Of a DNA stretch of 64,000 nucleotides, positions 1 to 64,000 are shown one piece after another. Source of the DNA: Caballeronia sp. SBC1 (GTDB lineage Bacteria; Pseudomonadota; Gammaproteobacteria; Burkholderiales; Burkholderiaceae); contig NZ_CP049158.1 of NCBI RefSeq assembly GCF_011493005.1, positions 1,240,001-1,304,000 of the forward strand. Direction: 5' to 3'. Positions within the stretch are counted from its first letter, which is position 1. Every line of letters starts with the position of its first letter. The position numbers were made by a program, and so were the translations under genes. The notes below the pieces were generated by a model. The model was not told the DNA's origin, did no database searches, and saw nothing but the letters and a program-made list of their open reading frames with translations.

Positions 1-81
1 GAGATCGTTGAAAATCGCGCTTGGAGCCTCGGCAGGAGCAGCCGGCGGCAGCAAGCCGGTCCTACGCTTAAGCGAGAGCGA

Positions 82-876
82 TTACAGCCCCTGGATCACA
101 TCCAGCGCCACGCCCACCATGTCCTTCACCACCACCTGAACCTGACTGGCGGCTTCGGGCGCGTAATCGAACGGTTCCGTCTCATGCATGTAAGTCGACT
201 GGCACATTTCCAGTTGTATTGCGTGGACGCCGGTCTCCGGCGTTCCATAGTGACGCGTGTTGTAGCCGCCCTTGAAACGGCCGTTAGCGACCCATGTATA
301 GGCGCTCCGCGCGGCGGTGTCCGTGACGGCTTGCAAGGCACCCGGCGCCGCCGTGCGCCCATCCTGCGTTCCGATGTTCAGATCAGGAAGCTTGCCCTCG
401 AACAAACGCGGCAACACGCTTGCAATGGAATGCGCCTCCCACAGCAACACGTTCGGATGAGCCGCCCGCAACCGAGCGAGTTCTGCTTCAAGCGCGTCGT
501 GATACGGCTGCCAGTAGGTCACTACGCGCCGCGCTTTCTCGGCAGAATCGGGCCCTGCGCCATCACGATACAGCGGCATGCCACGGAAGGTTTCGCCCGG
601 ACACAGGCCCGTTGTCGTCTGGCCCGGATATAGGCTTTCATCGTTCGATGGCCGGTTCAGATCGATCACATAACGCGAGATACGAGCGCCCAGAATGGTC
701 GCGCCCATCTCGCGGGCGAAGTCATACAGCCGGTCGAGATGCCAGTCGGTATCGGCGACGGTCAGCGCCATGTCCGTGTACAACGGCCGCAAGCTCTCGG
801 GAATTTCAGTGCCTACGTGCGGGATGGAAATAAGCAGCGGAGCGTCGCCGCGATGCAAGGTGTAGAGATCGGTCAT
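82..876 (-). CDS. hutG: N-formylglutamate deformylase
   Basis: Predicted to hydrolyse N-formyl-L-glutamate to glutamate and formate, the last step of the five-step histidine degradation route, in the cytoplasm. The protein is 264 residues, the usual length of the family. Family-like segments are SIPHVGTEIP (residues 17-26), RPSNDESLYPG (75-85) and GGYNTRHYG near residue 203. No other hut gene is in the window. In a typical hut operon hutG is last, with other hut genes just upstream, but here the upstream side is a tandem repeat and an unrelated SDR gene, so hutG is either detached from the operon or the rest lies beyond the left edge. The ribosome binding site is weak. Confidence 0.88.
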   Translation of the reverse strand: MTDLYTLHRGDAPLLISIPHVGTEIPESLRPLYTDMALTVADTDWHLDRLYDFAREMGATILGARISRYVIDLNRPSNDESLYPGQTTTGLCPGETFRGMPLYRDGAGPDSAEKARRVVTYWQPYHDALEAELARLRAAHPNVLLWEAHSIASVLPRLFEGKLPDLNIGTQDGRTAAPGALQAVTDTAARSAYTWVANGRFKGGYNTRHYGTPETGVHAIQLEMCQSTYMHETEPFDYAPEAASQVQVVVKDMVGVALDVIQGL

Positions 877-960
877 GATGGATTAAGGGCGAAGTAAGCT
901 TACGAAAGAGGTGTGGAAAAGAGGTCGATAGGCAAGTCGGAAAGCAGTTATCGGATGGTT

Positions 961-1052
961 TGAGTAAGGGTCTGAGTAAGGGTCTGAGTAAGGGTCTGAG
1001 TAAGGGTCTGAGTAAGGGTCTGAGTAAGGGTCTGAGTAAGGGTCTGAGTAAG
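961..1052. repeat. 12-bp tandem repeat, 7.7 copies
   Basis: Seven exact copies of TGAGTAAGGGTC followed by an 8-bp partial copy, about 85 bp upstream of hutG. The unit is a multiple of three, so it produces artificial periodic open frames on both strands (SKGL and LLRP repeats), which I do not call as genes. Perfect copy identity suggests recent slippage expansion. The rest of 877-1250 holds no gene that I can support. Confidence 0.95.
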
Positions 1053-1250
1053 CCAAGGTATGCGCGAGACGCGCGAGCGCTTTGTCGTTTGGAGGTAGCC
1101 AACAATCAAGGCGCGCACATTTCAGTCAGGGAAAACAAAAGAAGTGTGCGCCTCGGTTGCTATCCGCGGAAAGGAATCAGAAAGACTCGCGCGCGACACA
1201 AGGCAACCCAGTGTTCGCGGCTCAGCACGTGCGTCGCGCAATGTTCCGGC

Positions 1251-2105
1251 TTAGCTCGAGCCTTCCGGGAAGTCAGCGCCAATAGTCGTCTTTTCCCACG
1301 CATCAAAGTCTTGAGTCAGCGAAGCGACTTTCTTGCGCGCCAGTTCAAGCGCTGTTTTGCCGAGCAACAGGCGCAACGGCGGGGTGTCCGAGAGTGCCGC
1401 GTCAATGATCGCCTGCGCCGCGCGCACCGGATCGCCCGCCTGATTACCGCTGCGCGCTTCGGTCTGCTTGCGGCGCTCGCCCGCGGTAGCAGCATAGTCA
1501 TCAATGCGCGTAGCCGACTGCTTGATCGACGGGCCGGCCCAGTTGGTGCGGAACGGTCCGGGCTCAACCACGAGCACGTCAATACCCAGCGGTTTTACTT
1601 CGATTGCCAGCGACTCCGAGATGCCTTCCACCGCGTATTTTGTGCCGTGGTAATAGCCCGTGGCCGCGAAACTCGTGATCCCGCCTATCGACGAAATGTT
1701 GACGATGAGACCGCTTTTTTGCGCGCGCATGACGGGCAACACGGCCTTCGTCATGTCGACCAGACCAAATACGTTGGTCTCGAACATCGCGCGTACGGCG
1801 TCGTCCTCGCCTTCTTCAATCGCCGCCAGATAACCGTAACCCGCGTTATTCACGAGTGCATCAATACGGCCAAAATGCTTCTGCGACTTAGCGACAACAT
1901 CGGCGATCTGCTTGCGATCGGTCACGTCAAGTTGCAGCACAAGCGCGTGGTCCCCATGGCCTTCGGCCAGATCCGCAAGCTTGGACGGGTCCCGTGCCGT
2001 CACCACGGCGCGCCATCCGCGTTCCAGCACAAGTTTTGCCAGCTCACGGCCGAAGCCAGTCGAGCAGCCGGTGATGAGCCATACGGGGTTGTCTCGATTC
2101 ATCAT
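1251..2105 (-). CDS. SDR family NAD(P)-dependent oxidoreductase
   Basis: Classical short-chain dehydrogenase/reductase of 284 residues, substrate unknown. The Rossmann cofactor loop GCSTGFGRE is near residue 12, NNAGYG near residue 84, the catalytic serine in NISSIGG and the catalytic pair in YYHGTKYAVEG (YxxxK). The frame is open further upstream, but I choose the ATG at 2105 because GGAGC lies just before it; a second ATG follows immediately at 2102. It stands alone, between hutG and an EAL-domain gene in the same direction. Such proteins are often annotated as oxidoreductases of unknown substrate and I cannot narrow it. Confidence 0.88.
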   Translation of the reverse strand: MMNRDNPVWLITGCSTGFGRELAKLVLERGWRAVVTARDPSKLADLAEGHGDHALVLQLDVTDRKQIADVVAKSQKHFGRIDALVNNAGYGYLAAIEEGEDDAVRAMFETNVFGLVDMTKAVLPVMRAQKSGLIVNISSIGGITSFAATGYYHGTKYAVEGISESLAIEVKPLGIDVLVVEPGPFRTNWAGPSIKQSATRIDDYAATAGERRKQTEARSGNQAGDPVRAAQAIIDAALSDTPPLRLLLGKTALELARKKVASLTQDFDAWEKTTIGADFPEGSS

Positions 2106-2694
2106 GGAAAGCTCCTGTTTATAGATCGGAAAGTCGGTTGTAGTGGGGGCATCGGAATGAGCATTCGGGCCGACGCCTGAGCATGCGTCGCGAGGACCAT
2201 ACCTGCCATACCCCGCCGCCAGACCCGCCAACATACCCGCGCGGAAATTCCCGCTAAAGCTTACTCGCGATACGCGAACGAAGCACAGCGTGGCCGGGTT
2301 GGTGCGCTTGGGGTCATTGCTTTCGATTGCCTGATTCTGCTGGCGGCAAGCAGCTTAAGGCCTTGTTATAGCGGGCATCGAGGCCGGCTAAGCTCAAATC
2401 TGATTTTAGTTTATGGGTCTTCGGCCAGAACGGCCCTGGATTTCGACTCTGCCAATGCGTGGGAATCCCTGCGGGACCCATGCATTAGAACTCGCTTCTG
2501 AGGCATTATTTGTGCATTAATACCTCGTTTTTCTATCCGTTAGGAAATTAATTAACGCCCTCTAAAGGTGCAATTTTATGCCTTGAAAGGCATCAGTAAT
2601 ATCGCAGCACTCAAATATCTGTCACAACCGCGATTCCGGCCCCATAGATGTCGATACGCTCAACGGCTTATTGTTTTTCTAAATCCCGGCTCTA
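2106..2694. other. Intergenic region, no gene seen
   Basis: A 589-base gap between the SDR start and the EAL stop, both on the minus strand. It must contain the SDR promoter. The central part (about 2390-2690) is noticeably more AT-rich than the neighbours. Short inverted repeats occur, for example CGACGC/GCGTCG at about 2171-2190 and an imperfect one at about 2457-2485. Open frames here look like noise. Confidence 0.5.
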
Positions 2695-3504
2695 TTAGCC
2701 TACGAGTTGCAGGTGCCTCTCAGGCGCGAGTTTGCACCCGGGAATATTCGACAGCCCGAACGTCGGCCGCGCGTAATAGAAACCTTGTGCCAATACGTTC
2801 GGCCAGCGCGCCAGCCACAGCGCTTGCGCCGCCGTCTCTACGCCCTCCACTACCACCGCCACAGCCAGCCTTTCCAGCAGGTTGAATATCGCGGACACCA
2901 CCTCGCACGCCCTCGGATTGTCCGGCACCTCCACGAGCAATTCCTTTGCCAGTTTGACCACATCCACGTCGAGCGCGCTCAGCATGGCAAGTGACGAATA
3001 TCCAGTGCCGAAATCGTCGATGGCTATATCCACGCCAATCTCGCGCAACGCACCCATCAGTCCCTTCGAAGCCAGGATTTTTGTCGCGTCTTCCGTCTCG
3101 GACAACTCAACCTGAAACAGTCCCGGCACAACGCCGTGCGAGCGCGCGGAATGCTCCAGCCGCCGCACAAAGCTCCCGCCGGCCACCACCGAAGGCGGCA
3201 CGTTGACCGCGATGGGAAACATCGGAAGCCCTTCGCGTTGCCATGACGCAAGGTGAGAACACGTGCTGTCGATAACAAAATGCGTCATGTCCAACGCCAC
3301 GTCCGGATCGGAAACCGCGCTGATAAACGCGCCCGGCAACAACATTCCGTATTGCGGATGCATCCAGCGAATCAAGGCCTCGGCGCTCGACAAAGCACCC
3401 GTCCTTGTGTGATATACGCCCTGAAACGCAAGCTGAAACTCGCCGGCACGCAAGCCATCACGCACCCGCTGACATAGGCGGTGCTCGCCAGGTTGGGTCA
3501 TCAT
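2695..3504 (-). CDS. Stand-alone EAL-domain protein (putative c-di-GMP phosphodiesterase)
   Basis: A 269-residue protein consisting almost only of an EAL domain, with no sensor or transmembrane part, so probably cytosolic. Expected residues of c-di-GMP phosphodiesterases are present: EAL at 42-44, Asn101, ELSE at 133-136, Asp163-Asp164 in DDFGTG, Lys184, Glu220 and Gln240. The motif normally read as KID is KLA here (184-186), so the third residue is alanine instead of aspartate. Most of the metal and base residues remain, so it may be active, weak, or only a c-di-GMP binder. The gene stands alone and no strong ribosome binding site precedes the paired start codons. Confidence 0.82.
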   Translation of the reverse strand: MMTQPGEHRLCQRVRDGLRAGEFQLAFQGVYHTRTGALSSAEALIRWMHPQYGMLLPGAFISAVSDPDVALDMTHFVIDSTCSHLASWQREGLPMFPIAVNVPPSVVAGGSFVRRLEHSARSHGVVPGLFQVELSETEDATKILASKGLMGALREIGVDIAIDDFGTGYSSLAMLSALDVDVVKLAKELLVEVPDNPRACEVVSAIFNLLERLAVAVVVEGVETAAQALWLARWPNVLAQGFYYARPTFGLSNIPGCKLAPERHLQLVG

Positions 3505-4158
3505 CGTTGCATCCGTCCGCTAACGGGGTATCGCGCCACCGGTTAGCCGGCGCCCGGTCCGTGAATCGCAGATGTCGCCATGCTTCACGAACCGGAGTGC
3601 TTTAGGCACGAGCCATGCCAATTGGCCAAACGGCCTGCCTGGCGAACGTCAGCCGATGGGAAGTCCAGCAAAGACCTGCCGAGCAACGGACTGTGCGCAC
3701 ACCGGCAAGCCGCCATGAAATAAACGCGGGCCGTGTGTTACGTAACGACCGAAGACTGTTACGCCGGATGGGTCCGCACTTCTTCGCTTGAAGCTGCTTA
3801 ATCACGCGCCGGATTCGACCAGTCTTTCCTCACGTTAAAGCAGCGACGAAGCTCGTGCCATTAGCTGAAAAGCAACGGGTCAACCATCCGATCGATGGCG
3901 TATTACCTTTGATCATAACCAGGACGGTCAAGTTTACTGTCATTCAAAAACCACGGTAGCTCTTGCCGTTTGATAATACTTTTCAAACCGAATTAGTTTT
4001 CTCGCCCCATTAACCGGGAACCCCTTGCCCCGTGTCTTCGCGTGCGTCAGCGAAAAATTCATGAATGTCATTCACAGTAATCTAGAGCCTGCTAATTCCT
4101 CCTATATGTCGCACATGTCAGGCATTTTGGCGGACACATAGTATTTGTATCTTCCACG
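3505..4158. other. Intergenic region between divergent genes, no gene seen
   Basis: A 654-base gap between the divergent EAL and glycosyltransferase-like genes. The left part is GC-rich and the right part (about 3880-4158) is AT-rich, as expected for a promoter region. A 67-residue minus-strand open frame (3602-3805) has no family resemblance and looks spurious. I see no tRNA, terminator or repeat. Confidence 0.5.
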
Positions 4159-5328
4159 ATGCTTATAACGGCGGGTTATTCAAATGGCCCGATTCAAATC
4201 AGCAACAAATTCTCGATTAAGGAATTGGACACCCCAACAATGGAAATTTTTCCTTGTACCCTGGTCTTCGTCGATATCGACGCAACCGCCAGTCCTAATA
4301 GCACCAGTAAAGATCCGCTGTCCTATGCCCGTCAGGCGCTTTGCTTAAACAAGACCCTGCTTCATGCAGGCATGCCCCGGCTTAACGTCTTCACGAACGC
4401 ACCGGAAGCGGTAAGCGCATGCTTTTCCCTTGTTCCGGAAGAGCGGCGTCCGCTCGTGCACGAACTGATCGCGAGCGTCAACGTTCCGAGGAGCACTGAG
4501 TTCTACGCGGCGCATTTCAAGCTTGACCTGCTTGAACAAGTGGCCGGCCTGCTCGCGCCCAATATGTTGCTGTTGCTGCTCGATTCTGACATTGTCGCCA
4601 TCCGTCGCCTGGACGATGAATTACTTCAACTCTGTGCCGATGCAGGAGTCGGCGCGTTCGACATATCGGATCAAGTGTTCCCTGCTTATGGAAGCGCCAA
4701 CGTCATCAAGGATCTCGAGATCGTGGCCGGCCGGCATCTGCTCAATCCGCGCTGGTATGGCGGCGAATTCCTCCTCAGCACGAGCGCGTTCCTCAGGGTG
4801 CTGGTGCCTCGCGCCCGCGCGCACTGTGAACGGTATGTTGAAGAGATCGAGCGCTTGCAGCATCACGGCGACGAGTCGTTTGTCTCCGCCGCGCTCAATA
4901 CGCTTGCCGACGAAGGGCAGCAGATTGTGGAACTGGGGGCGTACCAGGCGATCGGCCGGCACTGGACCGGCAACACGCATCGCGACCTTCGATGGTTCCA
5001 GCATTGCTGCTTCGTCCATTTGCCCGATGGCAAGGCGTTGATCGAACGCGAGGCGCGTTATCCTGACTTCAACGCGAACCGCTTCTGGCGAACGGTGTCG
5101 ACGGCGCATCTTCTCAACCGCGCGCGCTTCGGCATCAAGCTGTGTTTCGAAGCGACGTCCATCGCGCCGCAGCTGCGCAAGATGATTGCGCCGGGCAAGC
5201 CGGCGGCGTCGAGTGACAAACCAGCTGCAGGGCCGAAATCCGGGCCAGACTCGCCGGAGCCCGATCCCTTCAGCGCGCTGCGGGCAAAACGTCGCCTCAA
5301 CGAAAAGAGCGACGAGCCCGTGTCCTGA
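4159..5328 (+). CDS. Putative glycosyltransferase (GT-A/GT8-like), orphan
   Basis: A 389-residue soluble protein, function not securely recognised. A hydrophobic strand ending in LLLLLDSDIVAIRRLDD (about residues 136-152) looks like the DxD sugar-nucleotide/metal motif of GT-A folds. The segment HFKLDLLEQ before it and GGEFLLSTSAFL after it resemble GT8-type layout. The C-terminal 60 residues are rich in Pro, Ser, Lys and Asp and probably disordered. The start is uncertain: neither the ATG at 4159 nor the in-frame ATG at 4240, which begins MEIFPCTLVFVDID, has a well-spaced ribosome binding site. No polysaccharide gene is nearby. It is convergent with yejF, 43 bases away. Confidence 0.6.
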   Translation: MLITAGYSNGPIQISNKFSIKELDTPTMEIFPCTLVFVDIDATASPNSTSKDPLSYARQALCLNKTLLHAGMPRLNVFTNAPEAVSACFSLVPEERRPLVHELIASVNVPRSTEFYAAHFKLDLLEQVAGLLAPNMLLLLLDSDIVAIRRLDDELLQLCADAGVGAFDISDQVFPAYGSANVIKDLEIVAGRHLLNPRWYGGEFLLSTSAFLRVLVPRARAHCERYVEEIERLQHHGDESFVSAALNTLADEGQQIVELGAYQAIGRHWTGNTHRDLRWFQHCCFVHLPDGKALIEREARYPDFNANRFWRTVSTAHLLNRARFGIKLCFEATSIAPQLRKMIAPGKPAASSDKPAAGPKSGPDSPEPDPFSALRAKRRLNEKSDEPVS

Positions 5329-5371
5329 GTTGACGGCGTAAGGACCAAAATCTCGCTGCGGCCGCGCAATT

Positions 5372-6982
5372 TTAAGCCGCGCCCGCTACCATGGAAGCCG
5401 CAAGCAGCGCCTGCGTATACGGATGCGCAGGCGCTTGCAAAACATCCATAGTGTCGCCCGTTTCCACAATCCGCCCGGCTTTCATGACCGCTACCCTGTG
5501 CGCCATCGCGCGCATCACGGCAAGATCGTGCGTGATGAACAGATAGGTCAGGCCGTATTTTTTCTGCAGCCGAGTGAGCAGGTTGAGCACCTGCTGCTGT
5601 ATCGATACATCGAGCGCGCTCGTGGGTTCATCCAGCACAAGCAGTTCCGGCTCGACCGCCAGCGCCCGGGCAATGGCTATACGTTGGCGCTGGCCACCGG
5701 AAAATTCTTGAGGGTACCGGGGCAAAACATCGGCCGGCATGCCGACTTCCTGGAGCAGCGCCACCACGCGTTGGCGACGCGCCGCCACCGTCACTTCCGG
5801 CCGGTGCAACGCAATCCCTTCGCCCACGATCTGTTCGATCGTCATGCGCGGTGACAACGATCCGTAGGGGTCCTGAAATACCACCTGCAGCCGCGACGAC
5901 ACCATCCGCCTCGAGTTCATGCTCTTGAGTGCGGACAAGGGCTGCCCGTCGATATGAATCAACCCTTCCGACGGCCTTTGCAGCCCCAGGATAGCGGCGG
6001 CGAGCGTGGACTTTCCCGATCCGGATTCGCCGACTATGCCAAGCGTTTCGCCGCACCTTAATGTGATGCCGACGTCTTGCAAAGCACGGAACGAAGACTT
6101 CGAAAACGCCGAGCGCCAGCCTTTCACCGAAGTCCGGTAGTCCACCGACAGTCCCTGCACTTCGAGCACCCGCCGCGCGTCCGAATCGATTGGATCGATC
6201 GCGCGTTCGGGCTCGCTATTGAGAAGACGACGGGTGTACGGATGCTGCGGATTCGCGAACAGTTCCGCGGTCGAATTGGTTTCTACCAGCACGCCATTTT
6301 CCATCACCGCCACACGCTGTGCGAAACGCTTGACCAGGTTCAAGTCGTGCGTGATCAGCAGCACCGCCATGCCGCGCTCGGCCGCTTCCTGCTCCTGCAA
6401 ACCGATCAGCAATTCCACGATCTGCTGGCGCACGGTCACATCAAGGGCCGTCGTCGGTTCATCGGCGAGCAGCAAGCGCGGGCGGCACGCGAGCGCCATC
6501 GCGATCATCGCGCGTTGCCGCTGGCCACCCGACAGTTGATGCGGGAAGCTGTCAATACGCCGTTCCGGTTCGGGGATACCGGTACGCCGCAACAACTCAA
6601 TACCGCGCTGACGTGCCGCGTTAGGACGCAAACCTTCGTGCAGACGCAGGCTTTCTGCGATCTGCTTGCCGATGGTGAACAACGGGTTGAGCGCGGTCAT
6701 CGGCTCCTGGAAGACCATGGCAACGTCGCGGCCGCGAATGCCGCGCATCTGTTGCTCTGTCTTGTGCAGGAGATCGTCACCGTCCAGCAGGATGCGCCCC
6801 GTCTGGCGAGCGTTGTCCGCCAGGCCCAGAATGGATAACGCCGTGACGCTCTTGCCCGATCCAGATTCGCCCACCAGCGCCACGCGTTCGCCACGCCCGA
6901 TAGAAAGATTCAGGTCCCGTACGACAGTCTTGTCGCCGAAGCCAATCGATAAACCGTCGAGTTGCAATAGAGGGGTGGTCAC
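5372..6982 (-). CDS. yejF: Peptide ABC transporter ATPase, fused double cassette (YejF-type)
   Basis: ATPase subunit of a YejABEF-type oligopeptide importer on the cytoplasmic face of the inner membrane. Two complete cassettes lie in one chain: Walker A GESGSGKS twice, signature LSGGQRQR and FSGGQRQR, and Walker B LLADEPTTALD and LVLDEPTSALD. The frame is open 100 codons further upstream, inside yejE, but the real start is the GTG at 6982, which overlaps the yejE stop by four bases (GTGA). That gives 536 residues, close to the known YejF length. It is the last gene of the oppA-like/yejABEF run. Confidence 0.92.
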   Translation of the reverse strand: MTTPLLQLDGLSIGFGDKTVVRDLNLSIGRGERVALVGESGSGKSVTALSILGLADNARQTGRILLDGDDLLHKTEQQMRGIRGRDVAMVFQEPMTALNPLFTIGKQIAESLRLHEGLRPNAARQRGIELLRRTGIPEPERRIDSFPHQLSGGQRQRAMIAMALACRPRLLLADEPTTALDVTVRQQIVELLIGLQEQEAAERGMAVLLITHDLNLVKRFAQRVAVMENGVLVETNSTAELFANPQHPYTRRLLNSEPERAIDPIDSDARRVLEVQGLSVDYRTSVKGWRSAFSKSSFRALQDVGITLRCGETLGIVGESGSGKSTLAAAILGLQRPSEGLIHIDGQPLSALKSMNSRRMVSSRLQVVFQDPYGSLSPRMTIEQIVGEGIALHRPEVTVAARRQRVVALLQEVGMPADVLPRYPQEFSGGQRQRIAIARALAVEPELLVLDEPTSALDVSIQQQVLNLLTRLQKKYGLTYLFITHDLAVMRAMAHRVAVMKAGRIVETGDTMDVLQAPAHPYTQALLAASMVAGAA

Positions 6983-8079
6983 TTCCGTGCCCCTCCGAAT
7001 GCGGAACCGCGCGTGCGGGTATCGAGCGCGTTGCGTAACGCGTCGCCCATGAAGGTCAGCAGCAGCAAGGTGACGACAAGGCCACCGAACGCCGCGCCGG
7101 AGATCCACCATGCATCGAGATTGTTTTTTCCTTCGGCTAGCAACTCGCCCAGGCTCGGCGTGGGGGCTGGCACGCCAAGTCCGAGAAAGTCGAGGCTGGT
7201 CAGCGCGAGAATCGCCGCGCTCATGCGAAACGGCAGGAAGGTGATCACCGGAGTCAGACTGTTGGGCAACACATGACGCCACATGATCTGCCAGTTCGAC
7301 AAACCCATGGTGCGAGCCGCGCGAACGTAGTCAAGCGAACGGTTGCGCAGGAATTCGGCGCGCACGTAGTCCGACAACGTGAGCCATCCGAACGCCGAGA
7401 GCAGGATGAACAGCAGCCACAAGGTCGGCTCGAAAATGGACGCGAAGATGATCAGCAGATACAGGTCGGGCATCGAACTCCAGATCTCTATCAGGCGCTG
7501 GCCGATCAAGTCGGTGCGACCACCGTAGAACCCCTGCACTGCGCCCGTCAGGACGCCCAGCAAGACGCCCGAGACCGTGAGTGCCAGTGCCATGAGCACA
7601 GAGAGCCGGAAACCGTACAGCAGGCGCGAAAACACGTCGCGGCCGAACTGGTCCGTCCCGATCCAGTTGGCGGCCGAAGGCGGCGCGGGATTGGGCGTGG
7701 TCGCGAAATAGTCGACGGTGTCGTAGTGAAAATGATTCGGCGGATAGATCGCAAAGTTACCCTTCGATTCCAGCCGGTCGCGAATGTACGGGTCGAGATA
7801 GTTCGCCCGTGCCGGGAAATCGCCGCCGAATACTTTCTCCGAATAGTCCTTCACGATCGGGAAATAGTAGTGCCCTTCGTAGCGGATCAACAGCGGTTTG
7901 TCGTTCGCCAGCACTTCGCCCAGCAGGCTGATGACGAACAACGCCACGAACACAATCGTGCTCCAGTAGCCCAGCCGCTGCGCCTTGAAACGCAACCATA
8001 CGCGCCGGCCCGGTGAATCGGACGGCGGCAAGATAGTGGCCGCAGGGCCCCCCATGACCGGATTCACGGAGACGTTCAT
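6979..8079 (-). CDS. yejE: Peptide ABC transporter permease (YejE-type)
   Basis: Inner-membrane permease of the YejABEF importer, 366 residues. It has an N-terminal membrane segment (WSTIVFVALFVISLLGEVL), a long periplasmic stretch with YYFPIVKDYSEK and DPYIRDRLESKG typical of YejE, then the usual five-helix permease core with the EAA-type cytoplasmic loop around RAARTMGLSNWQIMWRHVLP. The ATG at 8079, four bases after the yejB stop and preceded by GGTGAGAG, is preferred over the longer frame that starts inside yejB. It overlaps yejF by four bases, so the two are translationally coupled. Confidence 0.92.
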   Translation of the reverse strand: MNVSVNPVMGGPAATILPPSDSPGRRVWLRFKAQRLGYWSTIVFVALFVISLLGEVLANDKPLLIRYEGHYYFPIVKDYSEKVFGGDFPARANYLDPYIRDRLESKGNFAIYPPNHFHYDTVDYFATTPNPAPPSAANWIGTDQFGRDVFSRLLYGFRLSVLMALALTVSGVLLGVLTGAVQGFYGGRTDLIGQRLIEIWSSMPDLYLLIIFASIFEPTLWLLFILLSAFGWLTLSDYVRAEFLRNRSLDYVRAARTMGLSNWQIMWRHVLPNSLTPVITFLPFRMSAAILALTSLDFLGLGVPAPTPSLGELLAEGKNNLDAWWISGAAFGGLVVTLLLLTFMGDALRNALDTRTRGSAFGGARK

Positions 8080-8083
8080 GCTC

Positions 8084-9130
8084 TCACCGGTCCAGCCGGT
8101 CGAACTGGATACGGGGGTCGACGAGGACATAACAGACGTCCGCAATAAGCTTGGTCACAAGACCAATCAGGGTGAACAGGTAAAGCGAACCGAGCACGAC
8201 GGGATAGTCGCGCCGGATCACCGAGTCATAGGAAAGCTGGCCCATGCCATCGAGCGAAAACAATGTCTCGATCAGCAGGTTGCCATTGAGGAACGCGCCC
8301 ACGAACGCCGCTGGCAGCCCCGTCAGCAGCGGAATCATCGCGTTACGCAGCACGTGCTTCCAGAGCACGTCACGTTGCGGCGCGCCTTTTGCGCGTGCGG
8401 TCAGCACGTATTGCCGGCTGATCTCTTCGAGGAACGTGTTCTTCGTCAGGATGGTGACGATCGCAAAGTTGCCGACCACCGAAGCCGTCACCGGCAACGC
8501 GATATGCCACAAATAATCGAGTACCTTGCCCGCCATGCTGAGTTGGTCGAAGTCATCGGAGGTGAGGCCGCGCATGGGGAACACCTGCCACAACGTACCG
8601 CCACCGAACAACATCAGCAGCAGCACGCCCAGCACGAAACCGGGAATGGCGTAGCCGGTCAGCACGAGCACGCTCGTGGCGGTATCGAAGCGAGAGCCGT
8701 TTCGCACGGCCTTCGAAATCCCCAGCGGCACGGCAATGAGATAGGTCAGCAGCACGGTCCAGAGTCCCAGCGTGATTGACACTGGCAACTTCGAACGGAT
8801 CACTGCCCAGACGCTCTGATGCTGGTAATACGACTGACCGAGATTGAAACTCACGTAGTTCCTGAGCATGCTCACGTAGCGCACGAGCGGCGGCTTGTCG
8901 AAGCCGAATTCCTTCTTGAGTTGCTCGACCTGCTGCGGGTCCACCCCCTGGCTGCCGTGATATCCACCGGCCCCGCCCGCCTCGCCGTGGCTGCCGCCGT
9001 GGCGCATCTGGATCAGGATCTGCTCTACCGGGCCACCCGGTACGAACTGCGTCACGACAAAAGTCAGCGTAAGCACACCGATCAGCGTGGGGATCATCAG
9101 CAACATGCGTCTGAGAATATAAGCGGCCAT
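8084..9130 (-). CDS. yejB: Peptide ABC transporter permease (YejB-type)
   Basis: Second inner-membrane permease of the importer, 348 residues. The N-terminus AAYILRRMLLMIPTLIGV is the conserved first helix of DppB/YejB permeases. After it comes a His/Gly-rich loop (RHGGSHGEAGGAGGYHG, about residues 43-59) in the place where YejB proteins carry an insertion. The coupling loop TARAKGAPQRDVLWKHVLRN is clear. I choose the ATG at 9130, seven bases after the yejA stop, instead of the upstream start inside yejA. Confidence 0.92.
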   Translation of the reverse strand: MAAYILRRMLLMIPTLIGVLTLTFVVTQFVPGGPVEQILIQMRHGGSHGEAGGAGGYHGSQGVDPQQVEQLKKEFGFDKPPLVRYVSMLRNYVSFNLGQSYYQHQSVWAVIRSKLPVSITLGLWTVLLTYLIAVPLGISKAVRNGSRFDTATSVLVLTGYAIPGFVLGVLLLMLFGGGTLWQVFPMRGLTSDDFDQLSMAGKVLDYLWHIALPVTASVVGNFAIVTILTKNTFLEEISRQYVLTARAKGAPQRDVLWKHVLRNAMIPLLTGLPAAFVGAFLNGNLLIETLFSLDGMGQLSYDSVIRRDYPVVLGSLYLFTLIGLVTKLIADVCYVLVDPRIQFDRLDR

Positions 9131-9137
9131 GGCAATC

Positions 9138-10973
9138 TCAGTGTGTTGAAGCAACGGGGGCGGACACGGGCGCCTTCACGAACCAGTAGTCGACCAGCCA
9201 GTCCTCCGCAAGATACGAAAGCGGCGAGACCGGAGGAAAACCCATTCGTGCCCGATACCCCACGCGCGCGCTCGGCGAGTAGTACTCCGGAACGATGTAA
9301 TACCCATTGATCAGGATGCGATCGAGCGCGCGCGTGGCGGTCTCGAGATCGCTTAGTGTCTGCGCTTTCAATGCGGCCTCGATCATCGCGTCGGCAGCTT
9401 TCGAACGGACCCCCGGAAAATTCTCCGAGCCCGGCTGCGACGCCGCCGCGCTGCCGAAGCGGCGCGTCAGTTCGCCGCCCGGAATGGTGACCGGTGTGTA
9501 GATATACGTGGTCATGTCGAAGTCGAACGCGTCCATGCGCTTCTCGTACAACGCGCTGTCGAGTTCCCGCAGGTGTGCCTGCACGCCGAGCGTCTGCAAT
9601 TGCTGGATGTACGGCAGGATGACCCCGTCCATGCCGGGCTGGTCGTCCATGATCTCGATGGTCATTGGCGTTCCGCTCGCGTTGCGCAGCGCACCGTCAC
9701 GATACTGCCAGCCCGCTTCGTTCAGGAGCGCCTGGGCTTCGCGCAAATTGGCACGCAACGAATGCGGCGGCACCGTGTCAGGCTGCTTCAGCATCGGGCC
9801 GAACACGGCAGCTGGAAGCGTCGAGCGATACGGTTCGAGCAGCTTCAACTCTTTTGCATCCGGCACGCCCTGCGCACCAAACGGGGAGTCCTGGAAGTAA
9901 CTTCCCGTGCGGCGATACAGACCGTGGAACGCCAGCCGGTTCAACCAGTCGTAGTCGAAAGCGAGCGTCAGCGCGCGGCGCACGCGAGCGTCCGAGAACA
10001 GCGGCTTGCGGGTATTGAAAATCATGCCCTGCATCTGCGCCGGGCCATCGGGGAACTCGCCTTTCTTGAGCGACCCGTTGCTGAAGTTCTTGCCAATGTA
10101 CTTGCGCGCCCAGGTCGATGATGAATACTCCACGCGCATATCCGTGTGGCCCGCCTTGAAATCTTCCAGCGACGTGTAGTGATCCGTGAAGAGCCGGAAC
10201 GTGATGCGCTGGAAGCGATACATGCCGCGTCGCGACGGCAAATCGGCCGCCCAGTAATCCGGGTTGCGCCTGTAGGTGATCTCCTTGTCGTTCTTGCGTT
10301 GCTCGATCAGGTAAGGACCGCTTGCCACCGGCGGCACATCCGATATCTGATCAAACGGCGGTCGCATGCCGTCCGCTTTCATGCCCCACTTCGGTGAGAA
10401 CACCGGCAAATCCCCGGCGATCAGCGGCGCATCGCGGCGCGCTTCCTTGAAATCGAAGCGCACGGTCAGGCGATCGAACACGGCCGCGCGGCTGATATTG
10501 GCGAACTGCGAGTTGTAGATCGGCGAGACCTGATGGCTCGCCAACGTGTCGTAGGAGTACTTCACGTCAGCGGCGGTGATCGGGTCGCCATTGGAAAAAC
10601 GCGCCTTGGGATTGATATGAAACGTGGCCGACTTGCCGTCCGGGGCAACCTCAACATCGTCCGCAATCAATGGATACTCCGACGCCAGTTCATCCCAGCT
10701 TCGCTGCATCAGCGTGTCGAACATCAGGTTCTTCAGGTCGGGCGCCGGGGCGCCCCGGACCAGGAAGGGATTCATCGAATCGTAGCTTTGCAGTTCATCG
10801 TAGTTCTGGAAATTCATGTCGCCGTTTGTGGGCGCGTCCGCGTCCGCATAGTCGAAGTGCGTGAAGTCCGCCGGATATTTCGGCTCGTCGTATTGCGCGA
10901 TCGACGGTCGGGCGAACGCGTGCGATGCAAGGAGCAGTGCGGCAAACCCCAGCGCGATGCAGCTTTTATTCAT
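9138..10973 (-). CDS. yejA: Peptide ABC transporter substrate-binding protein (YejA-type)
   Basis: Periplasmic solute-binding protein of SBP family 5 (cluster C), 611 residues. It has a cleavable signal peptide (MNKSCIALGFAALLLASHAFA) followed by the YejA-like start with PKYPADFTHFDYADADAP. Family hallmarks are SYDSMNPF near residue 63 and VASGPYLIEQ near residue 217. YejA homologues with YejBEF import peptides, including the peptide-nucleotide microcin C in E. coli. It is 170 bases downstream of a second binding protein gene in the same direction. Confidence 0.9.
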   Translation of the reverse strand: MNKSCIALGFAALLLASHAFARPSIAQYDEPKYPADFTHFDYADADAPTNGDMNFQNYDELQSYDSMNPFLVRGAPAPDLKNLMFDTLMQRSWDELASEYPLIADDVEVAPDGKSATFHINPKARFSNGDPITAADVKYSYDTLASHQVSPIYNSQFANISRAAVFDRLTVRFDFKEARRDAPLIAGDLPVFSPKWGMKADGMRPPFDQISDVPPVASGPYLIEQRKNDKEITYRRNPDYWAADLPSRRGMYRFQRITFRLFTDHYTSLEDFKAGHTDMRVEYSSSTWARKYIGKNFSNGSLKKGEFPDGPAQMQGMIFNTRKPLFSDARVRRALTLAFDYDWLNRLAFHGLYRRTGSYFQDSPFGAQGVPDAKELKLLEPYRSTLPAAVFGPMLKQPDTVPPHSLRANLREAQALLNEAGWQYRDGALRNASGTPMTIEIMDDQPGMDGVILPYIQQLQTLGVQAHLRELDSALYEKRMDAFDFDMTTYIYTPVTIPGGELTRRFGSAAASQPGSENFPGVRSKAADAMIEAALKAQTLSDLETATRALDRILINGYYIVPEYYSPSARVGYRARMGFPPVSPLSYLAEDWLVDYWFVKAPVSAPVASTH

Positions 10974-11143
10974 CGTCGCCCCGATGTTCCCAATGTGCCC
11001 GCGCCCACAGCACGCCTGTCAGGGGATGATGCGGTTCGTTCATGTCAAAGCCTGATGATTGAAACGGGCGTGTGCGTCCGGATGAAAACGCGGTGCCGGA
11101 TTATCGCCGTGCTCATCTCGAGTGGCCGGCCCAAACGCGGCGC

Positions 11144-12784
11144 TCAATGCTTGATGATGTACATGTCTTCGCTGCGGTAGTGGTCCATAGGGTTCTTCGT
11201 GGAATAACCGCCCACGTAACTCTTGACCAACCGCACCAGCGTGTATTGCAGCAGAGGCAGCATCGGATAGTCTTCCATTGCTACCTTGGCCGCTTCGGTC
11301 TGCAATGTCTGACGCGTGGCCGGGTCGGTGGAGTCGGACGCCTGGTGCATCAGCGCATCGGCTTTGGGGTTGCACGCCTGGTTGTCGTTCTGCTCGGAAC
11401 CGCATTGAACCAGCGTGAGGAAGGTACTTGCGTCGTTGTAGTCCGCCACCCAGCCGTTGCGTGCAATCTGATAGTCGCCCTCGTGCCGCTTCTTGAGCAG
11501 CACCTTGAATTCCATCGCCTGGATTTCAGTATCCAGGCCCAGCTTCGTCTTCCATTCGGACGCCGCGAAGATCGCCATCTTCTTGTGATACTCACTCGTG
11601 TTCATGGCGAACTGCAACTTGGTGCCGGGTTTCACGCCCGCCTCGGCCAGCAGCTTTTTCGCTTCGTCCACGCGTTTCGCCATTGGCCACGAGGCCCAGT
11701 CGTACGCACTGACGTCGGCGCCCTTCACGCCCTTCACGATCACGCCATACGCCGGGATCTGGCCATCGGCAGTCACACGCTGCGCGAGGATGTCCCGGTC
11801 GATGACCATGGACAGCGCCTTGCGCACACGCACGTCCTTCAGGAGCGGGTCTTTGTTGTTGAACGAGTAATAACGCAAGCCGAGCATGGGCGCCGCGCGC
11901 ATCTCGTTCGGGTACTCCTGTTTGTAGCGGGCATAGGTGCCCGACGGCAGTTGGTTCACCCAGTCGTCACCGCCGGATTTGTACAGATCCACGTCTGTGT
12001 TTTCGTCTTCCACCGGCAGGTACGTTACCTGGGTCAATTGCACGTAAGCAGCATTCCAGTACTGCGGGTTTTTCTGCAGCACAAGACGATTGTTCACCTG
12101 CCAGTCTTTCAGCATGAACGCGCCGTTGCTGACAAGCTTGCCGGGTTTGGTCCAGTCCTTGCCGTACTTTTCGACGGCCGCCTTGTTCACTGGCCCAAGG
12201 TTCGTATTCGACATCAGGTCAGGCAGGAACGGCACCGGATACGGCGTCTTGATCTCGACCGTGTACGGGTCGGGCGCGCTTACGCCAAGCGACGCCACCG
12301 GTTTTTTGCCTGCAACAATGTCTGCTCCGTTCAGCAGGAACATGCCGTAGGTATTTGCGTATGGCGAAGCCGTTTTTGGATCGACGAGACGCTGACATCC
12401 GTAGACAAAGTCAGCGGCGACAACTGGCTCACCATTTGACCACTTCGCATTCCTTCTCAAATGAAAGACCCACGTGGTGGGGTCCTTCATTTCCCACTTT
12501 TCCGCTACGCCGGGGACGGTCTCACCGTCGGCGCGCGTCGCGGTCAGTCCTTCAAACAGATCGCGCGCGACGGTATTGGCCGGCACCGACTCCGCCACGT
12601 TCGGATCGAGTGTCTCGACTTCAGTGCCGTTGTTGCGCACCAGTTCCTGCTTCGCGGCGAGTTGCACGCCAGGAGGAACAACCGCCGCCTGCGAGGCGCC
12701 GGCGAGCATGAAGCCGCCCAGAACGAGTGCCGCGGATGCGCAGCGAAGACGGATTGAAGGAGAAGGACGTGGTGCTAAAAACAT
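11144..12784 (-). CDS. Oligopeptide-binding protein (OppA/MppA family)
   Basis: Periplasmic SBP family 5 protein, 546 residues, with a signal peptide ending near GASQA. Family features include NNGTEVETLDPNVAESVPANT just after the leader and QYWNAAYVQLTQVTYLPVEDEN in the middle. The ATG at 12784 is chosen over the ATG at 12805 because AGGAG sits seven bases before it. It has no permease genes of the Opp type; the only ABC machinery nearby is YejBEF downstream, so it may be a second receptor for that transporter or work with a distant Opp system. A TonB-dependent receptor gene lies just upstream, separated by a terminator. Confidence 0.85.
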   Translation of the reverse strand: MFLAPRPSPSIRLRCASAALVLGGFMLAGASQAAVVPPGVQLAAKQELVRNNGTEVETLDPNVAESVPANTVARDLFEGLTATRADGETVPGVAEKWEMKDPTTWVFHLRRNAKWSNGEPVVAADFVYGCQRLVDPKTASPYANTYGMFLLNGADIVAGKKPVASLGVSAPDPYTVEIKTPYPVPFLPDLMSNTNLGPVNKAAVEKYGKDWTKPGKLVSNGAFMLKDWQVNNRLVLQKNPQYWNAAYVQLTQVTYLPVEDENTDVDLYKSGGDDWVNQLPSGTYARYKQEYPNEMRAAPMLGLRYYSFNNKDPLLKDVRVRKALSMVIDRDILAQRVTADGQIPAYGVIVKGVKGADVSAYDWASWPMAKRVDEAKKLLAEAGVKPGTKLQFAMNTSEYHKKMAIFAASEWKTKLGLDTEIQAMEFKVLLKKRHEGDYQIARNGWVADYNDASTFLTLVQCGSEQNDNQACNPKADALMHQASDSTDPATRQTLQTEAAKVAMEDYPMLPLLQYTLVRLVKSYVGGYSTKNPMDHYRSEDMYIIKH

Positions 12785-12872
12785 CTGGAAACTCCTGGTA
12801 TTCATGACTTCCGCGCTCGGCTTTGATCTGCCACGAACACGGGTCCCCGATACTGCGTATCGCCAAAACCAA

Positions 12873-12910
12873 GGTCGCTCCAGCGCCGCATGACACGCGC
12901 CGGAGCGACC
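12873..12910 (-). terminator. Rho-independent terminator after the TonB-dependent receptor
   Basis: Inverted repeat GGTCGCTCC-A-GCGC with matching right arm GCGC-C-GGAGCGACC. Read on the minus strand it is followed by TTGGTTTT. It lies about 30 bases after the receptor stop, so receptor mRNA probably ends here and the oppA-like gene needs its own promoter or read-through. Confidence 0.75.
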
Positions 12911-12940
12911 GTTCCATCAGACAAACAAACTACAGCGGCA

Positions 12941-15688
12941 TCAGAACTTGTACGTTGCGCCGACCTGCGCGAAGCGGCCAATGTTCGTGTATATCGACTG
13001 GTCGTAGCCCGTCTGATCCAGCGTGCCATTTGCAAAGATCGGATCGTACGGCGGCGCACGGTTGAAGATGTTGTCGATGCCGCCGAAGATCGTCCAGTGC
13101 TTGAAGCCCGTGTACGTCATCATCAGGTTGAACTGGCTGTACGATCCCACTCGGGATGGCCCGGCCGCATCCAGATTCTGCGCATACGGACCTGTGAACT
13201 GCCAGGTCAACGCTGCGTCAAACTTGTTGTACGTCCAGTCCGCGGTGGTGTTGCCTTTCCAGCGCGGGAAGCTGCCGCCGAACGGCTGTGTGAGCGTGTA
13301 GTCGTTACCCGCACCATTCACCGGCGCCTGACCCGGGGAGCCGAGCTTGAAGCTGTTCACGTAAGCCCAGTCAGCGGACAACGTGAACGTCCCGACCTTC
13401 GTCGGCAGTGCCTGGCGGAACGTGCCTTCGAAACCGTTCGTATCAAGATAACCGAGGTTCTGGTACGGAATGACCTTGTACAGGAGTTCGCCCGTTACCG
13501 GGTCGGTGACAACCTGCGAAGGCGAGCCTTGGCCGATTACGTTGTCCACACGAATCTTGTACCAGTCCAGGCCGATATCGGTCGTACGGGTGGGCGACAA
13601 CTGGAAGCCGATGCTGAGGTTACGCGTGCGCTCGGCTTTCAGGGCCGGATTACCCTCCGTGATCGACGTGTAGTTCTGGCCGGTGGCCTGGTCGACCTGA
13701 ATACCCATCGTTTGCGAGTTGCTGTTCTCAACGAACGTCGGCGCGCGGAAGCCGCGGTTATACGACGTGTACATCGTGAGCGCCTGAACCGGTTGATAGC
13801 GCAATGCAAAACGCGGCGAGAACGCACCACCTACATCGCTGTAGTGGTCGTAACGGCCCGACTGGCTGAATGTCAGGGCGCGCACAATCGGAATGTCCAC
13901 CTGGTAGTACACGGCGGCCACGTTGCGCTGGCCGTTCACCGTCTGCAGATTCGGGCTGATGACCTCGCCCTCTTCGAACGCCGAACCCGGGTTCATCACT
14001 TCGCTCTGGTGCGTGAACTGTGCACCGAAGCCAAGACCCACATCGCCCGCCGGCAGATGGAAGAGGTCTGGCGTCGACAGCGTTGCGTCAACTGTATCCA
14101 GCTTCGAGATAGCCAGATTGTTCGCGTCCATGTACAGCCCGTTGGTCCCGTTCGGCGTAGCCGCAGGATTCGCGAAGTCGAAAGTCCCGTTCTGGTAAAT
14201 ATTGGTTAGTACGTTGGTGTTGAGCTGGTTCGTATAGGTGTTCGAGACCGTGCTTTGCGAGTGACTGACCGAGCTCGCCCAATCCCATTCGCCGTTCGGC
14301 AAGTTAAACGAGCCCTTGATGCCCGTCGACACGCGCCAGTAGGTGGAATACGTGTTTTCCGCCACCGCGTTCGGGAACGCATACGTGAGCGGCGTGGCGA
14401 CACCGAACGGGTTGTACGGATTACTCGCCGGCACAGTGAAATTGAACGGCGAAAGCAGCTTGGTCTGCGGGTTCCACACGAGTGCGGGGACCTGCGGATT
14501 GCCAATAACGTTGTTCCACAGACCGTCGTTGGTGGTGGTCGTGTTGCTGCTGATCAGGAAATCCCCGAACGCCGTCGTCGTATCATTGATCTTGAAGTCA
14601 GCGTGAATCTTCGCATTCGCACGCTCGGTCATCGGGGCGATAGACGTGCTTTCCGCGCTGTTGAAGCCGCAGATCGTGCCCGCCGATCCAGCCGTCAGCG
14701 AGTTGGTGGCGGCGGGATGCACCGAACCGCCGTTCGCACATCCGCTCAATGCCTGCACGCTGCCGTCGGGCATGCTCCAGTAAGACGGTGCAAGCAACGA
14801 AAGGCCGCCCGTCTGATTGGTGAAATCCTGACCGCTCGTCGCGTCGCGGTCTGCGAGCGTGAAGCCGTTCGACTTGTAGTAGCTCGCGGCGGCCGTCACG
14901 TTGAAGCGGTCCGCGTTGAGATCGCCAAAGCCGCCGAGCACGCCGAATTTGGTCGTGCCCGCGCCGCCGCCCTGGCTGATGGCGCTGCCGTAGCTGCCGT
15001 CGAGTTGCAGCCCCTGGAAGTCGTGCTTCGTGATGATGTTGACCACGCCCGCGATGGCGTCCGAGCCGTATTGCGACACGGCGCCGGTCTTCACGATTTC
15101 GATGCGGTCGATGTCGTTCAACGGCAGCGTGTTCAGGTCGAAGAAGGAGTCGACGCTGTTCGAAAAGAACGCGAATGGCGCAACGCGCTGTCCATCCACC
15201 AATACAAGCGTGTACTTTTCGCTGAGACCGCGTAGAGCAATACCCGCCGCGCCTGCGGCAAAGTTGCCGGACTGGCCTTCGCCCCAGCTATTCGCAGAAT
15301 TGGCTGAGGTCGTCCGCAGATAATCGGCGACGGTCGTGGCGCCGCTCTGCACAATGTCTTTCTGCGTAACCGTCTGAACCGCGTTGAAGCCGACCTTGTC
15401 GGCGCTGCGGATCAGTGACCCGGTCACTTCGAATTTCTTGATTTGCTGGACGCCCTTTTCAGCAGTCGGTGTCGCAGTGTTGTTGTCCGCGGACGGTGCT
15501 GCAACAACGCCAGATGCCGGCGCCGCCGCTGCTGCCGCCGGCGTACTTTCCGTTGTCGTTGCGCCTGCGGCCGTACCAGTGGTGGCTGGCTGGCTCTGCG
15601 CAAACGCCGGTACGGCGATTGCGGCTGACAACGCTAATTCAGCCCAGACTATTCTTTTGATGGCCAGCGCCAATGCCCGTTGTTTCAT
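12941..15688 (-). CDS. TonB-dependent outer-membrane receptor
   Basis: Outer-membrane gated barrel that takes up a ligand using TonB energy; ligand unknown. It has 915 residues: signal peptide (1-30), an Ala/Thr/Pro-rich linker (about 31-78), a TonB-box/plug start at KKFEVTGSLIRSADKVG (84-100), plug segments such as TLVLVDGQRVAP and DRIEIVKTGAVSQYGSDAIA, then the barrel, ending in the phenylalanine (TYKF) expected of outer-membrane proteins. The large size and linker resemble receptors common in Xanthomonadaceae, which take up peptides or carbohydrates rather than classic siderophores. The surrounding peptide transporter genes favour a peptide-like ligand, but that is inference. Confidence 0.9.
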   Translation of the reverse strand: MKQRALALAIKRIVWAELALSAAIAVPAFAQSQPATTGTAAGATTTESTPAAAAAAPASGVVAAPSADNNTATPTAEKGVQQIKKFEVTGSLIRSADKVGFNAVQTVTQKDIVQSGATTVADYLRTTSANSANSWGEGQSGNFAAGAAGIALRGLSEKYTLVLVDGQRVAPFAFFSNSVDSFFDLNTLPLNDIDRIEIVKTGAVSQYGSDAIAGVVNIITKHDFQGLQLDGSYGSAISQGGGAGTTKFGVLGGFGDLNADRFNVTAAASYYKSNGFTLADRDATSGQDFTNQTGGLSLLAPSYWSMPDGSVQALSGCANGGSVHPAATNSLTAGSAGTICGFNSAESTSIAPMTERANAKIHADFKINDTTTAFGDFLISSNTTTTNDGLWNNVIGNPQVPALVWNPQTKLLSPFNFTVPASNPYNPFGVATPLTYAFPNAVAENTYSTYWRVSTGIKGSFNLPNGEWDWASSVSHSQSTVSNTYTNQLNTNVLTNIYQNGTFDFANPAATPNGTNGLYMDANNLAISKLDTVDATLSTPDLFHLPAGDVGLGFGAQFTHQSEVMNPGSAFEEGEVISPNLQTVNGQRNVAAVYYQVDIPIVRALTFSQSGRYDHYSDVGGAFSPRFALRYQPVQALTMYTSYNRGFRAPTFVENSNSQTMGIQVDQATGQNYTSITEGNPALKAERTRNLSIGFQLSPTRTTDIGLDWYKIRVDNVIGQGSPSQVVTDPVTGELLYKVIPYQNLGYLDTNGFEGTFRQALPTKVGTFTLSADWAYVNSFKLGSPGQAPVNGAGNDYTLTQPFGGSFPRWKGNTTADWTYNKFDAALTWQFTGPYAQNLDAAGPSRVGSYSQFNLMMTYTGFKHWTIFGGIDNIFNRAPPYDPIFANGTLDQTGYDQSIYTNIGRFAQVGATYKF

Positions 15689-16061
15689 TTTTCCCCTTCT
15701 CGCTCGTCAGTAAGGCCACAGCTGTGTGTGAAGAGAGGTCTTGTGGACCTCTCCACTCGATATACGGCGTGCTTGCGCCGCGCTCCGTTAAAGCTGACCC
15801 GCGCTTCTACTGCCTGGCAACGGGTCAATAGCGCACCAAATTGCAAATGCAGACAGAAGACGGGACACTTCATATACTTTAATATCGGACTACTTATTTA
15901 TTACAAACGACATGCGCAGCGCTTTCTAATTGTTTTAACTTCGACTACTTTGCATGATGGATCGGACAACGTCTCTCCATCAAAACAACCTTCAATCAAA
16001 ACTTTAGCAATACTTACGAATACAGAACGGGTGCTTTCAAAAAATTACGGAGCAAAGCCAC
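15689..16061. other. Intergenic region upstream of the TonB-dependent receptor
   Basis: A 373-base gap between the receptor start and the stop of the XRE-cupin regulator, both on the minus strand. The stretch 15870-16060 is AT-rich and is the likely receptor promoter. I found no copy of the TATAC-centred palindrome seen upstream of the regulator, and no convincing Fur box. Confidence 0.4.
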
Positions 16062-16637
16062 CTAGAACAATCTTGGCGTGCCCACCCATACAACCGCCGC
16101 TTCTTCGCGAGCGGTGTTGCACCAGGCGTGAGGCACGGTGGACTCGAAATGGGCGGTGTCACCAGCCTGCAATACGAACGTTGTACCTTCTAACGTGAGC
16201 GATATCTGGCCGCTCATTACGTACAAGAACTCTTCCCCTGCATGCGTCGTGACTTCCGATGGGTTCTGTCCCACCGGCATCCTGACGAGAATTGCTTCCA
16301 GCTGGCCGCCGACCGACAAATTCGTCAGCCGTCCAAAAAGATTCGCGGTTCCGTCGAAGCCGAAGTACTTCAGCTCACTCTTTCTACGCACTGACTTGTC
16401 TTCAGTCGGCGTGTCGACGAAGTACTGAACCGTGACGCCTAGCGAGCGCGCAATACCAACGAGCGATGTGATAGAGGGCGTTGCCTGACCTCGTTCGACT
16501 TGCGATAAAAATGGCTTCGAAATCCCCGCACTTGTCGCCACTTCATCCAGCGTGCGCTTGAGCCGCTGGCGAAGCGACCGGATTTTTATTCCTATGGAAA
16601 CTGCGATCTGTGCCTTGTTATCGAGTGGCAAAACCAT
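16062..16637 (-). CDS. XRE-family regulator with C-terminal cupin domain
   Basis: A two-domain repressor/activator of 191 residues. An N-terminal Cro/C1-type helix-turn-helix (about residues 16-70, with RLKRTLDEVATSAGISKPF and LSQVERGQATPSITSL) is followed by a cupin sensor domain (about 110-188, with HAGEEFLYVMSGQ and GDTAHFESTVPHAW). Members of this architecture often sense small metabolites. The frame opens 40 codons further upstream, but that part would read through the palindrome at 16665-16683, so I prefer the ATG at 16637. It sits between the receptor and the TonB operon, all in one direction, and is the obvious candidate regulator for both. Confidence 0.8.
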   Translation of the reverse strand: MVLPLDNKAQIAVSIGIKIRSLRQRLKRTLDEVATSAGISKPFLSQVERGQATPSITSLVGIARSLGVTVQYFVDTPTEDKSVRRKSELKYFGFDGTANLFGRLTNLSVGGQLEAILVRMPVGQNPSEVTTHAGEEFLYVMSGQISLTLEGTTFVLQAGDTAHFESTVPHAWCNTAREEAAVVWVGTPRLF

Positions 16638-16664
16638 AGCAAGACAGAATCCCGTAGTCAAAAT

Positions 16665-16683
16665 TAGTTTGTATACCAAACTA
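16665..16683. promoter_or_regulatory. Palindrome upstream of the XRE-cupin gene, candidate operator
   Basis: Perfect inverted repeat TAGTTTG-TATAC-CAAACTA, 28 bases upstream of the proposed start of the XRE-cupin gene. Position and symmetry fit an autoregulatory binding site. A second TATAC-centred inverted repeat lies 116 bases further on. Confidence 0.5.
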
Positions 16684-16798
16684 TGTTTTATTGGATGCGA
16701 CATCTTCCCTGAAACACGCGCCCTATGCCCGGTTAGTTGCCGCGATGCTTGGTTCAATCAATGCGATTGTCGGGACACTTTCGCACTTGTCTAAAACC

Positions 16799-16828
16799 GG
16801 GAGGTGGTTGCGTATACAACCACCTCCC
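16799..16828. terminator. 12-bp perfect inverted repeat centred on CGTATA, terminator and/or operator
   Basis: Arms GGGAGGTGGTTG and CAACCACCTCCC around a six-base centre CGTATA. Read on the minus strand it is followed by GGTTTTAG, about 110 bases after the stop of the TPR gene, so it may terminate the tonB operon. Its core TTGCGTATACAA also resembles the palindrome at 16665-16683 (TTGGTATACAA on the minus strand), so it may instead or also bind the XRE-cupin protein. The rest of 16638-16938 has no gene. Confidence 0.55.
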
Positions 16829-16938
16829 TCTACTGCCGAAGATCTGCGTTCCATGCGGCGAGCACGTACCGCCCGGCGCAATGCACACATAGCTTGGCGG
16901 CACTTCACAGGATGGGACATGTTGAAACCGGGATGCCG

Positions 16939-18144
16939 TTACTTCGACGCCACCATGACCCACAATCGGGCGAGGTCGGCCGAACCGTCGGTGCCTTTCA
17001 CCGCGTGAAAGGTTTGCACTGCGCGGGCTTTGTCGCCTGCCACGTAGTAGGCCACCCCGAGATGCAATTGCGCCTGGTCAGGGTGATCGAGCCCACCCTT
17101 CGCGATCGCCGCATCCATTGCGGCAAGACCCTGCTTGGTTTGCCCCGCGAAGACCTCGTTGAAACCGACGTCGACCGGTGCTACGGGGTTCGCCGGATCA
17201 GCCGGCGCTTGCGCCCGCTTCGCGGCTAGCGCCTGCAACCGCTTTTCGCGATCCGCCTGCGCATCGTGACCCAGAACGCCTGATGCGAATCCCTGATCGA
17301 TCACCTGCTTGCCCTCGGCCGTCGTACCCGAGACAATCGCGAGCTGGGTCATCTCCATGTAATCGTTGGCGGTGGTGAGCGAACCCGTCGCGCGACGCAG
17401 CCGATACGTGTCGATATCGAGCGCCGACGAATAGCCGGGCTTCGTACGAATCGATTGGAACAGATCGTCCCAGTAAGACTGCTTCGGGTAATGAGCGACC
17501 AATTTTTCCAGCGCGCCGCGGTACGTCGTGTCATCTTTCACACGCTGCGCGCACGTGCCGAGCAGTTGCAGCTGCGACTCGTCGGGCGCATGGCCGGCAC
17601 GCGCTTGCGCGTCGACCACGGGCTTGAGGAGGCTCACCACACTGCCGCAGTCGTTCGAAAGGTAGTAAGACTGGACGAGCAGAGTGCGCATATCGGGATC
17701 GCTGCCGCCTGACTTCTGATAGCGCTGCGCGACCTTGATAGCCTGTGCGTAGTTCTTTTGCTCGAAGTAGATGCCTGCAAGTGCCGCCGTGGTGCGTTGT
17801 TCGTCAGCGCCGGTTAGGCGCCCTGAACCGAGCAACGTTTCATAGGCCTGGGCGGCTACACCATTGTCGCCCGCCGCCGCAGCAGCAGCGCCGCGCATCT
17901 CTTCGACCATATAGCTTTCATACGGCGTCTTGCCCGGCACTGCAGCCGCCTGATCGATCTTCGTCAATGCATCCTTGTACTTGTGCGCGCGATACAGATC
18001 CTGCGCGGCGTTCAGCGGCTTCGCCACATCAGGGCGCAAGGTGTCTGCGGCATGAGACGTGACCGGCAGCACGGCGAGCGCGGACAGTCCTCCAATAGCG
18101 GCCGCAATGACGGCGCGTTTGAAGCGTTGATGGATCGTTAGCAT
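16939..18144 (-). CDS. Exported tetratricopeptide-like protein of the TonB operon
   Basis: A 401-residue protein with a signal peptide (leader ends near TSHAADT). After it come helical repeats of TPR type, for example AAQDLYRAHKYKDALTKIDQ (residues 46-65) and LAGIYFEQKNYAQAIKVAQR. It should be periplasmic. It is nine bases downstream of exbD2 with its own AAGGAAG ribosome binding site, so it belongs to the tonB-exbB-exbD-exbD operon. Role not known; TPR proteins usually scaffold, so an accessory to the motor or to the receptor is a reasonable guess. Confidence 0.78.
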   Translation of the reverse strand: MLTIHQRFKRAVIAAAIGGLSALAVLPVTSHAADTLRPDVAKPLNAAQDLYRAHKYKDALTKIDQAAAVPGKTPYESYMVEEMRGAAAAAAGDNGVAAQAYETLLGSGRLTGADEQRTTAALAGIYFEQKNYAQAIKVAQRYQKSGGSDPDMRTLLVQSYYLSNDCGSVVSLLKPVVDAQARAGHAPDESQLQLLGTCAQRVKDDTTYRGALEKLVAHYPKQSYWDDLFQSIRTKPGYSSALDIDTYRLRRATGSLTTANDYMEMTQLAIVSGTTAEGKQVIDQGFASGVLGHDAQADREKRLQALAAKRAQAPADPANPVAPVDVGFNEVFAGQTKQGLAAMDAAIAKGGLDHPDQAQLHLGVAYYVAGDKARAVQTFHAVKGTDGSADLARLWVMVASK

Positions 18145-18153
18145 TCCACTTCC

Positions 18154-18585
18154 TTATTGCATGTACTGCTCATTGCCGATCAAACCGATTTTCGTTGCGC
18201 CCAGTCGTTGAGCGGACGCCATCACCGCCGCGACATCCTTATACGGCACCAGCTTGTTGGGCCGCAGATGGATTTCCGCCTGCACCGGTTCGGCAGCCAC
18301 CTGTGCGAGCCTGGAGTCGAGCGCCGCACGGTCGGGCACCGGCTGGCCGTTCCAGGTCGTGGTGCCGTCGAAGTCGATATCGATCTGCACCACTTCAGGC
18401 TGCGTGATCGGCGGCGGCGGATTGCCGATCGGCAAGTTCATCTTGATGGCGTGCGTCTGGATCGGGATCGTGATGATCAGCATGATCAGCAACACCAGCA
18501 TCACGTCGATCAGCGGCGTGGTGTTGATATCGACCATCACATCCGGTTCAGCGTTGCCGCCGCCCGACGATACGTTCATTCCCAT
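18154..18585 (-). CDS. exbD: ExbD/TolR family biopolymer transporter, second copy
   Basis: A 143-residue inner-membrane protein with one N-terminal transmembrane helix and a periplasmic domain. The helix holds the proton-path aspartate in INTTPLIDVMLVLLIMLI (Asp near residue 27). The start has a good GGAG ribosome binding site. It is the second of two exbD genes in this operon and is separated from the first by 247 bases filled with hairpin repeats. The two ExbD proteins differ clearly in the periplasmic part, so this is not a fresh duplication. Confidence 0.9.
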   Translation of the reverse strand: MGMNVSSGGGNAEPDVMVDINTTPLIDVMLVLLIMLIITIPIQTHAIKMNLPIGNPPPPITQPEVVQIDIDFDGTTTWNGQPVPDRAALDSRLAQVAAEPVQAEIHLRPNKLVPYKDVAAVMASAQRLGATKIGLIGNEQYMQ

Positions 18586-18599
18586 GGTCTTCTCCTGTG

Positions 18600-18832
18600 T
18601 CGATCGGAGTTGGCGCTTTAGCGCCTTACTCCGATCCCATGCAAAGCTCGATCGGAGTTGGCGCTTCAGCGCCTTACTCCGATCCCATGCAAAGCTCGAT
18701 CGGAGTTGGCGCTTTAGCGCTTAGTCCGGTCCCATGCAAAGCTCGATCGGAGTTGGCGCTTCAGCGCTTAGTCCGGTCCCATGCAAGGCTCGATCGGAGT
18801 TGGCGCAGCGCTTACTCCGGTCCTATGCACAG
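18600..18832. repeat. Five tandem 43-48-bp hairpin repeats between the two exbD genes
   Basis: Five head-to-tail units start at about 18600, 18648, 18696, 18743 and 18790. Each begins TCGATCGGAGTTGGCGC and ends in ATGCAAAGC or a close variant. Units 1 and 2 are 48 bp, 3 and 4 are 47 bp, and 5 is shorter. Each unit holds an inverted repeat, CGGAGT-t-GGCGC with right arm GCGCC-tt-ACTCCG, so the mRNA can fold into a row of stem-loops. Differences between copies partly keep the stems paired. They lie inside an operon and could act as an mRNA stability or partial-termination element. Confidence 0.92.
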
Positions 18833-19255
18833 CTAGCCGCCGCGCGCAGGCGGCTCCGTGATAAACGAAACCTTGGCAATACCGGCGCGTTCGCACTCGG
18901 TAATGACCCGGCCGATGAATTCATAACGCGCGCTCTGGTCGCCACGAACGTGCACTTCCGGTTGCGGCGTCATGACCGACACGGTTTTCAGGCGTGCCAG
19001 CAGCGTCGGTCCATCCACCTGCTTCTCGTTCCAGAAGAAATCGCCGTCGCGGTTGACCGCAATGACGATACTTTTGGGTGTGGTCTGCAAAGGCTGGATG
19101 GTCTCCTTCGGCAGTTGCAACGGGATCGTATGCGTCACAACCGGAATCGTGATCAGAAAGATGATCAGCAGGACCAGCATCACATCGACGAGCGGTGTGG
19201 TGTTGATACTGGAGATGACCTCGTCGTCATCATCGTGCCCAACGCTCATAGCCAT
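18833..19255 (-). CDS. exbD: ExbD/TolR family biopolymer transporter, first copy
   Basis: A 140-residue ExbD with an acidic N-terminus (GHDDDDEVISS), one transmembrane helix with the conserved aspartate in INTTPLVDVMLVLLIIFLI, and a short periplasmic domain. It forms the proton-driven motor with ExbB. GGAG precedes the start at suitable spacing, and the gene is 12 bases after exbB. Its stop codon touches the end of the hairpin repeat cluster. Confidence 0.9.
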   Translation of the reverse strand: MAMSVGHDDDDEVISSINTTPLVDVMLVLLIIFLITIPVVTHTIPLQLPKETIQPLQTTPKSIVIAVNRDGDFFWNEKQVDGPTLLARLKTVSVMTPQPEVHVRGDQSARYEFIGRVITECERAGIAKVSFITEPPARGG

Positions 19256-19267
19256 GACGAACTCCGC

Positions 19268-20182
19268 TTATTGGGCCAACGCTGCTTCACGGGCCGTAGC
19301 GCGCACCGAGCGCCGGCTGCCGGCGAGCAGGACGGTGTGCAGTTGTGCGCCGAACGCACGAACACGCTCCATCACCGACTTGTTGCGGCGAACCAGGAAG
19401 TTGTAGCCGAGCACAGCCGGCACAGCCACGGCGAGACCGATCGCGGTCATGATCAACGCTTCACCCACCGGGCCCGCGACCTTGTCGATCGAAGCCTGGC
19501 CGGCAATACCGATTGCCGTCAGCGCGTGATAGATCCCCCACACGGTACCGAACAGACCGACGAACGGCGCAGTCGAGCCAACCGTGCCTAGGAAAGCCAG
19601 ACCGTCCTGCAGACGATTCGACACGTTGGTGATGGCACGCTCGACCGAGGTGTCGATCCACGTGTTGCGGTCGACGGCTTCGAGCAGTGCTTCGTTGTGG
19701 TGTTCGCCTGCCTCGATGGCTGTTTCGGCGATGAAGCGGAACGGCGAAGCCTCGTCGAGCATCTTTGCGCCTTCTACCAGCGACGGCGCGGTCCACAACT
19801 GCTCGTCGGCACTCTTCGCACGACGGTTGGCACGGAACTGCTCGAAGAACTTGGTGATCATGATGTACCAGCTGCCCATCGACATGAGGACCAGCAGAAT
19901 CAGCACGAAGCGTGCAACAAAGTCACCGTTCTTCCAGAGCGCGCCCAGCCCGTATGGGTTGTTGACGGTTTCCGACGTGGCCGGTGCGGGCGGCGGCACC
20001 GCTTCGTCTGTGGCCGAGCCGGCCGTTTGTGGTGCTGCCGTGGTGGCGGTGGCAGTGGCGGACGCGGACGCGGACGCGTCGCTAGCTTGCGCGTGGGCCA
20101 TGTGTGGTGCCACAAAGGTATCCACCGTGGTTACGGCGAACAACAGGGTTGCCGCCAATGCGGCGAGAGTACGCTTTTTCAT
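19268..20182 (-). CDS. exbB: ExbB/TolQ/MotA proton-channel protein
   Basis: Inner-membrane motor subunit of 304 residues, longer than E. coli ExbB because of an N-terminal signal-like segment (MKKRTLAALAATLLFAVTTV, ending near AHAQ) and an Ala/Thr/Ser/Pro-rich linker to about residue 72. Transmembrane segments are at about 85-108, with a conserved pair near LAFLGTVGSTAPFVGLFGTV and MTAIGLAVAVPAVLGYNFLV. The extended periplasmic N-terminus is known from some proteobacterial ExbB proteins. GGAGCAGGC precedes the ATG. Confidence 0.92.
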   Translation of the reverse strand: MKKRTLAALAATLLFAVTTVDTFVAPHMAHAQASDASASASATATATTAAPQTAGSATDEAVPPPAPATSETVNNPYGLGALWKNGDFVARFVLILLVLMSMGSWYIMITKFFEQFRANRRAKSADEQLWTAPSLVEGAKMLDEASPFRFIAETAIEAGEHHNEALLEAVDRNTWIDTSVERAITNVSNRLQDGLAFLGTVGSTAPFVGLFGTVWGIYHALTAIGIAGQASIDKVAGPVGEALIMTAIGLAVAVPAVLGYNFLVRRNKSVMERVRAFGAQLHTVLLAGSRRSVRATAREAALAQ

Positions 20183-20258
20183 GCCTGCTCCAAGTTCATT
20201 AGTACAACTTCTAAACGAAGACTGATAAATCGCTGCCGGTACCGAACAGCCTGTGGGT

Positions 20259-20969
20259 TCAGTTCAGGTTAAACGAGAAAGGAACTTGCACACGGACAGG
20301 TTGGCCTTGGGAAACGCACGTGAACTGCTTGACCGCGTTGAACGCAGCGCGATCGAGTGAGGAATCTTCCGCAGACTTGGCAACGCGTTCATTCGTAATA
20401 TGGCCCTGCGGGTCGACTACGAATTCAATCAGCACATCACCCGTCACGTTGTTTTCCTGCGCTTCCTTCGGGTAGCGGATCGACGAACGGATCTGATCTG
20501 AGTTCGGGCATACAACCCCTACTTCAGTGCTCACGGGCTTGGCTTGCACGGGAGGGGCCGGCGGTGCGGGGGGCGCCACGGCGGGTGCCGATACAACCGG
20601 CGCGGCCTGGTGCGTGATCGTGGGCTGGGGCGGAGTTTGCACCTGCACTTCCGGCGGCGGCACGAACGGCGGCGGCGGCGGTGCGAACTTCGGCGGCGGC
20701 AATTGCACGGTGGGCAACGGCGGAGGCGGCGGCGGCTTAACCGGCTCGATGATTTTCGTTTCAATAGGATGCTGGATGACCTGTACCACCTTGGTGGCAA
20801 GGCCGTTGATCAGTGCATAGATCAACACGATGTGCAGGAGCAGAACAACTGCGATCCCGCCGAAGCGGCGCACAGGGTTTTGCTGCTTGCGCCCAAACTC
20901 GCGTGGGCGTCCTGGCCTCCCCATACGGGCCGTTGCTGCCGGAAATTGCCCTTCGACTTTAGTACCCAC
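20259..20969 (-). CDS. tonB: TonB energy transducer
   Basis: Links the ExbB-ExbD motor to outer-membrane receptors. In 236 residues it has a cytoplasmic basic N-terminus, one transmembrane helix (FGGIAVVLLLHIVLIYALI), a Pro-rich periplasm-spanning segment (runs of PPPPPP) and a C-terminal TonB domain (SSIRYPKEAQENNVTGDVLI to the end). The start is taken as the GTG at 20969, because GGAGGAG lies five bases upstream; the frame is open a further 20 codons. It is the first gene of the tonB-exbB-exbD-exbD-TPR run, with a 76-base gap to exbB. Confidence 0.9.
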   Translation of the reverse strand: MGTKVEGQFPAATARMGRPGRPREFGRKQQNPVRRFGGIAVVLLLHIVLIYALINGLATKVVQVIQHPIETKIIEPVKPPPPPPLPTVQLPPPKFAPPPPPFVPPPEVQVQTPPQPTITHQAAPVVSAPAVAPPAPPAPPVQAKPVSTEVGVVCPNSDQIRSSIRYPKEAQENNVTGDVLIEFVVDPQGHITNERVAKSAEDSSLDRAAFNAVKQFTCVSQGQPVRVQVPFSFNLN

Positions 20970-21219
20970 CTTTACTCCTCCGGCGTGAATCGTCCATTTC
21001 TGTAACTGCAGTGCGCTGACATAGGGCAACCAACGTTCGCTTCGGACAACCGCATCCGGCGCTCCGCCCCTTGATTTGCACTCCGAATTGATACTTCAGC
21101 GCGTAAACCCTGATGCAATGACGCGGTGCGGCTGTGAGATGCCCTAGCAGTATTTCAAACCCGCCGAATGATCATTTAAGAACAACCCCGACAGATTGAT
21201 TCGGCTTGTTTGCTTCGGT

Positions 21220-21314
21220 CTGACATAAACACTCACAAAAACATTGAATGACGCACGCAGCTCCTGAACCTTTTGCGCGATCAGCTACGTTTTCGTCGAC
21301 CGTGTTTATGTCAG
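21220..21314. repeat. 13-bp inverted repeat pair upstream of tonB
   Basis: CTGACATAAACAC at 21220-21232 and its exact reverse complement GTGTTTATGTCAG at 21302-21314, 69 bases apart. They lie 250-345 bases upstream of the tonB start. Possible paired operator sites; the sequence does not match a Fur box. Confidence 0.6.
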
Positions 21315-21836
21315 CTGTGTTTCATGGGATGCGACGATAGCAGTACAAAAAATGTACGGTCAAACTTTTTTTGATGACAGCATATTCAATTTAGAGTGAA
21401 TCCTCTAATTGATGCCGTATTTGCGTTGTTGCAAAAGAATATGCGGAGGTCGAACGGATACGCGCGCGCCTTTGGCAGCTCGATAACTGGGATTCGGCCG
21501 CTATTGTGGCTTTCCATCGTGCGCCCATGAGGGGTCGATCGACTGAGACCGGCGTATGGCTCAAACGCCCACTGGGCAGGGCCTCTGGGCAATTTCACAG
21601 GCTGCCGGCGAATCACGAACGGCACATCTAACGTGATGATCGAGCGCCGATCAGGGGTCAGCGCCGAAAGCGAGAAAATAAAATAAGGAAAGCATCGATT
21701 GAAATCTTTTTAGCGGTATTTGCGACAGTCTAAATACACATCTTCGATACGTCATTTTACAAATTACAAGATATATTCTAAATAATTACATATAGCCGAC
21801 GACTTTGATAATGGTTAACTTTAGTTTGCACGGCGC

Positions 21837-22054
21837 TCGGTAATTAGTGCTCATTCAAGTCATGCGGGCTGATACATAAGATTATGTTATTGGGTATTCT
21901 AAATCCTTATTCAATCGGGAATTTAAAGTCGCAGATCTGTTGAATCGGTAATTAATGCTCAGCAAAGCTCACACGGGGTATCATATAAGATTGTGTTATT
22001 GAGTATTCAAAATCCTTATTTCATGGGGCATTTAAAATTAAAACCCTGTTCAAT
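21837..22054. repeat. Imperfect 109-bp tandem duplication
   Basis: Two adjacent units start with TCGGTAATTA at 21837 and 21945. Both contain the blocks TAAGATT.TGTTATTG.GTATTC and AAATCCTTATT in the same order. The second unit is diverged, with small indels. It is AT-rich and lies directly before the decayed reading frame at 22071. Confidence 0.8.
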
Positions 22055-22070
22055 TGAAAATCTCTCTTAT

Positions 22071-22992
22071 ATGAAGGAAAGCTCTTGGGCTATCGGTTGT
22101 CCACTGTCGGTCCGCGGGGTCACCTGCTACGACCGTACGTTTGTCAGCGCGAGACCGAGAACCTGATGGAGTTCATTTCACCGGGCGCGTTGCAAGCGAT
22201 GGCCGGCGCGTGGAATATGACGGCGGTCTATTCCGAGGTTGACATACTCATCATCCACAACAGGATGGTCAGCCAATCGATCATTAAGGTTACTAATCAA
22301 TTTCAGCGACGGGTTCTCTCCACGCTTTGCGATGAAGATCAAGATCAATATGCAATTGGCACAGGTCTGATCCAGGACGAGGTGAACTTGAACAACCCGA
22401 TTACGGTCGTTCGCAATCCGGACGGGACGAGCGTCTATGTGAACACGCGTATGCGAACCTGGGCTCGCTGACGATCGATGGTTTTGAGGTCGTCTACCGC
22501 AAACGGGGTCGCGCGACCGTGGGTACCTTCATGCCGTCAGACGACGTTGCGTACGTGTGGCATTTCAACCGAGACGGGAACGCCACCGAGCACGATTATG
22601 CTGCCGGAAATGGCGCTGCATTCCGGCCTTGCAGCGAAGGCTTCCCGCTCCGAAGGCCAACACGGACACGACCTTGCCTGGAGCTGCCGAAAGTTGACCA
22701 CGGACCTCTACTGGCAATACACGGGATCAGATTCGAACTTCGCGGCCGCACCATTGGCTTGACCGGCTACGGTCCATCGTGGCGCCGGTCGCACCGTATA
22801 GCCAGTTCAACTGAGCGTGGCTTACATGCCATTTCCGAGAACGAGCTTGATGCCCGCTGTTATCCGCCACATTCAAGTCAGATTCGGACAGTCGCAACGG
22901 GCGAAGCCCCTATAGCGCGATGCGGGCATGAAGAAGTGTCGCCGATATGCATCAATGCGGTCTACAAAACATACCGGGGTACTAACTTCTGA
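22071..22992 (+). pseudogene. Decayed gene of unknown family, broken by frameshifts
   Basis: Coding-like sequence is spread over different frames. The first part reads from about 22085 to 22471 and includes ENLMEFISPGALQAMAGAWN and NPDGTSVYVNT. Sensible protein then continues in another frame from about 22445 (YANLGSLTIDGFEVVYRKRG, MPSDDVAYVWHFNRDGNATE). Near 22690-22762 the first frame again gives a protein-like stretch (TTDLYWQYTGSDSNFAA). ATGAAGGAAAGC at 22071 may be the old start. I do not recognise the family. The ordered pieces suggest one ancestral protein of roughly 250-300 residues damaged by several indels; assembly error is the alternative. Confidence 0.4.
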
Positions 22993-23069
22993 ATTAATTG
23001 CACTATTCTTATACGAACGATCCGGCCGCATCACAAGCCGGCGTCGACACCTGCCCCGAGGGGTTCGGC

Positions 23070-24899
23070 ATGAACCTGTTATCTTTTCGCACGCCTGTCC
23101 TTTATGCAGCTTGTCATCGCTGCGGCAACGCGTTGACGCACGGCGAAGACGAATGCCCGCATTGCGGCACAAATCAGTCCCGGGCATTGCGCGCACCGAA
23201 CTCCGTCGACTTCAATAACAGCAACGTCATGATGATGCCCGGACGCATGCTCGTGCCGTATCCGAGCGTGCCCGAGGAAGTCGATGCGGCAATGAATATT
23301 GCGCGGGAACGCGCCCGCGTTGCCCGGCGCGTGGCGTTTGGCGTGGCGGGCGGCGGACTGCTCGCCGTCGCGCTGGCGCTGACCTACGCGCCCGGCCTGA
23401 GGTCACCCGTGGTGCAACGGCTTGCTGCACTGCCGGAGCCTGCGAGGACACCGGCGTTCGTTCCGGTGGCTACCGACACGGCACCGAAAGCCGCCGTACC
23501 GGCAAGCACCACGACGGTCGTTGCGGCAGCAAAACCGTCGAACCCCGTCTCGGTGACCGCTGCCACGCGCCCTGCGCCGAACCTTGCTAAGCGCCCTGCG
23601 GCAACCTATGCGGCGGCCCCTGCGCCTAGGCCAACTCAGACGCCAACTCCGGTGCAAGCTCCGACGCCAACTCTGGCGCAAATTCCCACACCAGCACCCA
23701 CGCTCGCGTCGGTACGGAATCAAGCGACCGAGATGATGGCGTCGATCATGAACAAGCTGACAACCGCCGCCGTGGTCCTGCGGGCGGAGATTTCAACGCT
23801 CGCAATGAGCCCGGCGACGAGACCCGTTACTAGTGCGGCGCCAAATGCACCGGCCCCGATAACCGCCACGACAGCAGCGAACGAGCCGAACACGCCAAGC
23901 CCGATACCGGCGCCCGTCTCAAAGAGTCCGACGACCACACCAGCCGTCACGCTTGCACCAAAGAATCCAACACCCCCGGCGCCTGTCATGCTTGCGCAGG
24001 ACACGGCGACAACGCCGCCCTCTACGATCGCGACCACCACGCCAAGCCCGACGCCCGCCATCAACACTCCAGCTCCGCTCGCTGCCTTGCCACCCGCGCC
24101 CCGCCCCAGCGCTGTCGCCGATGTCCCTATCGCAAGCCACGCGCCTCAGCCTTCCGCGCCAGCGGAACAGGAACTACCGAAGCTTTCGTTGCCGCCGGTC
24201 TCGCCGGTCATCGCCACTGAGCGTCCGCCGTTGGGCAGCCCGGGGGAAAGCCTCTACTTCGCCCGCCTCGCGCTGGTCACCAATGACCTGAATGCGGTGC
24301 ACAAGAACCTCGCCAACGTGCCCGCAAATCAGGTCAACAGCCCCGATGTCCAGCGGATCCGCGACGACCTCGCCCGACGTGAAGCCGCACGTGACACCGC
24401 CATGCGACACGCCCGTACATGCGACCAGTCGGCTTCCTGGCGATGCGCACGGCGGTACGCAAAGGACGCGCTTGCTATCGACTCGAGCTACAACGACTCG
24501 CGCGTCTTCCTCAAGCATGTGGCCATCAAGATTGCTGAAGCGAAGAAAGCGGCCGAAATCGCGCAGGCTCAGAGCGATGCGATCATGCAGCGCGGACCGC
24601 TGCACCCAGCGCCGATCCGCGAGGCCGTCGCGGTCCCGCGCACGGCTCCGGTCGCGAACGTGGGCAGCGCTCCGACAGCGGTCATCGCGTCACCGCACGT
24701 GTTCGCGAACCCCGTTGCACGTGCACCGCGCGAAACCCACGTAACGCATGAAGTGCGCGAGACACATGTGCCGCAGGAAGTGCGTGAGCCAGTCGTTGCG
24801 TTCCAGCCCGTGCAGAACGCAGACACAGAGTCGTCCGAGTCCAAGGCACCGGACAACGGCGCGCCCATTCGGCCCGCCGGTCGCGGCGAAGCGCATTGA
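23070..24899 (+). CDS. Zinc-ribbon membrane protein with long Pro/Thr/Ala-rich region
   Basis: A 609-residue protein of unknown function. An N-terminal double CxxC zinc ribbon (CHRCGN at residues 15-20 and CPHCGT at 29-34) is followed by a transmembrane helix (VAFGVAGGGLLAVALALTYA). A roughly 280-residue low-complexity Pro/Thr/Ala stretch comes next, then a helical region (about 395-520) with TPR-like pairs such as ARLALVTNDLNAVHKNLANV and CARRYAKDALAIDSSYNDSR. The C-terminus has an imperfect repeat (RETHVTHEVRETHVPQEVRE). The ATG at 23070, preceded by GAGGGG, is chosen because the zinc ribbon follows directly. Likely an inner-membrane protein with the ribbon in the cytoplasm and the rest in the periplasm. 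Confidence 0.75.
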   Translation: MNLLSFRTPVLYAACHRCGNALTHGEDECPHCGTNQSRALRAPNSVDFNNSNVMMMPGRMLVPYPSVPEEVDAAMNIARERARVARRVAFGVAGGGLLAVALALTYAPGLRSPVVQRLAALPEPARTPAFVPVATDTAPKAAVPASTTTVVAAAKPSNPVSVTAATRPAPNLAKRPAATYAAAPAPRPTQTPTPVQAPTPTLAQIPTPAPTLASVRNQATEMMASIMNKLTTAAVVLRAEISTLAMSPATRPVTSAAPNAPAPITATTAANEPNTPSPIPAPVSKSPTTTPAVTLAPKNPTPPAPVMLAQDTATTPPSTIATTTPSPTPAINTPAPLAALPPAPRPSAVADVPIASHAPQPSAPAEQELPKLSLPPVSPVIATERPPLGSPGESLYFARLALVTNDLNAVHKNLANVPANQVNSPDVQRIRDDLARREAARDTAMRHARTCDQSASWRCARRYAKDALAIDSSYNDSRVFLKHVAIKIAEAKKAAEIAQAQSDAIMQRGPLHPAPIREAVAVPRTAPVANVGSAPTAVIASPHVFANPVARAPRETHVTHEVRETHVPQEVREPVVAFQPVQNADTESSESKAPDNGAPIRPAGRGEAH

Positions 24900-24906
24900 A
24901 GCAGAT

Positions 24907-24944
24907 CGAGGCTTGACGGAGGCACACTCCGCGTCAACGCCTCG
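24907..24944 (+). terminator. Hairpin after the zinc-ribbon gene
   Basis: Inverted repeat CGAGGC-tt-GACG with right arm CGTC-aac-GCCTCG, eight bases after the stop codon. No clear T-run follows, so it is only a possible terminator. The rest of 24900-25221 shows no gene, only a direct repeat of CTTCGCGTTCTG at about 24996-25018. Confidence 0.4.
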
Positions 24945-25221
24945 TTGCAGACCCGCGCATACCTATCCCGCTGGAATGGTCATGATCGGCGTCTTCGCGT
25001 TCTGTCTTCGCGTTCTGCAAGCCTCCTATCGACTGAGCCGTGATGCTCAAGTGCAAGTCGATGGGGATCGCGCTCTCGGCGAGCGGCAACACAGGCGTCG
25101 GCACGAGCGGGCAAATGTAGGCCGTCGCGAATGCCTGCCAAGCTGTCTTTGAGCCGTCGTTACTTCCACAGCATCACGTGTGCCTGGGAAGATCACGGCA
25201 TAAAGAGCAGCCCCGCCGAAT

Positions 25222-25518
25222 TTACTGCCCGTTCGCCTTCTCCTGCGCGCGGCGCAAGTTATCCGGGTAATCGCTACGATCGTCCGCCGGGTTATAGCCG
25301 TTCTTCTCCAATTTACTCAGTTCTGCCGTATTCTTCGCTCGTGCCGCTTTTCTATCGGCTTTGCGTTGCGCTTTCTGCATCTGCTTAAGCGTTGGCGACG
25401 CTGGCGATGGCGCTGCCGGCGTTGTATCCGTGCTCTGTGAAAATGCATCGGATGCCGCGCCTAGCACTATGCCGAGCGAGGCAAGAACCGTGATCGATGC
25501 AACCCGTACGCGTGGCAT
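25222..25518 (-). CDS. DUF4148-like exported protein
   Basis: A small secreted protein of 98 residues. The signal peptide ends near SDAFSQS, then a Pro/Ser/Thr stretch and a Lys/Ala-rich helix (QMQKAQRKADRKAARAKNTA). The end, ELSKLEKNGYNPADDRSDYP, resembles the LxxLExxGYxPxxxDxxYP core of the DUF4148 proteins that are abundant in Burkholderia. Function unknown. It stands alone upstream of the DJ-1-like gene in the same orientation, 60 bases away. Confidence 0.72.
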   Translation of the reverse strand: MPRVRVASITVLASLGIVLGAASDAFSQSTDTTPAAPSPASPTLKQMQKAQRKADRKAARAKNTAELSKLEKNGYNPADDRSDYPDNLRRAQEKANGQ

Positions 25519-25578
25519 GGCATCCGCCTCCTGTAAGAAGCAAGCACGCCCGAGCGCATCGGCACTACGCCGGGCCTG

Positions 25579-26262
25579 CTACCTATTCAATCGCGCTGCT
25601 GCGCGTTCAACGATTGCAGTGCGCTGAGCGCGCCCTGCTTCACCGCGATTCCACACCAGATCCACCACCGCCTTCGGCGCGGTGTCGGGTGTACCTGAAT
25701 TAAAGGGCGGTGCGGGCGCATATTCCAGTTGAAGCTGAATTGCCTGCGCTTCGGTTTCACCGATCAAGCCGATGAGCAGCGTCAACGCAAAATCGATGCC
25801 CGCCGTCACGCCACCGCCCGTCATCAGATTGCCATCCTGAACAACGCGCTCTTTCACGGGAATGGCGCCGAAGCTTTCCAGGAAATGATGGGCCGCCCAG
25901 TGCGTGGTCGCCCGCCGTCCGTGTAGCAAACCAGCCGCTCCCAGGACCAGCGCCCCGGTACACACCGATGTGACAAAGCGGGCCTGTGCAGCCTGCCGCC
26001 TGATGAAATCGAGCGTGATGTCGTCCTCCATCAACTCGCCGACACCCACTCCGCCCGGCACGCACAAGACATCGAGCGCAGGGCAGTCAGCGTAAGTCAT
26101 GGTGGGCGTCAGGACGAGACCACTGCTCGCGCTGACCGGATCAAGGGTTTTTCCAATCAGGTGGACCGTCGCGCCCGGCACCGAAGCGAACACGTCATGC
26201 GGACCGGTCAGGTCCAGTTGCTGAACGCGTGGAAAAACGAGGAACCCGATATGCAACGTCAT
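25579..26262 (-). CDS. DJ-1/PfpI family protein, isonitrile-hydratase-like
   Basis: A 227-residue single-domain protein of the DJ-1/PfpI superfamily. Asp17 (VQQLDLTGP) and Cys101-Thr102 (SVCTGALVLGAAGLL) fall at the same positions as the catalytic residues reported for Pseudomonas isonitrile hydratase (InhA), which converts isonitriles to N-substituted formamides. That match and the length support the call, but related proteins have other roles. It is divergent from a GlxA-type regulator with the same kind of domain, with 105 bases between them. Confidence 0.75.
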   Translation of the reverse strand: MTLHIGFLVFPRVQQLDLTGPHDVFASVPGATVHLIGKTLDPVSASSGLVLTPTMTYADCPALDVLCVPGGVGVGELMEDDITLDFIRRQAAQARFVTSVCTGALVLGAAGLLHGRRATTHWAAHHFLESFGAIPVKERVVQDGNLMTGGGVTAGIDFALTLLIGLIGETEAQAIQLQLEYAPAPPFNSGTPDTAPKAVVDLVWNRGEAGRAQRTAIVERAAARLNR

Positions 26263-26367
26263 GGCGATGAACCTTTAAAAGGAAGTGGACGCACTGACGA
26301 TACCTTGCTACGCTTTGGCGAAATTGACAATCAACCCTCGTTTCACGCCAACCTCGGTTTCAAACCC

Positions 26368-27378
26368 ATGAGCAACACTTCACGCCGTATCGACATCCTC
26401 GCGTTTTCAGACGTCCAGTTGCTCGACGTCGCCGGACCGCTCCAGGCCTTCGCCTCCGCCAATGAACTCTCGTTAGCGCGCGGAGCCGACGCACCTTACG
26501 TAGCGCGTGTTGTCGCTGCAGCCGCGGGGGAGATTCAAAGCACCGCGGGTCTCGGCCTGATTGCTCAGCCCTTGCCTACCGCTCAACAAACGACAGACAC
26601 GCTGATCGTCGCCGGCGGACGCGGCGTGCATGCGGCATCGAAAGATTTGGCGCAAGTGGCTTGGGTCAGGGAGCGCGCGGCACGGTGCCGGCGGGTGGCA
26701 TCGGTATGCACGGGCGCGTTTTTACTGGCCGCCGCGGGCTTGCTCGACGAGCGCCGCGCGGTCACGCACTGGGCGCATTGCGAACACCTCGGGCAGCGTT
26801 ATCCGGCCGTCCACGTGGACCCTGCGCCCATTTTTATCCGCGACGGCGCGGTATGGACATCGGCGGGCGTGACAGCCGGCATTGATCTCGCGCTTGCATT
26901 GATCGAGGACGATCTCGGGAGCGCGCTCGCGCTCGATGTAGCGCGCGAACTGGTGGTGTTCCTCAAGCGGCCGGGCGGCCAGGCGCAGTTCAGCGCAACG
27001 TTGTCGTTGCAAAAAGCCGGCGATCGCTTTGGCGACCTGCACGCGTGGATAGCCGAAAACATGGCGGCCGACCTGTCGATCGCGACACTGGCCGAACACA
27101 CGGGCATGAGCGAGCGTAGCTTCGTGCGCCACTATCGGGCGCAAACGGGGATCACGCCGGCACGCGCCATCGATCAATTACGGCTGGAAGCTGCGCGTCG
27201 CCTGCTTGGCGACACATCGTTTCCGGTCAAAAGGGTCGCCGCGCGCTGCGGGTTTGGATCGGAGGAAACCATGCGACGCAGCTTCCTGCGTTCAATGGGT
27301 GTCACACCGCAGGCTTACCGTGAACGTTTCTCGGCAGGTGACGAGATCGAAGAAACAACGGGTCAGCCCACACGATAG
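26368..27378 (+). CDS. GlxA family AraC-type transcriptional regulator
   Basis: A 336-residue regulator made of an N-terminal DJ-1/PfpI-like domain (about residues 8-190, with SVCTGAFLLAAAGLLDERRA) and a C-terminal AraC helix-turn-helix (about 225-325, with LAEHTGMSERSFVRHYRAQT and VAARCGFGSEETMRRSFLRS). The ATG at 26368 is chosen because conserved sequence starts right after it; the frame extends 69 codons upstream, into the divergent gene. It probably controls the divergent isonitrile-hydratase-like gene and perhaps the MFS exporter that follows. Confidence 0.88.
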   Translation: MSNTSRRIDILAFSDVQLLDVAGPLQAFASANELSLARGADAPYVARVVAAAAGEIQSTAGLGLIAQPLPTAQQTTDTLIVAGGRGVHAASKDLAQVAWVRERAARCRRVASVCTGAFLLAAAGLLDERRAVTHWAHCEHLGQRYPAVHVDPAPIFIRDGAVWTSAGVTAGIDLALALIEDDLGSALALDVARELVVFLKRPGGQAQFSATLSLQKAGDRFGDLHAWIAENMAADLSIATLAEHTGMSERSFVRHYRAQTGITPARAIDQLRLEAARRLLGDTSFPVKRVAARCGFGSEETMRRSFLRSMGVTPQAYRERFSAGDEIEETTGQPTR

Positions 27379-27514
27379 TCACGCAGGACTGAACACTACG
27401 GCAGCGCAGCAACGCGATTCAGCACGGCCGTTCGAGCCTTTGCGGATGCGGAAGATTAATTCTTTCGCGATAATGCTGCATTGCGCTTCGTTCACATTTC
27501 ACAATTTTTCCTCA

Positions 27515-28753
27515 ATGTCCATTATCGATGTCCCCAACGACCCGCTCACGCGCGTGATCGCGCCCTATGGCGCGGGTCCCGCCGAACTCGCACTCGCCGT
27601 CGGGGGCCTGGCTATCGGCACGGGTGAGTTCGCGTCCATGACCATCCTTCCGGTAATCGCGAACGGCCTCGGTACATCGCTGCCCACCATGGGCCACATC
27701 ATCAGCGCGTATGCGTTGGGCGTGGTGATCGGCGCGCCGCTCATCACCATTTTCTTCGCGAAGATCCCGCGCCGCGCGATGTTGATCGGGCTGATGCTGA
27801 TGTTCGCGTTCGGCAATCTGCTCAGCGCGCTCGCGCCGAATTACCCGCTGCTGCTGATCGCGCGCTTTATTTCCGGCGTGCCGCATGGCGCGTATTTCGG
27901 TGTAGCGGCGTTGACGGCGGCCTCGCTGGTGCCGCCCGACCGGCGCGCGCGGGCGGTCGGGCGCGTGATGCTCGGCCTGACAATCGCCAATATTTTCGGC
28001 GTGCCGCTCGCGACCTGGCTCGGTCAATGGCTCGGCTGGCGTGCGGATTTTTTGCTTGTCGGCACGCTCGGTATTCTTACGATGATTGGCGTACGCATCT
28101 TTCTTCCGCCCATTCACGCGGGCGGCGCCACGCCACGCCGTGAGCTTGGCGTGTTCAGGCGCCTGCAAGTCTGGCTGACGCTCTCGGTGATCGCGGTCGG
28201 CTTCGGCGGACTGTTTGCGGTGTACACCTACATTACGCCAACGTTGCTGAACGTGACCCACGTGGCGCCCTGGCGTGTGCCGCTGTTGCTCGGCGCGCTG
28301 GGGGTCGGCATGACGGCGGGCAGCCTGATTGGCGGCGTGCTGGCCGACAAGTCACGGCTCTGGACCATCTTCGGCATGCTGATCTGGAATGCCGCCGCGC
28401 TGGCGGCGTTCGCGTATTCTTCGGCCAACGAATGGACGGCCACGCTCAACCTGTTCGCAATGGGACTCGGCATAGCCGTGGTGCCAGCCGTGCAGACGCG
28501 TCTGATGGACGTGGCCGGCGACGCCCAGACCGTCGCGGCCGCGCTCAATCATTCAGCCTTCAACATTGCCAATGCGCTGGGTGCGTGGGCGGGCGGCGTA
28601 GTGGTCGCGATGGGTTTCGGACTCGAGGCCACGGGCTGGACCGGTGCGCTGCTTGCGTGTGGCGGGATCGTGTTGCTCGGTGTTTCCGTAGCGGTGGAGC
28701 GGCGCTCATTGACGTCCGGTCCTGCGACGGTGTGCGGTTCGTCAGGCGCGTGA
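27515..28753 (+). CDS. MFS transporter (AraJ/YdhP-like drug or sugar efflux)
   Basis: An inner-membrane protein of 412 residues with twelve predicted helices, of the DHA1-type major facilitator family. The early helix GGLAIGTGEFASMTILPVIA and the loop FFAKIPRRAMLIGLMLMFAF fit the AraJ/YdhP subgroup. The start at 27515 (MSIIDVPND) excludes about 100 upstream codons that overlap the regulator. It lies 136 bases after the GlxA-type regulator in the same direction and may be part of its regulon. Substrate unknown. Confidence 0.85.
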   Translation: MSIIDVPNDPLTRVIAPYGAGPAELALAVGGLAIGTGEFASMTILPVIANGLGTSLPTMGHIISAYALGVVIGAPLITIFFAKIPRRAMLIGLMLMFAFGNLLSALAPNYPLLLIARFISGVPHGAYFGVAALTAASLVPPDRRARAVGRVMLGLTIANIFGVPLATWLGQWLGWRADFLLVGTLGILTMIGVRIFLPPIHAGGATPRRELGVFRRLQVWLTLSVIAVGFGGLFAVYTYITPTLLNVTHVAPWRVPLLLGALGVGMTAGSLIGGVLADKSRLWTIFGMLIWNAAALAAFAYSSANEWTATLNLFAMGLGIAVVPAVQTRLMDVAGDAQTVAAALNHSAFNIANALGAWAGGVVVAMGFGLEATGWTGALLACGGIVLLGVSVAVERRSLTSGPATVCGSSGA

Positions 28754-28998
28754 CGGGTGCTTGCAATGCACTGCATTGAACGCGCACGTAGAAGCAAAGG
28801 ACTGGCTGATCCTCACGAAAACCCTCAAGCCCCAGGCTGTGCTGCCGTTATAGTAATGAGCTACGTGCGCGCACAAACGAAGGAACGGGCATTTTCAATC
28901 CCTCCAGTGTCCGGATGAAGAGTAGGTAACAACGACACAGAAACGACATCGAACGAGATTGAATCAGGAGCCGGGGCACCCTTTGGCTCGGAGCGCCG

Positions 28999-31920
28999 AT
29001 GAACGTCTTTCCCGCGAATCCTGCCACACCAATGGCCGACGACAGCAGCGACGAAACCGCTGCGAATGTCGCTCGCCCGATCATTGAGCCGGTGCAGCGG
29101 ACCCACGCGTACAGTTCCGTCGATTCGCTGTTGCGCAATGCCCGCGCTCAAGTCGATACGACCGCGTGGGCGTGGTATCAGGCAGGCGTTGACCTGCACC
29201 TCGCGAGTCAGGGCGATGCCGCTCAAAGCTGGCCCTGCGTTCTCACCGCTGACACCTTCCACGCCTATTGCACGGCCCAGCGTCTGTGCCTCTGGCCAAC
29301 GGGCAGCGGAGAAAGCATTCTCGGCTGGCTGCTCGCGCCCGCCAGCCACGCGGGAAACCTTACGCTTGCCAACCTTGCCCGCAGCCTGGGTGAAGCCCTG
29401 CAGACCGACGCGCTGGCGCGCGCGCAAAACACCCAGCGCGTACTCTACGAAATCGCCTATCTCGCGAGCTCCATGCGCGAACGATCAGCGTTCCTGCTCG
29501 GCGTACATCAGCAACTCGCCACGCTGATCGACGCGGAAAATTTCTATCTCGCGCTTTACGACTCGGCGAGCGGCGGGATCACGTACCCGTATTACGTCGA
29601 CGTGATCGATACCTCCGCGCTCGAATGCGCGACCTGCGACACGCTCGATCCGTCACGCCTGTCGCTCACGGGCCAGGTGCTGACCACAGGCCAGCCACTT
29701 CTGATAGACGCTGCCGGGATGCGCGCCGCCGAGCAGGAAGGCCGCTTCTTTTGCGTGGGAGATCGCCCCGAATTCTGGATGGGCGCGCCGCTCAAGAACG
29801 CCTCCGACGAAGTCTTCGGCATGATCGCCATGCAGGTGTACGACGTCTCGCGAGTCTACAGCGTGGAGGACCGTGCGCTTTTCCTGGTCGTCGCCCGGCA
29901 CGTGGCAATGGCGCTCGACCGGATCCTGCATCGCGACGATCTGGAAGAAACGGTATCGCGCCGAACTGCTGAGTTATCCGAACTAAATCGCGCGTTAAGG
30001 CAGGAGATCGCGGAACGCAAACGGGCCGAACACCTGCAGGGGGCGTTGTTCCAGATCGCCGAATTGTCGAGCCGGCACGGCGACATGATGGAGTTTTTCC
30101 AGAGCCTGCACGGGATTGTCGGCGAGTTGCTGTACGCGCAAAACTTCTACATCGCGCTGGTCGACAGGTCGACCGCGACCGTGTCCTTCCCTTATTACGT
30201 CGATGAACTGCTGAACCACCATCCCACGCCACGACGTAACCGGCGCGGGCTGACCGAGTATGTGATCAGGCAACGCCGTCCCTGCCTGATTGACCTCGCC
30301 GAAGCCACGCGGCTCGTAGACAGTGGTGAAATAGAACGCTCGGGCGAGAGCATCAAGCTGCGTTCGTGGCTGGGCATTCCGCTGTTCGACGGCGATGTCG
30401 TGCGCGGCGTGCTCGCCGTGCAAAGCTATTCCACACGCGTGCGTTACTCGCTGCGCGACCAGGAACTGCTGACGTTCGTCTCGCGCCATATCGATACCGC
30501 CCTTTCGCGACGCAGCGCCGCCGAAGCGCTGCATGCGGCCAACCATGAGTTAGAGGAGCGCGTGCAGAACCGTACGCGTGAGCTTGATCTCGCCAATGCC
30601 CGGCTGCAGCACGAGAATTCGCACGACGCGCTGACCGGGCTGCCAAACCGCAGCTACTTGTTGCAGCGGCTGGGGGACGCATGGCTCGATCATCATGGTG
30701 AAGGCAAGCAATTGGCCGTGATGTTTATCGACCTCGACCGCTTCAAGGTGGTGAACGACAGTCTCGGTCATCATTTCGGCGACATGCTGCTGGTGCAGGC
30801 GGCGACCCGTCTGCGCAGCTGCCTGCGCGACGACGACCTGCTCGCGCGCCTCGGCGGCGACGAGTTCGCGGTGCTGTCACCGGGTGCGCCGCTGGACACT
30901 GCCGTGGCGATCGCGGAACGGATCCTGGCGGCGTTCGACCTGCCGTTTCATATAGACGACCACGTCGTGTTTTCATCGTGCAGCATTGGTATTGTCGGTC
31001 CTGACAGCCAGTTTCACAGCGAGCCGGCCGATCTCCTGCGCGATGCCGATACCGCGATGTATCGCGTGAAGAACGGCGGCCGCGACAGTTTTGTTGTGTT
31101 CAACCATGCGCTGCGCCGCGAGGTGTCCGATCAGGTTGAGCGCGAAGGTGCGTTGCGCAATGCGCTCAAGCGCGACGACGAACTGGTGCCGTATTTCCAG
31201 CCTATTGTTTGCGTGAACAGCGGCCGGCTAGTGGCGCTGGAAGCGTTGATCCGATGGCGCCAGCCCGACGGCCGCGTCATCACGCCGGGCGAATTCTTGC
31301 CGGCGGTGGAAGGCTTGCGCCTGATCGGGCGGCTCGATCTCTACATGCTCACACGCGTCGCGGTAATCCTCGCGCAGCCGCAACACGCTGACTGGCCGCC
31401 GGTGCATGTGAACTGTTCGAGCTACAGCATGACGCGTCCGGAGTTCGCCGACGACGTCCTCGCCCTGCTCGCGCGCCACGGCGTCGCGCCCTCGCGGATT
31501 TGCCTCGAACTGACGGAAGGCGCGCTGGTGGCCGAGCCCGATCTGGCCAGGCGTTCAATGCAACGTCTCGCCGATCACGGCATGTCGGTGGTACTCGACG
31601 ACTTCGGCGCTGGATTTTCGTCGTTGAGTTATGTGCATCAGTACCGCTTCAGCGGCCTGAAAATCGACCGGTCGTTTATCTTCGAGCTGACTACCAGCCC
31701 GCGCAGCCGCGATATCGTACGGGCAATCGTGCGGATGGCCGAGTCGCTGGACCTGACGCTCGTGGCGGAAGGCGTGGAAGACGCCGCCACGCTCGCGATG
31801 CTCCGGGAGATGGGTGCCGCGCAGGCTCAGGGGTATTACTTCGCCCAGCCTATGCCACTGGATGAACTCTTGCTGACCACGCTCGCGCCGCGCTTGCAGG
31901 CGCTGACACAAGAGCCGTGA
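28999..31920 (+). CDS. GAF-GAF-GGDEF-EAL protein (c-di-GMP synthesis/turnover)
   Basis: A 973-residue cytosolic signalling protein with no transmembrane helix seen. It has two related GAF sensor domains (about residues 155-310 and 350-500), each followed by a helical coil (EETVSRRTAELSELNRALRQ; ELEERVQNRTRELDLANARL). A GGDEF domain follows with an intact active site (RLGGDEFAVL, near residue 619). The EAL domain has intact motifs: LEALIRW near residue 747, CLELTEG, VLDDFGAGFSS, LKIDRSF, VAEGVE and QGYYFAQP. Both catalytic halves could therefore be active. GGAGCGCCG precedes the ATG. Confidence 0.9.
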   Translation: MNVFPANPATPMADDSSDETAANVARPIIEPVQRTHAYSSVDSLLRNARAQVDTTAWAWYQAGVDLHLASQGDAAQSWPCVLTADTFHAYCTAQRLCLWPTGSGESILGWLLAPASHAGNLTLANLARSLGEALQTDALARAQNTQRVLYEIAYLASSMRERSAFLLGVHQQLATLIDAENFYLALYDSASGGITYPYYVDVIDTSALECATCDTLDPSRLSLTGQVLTTGQPLLIDAAGMRAAEQEGRFFCVGDRPEFWMGAPLKNASDEVFGMIAMQVYDVSRVYSVEDRALFLVVARHVAMALDRILHRDDLEETVSRRTAELSELNRALRQEIAERKRAEHLQGALFQIAELSSRHGDMMEFFQSLHGIVGELLYAQNFYIALVDRSTATVSFPYYVDELLNHHPTPRRNRRGLTEYVIRQRRPCLIDLAEATRLVDSGEIERSGESIKLRSWLGIPLFDGDVVRGVLAVQSYSTRVRYSLRDQELLTFVSRHIDTALSRRSAAEALHAANHELEERVQNRTRELDLANARLQHENSHDALTGLPNRSYLLQRLGDAWLDHHGEGKQLAVMFIDLDRFKVVNDSLGHHFGDMLLVQAATRLRSCLRDDDLLARLGGDEFAVLSPGAPLDTAVAIAERILAAFDLPFHIDDHVVFSSCSIGIVGPDSQFHSEPADLLRDADTAMYRVKNGGRDSFVVFNHALRREVSDQVEREGALRNALKRDDELVPYFQPIVCVNSGRLVALEALIRWRQPDGRVITPGEFLPAVEGLRLIGRLDLYMLTRVAVILAQPQHADWPPVHVNCSSYSMTRPEFADDVLALLARHGVAPSRICLELTEGALVAEPDLARRSMQRLADHGMSVVLDDFGAGFSSLSYVHQYRFSGLKIDRSFIFELTTSPRSRDIVRAIVRMAESLDLTLVAEGVEDAATLAMLREMGAAQAQGYYFAQPMPLDELLLTTLAPRLQALTQEP

Positions 31921-31932
31921 GGGTTTGATCGC

Positions 31933-31947
31933 TGAGTGGGGCACTCA
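31933..31947 (+). terminator. Short hairpin after the GGDEF-EAL gene
   Basis: TGAGTG-GGG-CACTCA, 13 bases after the stop codon. The stem is only six pairs and no T-run follows, so termination here is uncertain. Confidence 0.3.
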
Positions 31948-32008
31948 CTCTACGCGCCTTCGTGACTTCGCCTATTCTGTGAGCTGATCCGACACGGCGA
32001 GGCTGCCC

Positions 32009-32980
32009 ATGCGCCCCACTTCCGCCGACGCCCGCCGTCGACGCCTCCTCCTTGCCGCCGGCAGCGCGCTGCTGCCTTTGAGCGTGCCTTTGTGCCTGCC
32101 TTCGTGCCTGCCTGCGAGCTTCGCGCAAACGCCGCCCGCCACCGGCGGGCCGCTGCCGCACATGAACACGCGCCCTATTCCGTCCACGGGCGAAGCGCTG
32201 CCGGTGGTCGGTTGCGGCACCTGGCGCACCTTCGACGTAGGCGACAACCCAGAGGCGCAAGCCGCGCTCGCAGAGGTGCTGCGCGTTTTATTCGACAACG
32301 GTGGTTCGGTCATCGATTCATCACCGATGTATGGGTCGTCGGAGGCGGTTGCCGGGGCGGTGCTGACGCGCATTGGCGGGCATGGCCGCGCGTTTGTCGC
32401 GACCAAGGTATGGACCGAAGGCCGTGAAGCGGGCGTTGCACAAATGGAAGAGTCGATGCGGCGTCTACAGCAACCCCGTATTGACCTGATGCAGGTTCAC
32501 AACCTGCTCGACTGGCGCACGCAGCTTGAGACGCTGCGTGAATGGAAAGCGCAGGGACGGATTCGCTATCTTGGTATCACGCATTACACGTCGGGCGCGT
32601 TTGCCGACGTGGAAGCCGTGATGCGCTCGGAAACACTCGACTTTGTCCAGATCAACTACGCTGCCGATGATCGCGCCGCCGAAGAACGCTTGCTGCCGCT
32701 TGCGAGGGAACGCGGGATTGGCGTGATCGTGAATCAGCCGTTCGGCGGTGGTGGCTTGCTGGGCAAACTCAAGGGACAGCAGGTGCCCGAGTGGAGCACG
32801 GAGATCGGGTGCACGACCTGGGCGCAACTGCTGCTCAAGTTCGTGCTCGCCCATCCGGCGGTGACCTGTGTGATTCCCGGGACCGGGCGGCCTGAGTACA
32901 TGCGGGACAATGTGCGCGCCGGATTCGGTAGTTATCCAGATCAATTGATGAAGCAGAGAATTGCGGCGGCGGTCGCCTGA
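32009..32980 (+). CDS. Exported aldo/keto reductase
   Basis: An aldo/keto reductase of 323 residues with a twin-arginine-like leader (RRRRLLLAAGSALL at residues 10-23, ending near ASFAQTPP), so probably a periplasmic NADPH-type enzyme. Catalytic elements are visible: VIDSSPMYGSSEAV (Asp and Tyr), VATKVWTEG (Lys) and QVHNLLDW (His). The leader contains a small DNA slippage repeat of GTGCCT-like units (about 32081-32110) giving LPLSVPLCLPSCLP. Substrate unknown. A copy of a dispersed repeat begins six bases after the stop. Confidence 0.85.
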   Translation: MRPTSADARRRRLLLAAGSALLPLSVPLCLPSCLPASFAQTPPATGGPLPHMNTRPIPSTGEALPVVGCGTWRTFDVGDNPEAQAALAEVLRVLFDNGGSVIDSSPMYGSSEAVAGAVLTRIGGHGRAFVATKVWTEGREAGVAQMEESMRRLQQPRIDLMQVHNLLDWRTQLETLREWKAQGRIRYLGITHYTSGAFADVEAVMRSETLDFVQINYAADDRAAEERLLPLARERGIGVIVNQPFGGGGLLGKLKGQQVPEWSTEIGCTTWAQLLLKFVLAHPAVTCVIPGTGRPEYMRDNVRAGFGSYPDQLMKQRIAAAVA

Positions 32981-32985
32981 GAATG

Positions 32986-33150
32986 GGGTTTTCGCTCGCG
33001 CCGGTGGACGGAGGGTTGGGCTAGCGGTCGGGGTTGCTGCCGGGTTGCTGCTTTCGGCCTTGGTGGTCTGCGAGAGTCGTATTTCTCTTTATCACTATTA
33101 GCCACTGAGCGTGGCAGCAACCCATCACTGCCCCCCCGACCGCTAACCCT
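32986..33150 (+). repeat. Dispersed repeat, copy A (short form)
   Basis: Starts with GGTTTTCGCTCGCGCCGGTG just after the aldo/keto reductase stop. It contains AGCGGTCGGGGTTGCTGCC, GGTTGCTGCTTTCGGCCTT, TCTCTTTATCACTATTAGCC and ACTGAGCGTGGCAGC. The same blocks occur in the same order in the two longer copies at 42.5 and 43.5 kb. This copy lacks the TTTCTTTGTC/GACAAAGAAA hairpin part. Confidence 0.85.
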
Positions 33151-33175
33151 GGAACCTGGCGCCTCGGCACCAACT

Positions 33176-35005
33176 TTACTGCGCAGCAACCAACTCCCGT
33201 ACAACCGCCGCGTCCGAGCCCCCCGCGTTCCGCCCAGACCGCGCCGCAAACAACGCCAACGCGCCGGTGAGGCGTACGCGGGCTTCATCAGTTGCCGCAG
33301 CCGACGCGCCTCGTGCCGTCTCGCGCGCCAGTTCGCGCGCCGCCTGAACGCACGCAAACAACGGCCCGACCGCAAGTTCCATCTGCGTGTTCCAAGCGAA
33401 CACCCGCTGCGTTTGCAACGGCCGCAGTGCGACGCGCAACTCGTGCCAGCGCCGATCGAGCGTGCGCACGACGTCAAGCGGATGGAGCCCAATCCCATCA
33501 ACGCTCGTAGTGCAAACCCGCAAAACCTCGTCGAGGGCATCAAGCACGCCGGTCACTTTGACATCGACGTGATCCGACGTGCGCAGCGGCATCATCGATA
33601 CCGCTACGGCTATCGACACAATGCAGCCAACGAACACTTCCTCCACGCGCATTTCAATCAGCGGCCCAATAGCAAAGCCCAACTCGCCATAGATGAGCCC
33701 GACCAGCACGGTGATGAAAAACACACCCTGTCCATATGCGGTGAGGATGAAATACGCCCAGCCGAACACACACGCGAGCATCGCGGCCACCAGCAACCAG
33801 GGCGTTCCATGAAGCGCGCTCACAAGCGCTGCGCTGACCGCCACGCCCGCAAGCGTGCCAAGCACGCGCTCGCCGGTCTTGCGGATCGTGTCGCCGCGCG
33901 AGCGCGTCCCGAGGAACACCACGAAGGTCGTAATGACCGCCCAGAACCATCGCTCCGGCGACACCGAATGTCCGATCAGCATGGCGATCAGCGCGGCTGT
34001 CGTCGCGCGGCAGGCGGGCAGCCAGGAAAGCGTATCGCGCCAAACGAATGCAGCGCCGGTTGCCCGCTTCACGCCTGTGTTCGCCGCGCGCGCAGTCGAC
34101 GCCACCGCGTCACGGCCCGCACGCGACAAACGCCGAAGCGCAACCCGCAAACGAACATCGCTTCGATCAAGCCGGCTCGAATCCACAGCGTGCTGGGCCG
34201 CCGCAACCTCGACATCGATCAGGCACGCCCGCAGTCGCTGTGCACCCGAAAAATCGAGCAGTCCAAGCTGCTCTTCAACGGCGAGCGCTGCTTCGTTCAA
34301 CAGCGACAGATGACCCATGGCGCCGGGTTCATCAGCACGACGATCGGCGAGCACGGTCGTGGCACGTTGCATCACCGCGGTCAGCGCGCGACGCAATGTA
34401 GCGTCAGGCCGGGTCGGCACCAGCACGCGACCGGTGAATGCCACGCTAACGAGCGCGATCGCCGACAACCCGAGCATCGTGAACACATGCGCCAACGTCG
34501 GATGGAGATAAAGCCCTAGGTAGAACGAAACAACTGCCATCATTGCGCCGCCAAGCGCGCGCGGACCACATGCCTGAACCAGCATCGCCGCGAACAGCAC
34601 GGCAAGGAATCCGGCATCCGCCACGAGCGGCCAGGGCGCCAGCGCACTCGCCGCGATCAGACTCGCAGACCCCGCGCCATAGATCACAGCAAGGGACCTG
34701 AACCAGCCACGCTGCGTGGCATCGCGGAGAAACAGCGGCGCGACCATCGCGAACAGCAACGCGAACGCGGCAAGGGTCGGCGCCCGATGCGTATGCACCG
34801 TCCAGCCGATCGTCACAGCACCTGTCAGCAAGCAGGCAAACGCACTGCGAAGCGCGGTGTGAAAACGCAGGAGGCCAGGATCGGAGCCGAGCAGGCGGGT
34901 GAGCAGACGAGACGAAGGGGAGACAGCGCCACGGTTGGTGGACCGGTGGTCACGCACGCGGTGGAAACCTCGCGCGACGGAGCATAGGGAAGCGGCAATG
35001 GACAT
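33176..35005 (-). CDS. FUSC family inner-membrane protein (aromatic acid/fusaric acid efflux type)
   Basis: A 609-residue protein with two membrane clusters typical of the FUSC family. The first includes AFALLFAMVAPLFLRD and LAVLFAAMLVQACGPRA (about residues 60-170). The second includes TTAALIAMLIGHSV, FWAVITTFVVFLG and LLVAAMLACVFGWAYFILTA (about 330-460). Soluble helical regions follow each. I choose the ATG at 35005; the frame is open 95 codons further but that part lacks coding character. No partner HlyD-type or outer-membrane efflux gene is adjacent. Substrate unknown. Confidence 0.82.
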   Translation of the reverse strand: MSIAASLCSVARGFHRVRDHRSTNRGAVSPSSRLLTRLLGSDPGLLRFHTALRSAFACLLTGAVTIGWTVHTHRAPTLAAFALLFAMVAPLFLRDATQRGWFRSLAVIYGAGSASLIAASALAPWPLVADAGFLAVLFAAMLVQACGPRALGGAMMAVVSFYLGLYLHPTLAHVFTMLGLSAIALVSVAFTGRVLVPTRPDATLRRALTAVMQRATTVLADRRADEPGAMGHLSLLNEAALAVEEQLGLLDFSGAQRLRACLIDVEVAAAQHAVDSSRLDRSDVRLRVALRRLSRAGRDAVASTARAANTGVKRATGAAFVWRDTLSWLPACRATTAALIAMLIGHSVSPERWFWAVITTFVVFLGTRSRGDTIRKTGERVLGTLAGVAVSAALVSALHGTPWLLVAAMLACVFGWAYFILTAYGQGVFFITVLVGLIYGELGFAIGPLIEMRVEEVFVGCIVSIAVAVSMMPLRTSDHVDVKVTGVLDALDEVLRVCTTSVDGIGLHPLDVVRTLDRRWHELRVALRPLQTQRVFAWNTQMELAVGPLFACVQAARELARETARGASAAATDEARVRLTGALALFAARSGRNAGGSDAAVVRELVAAQ

Positions 35006-35213
35006 GTGTAATACCCGGGACAAGTGTCGGCAGCGGCTCGTGGCCGGTTCCGATACGACGAGTCCGCCTCGCGGCAAACCCTCTTGTTTGGTGCGTCGGG
35101 CAAAACGTTCGACCGGGATCGCCGGACCAACGTAATGCATGCAACGCACGCGAAGCGTGTTGCCGCTTCGCGTATACCCGCATACTACCGTGTCAAAATT
35201 CCTGGACCGGGGT

Positions 35214-35651
35214 TTACCCGATTTGGGCAGGCCGCCGCATTTCATTGACGGCGCCGCACGCCTCCGCCACCACTTGCGCCAGTTCGGCAAGCTGGGTTTC
35301 AGCAGTCGACGTTGCCTCAGCCAGCGACAAGACCGCGGCTTCGAGGTCGTCAGCGGCGCCTTCGTTATCGGAGAAAAATTTCAGGGGCAAGGCCGCAAGC
35401 GCTTGGGCATTCGCCGACGCCTGGTCGGTCAGCGCGCACAGCCGCACCAGGTTCTCGCACAAGGATTCAAGTGCGTCGGCCGCATAGCGGCAAAGGGCGG
35501 CATCGCTTGCGGGATCCTGGGCCACCCCGTTCAGGGTGGCTTGCGACTTCTCGACTTCACGTGCAAGCGCGTAGCTCCAGTCACGCGCGGCGGCAAGGCG
35601 CACCGCGTAGTCGCTCAGTTGCAAGACCCGCTGCGCCGTATCGCTGAACAT
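35214..35651 (-). CDS. Hypothetical helical protein
   Basis: A 145-residue soluble protein, not recognised. It is rich in Ala, Leu, Glu and Asp and appears almost all-helical, with heptad-like stretches such as TAQRVLQLSDYAVRLAAARD and EATSTAETQLAELAQVVAEA. It has no signal peptide or transmembrane helix. A strong AGGAG six bases before the ATG supports that it is translated. Upstream of the FUSC gene in the same direction with a 208-base gap; no functional link is evident. Confidence 0.65.
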   Translation of the reverse strand: MFSDTAQRVLQLSDYAVRLAAARDWSYALAREVEKSQATLNGVAQDPASDAALCRYAADALESLCENLVRLCALTDQASANAQALAALPLKFFSDNEGAADDLEAAVLSLAEATSTAETQLAELAQVVAEACGAVNEMRRPAQIG

Positions 35652-36080
35652 CGTGTTCTCCTGTGTCGTCCGGTCGGCCAGATGCGTTTTGGATCAACTG
35701 AATCTGGCACGACCGGACCGCAACCATGTTGTTATGGTCCGGCCGGCGTTCCTCGTCGAGCACGCAGGAGTCGCCGTTGCGGGACAACGGATGACAGCCA
35801 GTGACAGTCGATCAGCTGCCTCTGCCCACTTCTTTACGGCATGTAAATCGTAAGCTTTAACGAATTTTTCATAACCAATATCCCCCGACGGCACACCCTC
35901 TCCCCTTGCTTAATATTCCATACTTTAATCAAACATATTAATTACGTTTTAATTACGATATGGATGTTATTTCAATCATTTAATAAATCCTACACGTGTA
36001 ATTTCTATCCTCTGGCTTGCTCTTTCCCGACGCCATCCGCATGCGCATGGCGCCATCATGCAAACCGTGCAGAGGACGCT
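35652..36080. other. Intergenic region, AT-rich promoter area
   Basis: A 429-base gap between divergent genes. The part 35880-36000 is strongly AT-rich and holds a direct repeat (TTAATTACG, then TAATTACG three bases on, about 35939-35959). It probably contains the promoter for the lipoprotein and phospholipase genes. I did not find a clear Pho box. Confidence 0.45.
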
Positions 36081-36407
36081 GTGCTCAGCAGATTAGTTAG
36101 TGTTGACTGGCTGTCCGGCGCCGTGCTCGTGTGCACAATGCTCGCTGCATGCGGTGACCACGATCAACCCGCGGCGTCCACGCCGGAGCAGTCCTCAGTT
36201 TCCCCGTCGTCACCCGCTTCCTCGTCTTCCTCATCTTCTTTCACTCAGCAGTCCGATGCATCTGCATTGCCGGGATCGTCGGATATACAACGCTGGGCCT
36301 TGCAGCAAACCCAACCGGCAACAGCGACGTCCAGTCTTACCCAAGCCCCTGCGCCCGCCGCCGCTTCCGATCCTTTGTTGCCCCCCGTTATTCACGAGGC
36401 GGACTGA
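36081..36407 (+). CDS. Small putative lipoprotein upstream of phospholipase C
   Basis: A 108-residue protein starting at a GTG (36081) with AGAGGA just upstream. The N-terminus gives a lipoprotein leader ending in lipobox LAAC (WLSGAVLVCTMLAACGDHD). The rest is low-complexity Ser/Pro/Ala/Gln, including a run of serines. No domain recognised. It ends 67 bases before the phospholipase C gene in the same orientation and may share its transcript. Confidence 0.6.
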   Translation: MLSRLVSVDWLSGAVLVCTMLAACGDHDQPAASTPEQSSVSPSSPASSSSSSSFTQQSDASALPGSSDIQRWALQQTQPATATSSLTQAPAPAAASDPLLPPVIHEAD

Positions 36408-36474
36408 CACACAAGCGACATGAAAGCGGCCGGCGAGCTCGATCAAGCCTTCCCCCCACGACCGACAGAGACCC

Positions 36475-38580
36475 ATGAACTTAAAAAGCCGACGTGACTT
36501 TCTCAGGGCTGCCGCACAGGCAGCCGGTTCCGCCACCGCACTAGGTATCGTGCCGGCCGGCATCCGCAATGCACTCGCCATACCCGCCAATAACCAGCAC
36601 GGCAGCATCAAGGACGTTGAGCATATTGTCGTGCTGATGCAGGAAAACCGCTCCTTCGATCATTACTTCGGCACGCTCCAGGGCGTGCGCGGTTTTGGCG
36701 ATACCCGCGCCGTGCAGCTTCCGAATGGTCAGTCCGTGTTCAACCAGCCCATTGCTGCGGGACTCGGCGAAGTGCTGCCGTTCCGCCCCAGCGCGCCCGA
36801 TCTCGGCAACCAGTTCATCCAGGATCTGCCGCACGACTGGACCTCGGGTAAAGGCGCTTACGACCAGGGCCGTTACGATCAGTGGGTGCCCTACAAAGGC
36901 ACGACCACGATGGCGTATCTCACGCGCCAGGACATTCCGTTCCACTACCAGCTCGCCGACGCCTTCACCATTTGCGACGCGTACCACTGCTCGATCAACT
37001 CATCGACGGACCCGAACCGCTATTACATGTGGACCGGCTGGGTGGGCAACGACGGCAACGGCGGCGGCCCGGTGATCGACAATGCGGAGCTGGGTTACAG
37101 CTGGTCGTCGTATCCGGAAGTGCTTGAGAGCGCGAATATCTCGTGGAAGATCTATCAGGACATCGGCACCGGGCTCGACGCAAACGGTTCGTGGGGCTGG
37201 ACCAGCGACGCGTACATTGGCAACTATGGCGACAACTCCCTGCTCTACCTGAATCAGTATCGCAATGCGCAGCCCGGCAATCCGCTGTATGACAAGGCGC
37301 GCACCGGCACGAACGCAGCAGCCGGCGACGGTTATTTCGACATCCTCAAGCGCGACGTGCAGAATAACGCGCTGCCGCAGGTCTCATGGATCGTCGCGCC
37401 CGAAGCGTTCTCCGAGCATCCGAACTGGCCGGCTAACTATGGCGCGTGGTACGTGGACCAGGTGCTGCAGATCCTGACCTCGAATCCGGCGGTGTGGAGC
37501 AAGACGGTGCTGCTGATCAACTACGACGAAAACGACGGTTTCTTCGATCACGTCGTGCCGCCGTTCCCGCCCTCTTCCCCCGCCAACGGCAAATCCACGG
37601 TCAGCACCGTCAATGAAATCTTCCCGGGCAGCAGCACCTATCAGGCGGGCCCGTACGGTCTTGGAACACGGGTGCCAATGCTGGTTGTCTCGCCCTGGTC
37701 GAAAGGCGGTTATGTTTGCTCGGAACTGTTCGACCATACCTCGGTGATTCAATTTATTGAAAAGCGTTTTGGGTCGCGCGCAAACGTTACCGAACCGAAC
37801 ATCACGCCGTGGCGCCGGGCGATCTGCGGCGACCTGACGTCCGCATTCAATTTCAAGAACCCGAATGCCACATTTCCGAGCTTGCCGGACACGAGCGGCT
37901 ACGCCCCCACGCAACAGATTCGTCATCCTGACTATGTGCCGGTACCGCCCGCAGTTCAGGCCATCCCGAAACAGGAACCTGGCGTGCGTCCCGCCCGCGC
38001 GTTGCCCTACGAGTTCTTTGTTCACGCCCACACGAATACGGGCAAAGGCGTCACCTTCGACTTCATCAACACAGGCAATGCTGGCGCGACCTTCCTCGTG
38101 TACACGGCCAACAGCCAGACCGCGCCGAGCTGCTATACCGTTGAAGCCGGTAAACGCCTGCAGGATCAATTCCCGTTGACCGCGACCCATACCTACGACT
38201 TCATCGTGTACGGTCCGAACGGCTTCCTGCGCCGCTTTACCGGCACCGCGGTCCAGCAGCAATGGTGGAACGACAAGCAGGCGCTGCCGGAAGTCGCCGA
38301 GGGTTACGACGTCGCCAACGGCAACCTGCAATTGCGCCTGAAGAACCTGGGCACGGCGAGTTGCCAGTTCAGCGTAGCGAACGCCTACACGCCCGGCACG
38401 GTCATCACACGTCAAGTGCGAGGGGGCGATACCGAAAGCCTCTATCTCGACCTGCGCGGGTCGTATGGCTGGTACGACCTGAGCGTCACCATTGCCTCGG
38501 ACACCACCTTCGTGCGGCGTCTCGCAGGACACGTGGAAACCGGCAACAGCAGCATGTCTGACCCGGCGCTCGGAAGCTGA
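36475..38580 (+). CDS. Tat-exported phosphocholine-type phospholipase C
   Basis: A 701-residue enzyme of the bacterial phospholipase C/acid phosphatase (AcpA) superfamily that splits phosphatidylcholine-type lipids. The twin-arginine leader SRRDFLRAAAQAAGSA (residues 5-20) shows folded export. Active-site motif VVLMQENRSFDHYFGTLQGV follows near residue 51. Other family segments are WTGWVGNDGNGGGPVIDN and LLINYDENDGFFDHVVPPFP. Two C-terminal repeated beta-domains (about 505-590 and 610-690) match the PLC C-terminal domain pair. The length fits PlcN/PlcH enzymes. It is convergent with a glycoside hydrolase gene across a shared terminator. Confidence 0.9.
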   Translation: MNLKSRRDFLRAAAQAAGSATALGIVPAGIRNALAIPANNQHGSIKDVEHIVVLMQENRSFDHYFGTLQGVRGFGDTRAVQLPNGQSVFNQPIAAGLGEVLPFRPSAPDLGNQFIQDLPHDWTSGKGAYDQGRYDQWVPYKGTTTMAYLTRQDIPFHYQLADAFTICDAYHCSINSSTDPNRYYMWTGWVGNDGNGGGPVIDNAELGYSWSSYPEVLESANISWKIYQDIGTGLDANGSWGWTSDAYIGNYGDNSLLYLNQYRNAQPGNPLYDKARTGTNAAAGDGYFDILKRDVQNNALPQVSWIVAPEAFSEHPNWPANYGAWYVDQVLQILTSNPAVWSKTVLLINYDENDGFFDHVVPPFPPSSPANGKSTVSTVNEIFPGSSTYQAGPYGLGTRVPMLVVSPWSKGGYVCSELFDHTSVIQFIEKRFGSRANVTEPNITPWRRAICGDLTSAFNFKNPNATFPSLPDTSGYAPTQQIRHPDYVPVPPAVQAIPKQEPGVRPARALPYEFFVHAHTNTGKGVTFDFINTGNAGATFLVYTANSQTAPSCYTVEAGKRLQDQFPLTATHTYDFIVYGPNGFLRRFTGTAVQQQWWNDKQALPEVAEGYDVANGNLQLRLKNLGTASCQFSVANAYTPGTVITRQVRGGDTESLYLDLRGSYGWYDLSVTIASDTTFVRRLAGHVETGNSSMSDPALGS

Positions 38581-38596
38581 AACCGGCGGTTTCAAT

Positions 38597-38636
38597 AAAA
38601 AACGCTGCTGCGAGAGAGCTCGCAGCAGCGTTTTTT
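38597..38636. terminator. Bidirectional intrinsic terminator
   Basis: Perfect stem AAAAAACGCTGCTGCGAG with its complement around loop AGAG, flanked by A6 on the left and T6 on the right. It works in both directions and separates the phospholipase C gene from the convergent hydrolase gene. Confidence 0.93.
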
Positions 38637-38659
38637 CATTCAGCACACAACCCCAAGCT

Positions 38660-40738
38660 TCAGGTACCCAGATACCCCAGAGGCACCGTCGAGTTCGATT
38701 GCGCGACGCTCGCATTCTTCGACACCACGTACATCGGCATCTCAGTCAGGTTCAGTGCGACCACCCCGTTGTTGTAAGCCACCGTCGATGCGTTGCCCAT
38801 CCAGTCCAGCACCTGCACCGTGCCGCTCGTTCCTGCCGCGTCGACGGTCAGGTTGTAGCTCACGCTATAGGTCTGGCTGAAGCCGGTGCTCGCGCTCCAC
38901 ACCGCGTTGTTGTGGGTCCACAGTGCGGTAATCGGAATGCCCGTTCCGCGCTGCTGGAATCCATAGGCGTAGACACCCGACGGCGTGCCGTTCACCGGCC
39001 CGAGCGTGGTCGTGCCGTCAAGCACACGCGTCATTGCCGCGATCGCCAGCGCTGCCGGCTTCGGACTCACGTTCGTCGCGCCGTACGCGCCCTGCGGATC
39101 AGCCAGGTCGAAGAAGGTGCCGTAACCCGGTTCGGAAGGATAGTCGGCGCCGTAGAACACGTAGGTCTGGTCAGCCCCTTCGCCAAGCATGATGATGTGC
39201 GTGCGCGCCACCACCGCGCCCTGTGCGAACAGGACATTCGAGGTCGGATAGTTGGGACCGTACGACGTCCCGAGGTCGTAGCTGATCCCCGTTTCCGTCA
39301 CGAACAACTTCATGCCCGGCTTATAGTCCTTCTGCATTTCCTGGCGCAGGCCGCGCATCTCGTTCATCAGCGCGTTCGCGGCGTTGGCGGGACTCGGGTC
39401 AGTCGCAAGACGCTCGGGCGGATGCGACGGCGACGTGCCTGCATCGTAATAACCATGCGTCGCGATGCCGTCCAGATACTGGGCCAGACCCAGCGGCGCC
39501 ATGGTTTGCAGGCGCTGCGTGGTGAGCGCCGGAAACGCGTCGGTGGGACCCATGACGACGGCATTCGGATCAGTCGCGTGGAGGCCGGTATAAACCAGTT
39601 TGTATAGCTGTACGAAATTTGCGTTCGTATCCAGCCAGAACTGGTTCGGCTCCCAGGTCACCTGGTAGTAATTTTTGGCCATCGCGGGCAGGTATTTCTG
39701 CCGCATCGCTTCGGTTTCCGTGCCGACGAGGCTCATGTACGCCTGGTATCCCGCCTGGTCGTTGGGCAGATACGAGCTGTCGTTGAAGGCACCGGTCGGG
39801 CTGTCCCACGCGGGAATCCCGTCGAGCCGAACGAGGCGCATGATCTGGCCCGACGCATAACCGCTGTCGGTCGTGGTGGCAGTCGGAGTCCAGGTGTTCG
39901 GTCCGTTTGGCTCCGTGGCCGACAGTTCCCGGTCATCGATGGTCGACGTAATGCCCAGCGCATTGAGCATCGCGGTCCAGCCATTGAACCCCTGCATCCC
40001 GAACCGATGCTGCTCCTGGTGCGCATAGGTCGGCGCGGGCAAGGTCGCTGTCACGTTAGGCAGCACGCCAAAGGTAGCTATGCCGGTCGGGCGCGTACCG
40101 GCCGTCTGGACAGAGCCGCCGGCCTTGGCGAGGGTCGCCGAGATCGCGAAGTAACCGGCCAGCGTCGACGAACAACTGAGCGTCGTGGTGCTGGAACCGG
40201 CCGGCGCGGGGAAACTGCCGCTGGCTACGGTGTTGCCGAGGCTGTCGCTGACGGACCACGCGAGGGTGTCTGCGGCCGACGGGCTGGCGGTAATCGCGAT
40301 CGGGAACGTGCTGCCCGAGGCGAACATGCGCGTGCCGTCGGTGCTCGGCGTGTCGGCTGTAATGACGCCGCTGGATGACGAACTCGTGGCCGTGACCGGC
40401 GACGCGCATGTCATGCGCAACGCGGCGCTCGCGACCACGGAGGGCGAAACAACAGCAGCGGGGCTTGCCGCCCCGGTCGAACCCGTGGTGCCCGCGGCAG
40501 TGCTTGCCGTCGTACCGGCTGTTGTTCCCGACGTGCTCGCGGCAGTCCCGCCGGACCCGCTTGATGCACTTGAAGTGCTCGATGCGCTCGCGGTCGTCCC
40601 CGCGCCGCCGCTGGTCGCCGCCGCGGTCGAACTGGAGTTGGCGGGGTCGCTGGACCCTCCGCCACCGCATGCCGCCAACGCTAGCGCAACTGAATAGATT
40701 GAATAACTGAGTAAAGGGTGTAAAGGGTGTTTTTTCAT
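38660..40738 (-). CDS. Lipoprotein glycoside hydrolase (clan GH-A, GH39-like), putative
   Basis: A 692-residue protein with a lipoprotein leader (lipobox LAAC, Cys24, then GGGGSSD) and a Ser/Thr/Ala/Gly-rich linker to about residue 110. A beta-rich domain follows, then a TIM-barrel-like region. TWEPNQFW (Glu near 363) resembles the acid/base motif after strand 4 and LFVTETGISYD (Glu near 482) the nucleophile of clan GH-A enzymes. A beta-sandwich-like end follows. The ATG at 40738 is chosen because the lipoprotein leader begins there. The family assignment is from motif memory, and the sugar substrate is unknown. Confidence 0.7.
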   Translation of the reverse strand: MKKHPLHPLLSYSIYSVALALAACGGGGSSDPANSSSTAAATSGGAGTTASASSTSSASSGSGGTAASTSGTTAGTTASTAAGTTGSTGAASPAAVVSPSVVASAALRMTCASPVTATSSSSSGVITADTPSTDGTRMFASGSTFPIAITASPSAADTLAWSVSDSLGNTVASGSFPAPAGSSTTTLSCSSTLAGYFAISATLAKAGGSVQTAGTRPTGIATFGVLPNVTATLPAPTYAHQEQHRFGMQGFNGWTAMLNALGITSTIDDRELSATEPNGPNTWTPTATTTDSGYASGQIMRLVRLDGIPAWDSPTGAFNDSSYLPNDQAGYQAYMSLVGTETEAMRQKYLPAMAKNYYQVTWEPNQFWLDTNANFVQLYKLVYTGLHATDPNAVVMGPTDAFPALTTQRLQTMAPLGLAQYLDGIATHGYYDAGTSPSHPPERLATDPSPANAANALMNEMRGLRQEMQKDYKPGMKLFVTETGISYDLGTSYGPNYPTSNVLFAQGAVVARTHIIMLGEGADQTYVFYGADYPSEPGYGTFFDLADPQGAYGATNVSPKPAALAIAAMTRVLDGTTTLGPVNGTPSGVYAYGFQQRGTGIPITALWTHNNAVWSASTGFSQTYSVSYNLTVDAAGTSGTVQVLDWMGNASTVAYNNGVVALNLTEMPMYVVSKNASVAQSNSTVPLGYLGT

Positions 40739-41685
40739 TTGAATGGTTGCCTGATCGTAGCGATGGACCTGAAACGGGCAAACCTCTCCCCCAAGCGCCC
40801 TGGAGGCACTCGGTAACGATTGAACAGGAGGAAGGGCTGGCAGGGTCGCTGGCAAAATCCGCCAAAACGCCGCGACTAAAAAGAACGGTTGTTCTGCCTT
40901 ACTGGTGGGAATGAATGTTACACAGACGAAACGTTTTAAGACAGTAAAAAAGACGTAACACGTTGTAACGTCTGATTATTAATCGGTAATTTCGAATATT
41001 GTCTGATTAAATAACATTGATAAAAACGCTTATAAGGGTTGTACTGTCACAAATAGCGATGTATTAAGGGATTGATTAGATGAATAACAAGTTGACTCCC
41101 CACAGACGCGTATCAAAATAGAAGCATTTTTTTGTCAGCGCTCGAGACACGTATTGGGCCGGATTCTCAATGCTGGGAAGAGGCCTTGATGGCGGAATCG
41201 GCCGGGTGCAATCCTGGGAATCAGCTCACACGAAGGAATAAACAATCTGTACGGAAAATCATTTGGAAATTCGCTTTAAATTCCTGATCTGGCGAAGCAC
41301 CTGGCCTGTAAGCAAGACATCCAATAGCGCGTGCCCGCTGGGTGAATAAGCCGTGGGAGGGTCGAGAGACGTGCGTTGCCCTTGCTTGCAAAGCCAGCGT
41401 GGCTGATTTGCATTCGACCAGGCGACGACGAGACAAGAACAAGCTGCAACAAGCTGGAACGGTATGCCGCACGGGCCCTTTGAACCGGAACCTCGCACGG
41501 GCTCTTTCAGCCCAGCGTTGCCTGCGTGAAAGAGCGGGTGGAAACCGGTCCCCGAGCGCGTGCAACCGGTTCTGCCCGGGCAAATCCGCGTTGCCTTTAT
41601 AATCCGCCATGATTCCAATTTCCTGCCTCCCCGCCTGCCACCCCCTTTGCGGCTTCCGCGAAGCCCTCCCCTTTGCGGTGGCCGT
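40739..41685. other. Intergenic region between divergent hydrolase and RIO kinase genes
   Basis: A 947-base gap. The left part (about 40870-41120) is AT-rich and holds a near-perfect palindrome at 40951-40973. The right part (41130-41685) has normal composition without a gene I can support; the long minus-strand frame through here is the reverse reading of the kinase gene and repeat. Confidence 0.5.
40951..40973. promoter_or_regulatory. 23-bp near-palindrome, candidate operator
   Basis: AGACGTaACA and its near-perfect mirror TGTaACGTCT around the centre. It lies about 213 bases upstream of the hydrolase start in AT-rich DNA. No regulator gene is adjacent, so the binder is unknown. Confidence 0.35.
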
Positions 41686-42537
41686 ATGAAAACCCCAAAA
41701 AGGCTGCTGCCGCTGCTGGAAGAAGGTTTGATCGATGAAGTGATCGGCCAGTTGATGAGCGGCAAGGAAGCGACCGTCTATGTCGTGCGAAGCGGCGACT
41801 CCACCCGTTGCGCGAAAGTCTATAAAGACGCGAAGCAGCGCAGCTTTCGGCAAGCGGCTTCGTACCGCGAAGGCCGCACGGTGAAAAACAGCCGTCAAGC
41901 GCGTGCGATGGAAAAAGGCACGCGCTACGGCCGCCAGATGCAGGAAGAAGCGTGGCAGAACGCCGAGGTCGACGCGCTGTTCCGGCTCGCCAATGCTGGC
42001 GTGCGTGTGCCGCAACCGTACATCTGCACGGATGGCGTGTTGCTGATGGAACTGGTGGTAGATGCCCAGGGCGACGTCGCGCCGCGTCTGAATGACGTGG
42101 ACATGAGCCACGCGCGCGCGCTCGAGCTGCATGAACTGCTGCTGAGTCAAGTCGTGCGCATGTTGTGCGCCGGCATGATTCACGGCGATCTGTCCGAATA
42201 CAACATCCTGCTGGCCGCTGACGGTCCGGTGATCATCGACTTGCCGCAGGCGGTGGATGCCGCCGGCAATAACGAAGCGGCGGCCATGCTTCAACGTGAC
42301 GTCGATAACCTCGCGACCTACTTCGGGCAGTTCGCGCCCGAATTGCTGAAGGCGAGCTACGGCAAGGAAATGTGGGCGCTGTACGAAGCGGGTCTGCTTT
42401 CCATCGATACAAAGCTCACGGGTCACGTGGAAGTCGACACCACGCCGGTGGATCTCGAAGCTGTGATGCAGGAAATTGAAGACATTCGGCTCGAAGAGGA
42501 CGCGCGGGTGAGACGCGAGCAGGAACTCGACCAATAG
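41686..42537 (+). CDS. RIO1-family atypical serine/threonine kinase
   Basis: A cytosolic RIO-type kinase of 283 residues. Visible elements are the ATP-binding lysine in RCAKVYK (Lys44), catalytic MIHGDLSEYNIL (Asp168, Asn173) and metal-binding VIIDLPQAVD (Asp185), the standard RIO versions of HRDxxxxN and DFG. RIO kinases in eukaryotes and archaea act in ribosome maturation; the role of bacterial members is mostly unknown. I start at the ATG at 41686. No partner gene is obvious; the next feature is a repeat copy starting directly at the stop codon. Confidence 0.88.
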   Translation: MKTPKRLLPLLEEGLIDEVIGQLMSGKEATVYVVRSGDSTRCAKVYKDAKQRSFRQAASYREGRTVKNSRQARAMEKGTRYGRQMQEEAWQNAEVDALFRLANAGVRVPQPYICTDGVLLMELVVDAQGDVAPRLNDVDMSHARALELHELLLSQVVRMLCAGMIHGDLSEYNILLAADGPVIIDLPQAVDAAGNNEAAAMLQRDVDNLATYFGQFAPELLKASYGKEMWALYEAGLLSIDTKLTGHVEVDTTPVDLEAVMQEIEDIRLEEDARVRREQELDQ

Positions 42538-42925
42538 GGTTTGCTCGCGCCGGTGGACGGGGGTTTTTGGGGGCGATTTCGGGGCTGGCGGGTCGGGGTC
42601 ATTGCCGGGTCGCCAGGTTCTGGGGTTAGCGGTCGGGGTCAGTGCCGGGTTGCTGCTTTCGGCCTTAGCGGTCCGCGTGAGTCGGATATTCTCTTTATCA
42701 CTATTAGCCACTGCGCGTGGCGGCGCGTCATTTCTTTGTCCAAAGCGACAAAGAAACGAAGCAAAGAAAACGCTTTCAAAACGCAGGCACGTAAGTGTCC
42801 ACAGCGTGCAAGCTAAGCGTATGTGGTACCCCAAAAGCACGCTGCTCGCCAGAGCCACGAATGTGTGAACCCCTCCCTCTCGCGAATCCTTACACGAACA
42901 CGCTTCGCCCCCAACGCTCTCGGGC
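42538..42925 (+). repeat. Dispersed repeat, copy B (long form)
   Basis: Starts at the kinase stop with GGTTTGCTCGCGCCGGTGGA. It has two tandem subunits containing GGTCGGGGTCA.TGCCGGGT, then TCTCTTTATCACTATTAGCC and ACTGCGCGTGGCGGC. A perfect hairpin TTTCTTTGTC-CAAAGC-GACAAAGAAA (42731-42756) and CCAAAAGCACGCTGCTCGCC with AGAGCCACGAATGTGTGAA follow. Similarity to copy C extends to about 42925. Confidence 0.88.
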
Positions 42926-43154
42926 AAGCACCATTGCCATGGAACCCCGCACGGCATCACGCGCATCTCTTACTACGGTCCTTAACAGGTTAGCTGCTTG
43001 GTTAGCGTGGTAGGAAAGAATACATTTGTTGGTTACGGCCTCATGGATTTTTTCGGTCTCGTTCGGAGGCGGGGTGGCGACGTGATTCGTTGTGCGTACC
43101 TATTCGGTGGGGGTGTCCGCGGATAGCGCGGGGTGATCCTTGGGCAGGTTCAGT

Positions 43155-43530
43155 CACTGGTGGCGAAGCGTGTGGGTATCCGTGTTCGGAGAAGGAGGGT
43201 TTCACACATCCGTGGCTCTGGCGAGCACCGTGCTTTTGGGGCACCTATGAATGAAAACTGCACGCTGTGGACACTTAGGGTAGCGTGGTTTGAAAGCGTT
43301 TTCTTTGCTTCGTTTCTTTGTCGCTTTGGACAAAGAAATGACGTGCCGCCACGCACAGTGGCTAATAGTGATAAAGAGAAAATCCGACTCATGCAGACCA
43401 CTAAGGCCGAGAACAGCAACCCGGCACTGACTCAGACCGCCAACGCAGGAACCTGGCAACCCGGCACTGACCCCGACCGCTAACCCCAAAACCTGTGCAC
43501 CCCAGCATCAACCCCGTCCACCATCGCGAG
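43155..43530 (-). repeat. Dispersed repeat, copy C (long form, inverted)
   Basis: Same blocks as copy B but on the other strand, so B and C form inverted arms of roughly 320-370 bp around a central spacer of about 230-300 bp. It includes the hairpin at 43313-43338. Its outer end, read on the minus strand as TTGCTCGCGATGGTGGACGG, overlaps the last codons of the sirtuin gene. Confidence 0.88.
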
Positions 43531-44380
43531 CAAAAACCAAGTCACTCGCCAGCGCGTCGAGCGTCGGCCCGCACGTCGCTTCGACCTTCAGTTGCAATAG
43601 TGCGTCGGCCCGCGTCTTGCCAAGATTGACCGCCGCGATCGGCTTGCCGGCGCGCCTCGCCCACTCGCAAAAGCGAAATCCCGAATACACCATTAGCGAC
43701 GAACCGAGCACGAGCATGGCATCGGCCTCTTCGAGCGCCGCGGCCGCCGCATCCACACGGGCCCGCGGCACGCCTTCGCCGAAAAACACCACATCCGGCT
43801 TGAGCAAGCCGCCGCAGCGGGCACAGGACGGCGCATGGAAAGCGTCGAAATCGTAACCTTCGAGTTGCGCGTCGCCATCCGCCACCGGCAACGCAGCCAG
43901 GCCGACGAAGCTCGGGTTATTGGCGATAAGTCGCGGCTGGAGCGCGGCGCGTGAAGTATCGTCGCCGCATTCCATGCACCGCACCCGGCCAATATTGCCG
44001 TGCAATTCGATCACGTCCGTATTGCCCGCGCTCGTATGCAGTCCATCGACGTTTTGCGTGACAAGCCTTTCGAACAGGCCGAGGCGCTCGAGCCGCGCTA
44101 CCGCGAGATGCGCGGCATTCGGTACGGCGCCCGCGACCAACGGCCAGCCAATCATGCTGCGCGCCCAATAGCGTTTCCGCGCAAACTCCGAGCCCAAGAA
44201 GTCTTTCAGCAAAATAGGCGCTCGACCCGTACGCTGCCCCTCGGTATCCCGATAGCAAGGTATTCCGGATTCCGTACTAATTCCCGCACCGGACAAAACG
44301 AACAGCCGCGGATGCCGTTCGACGAAATCGAAAAGAGGGTTTGAAAGCGTTCGAGACGCGTAGTCCGGCAGATTTTTCAT
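43508..44380 (-). CDS. SIR2-family NAD-dependent deacetylase (sirtuin)
   Basis: A 290-residue sirtuin, which removes acetyl or acyl groups from protein lysines using NAD. Motifs are the NAD-binding [14 protein letters not shown] (31-44), [12 protein letters not shown], catalytic histidine in IELHGNIG, zinc-binding CMECGD and CARCGG, and [11 protein letters not shown]. The ATG at 44380 is preferred over the start 24 codons upstream. The last residues (FARDGGRG) lie inside repeat copy C, so the C-terminus was probably set or changed by the repeat. Confidence 0.88.
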
Positions 44381-44678
44381 CTTCGGAATAGTAGCGGCAA
44401 CACGCTTTTTCTGCTGGAGCGCGGATCGGTACGGCAGCGCATGATAAGGCACACAGCGCCCAGCGGCAGGGTTCGCACCACAGTGAGGATCTGGATCGTC
44501 GAGACATGCGCTTTAGACTGTATTTACAAAATAGAGTCTCTAACTTGTAGACGAATAACGCGCGCATGCCGCCACGCCCAGGCCCCTTCCGTAACTTGAC
44601 ATTCCGGCCATCTGTTTCGACCATACCCAGTGCCACTGGCTACCGATCCGCTGACCTCACGAACCACCAGGCGCATGC

Positions 44679-44981
44679 GTGACCACCGACCTCCTCAACT
44701 CGACTTTCGCGGCGCTCGCCGATCCGACCCGGCGAGCAATCCTTGCGCGGCTTGCCCGAGGCGAGGCATCGGTGTCGGAGCTTGCCGAGCCGTTTGACAT
44801 GACCCTCGCCGCCGTATCCAAGCATCTCAGGGTGCTCGAGCATGCCGGGCTGATCGTGCGCGAGCGTGACGCGCAACGCCGCCCATGCCGGCTCGCTGCA
44901 GCAGCCCTGAAAGATGCCAGTGAATGGTTCGATCCGTATCGGCGGTTATGGGAAGCCGGCGAAAGTGGGAGAACACGATAA
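44679..44981 (+). CDS. ArsR-family transcriptional regulator
   Basis: A winged-helix regulator of 100 residues (LADPTRRAILARLARGEASV, then MTLAAVSKHLRVLEHAGLIV). It lacks the paired metal-binding cysteines of ArsR/SmtB sensors and looks like the subgroup often found next to SRPBCC-domain (AHSA1) genes. No such gene is here. It begins at a GTG and is divergent from the sirtuin with about 300 bases between them, which hold no other gene. The convergent MFS gene is 53 bases away. Confidence 0.8.
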   Translation: MTTDLLNSTFAALADPTRRAILARLARGEASVSELAEPFDMTLAAVSKHLRVLEHAGLIVRERDAQRRPCRLAAAALKDASEWFDPYRRLWEAGESGRTR

Positions 44982-45034
44982 ACCGCCCTCCCCGAACTGA
45001 CTGAGCCCGTGACCAAACCCATGAACAAACCCCG

Positions 45035-46348
45035 TCACGACACCCGCGCCACGAGCTTCGCGGACTTCACCGGCTTTGGAAACAGCGGATAGGCCACCAG
45101 CGCACAGGCAGCGGCAGCGAGCCAGACAACACCCCATGATCCGATTGCGAGCAAATGCGGAATGCACAGCGGCGCCAGGAACAAGCCGAGATACACCCCG
45201 GTATTGACCATCCCCAGCGCCGTACCCGCGCGGTCCTTGCCGGCCAGCGTCGCGAGTTCAGTGTAGGCCACGCCATGCCACGCAGACACGCAGATTCCGG
45301 CGAACGCGATCAGCGCGATCAGCAACGCTTCTGGCAACCGCTGACCCGACCCCACCACAACGCCCAACACCACGAAAGACGCGACCGCGACCAGCGTCGA
45401 CCCGCGCAGATACGCGCGCCGGTTGCCGCGTTTATCGGTGAAACGGCCGCTTGCTACGCGCATGATCATCGCGCCGAGCTGGACGGTGACCATCGTCGCG
45501 GTAATACCCGCTATGCCGATATGCCCAAAGTCATGCAAAAACACGGTGGCGAAAGTCAGCACCGCGAACTGCGGAACGCACAAAATGCCGATGCCCGCCA
45601 CGACGCGCCAGATCATCCGGTCGCGCAGCGGACTAACCGCGGGCACGGCCGGGATAGGCGCGGCCGGCTTAGTCGAACTCGCGTTCGAACCACCATGCGC
45701 TGCGACAGGCGCCTCCGGCGGCTCATGCAGCCAAAGCCAAGCGAGCACGCCTGAGACGGCGCACATGGCCGCCAGCACCCCGTAGACCGGGCGGAATCCG
45801 CCTGTGGAAGCGAGCCAGGGCAGGATCAACGCGCCCAACCCGCCGCCAAGCGGTACGGCAGTCTGACGAATGCTCATGGCCAGACCGCGCTCGCCTTCCT
45901 GGAACCAACGCATGACCGCACGCCCGCTCGATCCGTTCACGCTCCCGCCGACCAGGCCGACCAGGCACATCGATATCACCAGCCATAGCAAGCTCGGAAC
46001 AGCCGCATGCGACGGCACGACGAACAGCATCATGGATAGCAACGCGGCAGCGGTCGCGGCCAACCCGGTCAGCAAGATGGGCCGGTCTCCCCAGCGATCG
46101 GTCGCGACACCCCACGGCAACTCCGTGAGCGCAACACCCAGCCCCATGGCCCCAAGCGCCAGCCCGAGCGCTGCGTTGCCGAGGTGATAGTCCGCGCGCA
46201 GCCAGACGGCGGTCGTGGGAATGCCCGCGGCGGCAGCGGAAAAGCTGACGTTCGCGGCCACGCCAACGCCCAGCACTTTCCATCGGTGCGACGCGCCCAA
46301 ATCTCGGTGCGCCGTTACCGGCAAGGGGATTACACATTGAGTTTCCAT
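45035..46348 (-). CDS. MFS transporter
   Basis: A 437-residue major facilitator with twelve predicted helices and a central cytoplasmic loop rich in Ala, Pro and Ser (about residues 207-238). The first-half motif WGVATDRWGDRPILLTGL and second-half SGRFTDKRGNRRAYLRGSTL are the conserved loops between helices 2-3 and 8-9. It is divergent from a LysR regulator, with 107 bases between them, so it is probably that regulator's target. Substrate unknown. Confidence 0.85.
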   Translation of the reverse strand: METQCVIPLPVTAHRDLGASHRWKVLGVGVAANVSFSAAAAGIPTTAVWLRADYHLGNAALGLALGAMGLGVALTELPWGVATDRWGDRPILLTGLAATAAALLSMMLFVVPSHAAVPSLLWLVISMCLVGLVGGSVNGSSGRAVMRWFQEGERGLAMSIRQTAVPLGGGLGALILPWLASTGGFRPVYGVLAAMCAVSGVLAWLWLHEPPEAPVAAHGGSNASSTKPAAPIPAVPAVSPLRDRMIWRVVAGIGILCVPQFAVLTFATVFLHDFGHIGIAGITATMVTVQLGAMIMRVASGRFTDKRGNRRAYLRGSTLVAVASFVVLGVVVGSGQRLPEALLIALIAFAGICVSAWHGVAYTELATLAGKDRAGTALGMVNTGVYLGLFLAPLCIPHLLAIGSWGVVWLAAAACALVAYPLFPKPVKSAKLVARVS

Positions 46349-46409
46349 GCTTTTCTCTCTGAAATGCTTTCGATGGACTCAGTGTCGTGGTTTATCATCA
46401 TCCTGAATA

Positions 46410-46423
46410 TCAATTAATATTGA
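46410..46423. promoter_or_regulatory. Candidate LysR-type operator
   Basis: Inverted repeat TCAAT-TAAT-ATTGA in the AT-rich gap between the divergent MFS and LysR genes. It is followed directly by a second small inverted repeat GAATC-AAC-GATTC (46422-46434). Position fits regulator binding; not tested. Confidence 0.4.
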
Positions 46424-46455
46424 ATCAACGATTCGATAAAACGGGACGATAAATC

Positions 46456-47376
46456 ATGTCGCAGACCAATTTCGATGTCGCTTCGCTGCGGACCTTCGTC
46501 GTCGGCATGGAGCTGGGAAGCTTCGCAAAGGCGGCGGACCGCGTCGGGCGCTCGACCTCGGCTGTCAGCGCGCAGATCAAGAAACTGGAGGAGCAGTCGG
46601 GCGCGCCGCTGTTCAAGAAAGCGGGGCGCAACCTGGCGCTGACCGAGGCGGGCGAAACCATGCTGCGATTCGCGCGCAGGCTGGTCGATCTCAACGACGA
46701 AGCCGCTGTCGCCGTGCGCGGCCCGGACCTTGAAGGCTGGATCAGGCTCGGGCTGCAAGAGGATTTCGGCGAAGTCATGTTGCCCGACGTCCTGGGCCGG
46801 TTCTCGCGTGCGCATCCGAAAGTGCGGATCGAGGCGCGGGTTGCGCGCAACATGGATCTGCTCAGCCGGATCGATTCGAACGACCTCGACCTGGCATTGA
46901 TCTGGGACGACGCCGTCTTGTCAGGCCATGAACTTCCAGGCAGCCCCCGGCACGAGATGATCGCCGAGCCTGCCATGTGCTGGATCGGTTCATCAACCTT
47001 GCCGTGGAATCCCGATTCATCAGAACCTCTGCCGCTGGTCGCCTTCGATCGGGCTTGCCTGTTTTTCAGCGCGGCCACCGACGCGCTCGATCGCGCGAAT
47101 ATCCGTTGGAGGGTGGCGTTCACGAGTCCGAGCCTCTCCGGCCTGTGGGCCGCCGCGGCGGCGGGCCTTGGACTTACCGTGCGCACGCGTTATGGCCTGC
47201 CCGCTTCCGTCAGCGCATTCGACGGCAAGGATCTGGGATTGCCCGCGCTGCCGTCGCTGCCGCTGTCGCTCGTGCGCGCGTCGGCCACGCCCACGCCGCC
47301 GGTGCAGCAGCTCGCGGCGCTCATTCTTCAATCCATACGCGGCGGGTCGGCATCGCTGGGCCGGATCGCGGCGTGA
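46456..47376 (+). CDS. LysR-family transcriptional regulator
   Basis: A 306-residue regulator. The N-terminal helix-turn-helix (about residues 8-67) includes LRTFVVGMELGSFAKAADRV and STSAVSAQIKKLEEQSGAPL. A periplasmic-binding-like effector domain follows (about 90-295, with GWIRLGLQEDFGEVMLPDVL). It is divergent from the MFS transporter and probably controls it and itself through the AT-rich gap. Confidence 0.9.
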   Translation: MSQTNFDVASLRTFVVGMELGSFAKAADRVGRSTSAVSAQIKKLEEQSGAPLFKKAGRNLALTEAGETMLRFARRLVDLNDEAAVAVRGPDLEGWIRLGLQEDFGEVMLPDVLGRFSRAHPKVRIEARVARNMDLLSRIDSNDLDLALIWDDAVLSGHELPGSPRHEMIAEPAMCWIGSSTLPWNPDSSEPLPLVAFDRACLFFSAATDALDRANIRWRVAFTSPSLSGLWAAAAAGLGLTVRTRYGLPASVSAFDGKDLGLPALPSLPLSLVRASATPTPPVQQLAALILQSIRGGSASLGRIAA

Positions 47377-47500
47377 GCGGCGCTTCAATGTTTCGTCCGC
47401 TGTAAAAAGAAAGCAAAACGGCATTCACGCATCGCCCAATGTCCACGCTCGACGGCCCGCTTTTTGCTGAAGGCTGAAGAACGACTGACGGGAGTGCGAC

Positions 47501-49036
47501 ATGCCCGGTTCCATGCAGCAAGCAGCGAAATTCGACGATCTTCGAGAGGATCGTGGCACGCGAGTAAGCATTGCCGACACCCCAATCCTGTTAGTCCGGC
47601 AACGCGACCGGGTCCACGCGTTTTCAGCCGATTGCCCCCATGCCGGCGCGCCGCTCGAGCAGGGTGCAATATGTAATGGACGCATTGTTTGTCCATGGCA
47701 CAAAGGCACGTTTGCCCTCGCCGACGGCAGCCTGATCGAGCCGCCACCACTGGCCGGTTTGAAACGCTATCCGGTAGTAATTGAAAACGGCAACGTGCTG
47801 GTTTCACCTCAGGCGCAAACCGAGCCCGCTCGCACGCCGAGCGCAGACACACGCACGATGGTTGTGATTGGTGCGGGCGCGGCGGGTGCGGCTGCCTGCG
47901 CCACGCTGCGTGAAGCCGGCTTCGATGGCCGTCTCGTGCTGATCGGACCCGAGCACGGCATGCCCTACGATCGCACGGCGCTCAGCAAGTTCGTGCTTGC
48001 CGGCGACATGCCGCCCGAGAAAATTCCCCCGCTTTTGCCCGACGATTTCCTTTCGACACAGCGCATCGAACGCATTGAAGCGACCGTCGAGAAACTCGAC
48101 GCCGGCACGAAGCAAATCGACCTATCTAACAAGCTCACCTTGAATTACGAGGCCGCGTTGATCTGCACAGGGGGCATCCCCAAGCCGATGGAGGTGCCTG
48201 GTTCAACCCTGCGCGGAATTTTCATGCTGCGGTCGCGAGACGATGCAGAGATGATTCTTGCGTCGCTCGAAGGCGCGAGGAAAGCGCTGATCGTGGGAGC
48301 AAGTTTCATCGGGCTGGAAGTGGCTTCGTCCCTGAGAAAACGGGGGGTGGACGTTACCGTTGTCGCGCCGGGAAGGGTGCCGCTTGGCTCGCAATTCGGC
48401 GATGAACTCGGCCAGATGTTTCAACGCCTGCACGAGAAAAACGGCGTGGTCTTTCGCATGCAGTCCAAAGTCAAAGCGTTCTTGGGCAACGACATCGTGA
48501 GCGCAGTGGAACTCGATAGCGGCGAAAAATTGTCGGTAGACGTGGTGATCGTTGGCACCGGCGTGCGCCCTGCTACCGGCTTCCTGCACGGCATCGAGCT
48601 GGCAGATGACGGGGGCATTCCCGTGGATTCATCGATGCGCGCTGCACCCGGTCTTTACGCCGCAGGAGACATCGCGCAATTCCCCCTGCCGCGCTCGGAC
48701 AAAACGCTCCGCATAGAACACTGGCGCGTCGCCCAACAACACGCGCGTGTCGCCGCGCTCAACATGGCCGGCTGCGACGAGCATTACACGGGCGTGCCGT
48801 ATTTCTGGACCTATCACTTCGGCAAGCGCCTCGAATATCTCGGCCATGCAAGCGAGCATGACGAAGTGATGATCGACGGTGATCTCGATGCTCAAGCGTT
48901 CATCGCCTATCTGATGAAGGATGGTCACGTTGCAGCGGCCATAGCATGCGACCGCGAAGCCCCTGCCGCACGGCTGGCGGAAGCCATGCGTGCCACCCTG
49001 ACGCTAGCGCAAGCGCGCAGCGCCGCTGCCCGTTGA
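47501..49036 (+). CDS. Rieske-FAD/NAD oxidoreductase (AIFM3/ferredoxin reductase-like)
   Basis: A 511-residue two-part electron-transfer enzyme. An N-terminal Rieske [2Fe-2S] domain has both ligand pairs (CPHAG, Cys45/His47; CPWHKG, Cys64/His67). It is followed by an FAD and NAD(P) disulphide-oxidoreductase fold with VVIGAGAAGAAAC (about 120-132), PYDRTALSKF, KALIVGASFIGLEVAS and LYAAGDIAQF. A C-terminal reductase domain completes it. The closest named architecture is AIFM3-like or nitrite-reductase-like ferredoxin reductase. GGGAG precedes the ATG. It is seven bases upstream of udgX and likely co-transcribed with it. Confidence 0.87.
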   Translation: MPGSMQQAAKFDDLREDRGTRVSIADTPILLVRQRDRVHAFSADCPHAGAPLEQGAICNGRIVCPWHKGTFALADGSLIEPPPLAGLKRYPVVIENGNVLVSPQAQTEPARTPSADTRTMVVIGAGAAGAAACATLREAGFDGRLVLIGPEHGMPYDRTALSKFVLAGDMPPEKIPPLLPDDFLSTQRIERIEATVEKLDAGTKQIDLSNKLTLNYEAALICTGGIPKPMEVPGSTLRGIFMLRSRDDAEMILASLEGARKALIVGASFIGLEVASSLRKRGVDVTVVAPGRVPLGSQFGDELGQMFQRLHEKNGVVFRMQSKVKAFLGNDIVSAVELDSGEKLSVDVVIVGTGVRPATGFLHGIELADDGGIPVDSSMRAAPGLYAAGDIAQFPLPRSDKTLRIEHWRVAQQHARVAALNMAGCDEHYTGVPYFWTYHFGKRLEYLGHASEHDEVMIDGDLDAQAFIAYLMKDGHVAAAIACDREAPAARLAEAMRATLTLAQARSAAAR

Positions 49037-49043
49037 TGCAGTC

Positions 49044-49661
49044 ATGGCGACTCGGCCCATAGGCATTCGCCCCGACCAGCAACCGGAGCGCCTCGAACAA
49101 TGCCGCCGCTGTCTATTGTGGGAGGCGGCTACGCAAGCTGTTCCGGGTGCGGGTCCACAGCATGCGCTGCTGATGCTTGTCGGCGAACAACCCGGCGATC
49201 AGGAAGACCTGCAGGGCAAGCCGTTTGTCGGTCCCGCAGGGGCGTTGCTGGATAGCGCGCTCGATGAAGCCGGCGTGGACCGCAACCAGGTGTATGTAAC
49301 GAACGCGGTCAAGCATTTCAAGTGGGAACCGCGTGGCAAGCGACGCCTGCACAAGACACCCGCGCAACGCGAAGTGGACGCGTGTCACTACTGGATCGAA
49401 CGGGAACTGGCGGAACACGATCCCAAGGTTGTTGTTGCATTGGGTGCGACCGCGTTGAAGTCCGTGCTGCAAAAATCAACCGTGAAATTGCAGGCTTCAA
49501 TGGGCGATGCGATCGAACACGACGGGCGTCTGGTCATCGCGACCTTTCATCCATCGTATGCGCTTCGATCGCCCGATGCCGAGACGCGCGAGCGTGCGTA
49601 TAGCGCGATCGTAGAGGCTTTTAAACATGCCCATCGATTGATTGAGAAACACGCTAAATAA
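49044..49661 (+). CDS. udgX: UdgX-type uracil-DNA binding/glycosylase protein
   Basis: A 205-residue protein of the uracil-DNA glycosylase superfamily. Its signature is GEQPGDQED (residues 48-56, where family 4 has GEAPG) and the KRRLHKTP loop (99-106). In Mycobacterium UdgX the histidine of this loop (here His103) forms a covalent bond with uracil-containing DNA. Motif HPSYALR is present near the end. Cysteines 20, 23 and 114 could bind the iron-sulphur cluster. It is seven bases after the Rieske oxidoreductase gene and 14 bases before the DUF3175 gene. Confidence 0.87.
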   Translation: MATRPIGIRPDQQPERLEQCRRCLLWEAATQAVPGAGPQHALLMLVGEQPGDQEDLQGKPFVGPAGALLDSALDEAGVDRNQVYVTNAVKHFKWEPRGKRRLHKTPAQREVDACHYWIERELAEHDPKVVVALGATALKSVLQKSTVKLQASMGDAIEHDGRLVIATFHPSYALRSPDAETRERAYSAIVEAFKHAHRLIEKHAK

Positions 49662-49675
49662 CTGGGAGGGATGCC

Positions 49676-50059
49676 ATGGCGATCGCATCGAAGAGCAACA
49701 GGAGCAGTAACGGCAAGCGCAAGACCACACGTCAGAAACACGCGCGAGCAAAACCAAAACCGAAGCAGCATTCGAGCCGTTCGAACCCCAAACGCTGGTC
49801 GCATCACGTGATCGAAACGAGCGATGCAATGGACATCGAGCATGAGATTTTCAAGGAGGGCAGCGCGCAGGAGATTGCCGATTCGCTGAAGAAATCGTCC
49901 ACGCGCAGCAACCGGCGCAAAGGCACGCCATTCCAGTCCGCCATGTCGATGCTGAATTTCTACATCAATCGCGCCGGACGAAACCTGCCGAAATCGCGTC
50001 GGACCACCCTGGATAACGCCAAGAAGCGCCTGCGCGAAGCGTTCGGCCGCAAGCCGTGA
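49676..50059 (+). CDS. DUF3175 protein
   Basis: A 127-residue basic protein. The N-terminal 40 residues are Lys/Arg/Ser-rich, like a nucleic-acid-binding tail. The rest (KRWSHHVIETSDAMDIEHEI; PFQSAMSMLNFYINRAGRNL) matches my memory of DUF3175. Function is unknown. The high charge and its place directly after udgX suggest DNA association, but that is inference. GGGAGGG precedes the ATG at 49676. Confidence 0.8.
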   Translation: MAIASKSNRSSNGKRKTTRQKHARAKPKPKQHSSRSNPKRWSHHVIETSDAMDIEHEIFKEGSAQEIADSLKKSSTRSNRRKGTPFQSAMSMLNFYINRAGRNLPKSRRTTLDNAKKRLREAFGRKP

Positions 50060-50177
50060 TTGCTGGCTGAAAGCATCAGTGGAATGCGCCTTGCTACCGC
50101 ACTCCAACTGAGCTTCAGGCGCGCAAGCTTCAGGCACGCCCAAGCGACACGTATTGCCGGTCACTAAAGGAGGCGCC

Positions 50178-50243
50178 ATGTCCGACAACACCGCTTTAAA
50201 TCCCGGCGATGAAGCTGCGCCCGGCACGCAAAGCCGTCGTTGA
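50178..50243 (+). CDS. 21-codon reading frame with strong ribosome binding site
   Basis: ATG at 50178 follows AAGGAGGCGCC, the best ribosome binding site in this area. The frame gives MSDNTALNPGDEAAPGTQSRR and then stops, overlapping the start of the next gene (50209) in another frame. Either it is the true start of that gene cut off by a one-base frameshift, or a translated leader coupled to it. Confidence 0.45.
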   Translation: MSDNTALNPGDEAAPGTQSRR

Positions 50244-50730
50244 CTCCCCCGCGAAACTGATGGCAAAACGTGCCGCCCCGGCTAACGGGTTGTTCGCCGC
50301 CGCCGAAGCCACGCTGATCGGTCTCTACGACGGCGGCGTGCTTTCCCCTGCGGTGCTACAACGCGTCATAGCCGGTTTTGCCGGCAGCGCGATCGACTGG
50401 AACACCCCGCCCCGGCTTCGTACTATCGACGAAAAGTCGCTGCACGAAGTCGTCGCCATGACCATGATGCCGGGTCGGACCTTACGCAATGCATCGAAGG
50501 AATTCTTCGCGGTGATCGCGCATATTGGTGGCGTCAGTGCTGAAGAGCACGATGAATCCGGTGAGCCTGGTGAACCGCCCGAAGACGAACCTGATACTGA
50601 TCTGATCGACCAGTTATCCGGCGGGCGTAGCGGTAAAAGAGCGGCGAAGACCGCGCGCAAGACAGCCTCGCCTACCGGCTTCAACCCGCTCGTGCATGCA
50701 ACGTCCCCGCGTAAAAACCGCCAGTCATAG
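50209..50730 (+). CDS. Hypothetical protein, possibly frameshifted at its start
   Basis: A 173-residue protein, not recognised. The core (about residues 22-105; GLFAAAEATLIGLYDGGVLS, MTMMPGRTLRNASKEFFAVI) looks folded. The C-terminal part is acidic then Lys/Arg/Ala-rich. No ribosome binding site precedes the ATG at 50209, whereas a perfect one precedes the overlapping 50178 frame. The natural product may be a fusion of MSDNTALNPGDEAAPGT with KAVVDSPAKL, requiring a one-base shift near 50225. Confidence 0.6.
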   Translation: MKLRPARKAVVDSPAKLMAKRAAPANGLFAAAEATLIGLYDGGVLSPAVLQRVIAGFAGSAIDWNTPPRLRTIDEKSLHEVVAMTMMPGRTLRNASKEFFAVIAHIGGVSAEEHDESGEPGEPPEDEPDTDLIDQLSGGRSGKRAAKTARKTASPTGFNPLVHATSPRKNRQS

Positions 50731-50897
50731 CATTGCCTTTGATCCATGTCATGGTTGTGACTGACCGGGAATCTGCTGCACGCGGCACAATACAGAATGC
50801 CTTAGCGCCCCTAATGCCTTAGCAAGAGCAACCCGCAAGAGTGACGCGCCGGACCGAGTGACACCGCCCTCCAACCAACGGATACAACGGACACGAT

Positions 50898-53285
50898 ATG
50901 GACACACAGGCAACTCCCCGCTCCCTCCCCCTTTCCCCCGACGAATTGCGCAAGATCGACGCCTACTGGCGCGCCTGCAATTATCTGTCGGTAGGCATGA
51001 TCTATTTACGCGCCAACCCGCTCCTGCGCGAACCGCTCAAGGCGGCGCACATCAAGCAGCGCTTGCTCGGACATTGGGGTTCGGACCCCGGTCAGTCGTT
51101 CACCTGGGTGCACCTGAACCGCCTGATCATGAAGGACGACCTGAACGTCATGTATGTCTCGGGTCCAGGGCATGGGGCACCTGCAACGCTGTCGAACTCG
51201 TACCTGGAGGGTTATTACTCCGAGATCTATCCGGATCGCAGCGCCGATGAAACCGGCATGCTGCGCCTGTTCCGCGCTTTCTCGTCGCCAGGGGGCATCG
51301 GTTCGCATTGCACGCCTGAAACGCCGGGCTCAATACACGAAGGCGGCGAGCTGGGTTACAGCCTCTCGCACGGTTTCGGGGCGGCATTCGATAACCCCGA
51401 CCTGATCGTGGCGGTCATGGTGGGTGACGGCGAGGCCGAGACCGGCCCGCTAGCCACCTCGTGGCATTCGAACAAGTTCCTGAACCCGGTGGTGGATGGC
51501 GCGGTGCTGCCCATCCTGCACTTGAACGGCTACAAGATCGCGAACCCGACCATCCTCGCGCGCATCCCGCAAGAAGAACTCGAAGCGCTGATGACGGGTT
51601 ACGGATACAAACCGCACTTCGTCTCGGGCCATGATCCCGCCGTCATGCATCAACTGATGGCAGAGACGCTGGAGACCTGCATCGGGGAGATTCGCGCGAT
51701 CCAGGCTCATGCGCGTTCGACCGGTGACACCACGCGTCCGCGCTGGCCGATGATCGTCTTGCGCTCGCCTAAAGGCTGGACCGGTCCGAAGGAAGTCGAC
51801 GGCCACAAGGTCGAGGATTTCTGGCGCGCGCACCAGGTGCCGGTGCTCGATCCGGTGACCAACTCGAAGAGCTTGAAGATTGTGGAAGCGTGGATGCGCA
51901 GCTACAAACCCGAAGAACTCTTCGACGAGAACGGCACGCTGATTGAAGAACTTCGTGCGATGGCGCCGAAGGGCGACCGCCGCATCAGCGCCAATCCGCA
52001 TGCGAACGGCGGCCGGCTCAGGCGCTCGCTGGACCTGCCCGACATCCGCGACTACGCGTTCGGCGTGGATGATCCCGCCGGCACGTACCAGTCGCCCACG
52101 GCCGTGCTTGCTATCTGGCTGCGCGACGTGATCAAGCGCAACATGAGCACCTTCAAGCTGTTCGGCCCCGATGAAACCGCCAGCAACAAACTCGATGGCG
52201 TGTATGAAGCGTCGGGCAAACGCTGGATCGCCGAGATCAAGCCGGAAGACAGCGACGGTGGCGCGTTATCGACTGATGGCCGCGTGATGGAAATGCTCAG
52301 CGAGCACACGCTGGAAGGCTGGTTCGAAGGCTATGTGCTCACGGGCCGGCACGGGTTGTTCGCGACCTACGAAGCGTTCGTGCATGTGATTGACTCCATG
52401 TTCAACCAGCACGCCAAGTGGCTGGAAAAGGCGAAGAGCGAACTCGACTGGCGTGCGCCGGTGCCTTCGGTGAACTTGTTGATTACCTCGCTGGTATGGC
52501 GTCAGGATCACAATGGCTTCACCCATCAGGACCCGGGTTTCCTGGACGTTGTCACGAATAAGAGCCCCGAAGTCGTGCGCATCTACCTGCCGCCCGATGC
52601 GAACTGCCTGCTGAGCGTGATGGATCATTGCCTGCGATCACGCGACTACATCAACGTGATCGTCGCGGACAAGCAGCCGCACTTGCAGTACCTCGACATG
52701 GAAGCCGCGCTTGCTCATTGCACCAAGGGTATTGGCATCTGGGACTGGGCATCGACGGACCAGAACAGCGAACCAGACGTGGTGATGGCCTGTGCCGGCG
52801 ATATCGCCACCATGGAATCGCTCGCCGCCGTCGAGATCCTGAAGGAGCATTTTCCCGACCTCAAGATCCGCTTCGTCAACGTGGTGGACCTGTTCCGGCT
52901 GATGCCCGACACCGATCATCCGCACGGTCTGTCCGGTCGCGATTTCGATTCCATTTTCTCGCGCGAGAAGCCGGTCATCTTCAACTTCCACTCGTATCCG
53001 TCGCTCGTTCACAAGCTCACGTATAACCGCACGAATCACGAGAACATGCATGTGCATGGGTATCGTGAGCGCGGCAACATCAATACGCCGTTCGAGTTGG
53101 CAATCATCAATCAGGTCGATCGCTTTTCGCTGTGTATCGATGTGATCGATCGTGTGCCTCGACTTCGCGATACCGGTGCTCACACGAAGAACTGGCTCAA
53201 GGACCAGATCAACGCGAGCATTACTTACGCCCACGCGGAAGGCATTGACCGCGATGAAATCCGTAACTGGGTTTGGAAAGGCTGA
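50898..53285 (+). CDS. xfp: Phosphoketolase
   Basis: A thiamine-diphosphate enzyme that cleaves xylulose 5-phosphate (and often fructose 6-phosphate) with phosphate to acetyl phosphate and an aldose phosphate. Its 795 residues are the family length. Motifs are [40 protein letters not shown] (cofactor and metal binding), [12 protein letters not shown], and [13 protein letters not shown] in the second half. The gene lies four bases before ackA, so its acetyl phosphate can be turned to acetate and ATP. Xylulose versus fructose preference cannot be read from the sequence. Confidence 0.93.
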
Positions 53286-53289
53286 CCCC

Positions 53290-54432
53290 ATGACCCTCGG
53301 AATCCTGGTGCTGAACAGCGGTTCATCGTCGCTTAAATTTGGCGTGTATATGCCCGGCAAAACGCCCGGCACCGCGTCGGGCACCGCCGCGGACACCGGC
53401 GACGAAACGCCGTGGCTGACCGGCAGCGCGAAGGGCATCGGCCGCGATGACGGCTCGCTGACCATGCGTTCATCGGATGGTGCGATCGATGTCACGCAAA
53501 ACCACGTGATGGAGTCGCAGCACGACGCGTTGCAGCGCGTGGCCGACGCGCTGCATGCGCATCTCGACCAGCCGCTGGCTGCAGTGGGGCATCGGGTAGT
53601 GCATGGCGGTCCGCACCTGACCGACCATGCGCTGATCACGCCCGAGGTGAAACAGACCTTGCGCGATGCGGTGCAATTCGCGCCGCTGCATTTGCCTCAG
53701 GCGCTAGAACTGCTGGATCTGGCGCAGCAGATTTTCAACGACGTGCCGCATTTCGCCTGCCTCGACACCGCGTTCCACCGGACCATGCCCGCGCGTGCCA
53801 CCCACCTCGCGCTGCCGAAACACTACGCTGGCGAAGGGGTGGTTCGATACGGCTTCCACGGCCTCTCGTATGAGTCAATCGTCGCATCGCTGGGCAACGA
53901 CCTGCCGGCACGCCTTGTGGTCGCGCATCTCGGCAGCGGCGCAAGCCTGTGCGCGATCCGTGATGGCCGTTCAATCGATACAAGCATGGGTCTCACGCCG
54001 ACCGGCGGTATTCCCATGGCAACACGCACGGGCGACCTCGACCCGGGCGTGCTGGTGTATCTGATGCGCACCGGTTCTCTGGACGCCGACGCGCTCGAAC
54101 ACCTGATCAATCATGAAAGCGGCCTCAAGGGCCTGTCCGATTCGAACGATGACATGCAAGCCCTTCTGCAACGCAGCGACGCGGATGCGGAACTTGCCAT
54201 CGATATCTTCTGTACTGCTGTACGAAAGACCATCGGCGCGTATGCCGCGTTAATGGGCGGTCTCGACCGCGTGGTGTTCACTGGCGGGATTGGCGAGCAC
54301 GCCGCGGCCGTGCGTGAACGCATTTGCGATGGACTCGAATTTCTCGATGTTCAGTTTGATGTGATCGAGACGCAGGAAGAGCGGCAGATTGCGCGTCATT
54401 GCCGCACGTTGCTTGGCCTGACGGGCGGCTGA
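53290..54432 (+). CDS. ackA: Acetate kinase
   Basis: Transfers phosphate between acetyl phosphate and ADP to give acetate and ATP. 380 residues, with VLNSGSSSLKFGVY at the N-terminus, VGHRVVHGG, HFACLDTAFH, YGFHGLSYESI, VAHLGSGASLCAIRDGRS, GLTPTGGIPMATRTGDLDPG and TGGIGEHAAAVRERI. The ATG at 53290 is four bases after the phosphoketolase stop, indicating coupled translation. No phosphotransacetylase gene is adjacent. Confidence 0.93.
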   Translation: MTLGILVLNSGSSSLKFGVYMPGKTPGTASGTAADTGDETPWLTGSAKGIGRDDGSLTMRSSDGAIDVTQNHVMESQHDALQRVADALHAHLDQPLAAVGHRVVHGGPHLTDHALITPEVKQTLRDAVQFAPLHLPQALELLDLAQQIFNDVPHFACLDTAFHRTMPARATHLALPKHYAGEGVVRYGFHGLSYESIVASLGNDLPARLVVAHLGSGASLCAIRDGRSIDTSMGLTPTGGIPMATRTGDLDPGVLVYLMRTGSLDADALEHLINHESGLKGLSDSNDDMQALLQRSDADAELAIDIFCTAVRKTIGAYAALMGGLDRVVFTGGIGEHAAAVRERICDGLEFLDVQFDVIETQEERQIARHCRTLLGLTGG

Positions 54433-54478
54433 ACGCACCCGTCAGGTACGTCGATTCACGCTGTCAGGTGATCATCCA

Positions 54479-57400
54479 CTAGCCATGCTCATGCGAGCCG
54501 GCGCCATGTGCGCCGCGCCAGAAGAACACCTGCTCGGCGGCGGCAATCAGCGCGTCGAGAGAAACCGGCTTGGTCAGCGTCAGGTCAAATCCCGACGCGC
54601 GTGCGCGCTGGTCGTCGGCGCCCACCGCGTAGCCTGTCAGCGCAATGGCGGGCAACTGGGCCAGGCGCGGATTCGCCCGTACCCGGCCCATCAGCTCGTA
54701 GCCGTCCATGCCGGGCATACCGATGTCGCAGACCAGCAGGTCCACGTGATTGCGTTCGAGCAACGCCAGCGCGTCCTCGCCGTCGTGAGCAGTGGCGACC
54801 AACGCGCCTTCGAGTTCCAGCAAAGCGGCGAATGCGCTCGCGGTTTCGGAGTCGTCGTCGACGACCAGCATCCGCACGCCAGCAAGCGACCCGTTGCGCT
54901 CATCCGCAACATGCGTCCCCACAGAATGGCCCTCAACCAGCGGCAGCCACACGCTCATCCGCGTGCCGCACCCTGCCCCGTCCGAATGCGCAAGCACGCT
55001 TCCCGCATGCATCTCCACGAGTTGCTTGACCAGCGCGAGGCCAATACCCATGCCGCCGGTCTTGCGACGGGCTTCGCTGCCCTGTGAGAACATCTCGAAG
55101 ATATGCGGCAACAGCGGCGCTTCAATCCCCTGCCCAGTGTCAGTGACATCGATACGCAACTCATCCTCCTCGCACGTGAGGCGAACGGAAACCGCGCCGC
55201 CCCGCGGCGTAAACTTCAGTGCGTTGCTCAGCAGGTTCCACACGATCTGGTCGAAGCGTACGGGGTCCACCTTGGTCCACACCGGTTCCTCCAGACCCTC
55301 GAACGACAGCGCAATCCCCCTTGATGCAGCATCCGCCTCGATGGCATCGGCGATGGTCCGCAGCATGGCGGCGACATCGCCCATCGCCAGGTTCAACGCC
55401 AATCTGCCGGTGCGCACGCGTGACAGGTCCAGCAAGTCGTCAATGATCTTCGCCTGACCGAGCACGGCCCGCTGGATCGCATCCGCCGCAAGCTGGATAG
55501 CCGGTACGCCACGCGCCTCGGGGATGCGCGGCAACATCTCCGCCTTAACGTGAATCAGGTTGAGCGGGTGCTTCAATTCGTGCGACAGCACGGCCAGGAA
55601 ATCGTCCTTGAGCCGGTTCGCCGCCTCCGCCTGCGCCCGCACAGCACGTTCTTCCACGAGCTGTAACTGTCGCGCATCTTCGTGTGTCTTGCGGTCCGTC
55701 AGATCCCTCAGAATTTTCGCGTAGCCCGTGAATTTCGGATCGGATAACGGCGTCACCACGCCGCTGCAATACACCTTGCGGCCGCCCTTTGCGACGTGCC
55801 AGCGATCGTCGTCGGCACGGCCGTCGCGTTGCGCGACCTCGCGTTCGTGCGCCGCCACGTGCGCGCCCTGATCCTCCGCAGTAAAGATCACGTCGATGTT
55901 CTGCCCGACCGCCTCCTCTGCCGTATAACCGAAGACCCGCTCAGCGCCGGCGTTCCAGCTAGCAATACGGCCCTCGGGGTCCTGCACGATGATCGCGAAG
56001 TCGTTCGTTGTCTGCGCAGCGAGTCTCAAGCGCTCCTCGCCCGCCCTCACGTTCGCCTCTGCGCGGCGGCGCGCCGTGGTTTCAACAAGACTGAGCACCG
56101 CGCCGTCAATCCGGTCGTCCGCCGTCCTGTACGGCAGCACACGCGCGAAGAACCAGCGGCCGTCGGAGGTAGCGACCTCGCGCTCGGTCTGTCGCAACGA
56201 CTGGAACGTGGCACTCACGTCGTCGGCCAGCTCGGGATAAACCAGCCGGTGCGTGATGTCGAATAACGAACGCCCGACATCCGCGCCGATCAGGTTGAAC
56301 ACCAGGGCCGCGCTCGGCGTGTAGCGTTTGATGCACATTGCGCGATCGACGAAGATGGTGGCAATATCGGTCGAGGTAATCAGGTTCTGCAGGTCGTCAT
56401 TGGCCTTGCCAGTCTCCTCTATCTTCGCCTGCAGTTCCGCGTTGACGGTGATGAGTTCCTCGTTCACCGACTGCAACTCTTCCTTGCTGGTTTCGAGTTC
56501 CTCCGTCGCCGATCTCAACTCTTCGTTGATCGCCTGCAATTCTTCATTGGACGCCTTGAGCTCTTCCGTCGACGTCTCGTACTGCTCGATCGTGGTCTGA
56601 AGTTGTTCCTTGCTCGAATGCAGCTCTTGTTCGAGCTGCTGCATCACGGTGTCATTACTCGTCTGACGCTCCACGGCCGACTTGCTTTCCGTCATCGCTT
56701 CCTGCACCTCGTCGAACAGCACGAGAAGGAAGTCGGCGTCGGCGGCGGCGTCGTGGAAGGGGCGCACGGTCATGTTGACGTACGAAGGATGACCGTCGCG
56801 CTGCAGCTTGACGCGCCGGGCCTCCACGCTATTGCCCGTCTGCGTGGCCTGGAACAGCGCGGTACGCAGGTCGAGCCGCAGTTCGGGCAGCACGACGGCA
56901 ATCATGTTGCTCGAAGGTTCGCCGCCGACATACCGCAGGAAACGTCCCGCGTTGTCCGACATATGCACAATCTTCGAATCGCGGTTGACGATCACGCTGG
57001 GGGGCGCGTATTGCTCGAGCACACGCTGGTGTAACGCACTGAACGAGAAATTGCGGCGCCCCGGGAGCAGCGCGGATCCCGCCTCTTCGTCGTGCGTATA
57101 ACGCCCTTGCATCAGCAGCGAAGGAGACGCCAGCGACGGGCGGTTCGGCAGCTTCGCCGCTTTCGCCCGGTAGATCCGGTTCTTCTTGTCGACCACGCTG
57201 AACAGCTCTTCGACCGAGTCCGCCGACTCCGAACTGCCGAGGAACAGGTACCCGTTGGGGTACAACGCGTAGTGAAACATCTCCAGCACCTGGTTCTGCA
57301 CGCCGCGGTCGAGATAGATCAGGAGATTGCGGCAGGAAACCAGGTCAAGCCGCGAGAACGGCGGATCGCGCAGCACGTTGTGGATGGCGAACAAGATCTT

Positions 57401-58663
57401 CTCGCGCACGTTTTTCACCACCTCGTAGCGCGAGTCGACCTTGACAAAAAATTGCCGCAGCGCAGAGGGGCGAACGTCGGTCATGATCGACTCGGGGTAC
57501 AGTCCGGCCCGCGCACGCGCAACCGCGCTTTCGTCGATGTCGGTGGCGAACACCTGGATATTGGCTGAGGAATGCAACGCCTCGCGCTGCTCGCACAGGA
57601 GCATGGCAAGCGAATACGCTTCCTCGCCCGACGAGCATCCCGCGACCCACGCGCGAACCTGGTCGCCGCCGGCCTTGTTATGGAACAAGGCCGGCAGCAC
57701 GCCGCGTTCGAGCGATTCGAACGCTTCTCTATCGCGGAAAAAACTGGTCACGCCAATCAGCATGTCCTTGAGCAAGGCCGCGGTTTCGCGCGAGTTATCC
57801 CGCAACAGGTCGCGGTAGGCAATGAGGTCCGGCACGCCGTTGACTTGAAGGCGCCGCTCGATGCGGCGCAGCATGGTCGCCCGCTTGTAGAAACGGAAGT
57901 CGTGCCCGGTGCGGGCACGCAACGTCGACAGAATGGCCTGCAACGCAAGTTCGGCCTCACTCCGGCGGTCGGCCCGATCGTCCAGACCCGGTGCTGCCGG
58001 TTCCAGCTCGGGCAAGGCAATGCGCTTGGCGTTGTTCCATATGTCGAGCAGCCGCTGCGGCATTTCCACCACGGGCAGCACCAGGTCGACCTGGTCTGTC
58101 AGGATGGCGTTCTGCGGCATCTCCGCGTATTCGGCGTCGTTCGGTTCCTGCGCGAGCGTCACGCCGCCCTTTTCCTTCACGTTGGCAATACCGACCGCGC
58201 CGTCGCTACCCGTGCCGGACATCACGATGCACATCGCGCGCTGGCCGTGGGCGTCCGCCAGGCTCCGGAAAAACCGGTCGATAGTGACCGGCCGGCCCGC
58301 CGTGGGCTCGGCGTTGCGTGCATTCAGGACACCATCCGCCATCGTCAGGCTCTTGCCCGGCGCAATGACGTACACGTGGTTTGCTTCTATCTGTGTCGGG
58401 CCGCTGACTTGCAACACGCGCATGCGGGTCACGTTCTGCAGCACCTTGTCCGCGCTGCTGACATGCTTCGCCGACAAATGCAGGACCACGACAAATGCCA
58501 TGCCCATATCGGACGGCGCGTTCTCGAAGAAGCGCAGCAGCGCCTGGACGCCACCTGCGGAAGCGCCGATCCCGACCACAGGGAAATCCAGCGAACTCGA
58601 TACGTGCGCCGCGGGCCCGTCCTCACTTGCTGGGGGCACCGTTGATGTTGTAGTTTCGCTCAC
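54479..58663 (-). CDS. CheB-CheR-PAS-histidine kinase-receiver hybrid protein
   Basis: A 1394-residue signalling protein. In order: CheB methylesterase-like domain (about 28-215; GIGASAGG with Ser35, VVLHLSAKH, MSGTGSDGAVG), CheR methyltransferase-like domain (about 235-510; VTSFFRDREAF, AGCSSGEEAYSL, RDPPFSRLDLVSCRNLLIYL), a PAS-like domain, a long coiled coil (about 665-755), two PAS domains, a HisKA domain with AVLSHELKHPLN (His near 1025), an ATPase domain, and a C-terminal receiver (VRMLVVDDDSETA; phosphoacceptor in VCDIGMPGMDG near 1310). No transmembrane helix is seen. No chemotaxis genes are nearby. It is convergent with ackA. Confidence 0.9.
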   Translation of the reverse strand: MSETTTSTVPPASEDGPAAHVSSSLDFPVVGIGASAGGVQALLRFFENAPSDMGMAFVVVLHLSAKHVSSADKVLQNVTRMRVLQVSGPTQIEANHVYVIAPGKSLTMADGVLNARNAEPTAGRPVTIDRFFRSLADAHGQRAMCIVMSGTGSDGAVGIANVKEKGGVTLAQEPNDAEYAEMPQNAILTDQVDLVLPVVEMPQRLLDIWNNAKRIALPELEPAAPGLDDRADRRSEAELALQAILSTLRARTGHDFRFYKRATMLRRIERRLQVNGVPDLIAYRDLLRDNSRETAALLKDMLIGVTSFFRDREAFESLERGVLPALFHNKAGGDQVRAWVAGCSSGEEAYSLAMLLCEQREALHSSANIQVFATDIDESAVARARAGLYPESIMTDVRPSALRQFFVKVDSRYEVVKNVREKILFAIHNVLRDPPFSRLDLVSCRNLLIYLDRGVQNQVLEMFHYALYPNGYLFLGSSESADSVEELFSVVDKKNRIYRAKAAKLPNRPSLASPSLLMQGRYTHDEEAGSALLPGRRNFSFSALHQRVLEQYAPPSVIVNRDSKIVHMSDNAGRFLRYVGGEPSSNMIAVVLPELRLDLRTALFQATQTGNSVEARRVKLQRDGHPSYVNMTVRPFHDAAADADFLLVLFDEVQEAMTESKSAVERQTSNDTVMQQLEQELHSSKEQLQTTIEQYETSTEELKASNEELQAINEELRSATEELETSKEELQSVNEELITVNAELQAKIEETGKANDDLQNLITSTDIATIFVDRAMCIKRYTPSAALVFNLIGADVGRSLFDITHRLVYPELADDVSATFQSLRQTEREVATSDGRWFFARVLPYRTADDRIDGAVLSLVETTARRRAEANVRAGEERLRLAAQTTNDFAIIVQDPEGRIASWNAGAERVFGYTAEEAVGQNIDVIFTAEDQGAHVAAHEREVAQRDGRADDDRWHVAKGGRKVYCSGVVTPLSDPKFTGYAKILRDLTDRKTHEDARQLQLVEERAVRAQAEAANRLKDDFLAVLSHELKHPLNLIHVKAEMLPRIPEARGVPAIQLAADAIQRAVLGQAKIIDDLLDLSRVRTGRLALNLAMGDVAAMLRTIADAIEADAASRGIALSFEGLEEPVWTKVDPVRFDQIVWNLLSNALKFTPRGGAVSVRLTCEEDELRIDVTDTGQGIEAPLLPHIFEMFSQGSEARRKTGGMGIGLALVKQLVEMHAGSVLAHSDGAGCGTRMSVWLPLVEGHSVGTHVADERNGSLAGVRMLVVDDDSETASAFAALLELEGALVATAHDGEDALALLERNHVDLLVCDIGMPGMDGYELMGRVRANPRLAQLPAIALTGYAVGADDQRARASGFDLTLTKPVSLDALIAAAEQVFFWRGAHGAGSHEHG

Positions 58664-59010
58664 TCGAGTGGCCTCGGTTCGGGGTGCTTTGACGGATTAA
58701 AGATACCACTACGCGTTCGAACGAACGCGCTTTCCGGCACCCGGGCGAAGCGGCACGCAGCACGCGCGCGCTGCGCCGGGAAATCGGATTATCCGGTTCT
58801 TATCTAAGGGGACACAGGCGGCGCTCATTATATTCACGCGGCATTTCTTCGGGGCACGCGGGCACGTTATTTATTGAGTGCGTTGCGTTCGTTCGTCCCA
58901 CGCAGATCGCACGACGCGCATCGTCCGCCAGTTTGCTAACATGGACCAAGCCGCAGCCGCCTCTGCGGCGCTACTGGCGGACCGTGCAAGGCAATATCGG
59001 AGCGCGCCTC
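58664..59010. other. Intergenic region between divergent kinase and recombinase-like genes
   Basis: A 347-base gap that should hold both promoters. The plus-strand frame continues upstream to 58933, but I treat that part as untranslated. No repeat or RNA gene was recognised. Confidence 0.4.
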
Positions 59011-59625
59011 GTGACCCTCATCGTGTACATCAATACTGCAGGCAATCAGGACAGCCGCGACAACGACCTGTTCCAGATCGACGCGGCAGGCTTCCTGGTC
59101 GACATGGGCTGCGTGCTGGTCGATCACTGCAGCCATGCCGTGAACGCCGCGTCCCGGATCGCGCTACAGCGGGCCATCCGCCGTATCAAGCCGGGCGACA
59201 CGCTGGTAGTCGCGCGCCTCGGTTACCTGGGAAGCAGCATCAGCGACGCCGTGTCCACCCTGACCGTGCTCGCCGGCAAAGGAGCGCAGGTCTTCTGCGT
59301 AGACGCGGGCAAGACCGATCTTTGCGCGAGCGGCGACGGTTCACCTATCCGCATCCTCCAGCTTGCCGCCGAACTGGAGCGCGATGCCAAACGCGCCCGC
59401 GCGCTCGACGCAGCCGCGATTGCCAAGAAGGACGGCACGCATCAGGGACGTCCCGCCTCGTTGTCCGACTCACAGCGGCAACAAGCGCTGAAGGCGCTTG
59501 CCGCAGGCAGCACCGTGACGGCAATCGCACGGGTGCTCAGCACCTCGCGGCAGACGATCATCCGCCTGCGCGACGCGGCATCGCGCGATTCCACTGCGGT
59601 GCAATCACCGCCAGTCGAGCACTAG
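59011..59625 (+). CDS. Serine-recombinase-like protein without catalytic residues
   Basis: A 204-residue protein with the layout of Tn3/Hin resolvases: an N-terminal resolvase-like domain, an AELERD segment on the long helix, GRPASL, and a C-terminal helix-turn-helix (ALAAGSTVTAIARVLSTSRQ). The catalytic positions are changed. YxRxS at residues 6-10 reads Y-I-N-T-A, so Arg8 and Ser10 are Asn and Ala, and the LDRLGR segment reads LGYLGS. It cannot be a normal recombinase and may be a DNA-binding regulator. GGAG precedes the GTG at 59011. Confidence 0.75.
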   Translation: MTLIVYINTAGNQDSRDNDLFQIDAAGFLVDMGCVLVDHCSHAVNAASRIALQRAIRRIKPGDTLVVARLGYLGSSISDAVSTLTVLAGKGAQVFCVDAGKTDLCASGDGSPIRILQLAAELERDAKRARALDAAAIAKKDGTHQGRPASLSDSQRQQALKALAAGSTVTAIARVLSTSRQTIIRLRDAASRDSTAVQSPPVEH

Positions 59626-59840
59626 CCTGCGAAACGGGGCTTCATGTTTCCCCAAGTACGCCCCGCGTATCACCCGAAAACCACCGTCAAGGAACCCGCA
59701 CTGGCAATTATTACTTTTTGCCTTCGATATATTTATCAGATGATTATGCGGAACGCCAATATGACCGCAACATCCGGGGTGTTTTAAAACGCCGTGCAGC
59801 GGACACTGCAGGTCATCGAAACTGCGTGGAGAAACTGATA

Positions 59841-60563
59841 ATGGATGCCTTGGCGACGAATATCGAAGCCCGCATAAACGCCGTCAATTGGCATGCGGTG
59901 CAAGAGGAACTGGATGGATTCGGCTGCGCAACGGTCGAGCGCCTGCTCACGCCTCCAGAATGTGACGCATTGAAAGCGCTTTATGCGCGCGACGAGTTGT
60001 ACAGAAGCCGCGTAGTCATGGCACGCCACGGTTTCGGGCGCGGCGAGTACAAGTACTACGCTTATCCGCTGCCTGAAGTGATTGGCACCTTGCGCGACGT
60101 GGTCTATCCGCATCTTGTCCCCATTGCTAATCGATGGAACGAGATCATGCGTATCGACACCCGGTATCCGCCGGACCACGCCGCTTTTATCGATCGATGC
60201 CATGCGGCTGGACAGCTTCGCCCCACACCGCTGATCCTGCAGTACGCGCAAGGCGACTACAACTGCCTGCATCAGGACCTGTACGGCGAGCACGTGTTTC
60301 CACTTCAGCTTGCCATCTTGCTGTCGGTACCGGGACGTGACTTTACAGGCGGAGAGTTTGTGATGACCGAACAGCGGCCGCGCATGCAGTCGCGGGCCGA
60401 AGTCGTGCCGCTGGCACAAGGGGACGCCGTGATTTTTGCCGTGCACAACCGGCCGGTGAACGGGACGCGCGGAGCGTACCGAGTGAATCTCAGGCATGGT
60501 GTGAGCCGGCTGAGATCGGGGCACCGGCATACGGTTGGCGTCATTTTCCACGACGCAACCTGA
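59841..60563 (+). CDS. 2OG-Fe(II) oxygenase family protein
   Basis: A 240-residue protein with a double-stranded beta-helix dioxygenase pattern. YNCLHQDLYGEHVFPLQ supplies a His-x-Asp pair and the distal histidine is probably in RVNLRHGVSRLRSGHRH, followed by TVGVIFHDA. YRVNLRHG probably supplies the arginine for 2-oxoglutarate. The first part (FGCATVERLLTPPECDALKA) is the typical N-terminus of prolyl-hydroxylase-like proteins. Substrate unknown. GGAG lies nine bases before the ATG at 59841. Confidence 0.78.
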   Translation: MDALATNIEARINAVNWHAVQEELDGFGCATVERLLTPPECDALKALYARDELYRSRVVMARHGFGRGEYKYYAYPLPEVIGTLRDVVYPHLVPIANRWNEIMRIDTRYPPDHAAFIDRCHAAGQLRPTPLILQYAQGDYNCLHQDLYGEHVFPLQLAILLSVPGRDFTGGEFVMTEQRPRMQSRAEVVPLAQGDAVIFAVHNRPVNGTRGAYRVNLRHGVSRLRSGHRHTVGVIFHDAT

Positions 60564-60592
60564 GACTGCGGACCAGGTATGCCCGCGCAGTC
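60564..60592. terminator. Hairpin between convergent oxygenase and ribA genes
   Basis: GACTGCG and CGCAGTC with a 15-base loop, between two stop codons. No strong T-run on either side, so only a weak candidate. Confidence 0.35.
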
Positions 60593-60594
60593 AG

Positions 60595-61245
60595 CTATTC
60601 GTTTTCGTCAAAGTAGTGACCGAAGCGGACCTGCTTCGTCTTGATGTAACGCTCGTTTTCCTCACGCACGGGAATGGCCAGCGCGACCCGTTCGCAAACC
60701 GGGATATCGTGCTTGAGCAGCGTGTCGAACTTCGACGGATTGTTGCTCATCAAACGCACCGACTGCACGCCGAGCGCACGCAGAATAGCGGCGGCCGAGT
60801 CGTATTCCCGCGCGTCGTCGGGCAAACCCAGATGCAGGTTGGCGTCGACCGTGTCGTACCCCTGCTCTTGCAGCGCATACGCGCGGATCTTGTTCGCCAG
60901 CCCGATGCCGCGCCCTTCGTGACCCCGCAGATACAACAAGATACCGCGATTTTCAGCCGCGATATAACGCATCGCGAGATCCAGTTGCTCACCGCAATCA
61001 CAGCGATACGAGCCGAATACATCGCCCGTGACACACTCGGAATGCAGCCGGCACAGCACGGATTCGCCGGCGCTGACATCGCCCATGACAAGCGTCAAAT
61101 GCTCGGCGCCCGTGCTCTTCACGCGATACACATGCGACTCAAACACGCCGTAACGCGTGGGAATCGTGGCCTTCGCCACGAGTTCGACGCATTCTTCGTG
61201 GGCTGCTACGGCAGTGGCTGCCGGTGAATCAGAAACGTTTTTCAT
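60595..61245 (-). CDS. ribA: GTP cyclohydrolase II
   Basis: First committed enzyme of riboflavin synthesis: GTP to 2,5-diamino-6-ribosylamino-pyrimidinone 5'-phosphate, formate and pyrophosphate. 216 residues, without the RibB domain that some homologues carry. Zinc site [23 protein letters not shown]-binding and catalytic [20 protein letters not shown], and [13 protein letters not shown] are intact. The ATG at 61245 is preceded by AAGAG. No other rib gene is nearby, and no FMN riboswitch pattern was seen upstream. Confidence 0.93.
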
Positions 61246-61309
61246 GTTCTCTTGTACTGCATAGGAGGGCGTGGACCGCATGCCGGTATTTCGGCAACTT
61301 TAGCAAGAA

Positions 61310-61331
61310 GCAGGAAAGAAGCAGGAAAGAA
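61310..61331. repeat. Short tandem repeat, 2 copies of 11 bp
   Basis: Two exact copies of GCAGGAAAGAA with diverged partial copies on both sides, in the gap between divergent ribA and the binding-protein gene. The rest of 61246-61562 holds no gene; its right half is AT-rich and is the likely promoter region. Confidence 0.75.
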
Positions 61332-61562
61332 GCGGGAGCGCCCGGTCCGACATGTTAAAACGCCCGGGAAATATTTGCAGCCCGCAGGCCGGAAGGATCC
61401 ATGGCCGCCTGACACGCTGCATGAAACCACCCCAAGTCCAGACAACTGATTTCGACATATCTAAAGAAGAACGTATCGCTTCGTCAAAAATTCCGTGATT
61501 GGTAAAGTACATGATTACTTAGATACGCCCGTTGTGCGCCTCTTAACCTTCACCGACCTTAC

Positions 61563-63218
61563 ATGCCCCATCACAGCCTGACACTCGACTCGTTCGTCGC
61601 GCAAGGCCGCGCGCTGGCCCGCACCGCGGTTTGCACACTTGCCGCTTTTTGCGCTTTTGGCGCGCTCGCCGGCACCGCCCACGCGGCGGGCAAGACCCTG
61701 GTGTTCTGTTCGGAGGGCAGTCCGGCGGGCTTCGATTCCGCGCAGTACACCACCAGCACGGACTTCGACGCGGGCGCGCACGCAGTCTACGACACCCTGG
61801 TCGAATTCCAGCGCGGTTCGCTCGATCTGGTGCCCGGTCTGGCCACATCATGGGACGAGTCACCCGATGCGAAGACCTTCACGTTTCATCTCCGGCACGG
61901 CGTCAAGTTCCAGACCACGCCCTGGTTCAAGCCCACGCGAGACTTCGACGCAGACGACGTCGTCTTCACGTTCAAACGCATGATCGACCCGGACAATGCG
62001 TTCCAGAAAGCGCATCCGGTGAGCTTCCCGTATCTCAGCGATCTCGGTTACGACAAGAACATTGCATCGGTTGAAAAACTCGACGACTACACAGTGCGCT
62101 TCACGCTGCACACATCGGACGTGGTGTTCGTGCGCAACATAGCAATGGAATTCGCCTCCATTGTGTCGGCGCAATACGCCGATCAGTTGCTGAAGGCAGG
62201 CAAGACCGAGGACTTGAACCAGAAGCCCGTGGGCACGGGGCCATTCGTATTCCGCGACTATCAGAAAGACGCGACCATCCGCTACGACGCGAATCCGGAC
62301 TTCTGGAACAAGAAGGACGTGCATGTCGCGAAACTGGTGTTCGCGATCACACCGGACGCCGCCGTGCGCATGCAGAAACTCGCAAGCGGCGAATGCCAGA
62401 TGACGGCCTTCCCGCGCCCCGCCGACATCCAGACCGCCCGCAGTAACCCTAGCCTCGCGGTGCTCTCGGGCGTAGGTTTCAACGTGGCTTATGTCGGCTA
62501 TAACACCACCCACAAGCCGCTTGATAACGTCCTGGTGCGTCGCGCGCTGGACATGGCCGTCGACAAGCCGGCCATCTTGAAGAGCGTCTACGAAGGCGCT
62601 GCGACCGTGGCCTCGAATCCAATGCCGCCGTCGCAATGGTCGTATAACAAGGCGTTGAAAGATGCGCCTTATGATCCTGCGAAGGCCCGTGAACTGCTGA
62701 AGCAAGCGGGCTTTCCGAACGGCTTTTCGATCACGTTATGGGCCATGCCCGTGCAGCGCGGTTACAACCCGAACGCTCGCCTGATGGCGCAATTGATTCA
62801 ATCGGACTGGGCGAAGATTGGCGTGAAAGCGAACATCGTGACCTACGAATGGGCCGAATATAACAAGCGCGCGAAAGAAGGCGGCGAGCACGACGCCATC
62901 CTCTACGGCTGGATGGGCGATAACGGCGACCCGGACAACTGGCTCGGCACGACGCTCGGCTGCGACGCGGTGCATGGCAGCAACGTGGCGAAGTGGTGCA
63001 ACAAGCAATTCGACGATCTGCTCGGGAAAGCGCGGCTGATCACCGACCAGCCGACGCGCACCAAGCTGTACGAGCAGGCGCAGGTTGTGTTCAAGGACCA
63101 GGTTCCGTACACGCCAATCGCCCACGCCAACGCGTTCCAGTTGATGACGAAGGACGTCAAAGGATACGAGATCAGCCCGCTGGGCGGTCATCGCTTCGAC
63201 GGCATTTCGCTCGACTGA
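61563..63218 (+). CDS. Dipeptide-type ABC transporter substrate-binding protein (DppA-like)
   Basis: Periplasmic SBP family 5 protein of 551 residues. The leader (ALARTAVCTLAAFCAFGALA, ending near AHAAGK) is followed by KTLVFCSEGSPAGFDSAQYT, the usual start of mature DppA-like proteins. Other hallmarks are FHLRHGVKFQTTPWFKPTRD, VGTGPFVFRDYQKDATIRYD and YGWMGDNGDPDNWLGT near residue 453. No permease or ATPase genes follow; the next gene is convergent. It therefore works with a transporter encoded elsewhere, or as an orphan receptor. No clear ribosome binding site precedes the ATG. Confidence 0.88.
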   Translation: MPHHSLTLDSFVAQGRALARTAVCTLAAFCAFGALAGTAHAAGKTLVFCSEGSPAGFDSAQYTTSTDFDAGAHAVYDTLVEFQRGSLDLVPGLATSWDESPDAKTFTFHLRHGVKFQTTPWFKPTRDFDADDVVFTFKRMIDPDNAFQKAHPVSFPYLSDLGYDKNIASVEKLDDYTVRFTLHTSDVVFVRNIAMEFASIVSAQYADQLLKAGKTEDLNQKPVGTGPFVFRDYQKDATIRYDANPDFWNKKDVHVAKLVFAITPDAAVRMQKLASGECQMTAFPRPADIQTARSNPSLAVLSGVGFNVAYVGYNTTHKPLDNVLVRRALDMAVDKPAILKSVYEGAATVASNPMPPSQWSYNKALKDAPYDPAKARELLKQAGFPNGFSITLWAMPVQRGYNPNARLMAQLIQSDWAKIGVKANIVTYEWAEYNKRAKEGGEHDAILYGWMGDNGDPDNWLGTTLGCDAVHGSNVAKWCNKQFDDLLGKARLITDQPTRTKLYEQAQVVFKDQVPYTPIAHANAFQLMTKDVKGYEISPLGGHRFDGISLD

Positions 63219-63233
63219 TGACGCGAGATTCAA

Positions 63234-63261
63234 GGCGACGGCCTTTGAAAGGCCTGTCGCC
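63234..63261. terminator. Strong hairpin between convergent genes
   Basis: GGCGACGGCCTT-TGA-AAGGCC-t-GTCGCC, a 12-pair stem with one bulge, between the stops of the DppA-like and oxidoreductase genes. There is no long T-run, but position and stability suggest a shared terminator. Confidence 0.6.
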
Positions 63262-63269
63262 GTACGATT

Positions 63270-63965
63270 TCATGCGGGGTGATCGAAGCTGCCGGGACTC
63301 TTGTCCGTTGCGCTCCATTGTGGCTTGCGATCCCGCTCTGCCTTCTGCAAATGGGCCTTCAGGGCCTCTTTGTCGAAATCCTTCGTGTAGACCGGCGTGC
63401 CCGGCTGCTGACGCCACGAGTCGTCAATACCGCCGTTATCCACCGGATCGAAGCCCATCTCGTTGACGAGTTGCATCACGACGGTTTTCGCGTCGGCGTT
63501 ATCGCCCGAGACCGGCAACGCCACGCGTCCCGGCGTGCCCTCAGGCTTGCCGAGATCGCGCAAATGCGCCGCGTAGATGTTGTTGAAAGCCTTGATGACC
63601 GGACGCCCAATCTGCTGCGCGACCCATGCGCTTTCCATCATGCCGGACTCGATCTCTTCGATACGGCCATCGCGCTCACGCGGATAATAATTGCCGGTAT
63701 CGATCACGACAGTGGTTTCCGGCACATCGTCGAACAGGCCTGCCGGCAAATTCAGCACTTTCTTTTCCGGGATCGTGACCACGATCACGGCAGCGCCGCG
63801 TACCACGTCGGCGAGTTCGGCCGGCTTCGCGCCGGTTTCGCCCGCGACCTCGGCCAGCGTATCCGGCCCTCGCGAATTGCCGATCAGGACCTCATGACCC
63901 TTCTCGACCCAGCGCAGCGCCAGCACGCGGCCAATATTCCCCGCGCCAATGATGCCGATTTTCAT
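63270..63965 (-). CDS. NADPH-dependent F420-reductase-like oxidoreductase
   Basis: A 231-residue Rossmann protein of the NADP oxidoreductase, coenzyme-F420-dependent family. The dinucleotide site is at the N-terminus (MKIGIIGAGNIGRVLALRW), followed by GNSRGPDTLAE, VVIDTGNYYPRERDGRIEEI and IKAFNNIYAAHL. In bacteria without F420 such proteins probably act on other substrates. A strong AGGAGGG precedes the ATG at 63965. Confidence 0.85.
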   Translation of the reverse strand: MKIGIIGAGNIGRVLALRWVEKGHEVLIGNSRGPDTLAEVAGETGAKPAELADVVRGAAVIVVTIPEKKVLNLPAGLFDDVPETTVVIDTGNYYPRERDGRIEEIESGMMESAWVAQQIGRPVIKAFNNIYAAHLRDLGKPEGTPGRVALPVSGDNADAKTVVMQLVNEMGFDPVDNGGIDDSWRQQPGTPVYTKDFDKEALKAHLQKAERDRKPQWSATDKSPGSFDHPA

Positions 63966-64000
63966 ACACCCTCCTGTTGATTCAGTTAGCTAAAGCGGGA

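What the first reader, a model, noticed from the sequence alone, without database searches (positions are those of the whole stretch)
5372..20969. A self-contained outer-to-inner membrane import locus: receptor, binding proteins, Yej transporter, private TonB motor and regulator
On one strand and in one block the sequence shows a TonB-dependent receptor, an OppA-type binding protein, YejABEF, an XRE-cupin regulator and a tonB-exbB-exbD-exbD-TPR operon. Every step from outer membrane to cytoplasm is present with its own energy system. YejABEF is known for peptide and microcin C uptake, usually with porin entry and no dedicated receptor. The combination suggests active uptake of a large or rare peptide-like compound, such as a peptide antibiotic, xenosiderophore or signalling peptide. 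I do not know a described system with exactly this layout.
Basis: partly seen in the sequence, partly recalled or inferred. Interest (0 to 1): 0.72.

Follow-up and report, generated by a model that had tools for sequence, protein, structure and literature searches.

The report
Bacterial peptide import locus with own motor
A soil bacterium carries, side by side, every part needed to pull a peptide-like molecule through both its membranes, and relatives keep this set together, often adding genes that look able to cut up, tag and pump out what comes in, so it may be a way to take in and deal with peptide antibiotics of competitors.

Summary
Twelve minus-strand genes (window 5372-21029) encode TonB-ExbB-ExbD-ExbD-TPR, an XRE-cupin regulator, a TonB-dependent receptor, an OppA-like binding protein and YejABEF. 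The genome also has other YejABEF and ExbB genes. In the window's genus the Yej genes largely follow the host tree, but receptor and motor differ as a block: one form has a Paraburkholderia-type receptor and motor, the other an unrelated receptor and motor, mostly at one site. So motor, receptor and Yej are probably one functional unit. Outside Caballeronia, 33 of 41 module loci run on into a TldD-like protease, mostly with TldE and GNAT acetyltransferases, and an AcrB-type pump where the sequence reaches, resembling microcin-C handling. Best reading: TonB-driven import of a peptide natural product; in relatives it is then cleaved, acetylated and something pumped out. Ligand unknown; no Fur box or shared operator found; receptor-plus-peptide-ABC precedents exist (SppR-SppABCD).

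The parts
20259..21029 (-). tonB (256 aa)
   Evidence: PF03544 E 1e-16; 91-97% identical copies in 13 Paraburkholderia-type module loci and 95-97% in Caballeronia
19268..20182 (-). exbB (304 aa)
   Evidence: PF01618 E 1e-32; 95-97% copies in the class I genomes; the next best in its own genome is 44%
18833..19255 (-). exbD1 (140 aa)
   Evidence: PF02472 E 8e-28
18154..18585 (-). exbD2 (143 aa)
   Evidence: PF02472 E 2e-24
16939..18144 (-). TPR protein (401 aa), probably periplasmic, last gene of the motor run
   Evidence: PF13432 TPR_16; present in 43 of 48 module loci
16062..16757 (-). XRE-cupin regulator (ORF 231 aa; true start probably internal, about 190-200 aa)
   Evidence: PF01381+PF07883; 39 of 48 module loci; PuuR model best but under its cut-off
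12941..15688 (-). TonB-dependent receptor (915 aa)
   Evidence: PF07715+PF00593; no NCBIfam ligand-specific model over its cut-off; fold nearest to PirA, PfeA, FepA and BtuB at 14-17% identity
11144..12805 (-). OppA-like oligopeptide-binding protein (553 aa); in the module only in the window's genus so far
   Evidence: PF00496; nearest solved: 3zs6 oligopeptide-binding protein, E 5e-170; 81% paralogue elsewhere in the genome; 7 of 48 module loci, all Caballeronia-type
9138..10973 (-). yejA-type binding protein (611 aa)
   Evidence: PF00496; nearest solved 4ony, 7z8e, YejA, MbnE
8084..9154 (-). yejB permease (356 aa)
   Evidence: NF011712 427 bits (cut-off 445)
6979..8145 (-). yejE permease (ORF 388 aa)
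   Evidence: NF011596 389 bits (cut-off 439)
5372..7282 (-). yejF double ATPase (ORF 636 aa; homology begins near residue 102, likely start near 6982)
   Evidence: two ABC_tran stretches; NF011713 621 bits over residues 102-629 (cut-off 834)

Best explanation
The locus is one functional import system. The receptor binds a peptide or peptide-like natural product at the cell surface; the linked TonB-ExbB-ExbD1-ExbD2 motor drives it through the outer membrane; YejA and, in Caballeronia, the recruited OppA capture it in the periplasm; YejBEF carries it into the cytoplasm. In the fuller Paraburkholderia/Burkholderia form the cargo is then probably cut by the TldD/TldE-like pair, its products N-acetylated by the GNATs, and something harmful exported by the AcrB-type pump. 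The window's form lacks that tail and would rely on general peptidases. Shown here: gene content, conservation, shared strand, and that receptor and motor differ as a block between two forms that share Yej. Inferred: physical coupling of this motor to this receptor, peptide cargo, the order of processing, and that the cargo is harmful.
For: Gene content. Within 58 same-genus genomes (the window's included) the receptor occurs in 13, and the special YejA (78% identity or more) in the same 13, in the same neighbourhood. Of 65 loci fetched with the receptor, 48 have the module's YejB; of these, motor in 42, TPR in 43, XRE-cupin in 39. Order varies but the set stays: 3 Trinickia loci have the receptor before tonB, and L129 has the motor converging from the far end. 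Block difference: the receptor tree puts class I inside Paraburkholderia (22 rows, 100*) and class II apart (99*), whereas the Yej tree unites class I and II (100*; mean identity 86.9% against 76.8% to Paraburkholderia-type modules). Towards 13 Paraburkholderia-type loci the class I motor is 90-98% and the receptor 80-88% identical but YejA only 69-73%. Class II has a different tonB-exbB-exbD; 4 of 5 class II loci checked share downstream neighbours with class I. Peptide cargo: OppA and YejA relatives; TldD begins a median of 32 bp after the yejF match in 33 of 48 loci, followed by TldE, GNAT and AcrB-type genes.
Against: No ligand is known, and the receptor's fold matches siderophore and B12 receptors (model mean pLDDT only 68). 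No operator is shared between the motor and receptor upstream regions. 17 of 65 loci lack the module's YejB; 16 of these also lack its YejA and are receptors without the import module, one of them (L093) with a tonB-exbB copy beside it. Six module loci show no motor in the fetched stretch: at least two because the receptor or TPR gene lies at the end of the stretch or contig (L045, L088), one because it lies at the far side (L095/L129); L080, L086 and L090 are unresolved. C. udeis (L084/L031) has lost yejBEF while keeping receptor, motor and both binding proteins. TldD, TldE, the GNATs and the pump have no match in the window, and TldD none in its genome at E 1e-20. No tree of the motor was built; its kinship rests on identities.
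Confidence: 0.72

Rival explanations
1. Xenosiderophore or metallophore uptake: the receptor takes in a peptidic metal chelate, Yej imports it whole, and in relatives the GNAT, protease and pump release the metal and recycle the ligand.
For: Receptor fold nearest to PirA/PfeA/FepA; MbnE, a methanobactin-system protein, is among the nearest solved YejA relatives; SppR-SppABCD of P. aeruginosa is called a putative xenosiderophore transporter (title in reference lists).
Against: No Fur-like box: best 8-12 of 19 matches in 40-50 upstream stretches each for tonB, receptor, regulator and yejA, and shuffle level in the window (no positive control was run). No reductase or siderophore gene among the neighbours that I scanned. 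TldD/E proteases are not a known siderophore-release route (recalled).
Confidence: 0.17
2. Nutritional import of ordinary oligopeptides or cell-wall peptides from the surroundings.
For: OppA is an 81% paralogue of a second OppA in the genome; YejBEF-YepA imports muropeptides in Agrobacterium (abstract seen in listing); the Caballeronia form has no detoxifying tail.
Against: Small peptides are thought to pass porins without a TonB receptor (recalled); the pump and acetyltransferases in related operons point to harmful cargo.
Confidence: 0.18
3. Chance neighbourhood of a receptor, a motor and a transporter.
For: Probably several transcription units; no shared operator found.
Against: Kept in four genera and through permutations and block exchange.
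Confidence: 0.02

Closest known systems
SppR-SppABCD of Pseudomonas aeruginosa (Pletzer 2016; title only, seen in reference lists)
   Same: TonB-dependent receptor with a peptide-type ABC importer (layout recalled); called a putative xenosiderophore transporter
   Different: As far as I recall no own TonB-ExbBD motor, TldDE, GNAT or pump; sequence relation to the window not tested here
YejABEF / NppA1A2BCD peptide-antibiotic importers (passages of PMC10128002)
   Same: Same inner-membrane importer family; NppA1A2BCD by its name has two binding proteins; S. meliloti YejABEF and NppA1A2BCD import phazolicin, E. coli YejABEF microcin C (but not phazolicin in that paper's S. meliloti test)
   Different: No dedicated receptor or motor is known to me for them; in S. 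meliloti Tn-seq did not pinpoint an outer-membrane entry for phazolicin
Microcin C import, activation and immunity (passages of PMC9239234)
   Same: Yej import, cytoplasmic proteolysis (a cited title names TldD/E for the Yersinia compound), GNAT acetylation (MccE2), an exporter (MccC)
   Different: Here no biosynthesis genes were searched for, the pump is AcrB-type not MFS, and outer-membrane entry is by a TBDT; the processing genes are in relatives, not in the window
Methanobactin uptake, MbnT and MbnE (abstract of PMC9601215 in listing; MbnE structure hit)
   Same: TBDT and (recalled) a YejA-family binding protein for a modified peptide
   Different: Copper-chelator system; MbnE is only one of several comparable relatives of this YejA
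YejBEF-YepA muropeptide importer (abstract of PMC9790009 in listing)
   Same: Same permease family with an alternative binding protein
   Different: Recycles wall fragments; no outer-membrane step in the part of the abstract that I saw
Lasso-peptide isopeptidase loci with TBDT and GNAT (recalled; the listing gave no direct description)
   Same: Surface receptor plus peptidase plus acetyltransferase
   Different: Different protease family, no Yej operon or own motor (recalled)

Membership tests
YejABEF importer | Family 5 binding protein, two permeases, fused double ATPase in one run of genes | tested here: met
YejABEF importer | Passes the curated NCBIfam Yej cut-offs | tested here: not met
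   YejF 621/834, YejE 389/439, YejB 427/445 bits; best models but under cut-off. I therefore call it Yej-type, not a proven orthologue
YejABEF importer | Transports microcin C or other peptides | not testable with these tools
   Needs uptake assay
TonB-ExbB-ExbD motor | TonB C-terminal, ExbB channel and ExbD domains in one run of genes | tested here: met
   NCBIfam equivalog cut-offs not reached for ExbB and the two ExbD, TonB not scanned there
TonB-ExbB-ExbD motor | Energises this receptor rather than all receptors | tested here: inconclusive
   Only genetic linkage and block exchange
TonB-dependent receptor | Plug and barrel domains | tested here: met
   model
Siderophore receptor | Ligand-specific model over cut-off, or Fur-type regulation | tested here: not met
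   (consensus scan without positive control)
SppR-SppABCD type system | Receptor linked to peptide-type ABC importer | tested here: met
   Layout only; sequence relation to SppR not tested
Microcin C-like import and immunity | Yej import, TldD/E, GNAT and an exporter together | tested here: inconclusive
   Relatives: pump in 11 of 12 extended regions, GNAT missing in one of the 11; TldD, TldE, GNAT and pump not in the window
Microcin C-like import and immunity | MccA/MccB biosynthesis genes or a peptidyl-nucleotide ligand | not tested
   No search for MccB made
TldD/TldE protease pair (relatives only) | TldD with HExxxH, TldE without it, adjacent genes | tested here: met
   HESIGH in the 3 TldD read, none in the 3 TldE; TldE matches only the C-terminal Pfam domain; TldD is far under the NCBIfam TldD cut-offs
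PuuR (XRE-cupin) | Passes the PuuR equivalog cut-off | tested here: not met
   59.9 against 211 bits; HTH plus cupin architecture present

The most novel reading that the evidence does not exclude
The full form is a 'swallow, digest, disarm and expel' system for Trojan-horse peptides of competitors, possibly peptidyl-nucleotide or other tRNA-synthetase poisons: its own motor and receptor bring the peptide in, Yej delivers it, a TldD/E protease opens it, GNATs acetylate the warhead and an AcrB-type pump expels it. Receptors diversify and are exchanged as cassettes together with a matched motor. The extra arginyl-tRNA synthetase beside four paralogous receptors would be target protection in the same arms race. 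The window's Caballeronia form would be a derived version with a second, OppA-type, peptide catcher.
Probability: 0.25. Interest if true: 0.85.

Novelty: new variant of a known kind. Interest (0 to 1): 0.6.

Why it matters
Outer-membrane entry of peptide antibiotics that use Yej-type importers can be unknown (phazolicin in S. meliloti, PMC10128002); a conserved receptor plus motor plus Yej cluster makes that step testable in harmless environmental Paraburkholderia. The block exchange of receptor and motor suggests that TonB motors can be receptor-specific and inherited with them, which deletion can test. If the processing tail acts on a toxic peptide, it marks unexplored resistance or scavenging routes and possibly unknown peptide antibiotics.

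Tried and rejected
Chance arrangement: rejected by conservation. Iron control: Fur consensus scan negative, no positive control. A shared operator of the motor and receptor units: 9-mer sharing in 42 loci gave only scattered hits (best shared word in 6 of 42), and a 13-bp inverted repeat upstream of the window's tonB is only partly kept even in Caballeronia (best arm 10-12 of 13, second arm 8-10). The pump as a co-occurring partner in Caballeronia: a 70-73% homologue lies unlinked in 13 of 13 module-bearing genomes tested and, at that level, in 0 of 5 without (best 50%), but its neighbours include LPS-type and other unrelated genes and a housekeeping YejA tree shows the 13 are one clade, so this is not independent evidence. 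Structure of the receptor: modest model, generic TBDT matches, no ligand hint. Rfam: no family at gathering score in the window. A first housekeeping tree took the wrong strand for some rows and was discarded. Antisense ORFs clustered as 'conserved genes' were recognised as artefacts. Literature: all ten searches used; none listed a paper that from its listing describes this cluster, but subscription papers are mostly not held and only the top of long lists was shown.
Full report
1. What is there. The window lies on a 1.83-Mb contig (C3) of an 8.85-Mb, five-contig genome. Its receptor is 92-94% identical to proteins of Caballeronia records, so a Caballeronia host is likely (inference). On the minus strand, in reading order: tonB, exbB, exbD1, exbD2, TPR gene, XRE-cupin regulator, TonB-dependent receptor, OppA-like protein, yejA, yejB, yejE, yejF. 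NCBIfam's best models for the permeases and the ATPase are the microcin C/Yej ones, but under the curated cut-offs. YejA's nearest solved relatives are 4ony, 7z8e, YejA and MbnE; OppA's is an oligopeptide-binding protein, 3zs6.

2. It is extra. The genome has a second, 50% identical YejA with its own yejBEF on contig C1, two further ExbB-family genes at 42-44% identity (E 1e-40 or better), and an 81% OppA paralogue elsewhere on C3. The receptor has no second match in the genome at E 0.001.

3. Conservation in near relatives. Of 101 genomes (58 of the same genus, the window's included), 14 have the receptor at E 1e-100, 13 of them in the genus. The special YejA (78-100%) occurs in the same 13 and in the same neighbourhood, while a 50-53% housekeeping YejA occurs in most genus genomes. 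The receptors fall into class I (93-94%, 8 genomes) and class II (56-57%, 6 genomes; one genome has both). Class I loci carry the same 95-97% ExbB and motor genes (one class I copy, L032, is cut by its contig end before the motor). Class II loci (L033-L038) carry a different motor: a tonB-exbB-exbD set lies between oppA and the receptor in L033 and between yejA and the receptor in L038, the two loci whose domains I tested; further class II stretches have the same tonB and exbD. In 4 of 5 class II loci checked a second TonB-like gene lies between oppA and yejA. No XRE-cupin match was found in the class II loci.

4. Conservation further out. A scan of genome contigs with the receptor gave 66 loci, 65 of them real (L040-L104): Caballeronia, Paraburkholderia, Burkholderia, Trinickia, and one each in Dyella and Undibacterium. 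48 of 65 have the module's YejB; of these 48, YejA 48, YejE/F 47, tonB/exbB/exbD1/exbD2 42, TPR 43, XRE-cupin 39, OppA 7, TldD 33, TldE 32, pump 19. Flanks of 10 kb, and some contig ends, cut many loci before the later genes, so the last figures are lower bounds. The module genes found lie on one strand in the fetched stretches; the commonest order is that of the window without OppA; three Trinickia loci have the receptor before tonB; in L129, the extension of L095, the motor converges from the far end. Two loci (L061, L066) have two receptors in tandem. The 17 loci without YejB comprise C. udeis and 16 receptors without the module; the Dyella and Undibacterium receptors are among the latter.

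5. Receptor and motor move together. In the receptor tree (76 rows) the window and eight other rows of the OppA-bearing form are one clade (100*) inside Paraburkholderia receptors (11 rows 95*, 22 rows 100*), and class II is apart (99*). In the concatenated Yej tree (57 rows) class I and class II are one clade (100*), with class II L142 (G031) inside the class I group (100*); mean identity is 86.9% between the classes but 76.8% to the other modules. A housekeeping YejA tree of 20 genomes likewise puts G031 beside G008 among class I genomes and four class II genomes together. Against 13 Paraburkholderia-type loci the window's motor proteins are 90-98%, the TPR protein 87-92%, the regulator 85-94% and the receptor 80-88% identical, but YejA 69-73%, YejB 84-85%, YejE 81-83%, YejF 74-76%. 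Four of 5 class II loci checked have the SDR and 4159-type genes that also follow class I; the fifth, the second locus of G024, does not. Hence Yej stayed and the receptor plus motor half was most likely exchanged as a block. The direction rests on midpoint-rooted trees, and no motor tree was built. This is the strongest evidence that motor and receptor work together; it is evolutionary, not biochemical.

6. The tail in relatives. Of 41 module loci without OppA, 33 have TldD, starting a median of 32 bp after the yejF match, 32 TldE and 27 two GNATs; families, all far under NCBIfam cut-offs. The 8 without TldD are L056, L058, L059, L060, L072, L076, L086, L103. Twelve extended regions show an AcrB-type pump (PF00873 in the three tested) after these in 11; the twelfth, Undibacterium L127, instead has a Yej-like set (permeases 30-32%, ATPase 41% identical) directly before TldD (57%) and TldE (39%). 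Five loci have the pump directly after yejF. TldD carries HESIGH and TldE no such motif in the three pairs read. The window has no match to TldD, TldE, the GNATs or the pump at E 1e-5, and its genome none to TldD at E 1e-20. Seven other genomes of the genus, not among the receptor-bearing 13, have the TldD/E pair without module genes in about 20 kb.

7. How it most likely works. Shown: the parts and their linkage. Inferred from family knowledge: the receptor binds outside, this TonB motor opens it, YejA/OppA catch, YejBEF imports. Inferred with less certainty: peptide cargo (binding-protein relatives, TldD/E) and harmful cargo (pump, GNAT). The parallel with microcin C is close: YejABEF import, cytoplasmic proteolysis, GNAT (MccE2) acetylation and an exporter are described in PMC9239234 (passages read), and a title cited there and in PMC7136475 names TldD/E as the activator of the Yersinia compound inside producing cells (reference lists).

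8. What is known. A receptor linked to a peptide-type ABC importer is known as SppR-SppABCD (title in reference lists; layout recalled). YejABEF-type importers of peptide antibiotics are known (passages of PMC10128002), as is a muropeptide role of YejBEF-YepA (abstract in listing). I found no paper that describes the present cluster in the listings; subscription papers are mostly missing from that library.

9. Against this reading. 17 of 65 loci lack YejB; six module loci show no motor in the fetched stretch, three of them unexplained; no operator or Fur box was found; C. udeis lost yejBEF; the receptor model is of modest quality and says nothing about the ligand; the pump's co-occurrence in Caballeronia is confounded by ancestry.

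10. Verdict. Observation confirmed; interpretation largely supported and extended, ligand unknown; new variant of a known kind; interest 0.6.

Noticed in passing
window 18600-18834: Five copies of a 47-bp tandem repeat sit between exbD2 and exbD1; the same element occurs at other sites of the genome (12 matches to its core with up to one mismatch, 4 of them here).
   Followed up: partly
L054, L057, L074, L101: Receptor paralogues without the import module stand beside a chemoreceptor and an arginyl-tRNA synthetase gene that is extra to, and unlike, the housekeeping one in the three genomes searched (in L101's genome it is matched in two pieces); nearest solved relatives of the L057 copy are ordinary bacterial ArgRS.
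   Followed up: partly
L046-L053, L062, L063, L080, L083, L086, L089, L095 (upstream of tonB or of the XRE-cupin gene): A double-length UvrA gene (about 1970 aa in L086 and L095) lies next to the module in 15 of 48 loci.
   Followed up: no
L031 / L084 (Caballeronia udeis): yejBEF have no match and the yejA match is shortened, while receptor, motor and OppA remain.
   Followed up: no
L040, L045 (C. sordidicola PAMC 26633); L027, L032: Two near-identical copies of the locus on two contigs, both with yejB matched in two pieces.
   Followed up: no
L139 15882-16718 and equivalents in L140-L142: 4 of 5 class II loci checked carry a second TonB-like gene between oppA and yejA.
   Followed up: no
L127 1238-9937 (Undibacterium): A binding-protein-type gene and a Yej-like set directly followed by TldD-TldE, with no receptor match in the fetched stretch; a TonB C-terminal match lies at the stretch's edge.
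   Followed up: partly
L119, L122, L124, L130: An XRE-cupin gene (65-67% to the window's) lies just past the far end of the operon, on the opposite strand.
   Followed up: no
window 22998-24899: Uncharacterised zinc-ribbon, proline-rich protein divergent from tonB, without a Pfam match; a homologue lies beside the receptor in five class II loci, L033-L037.
   Followed up: no
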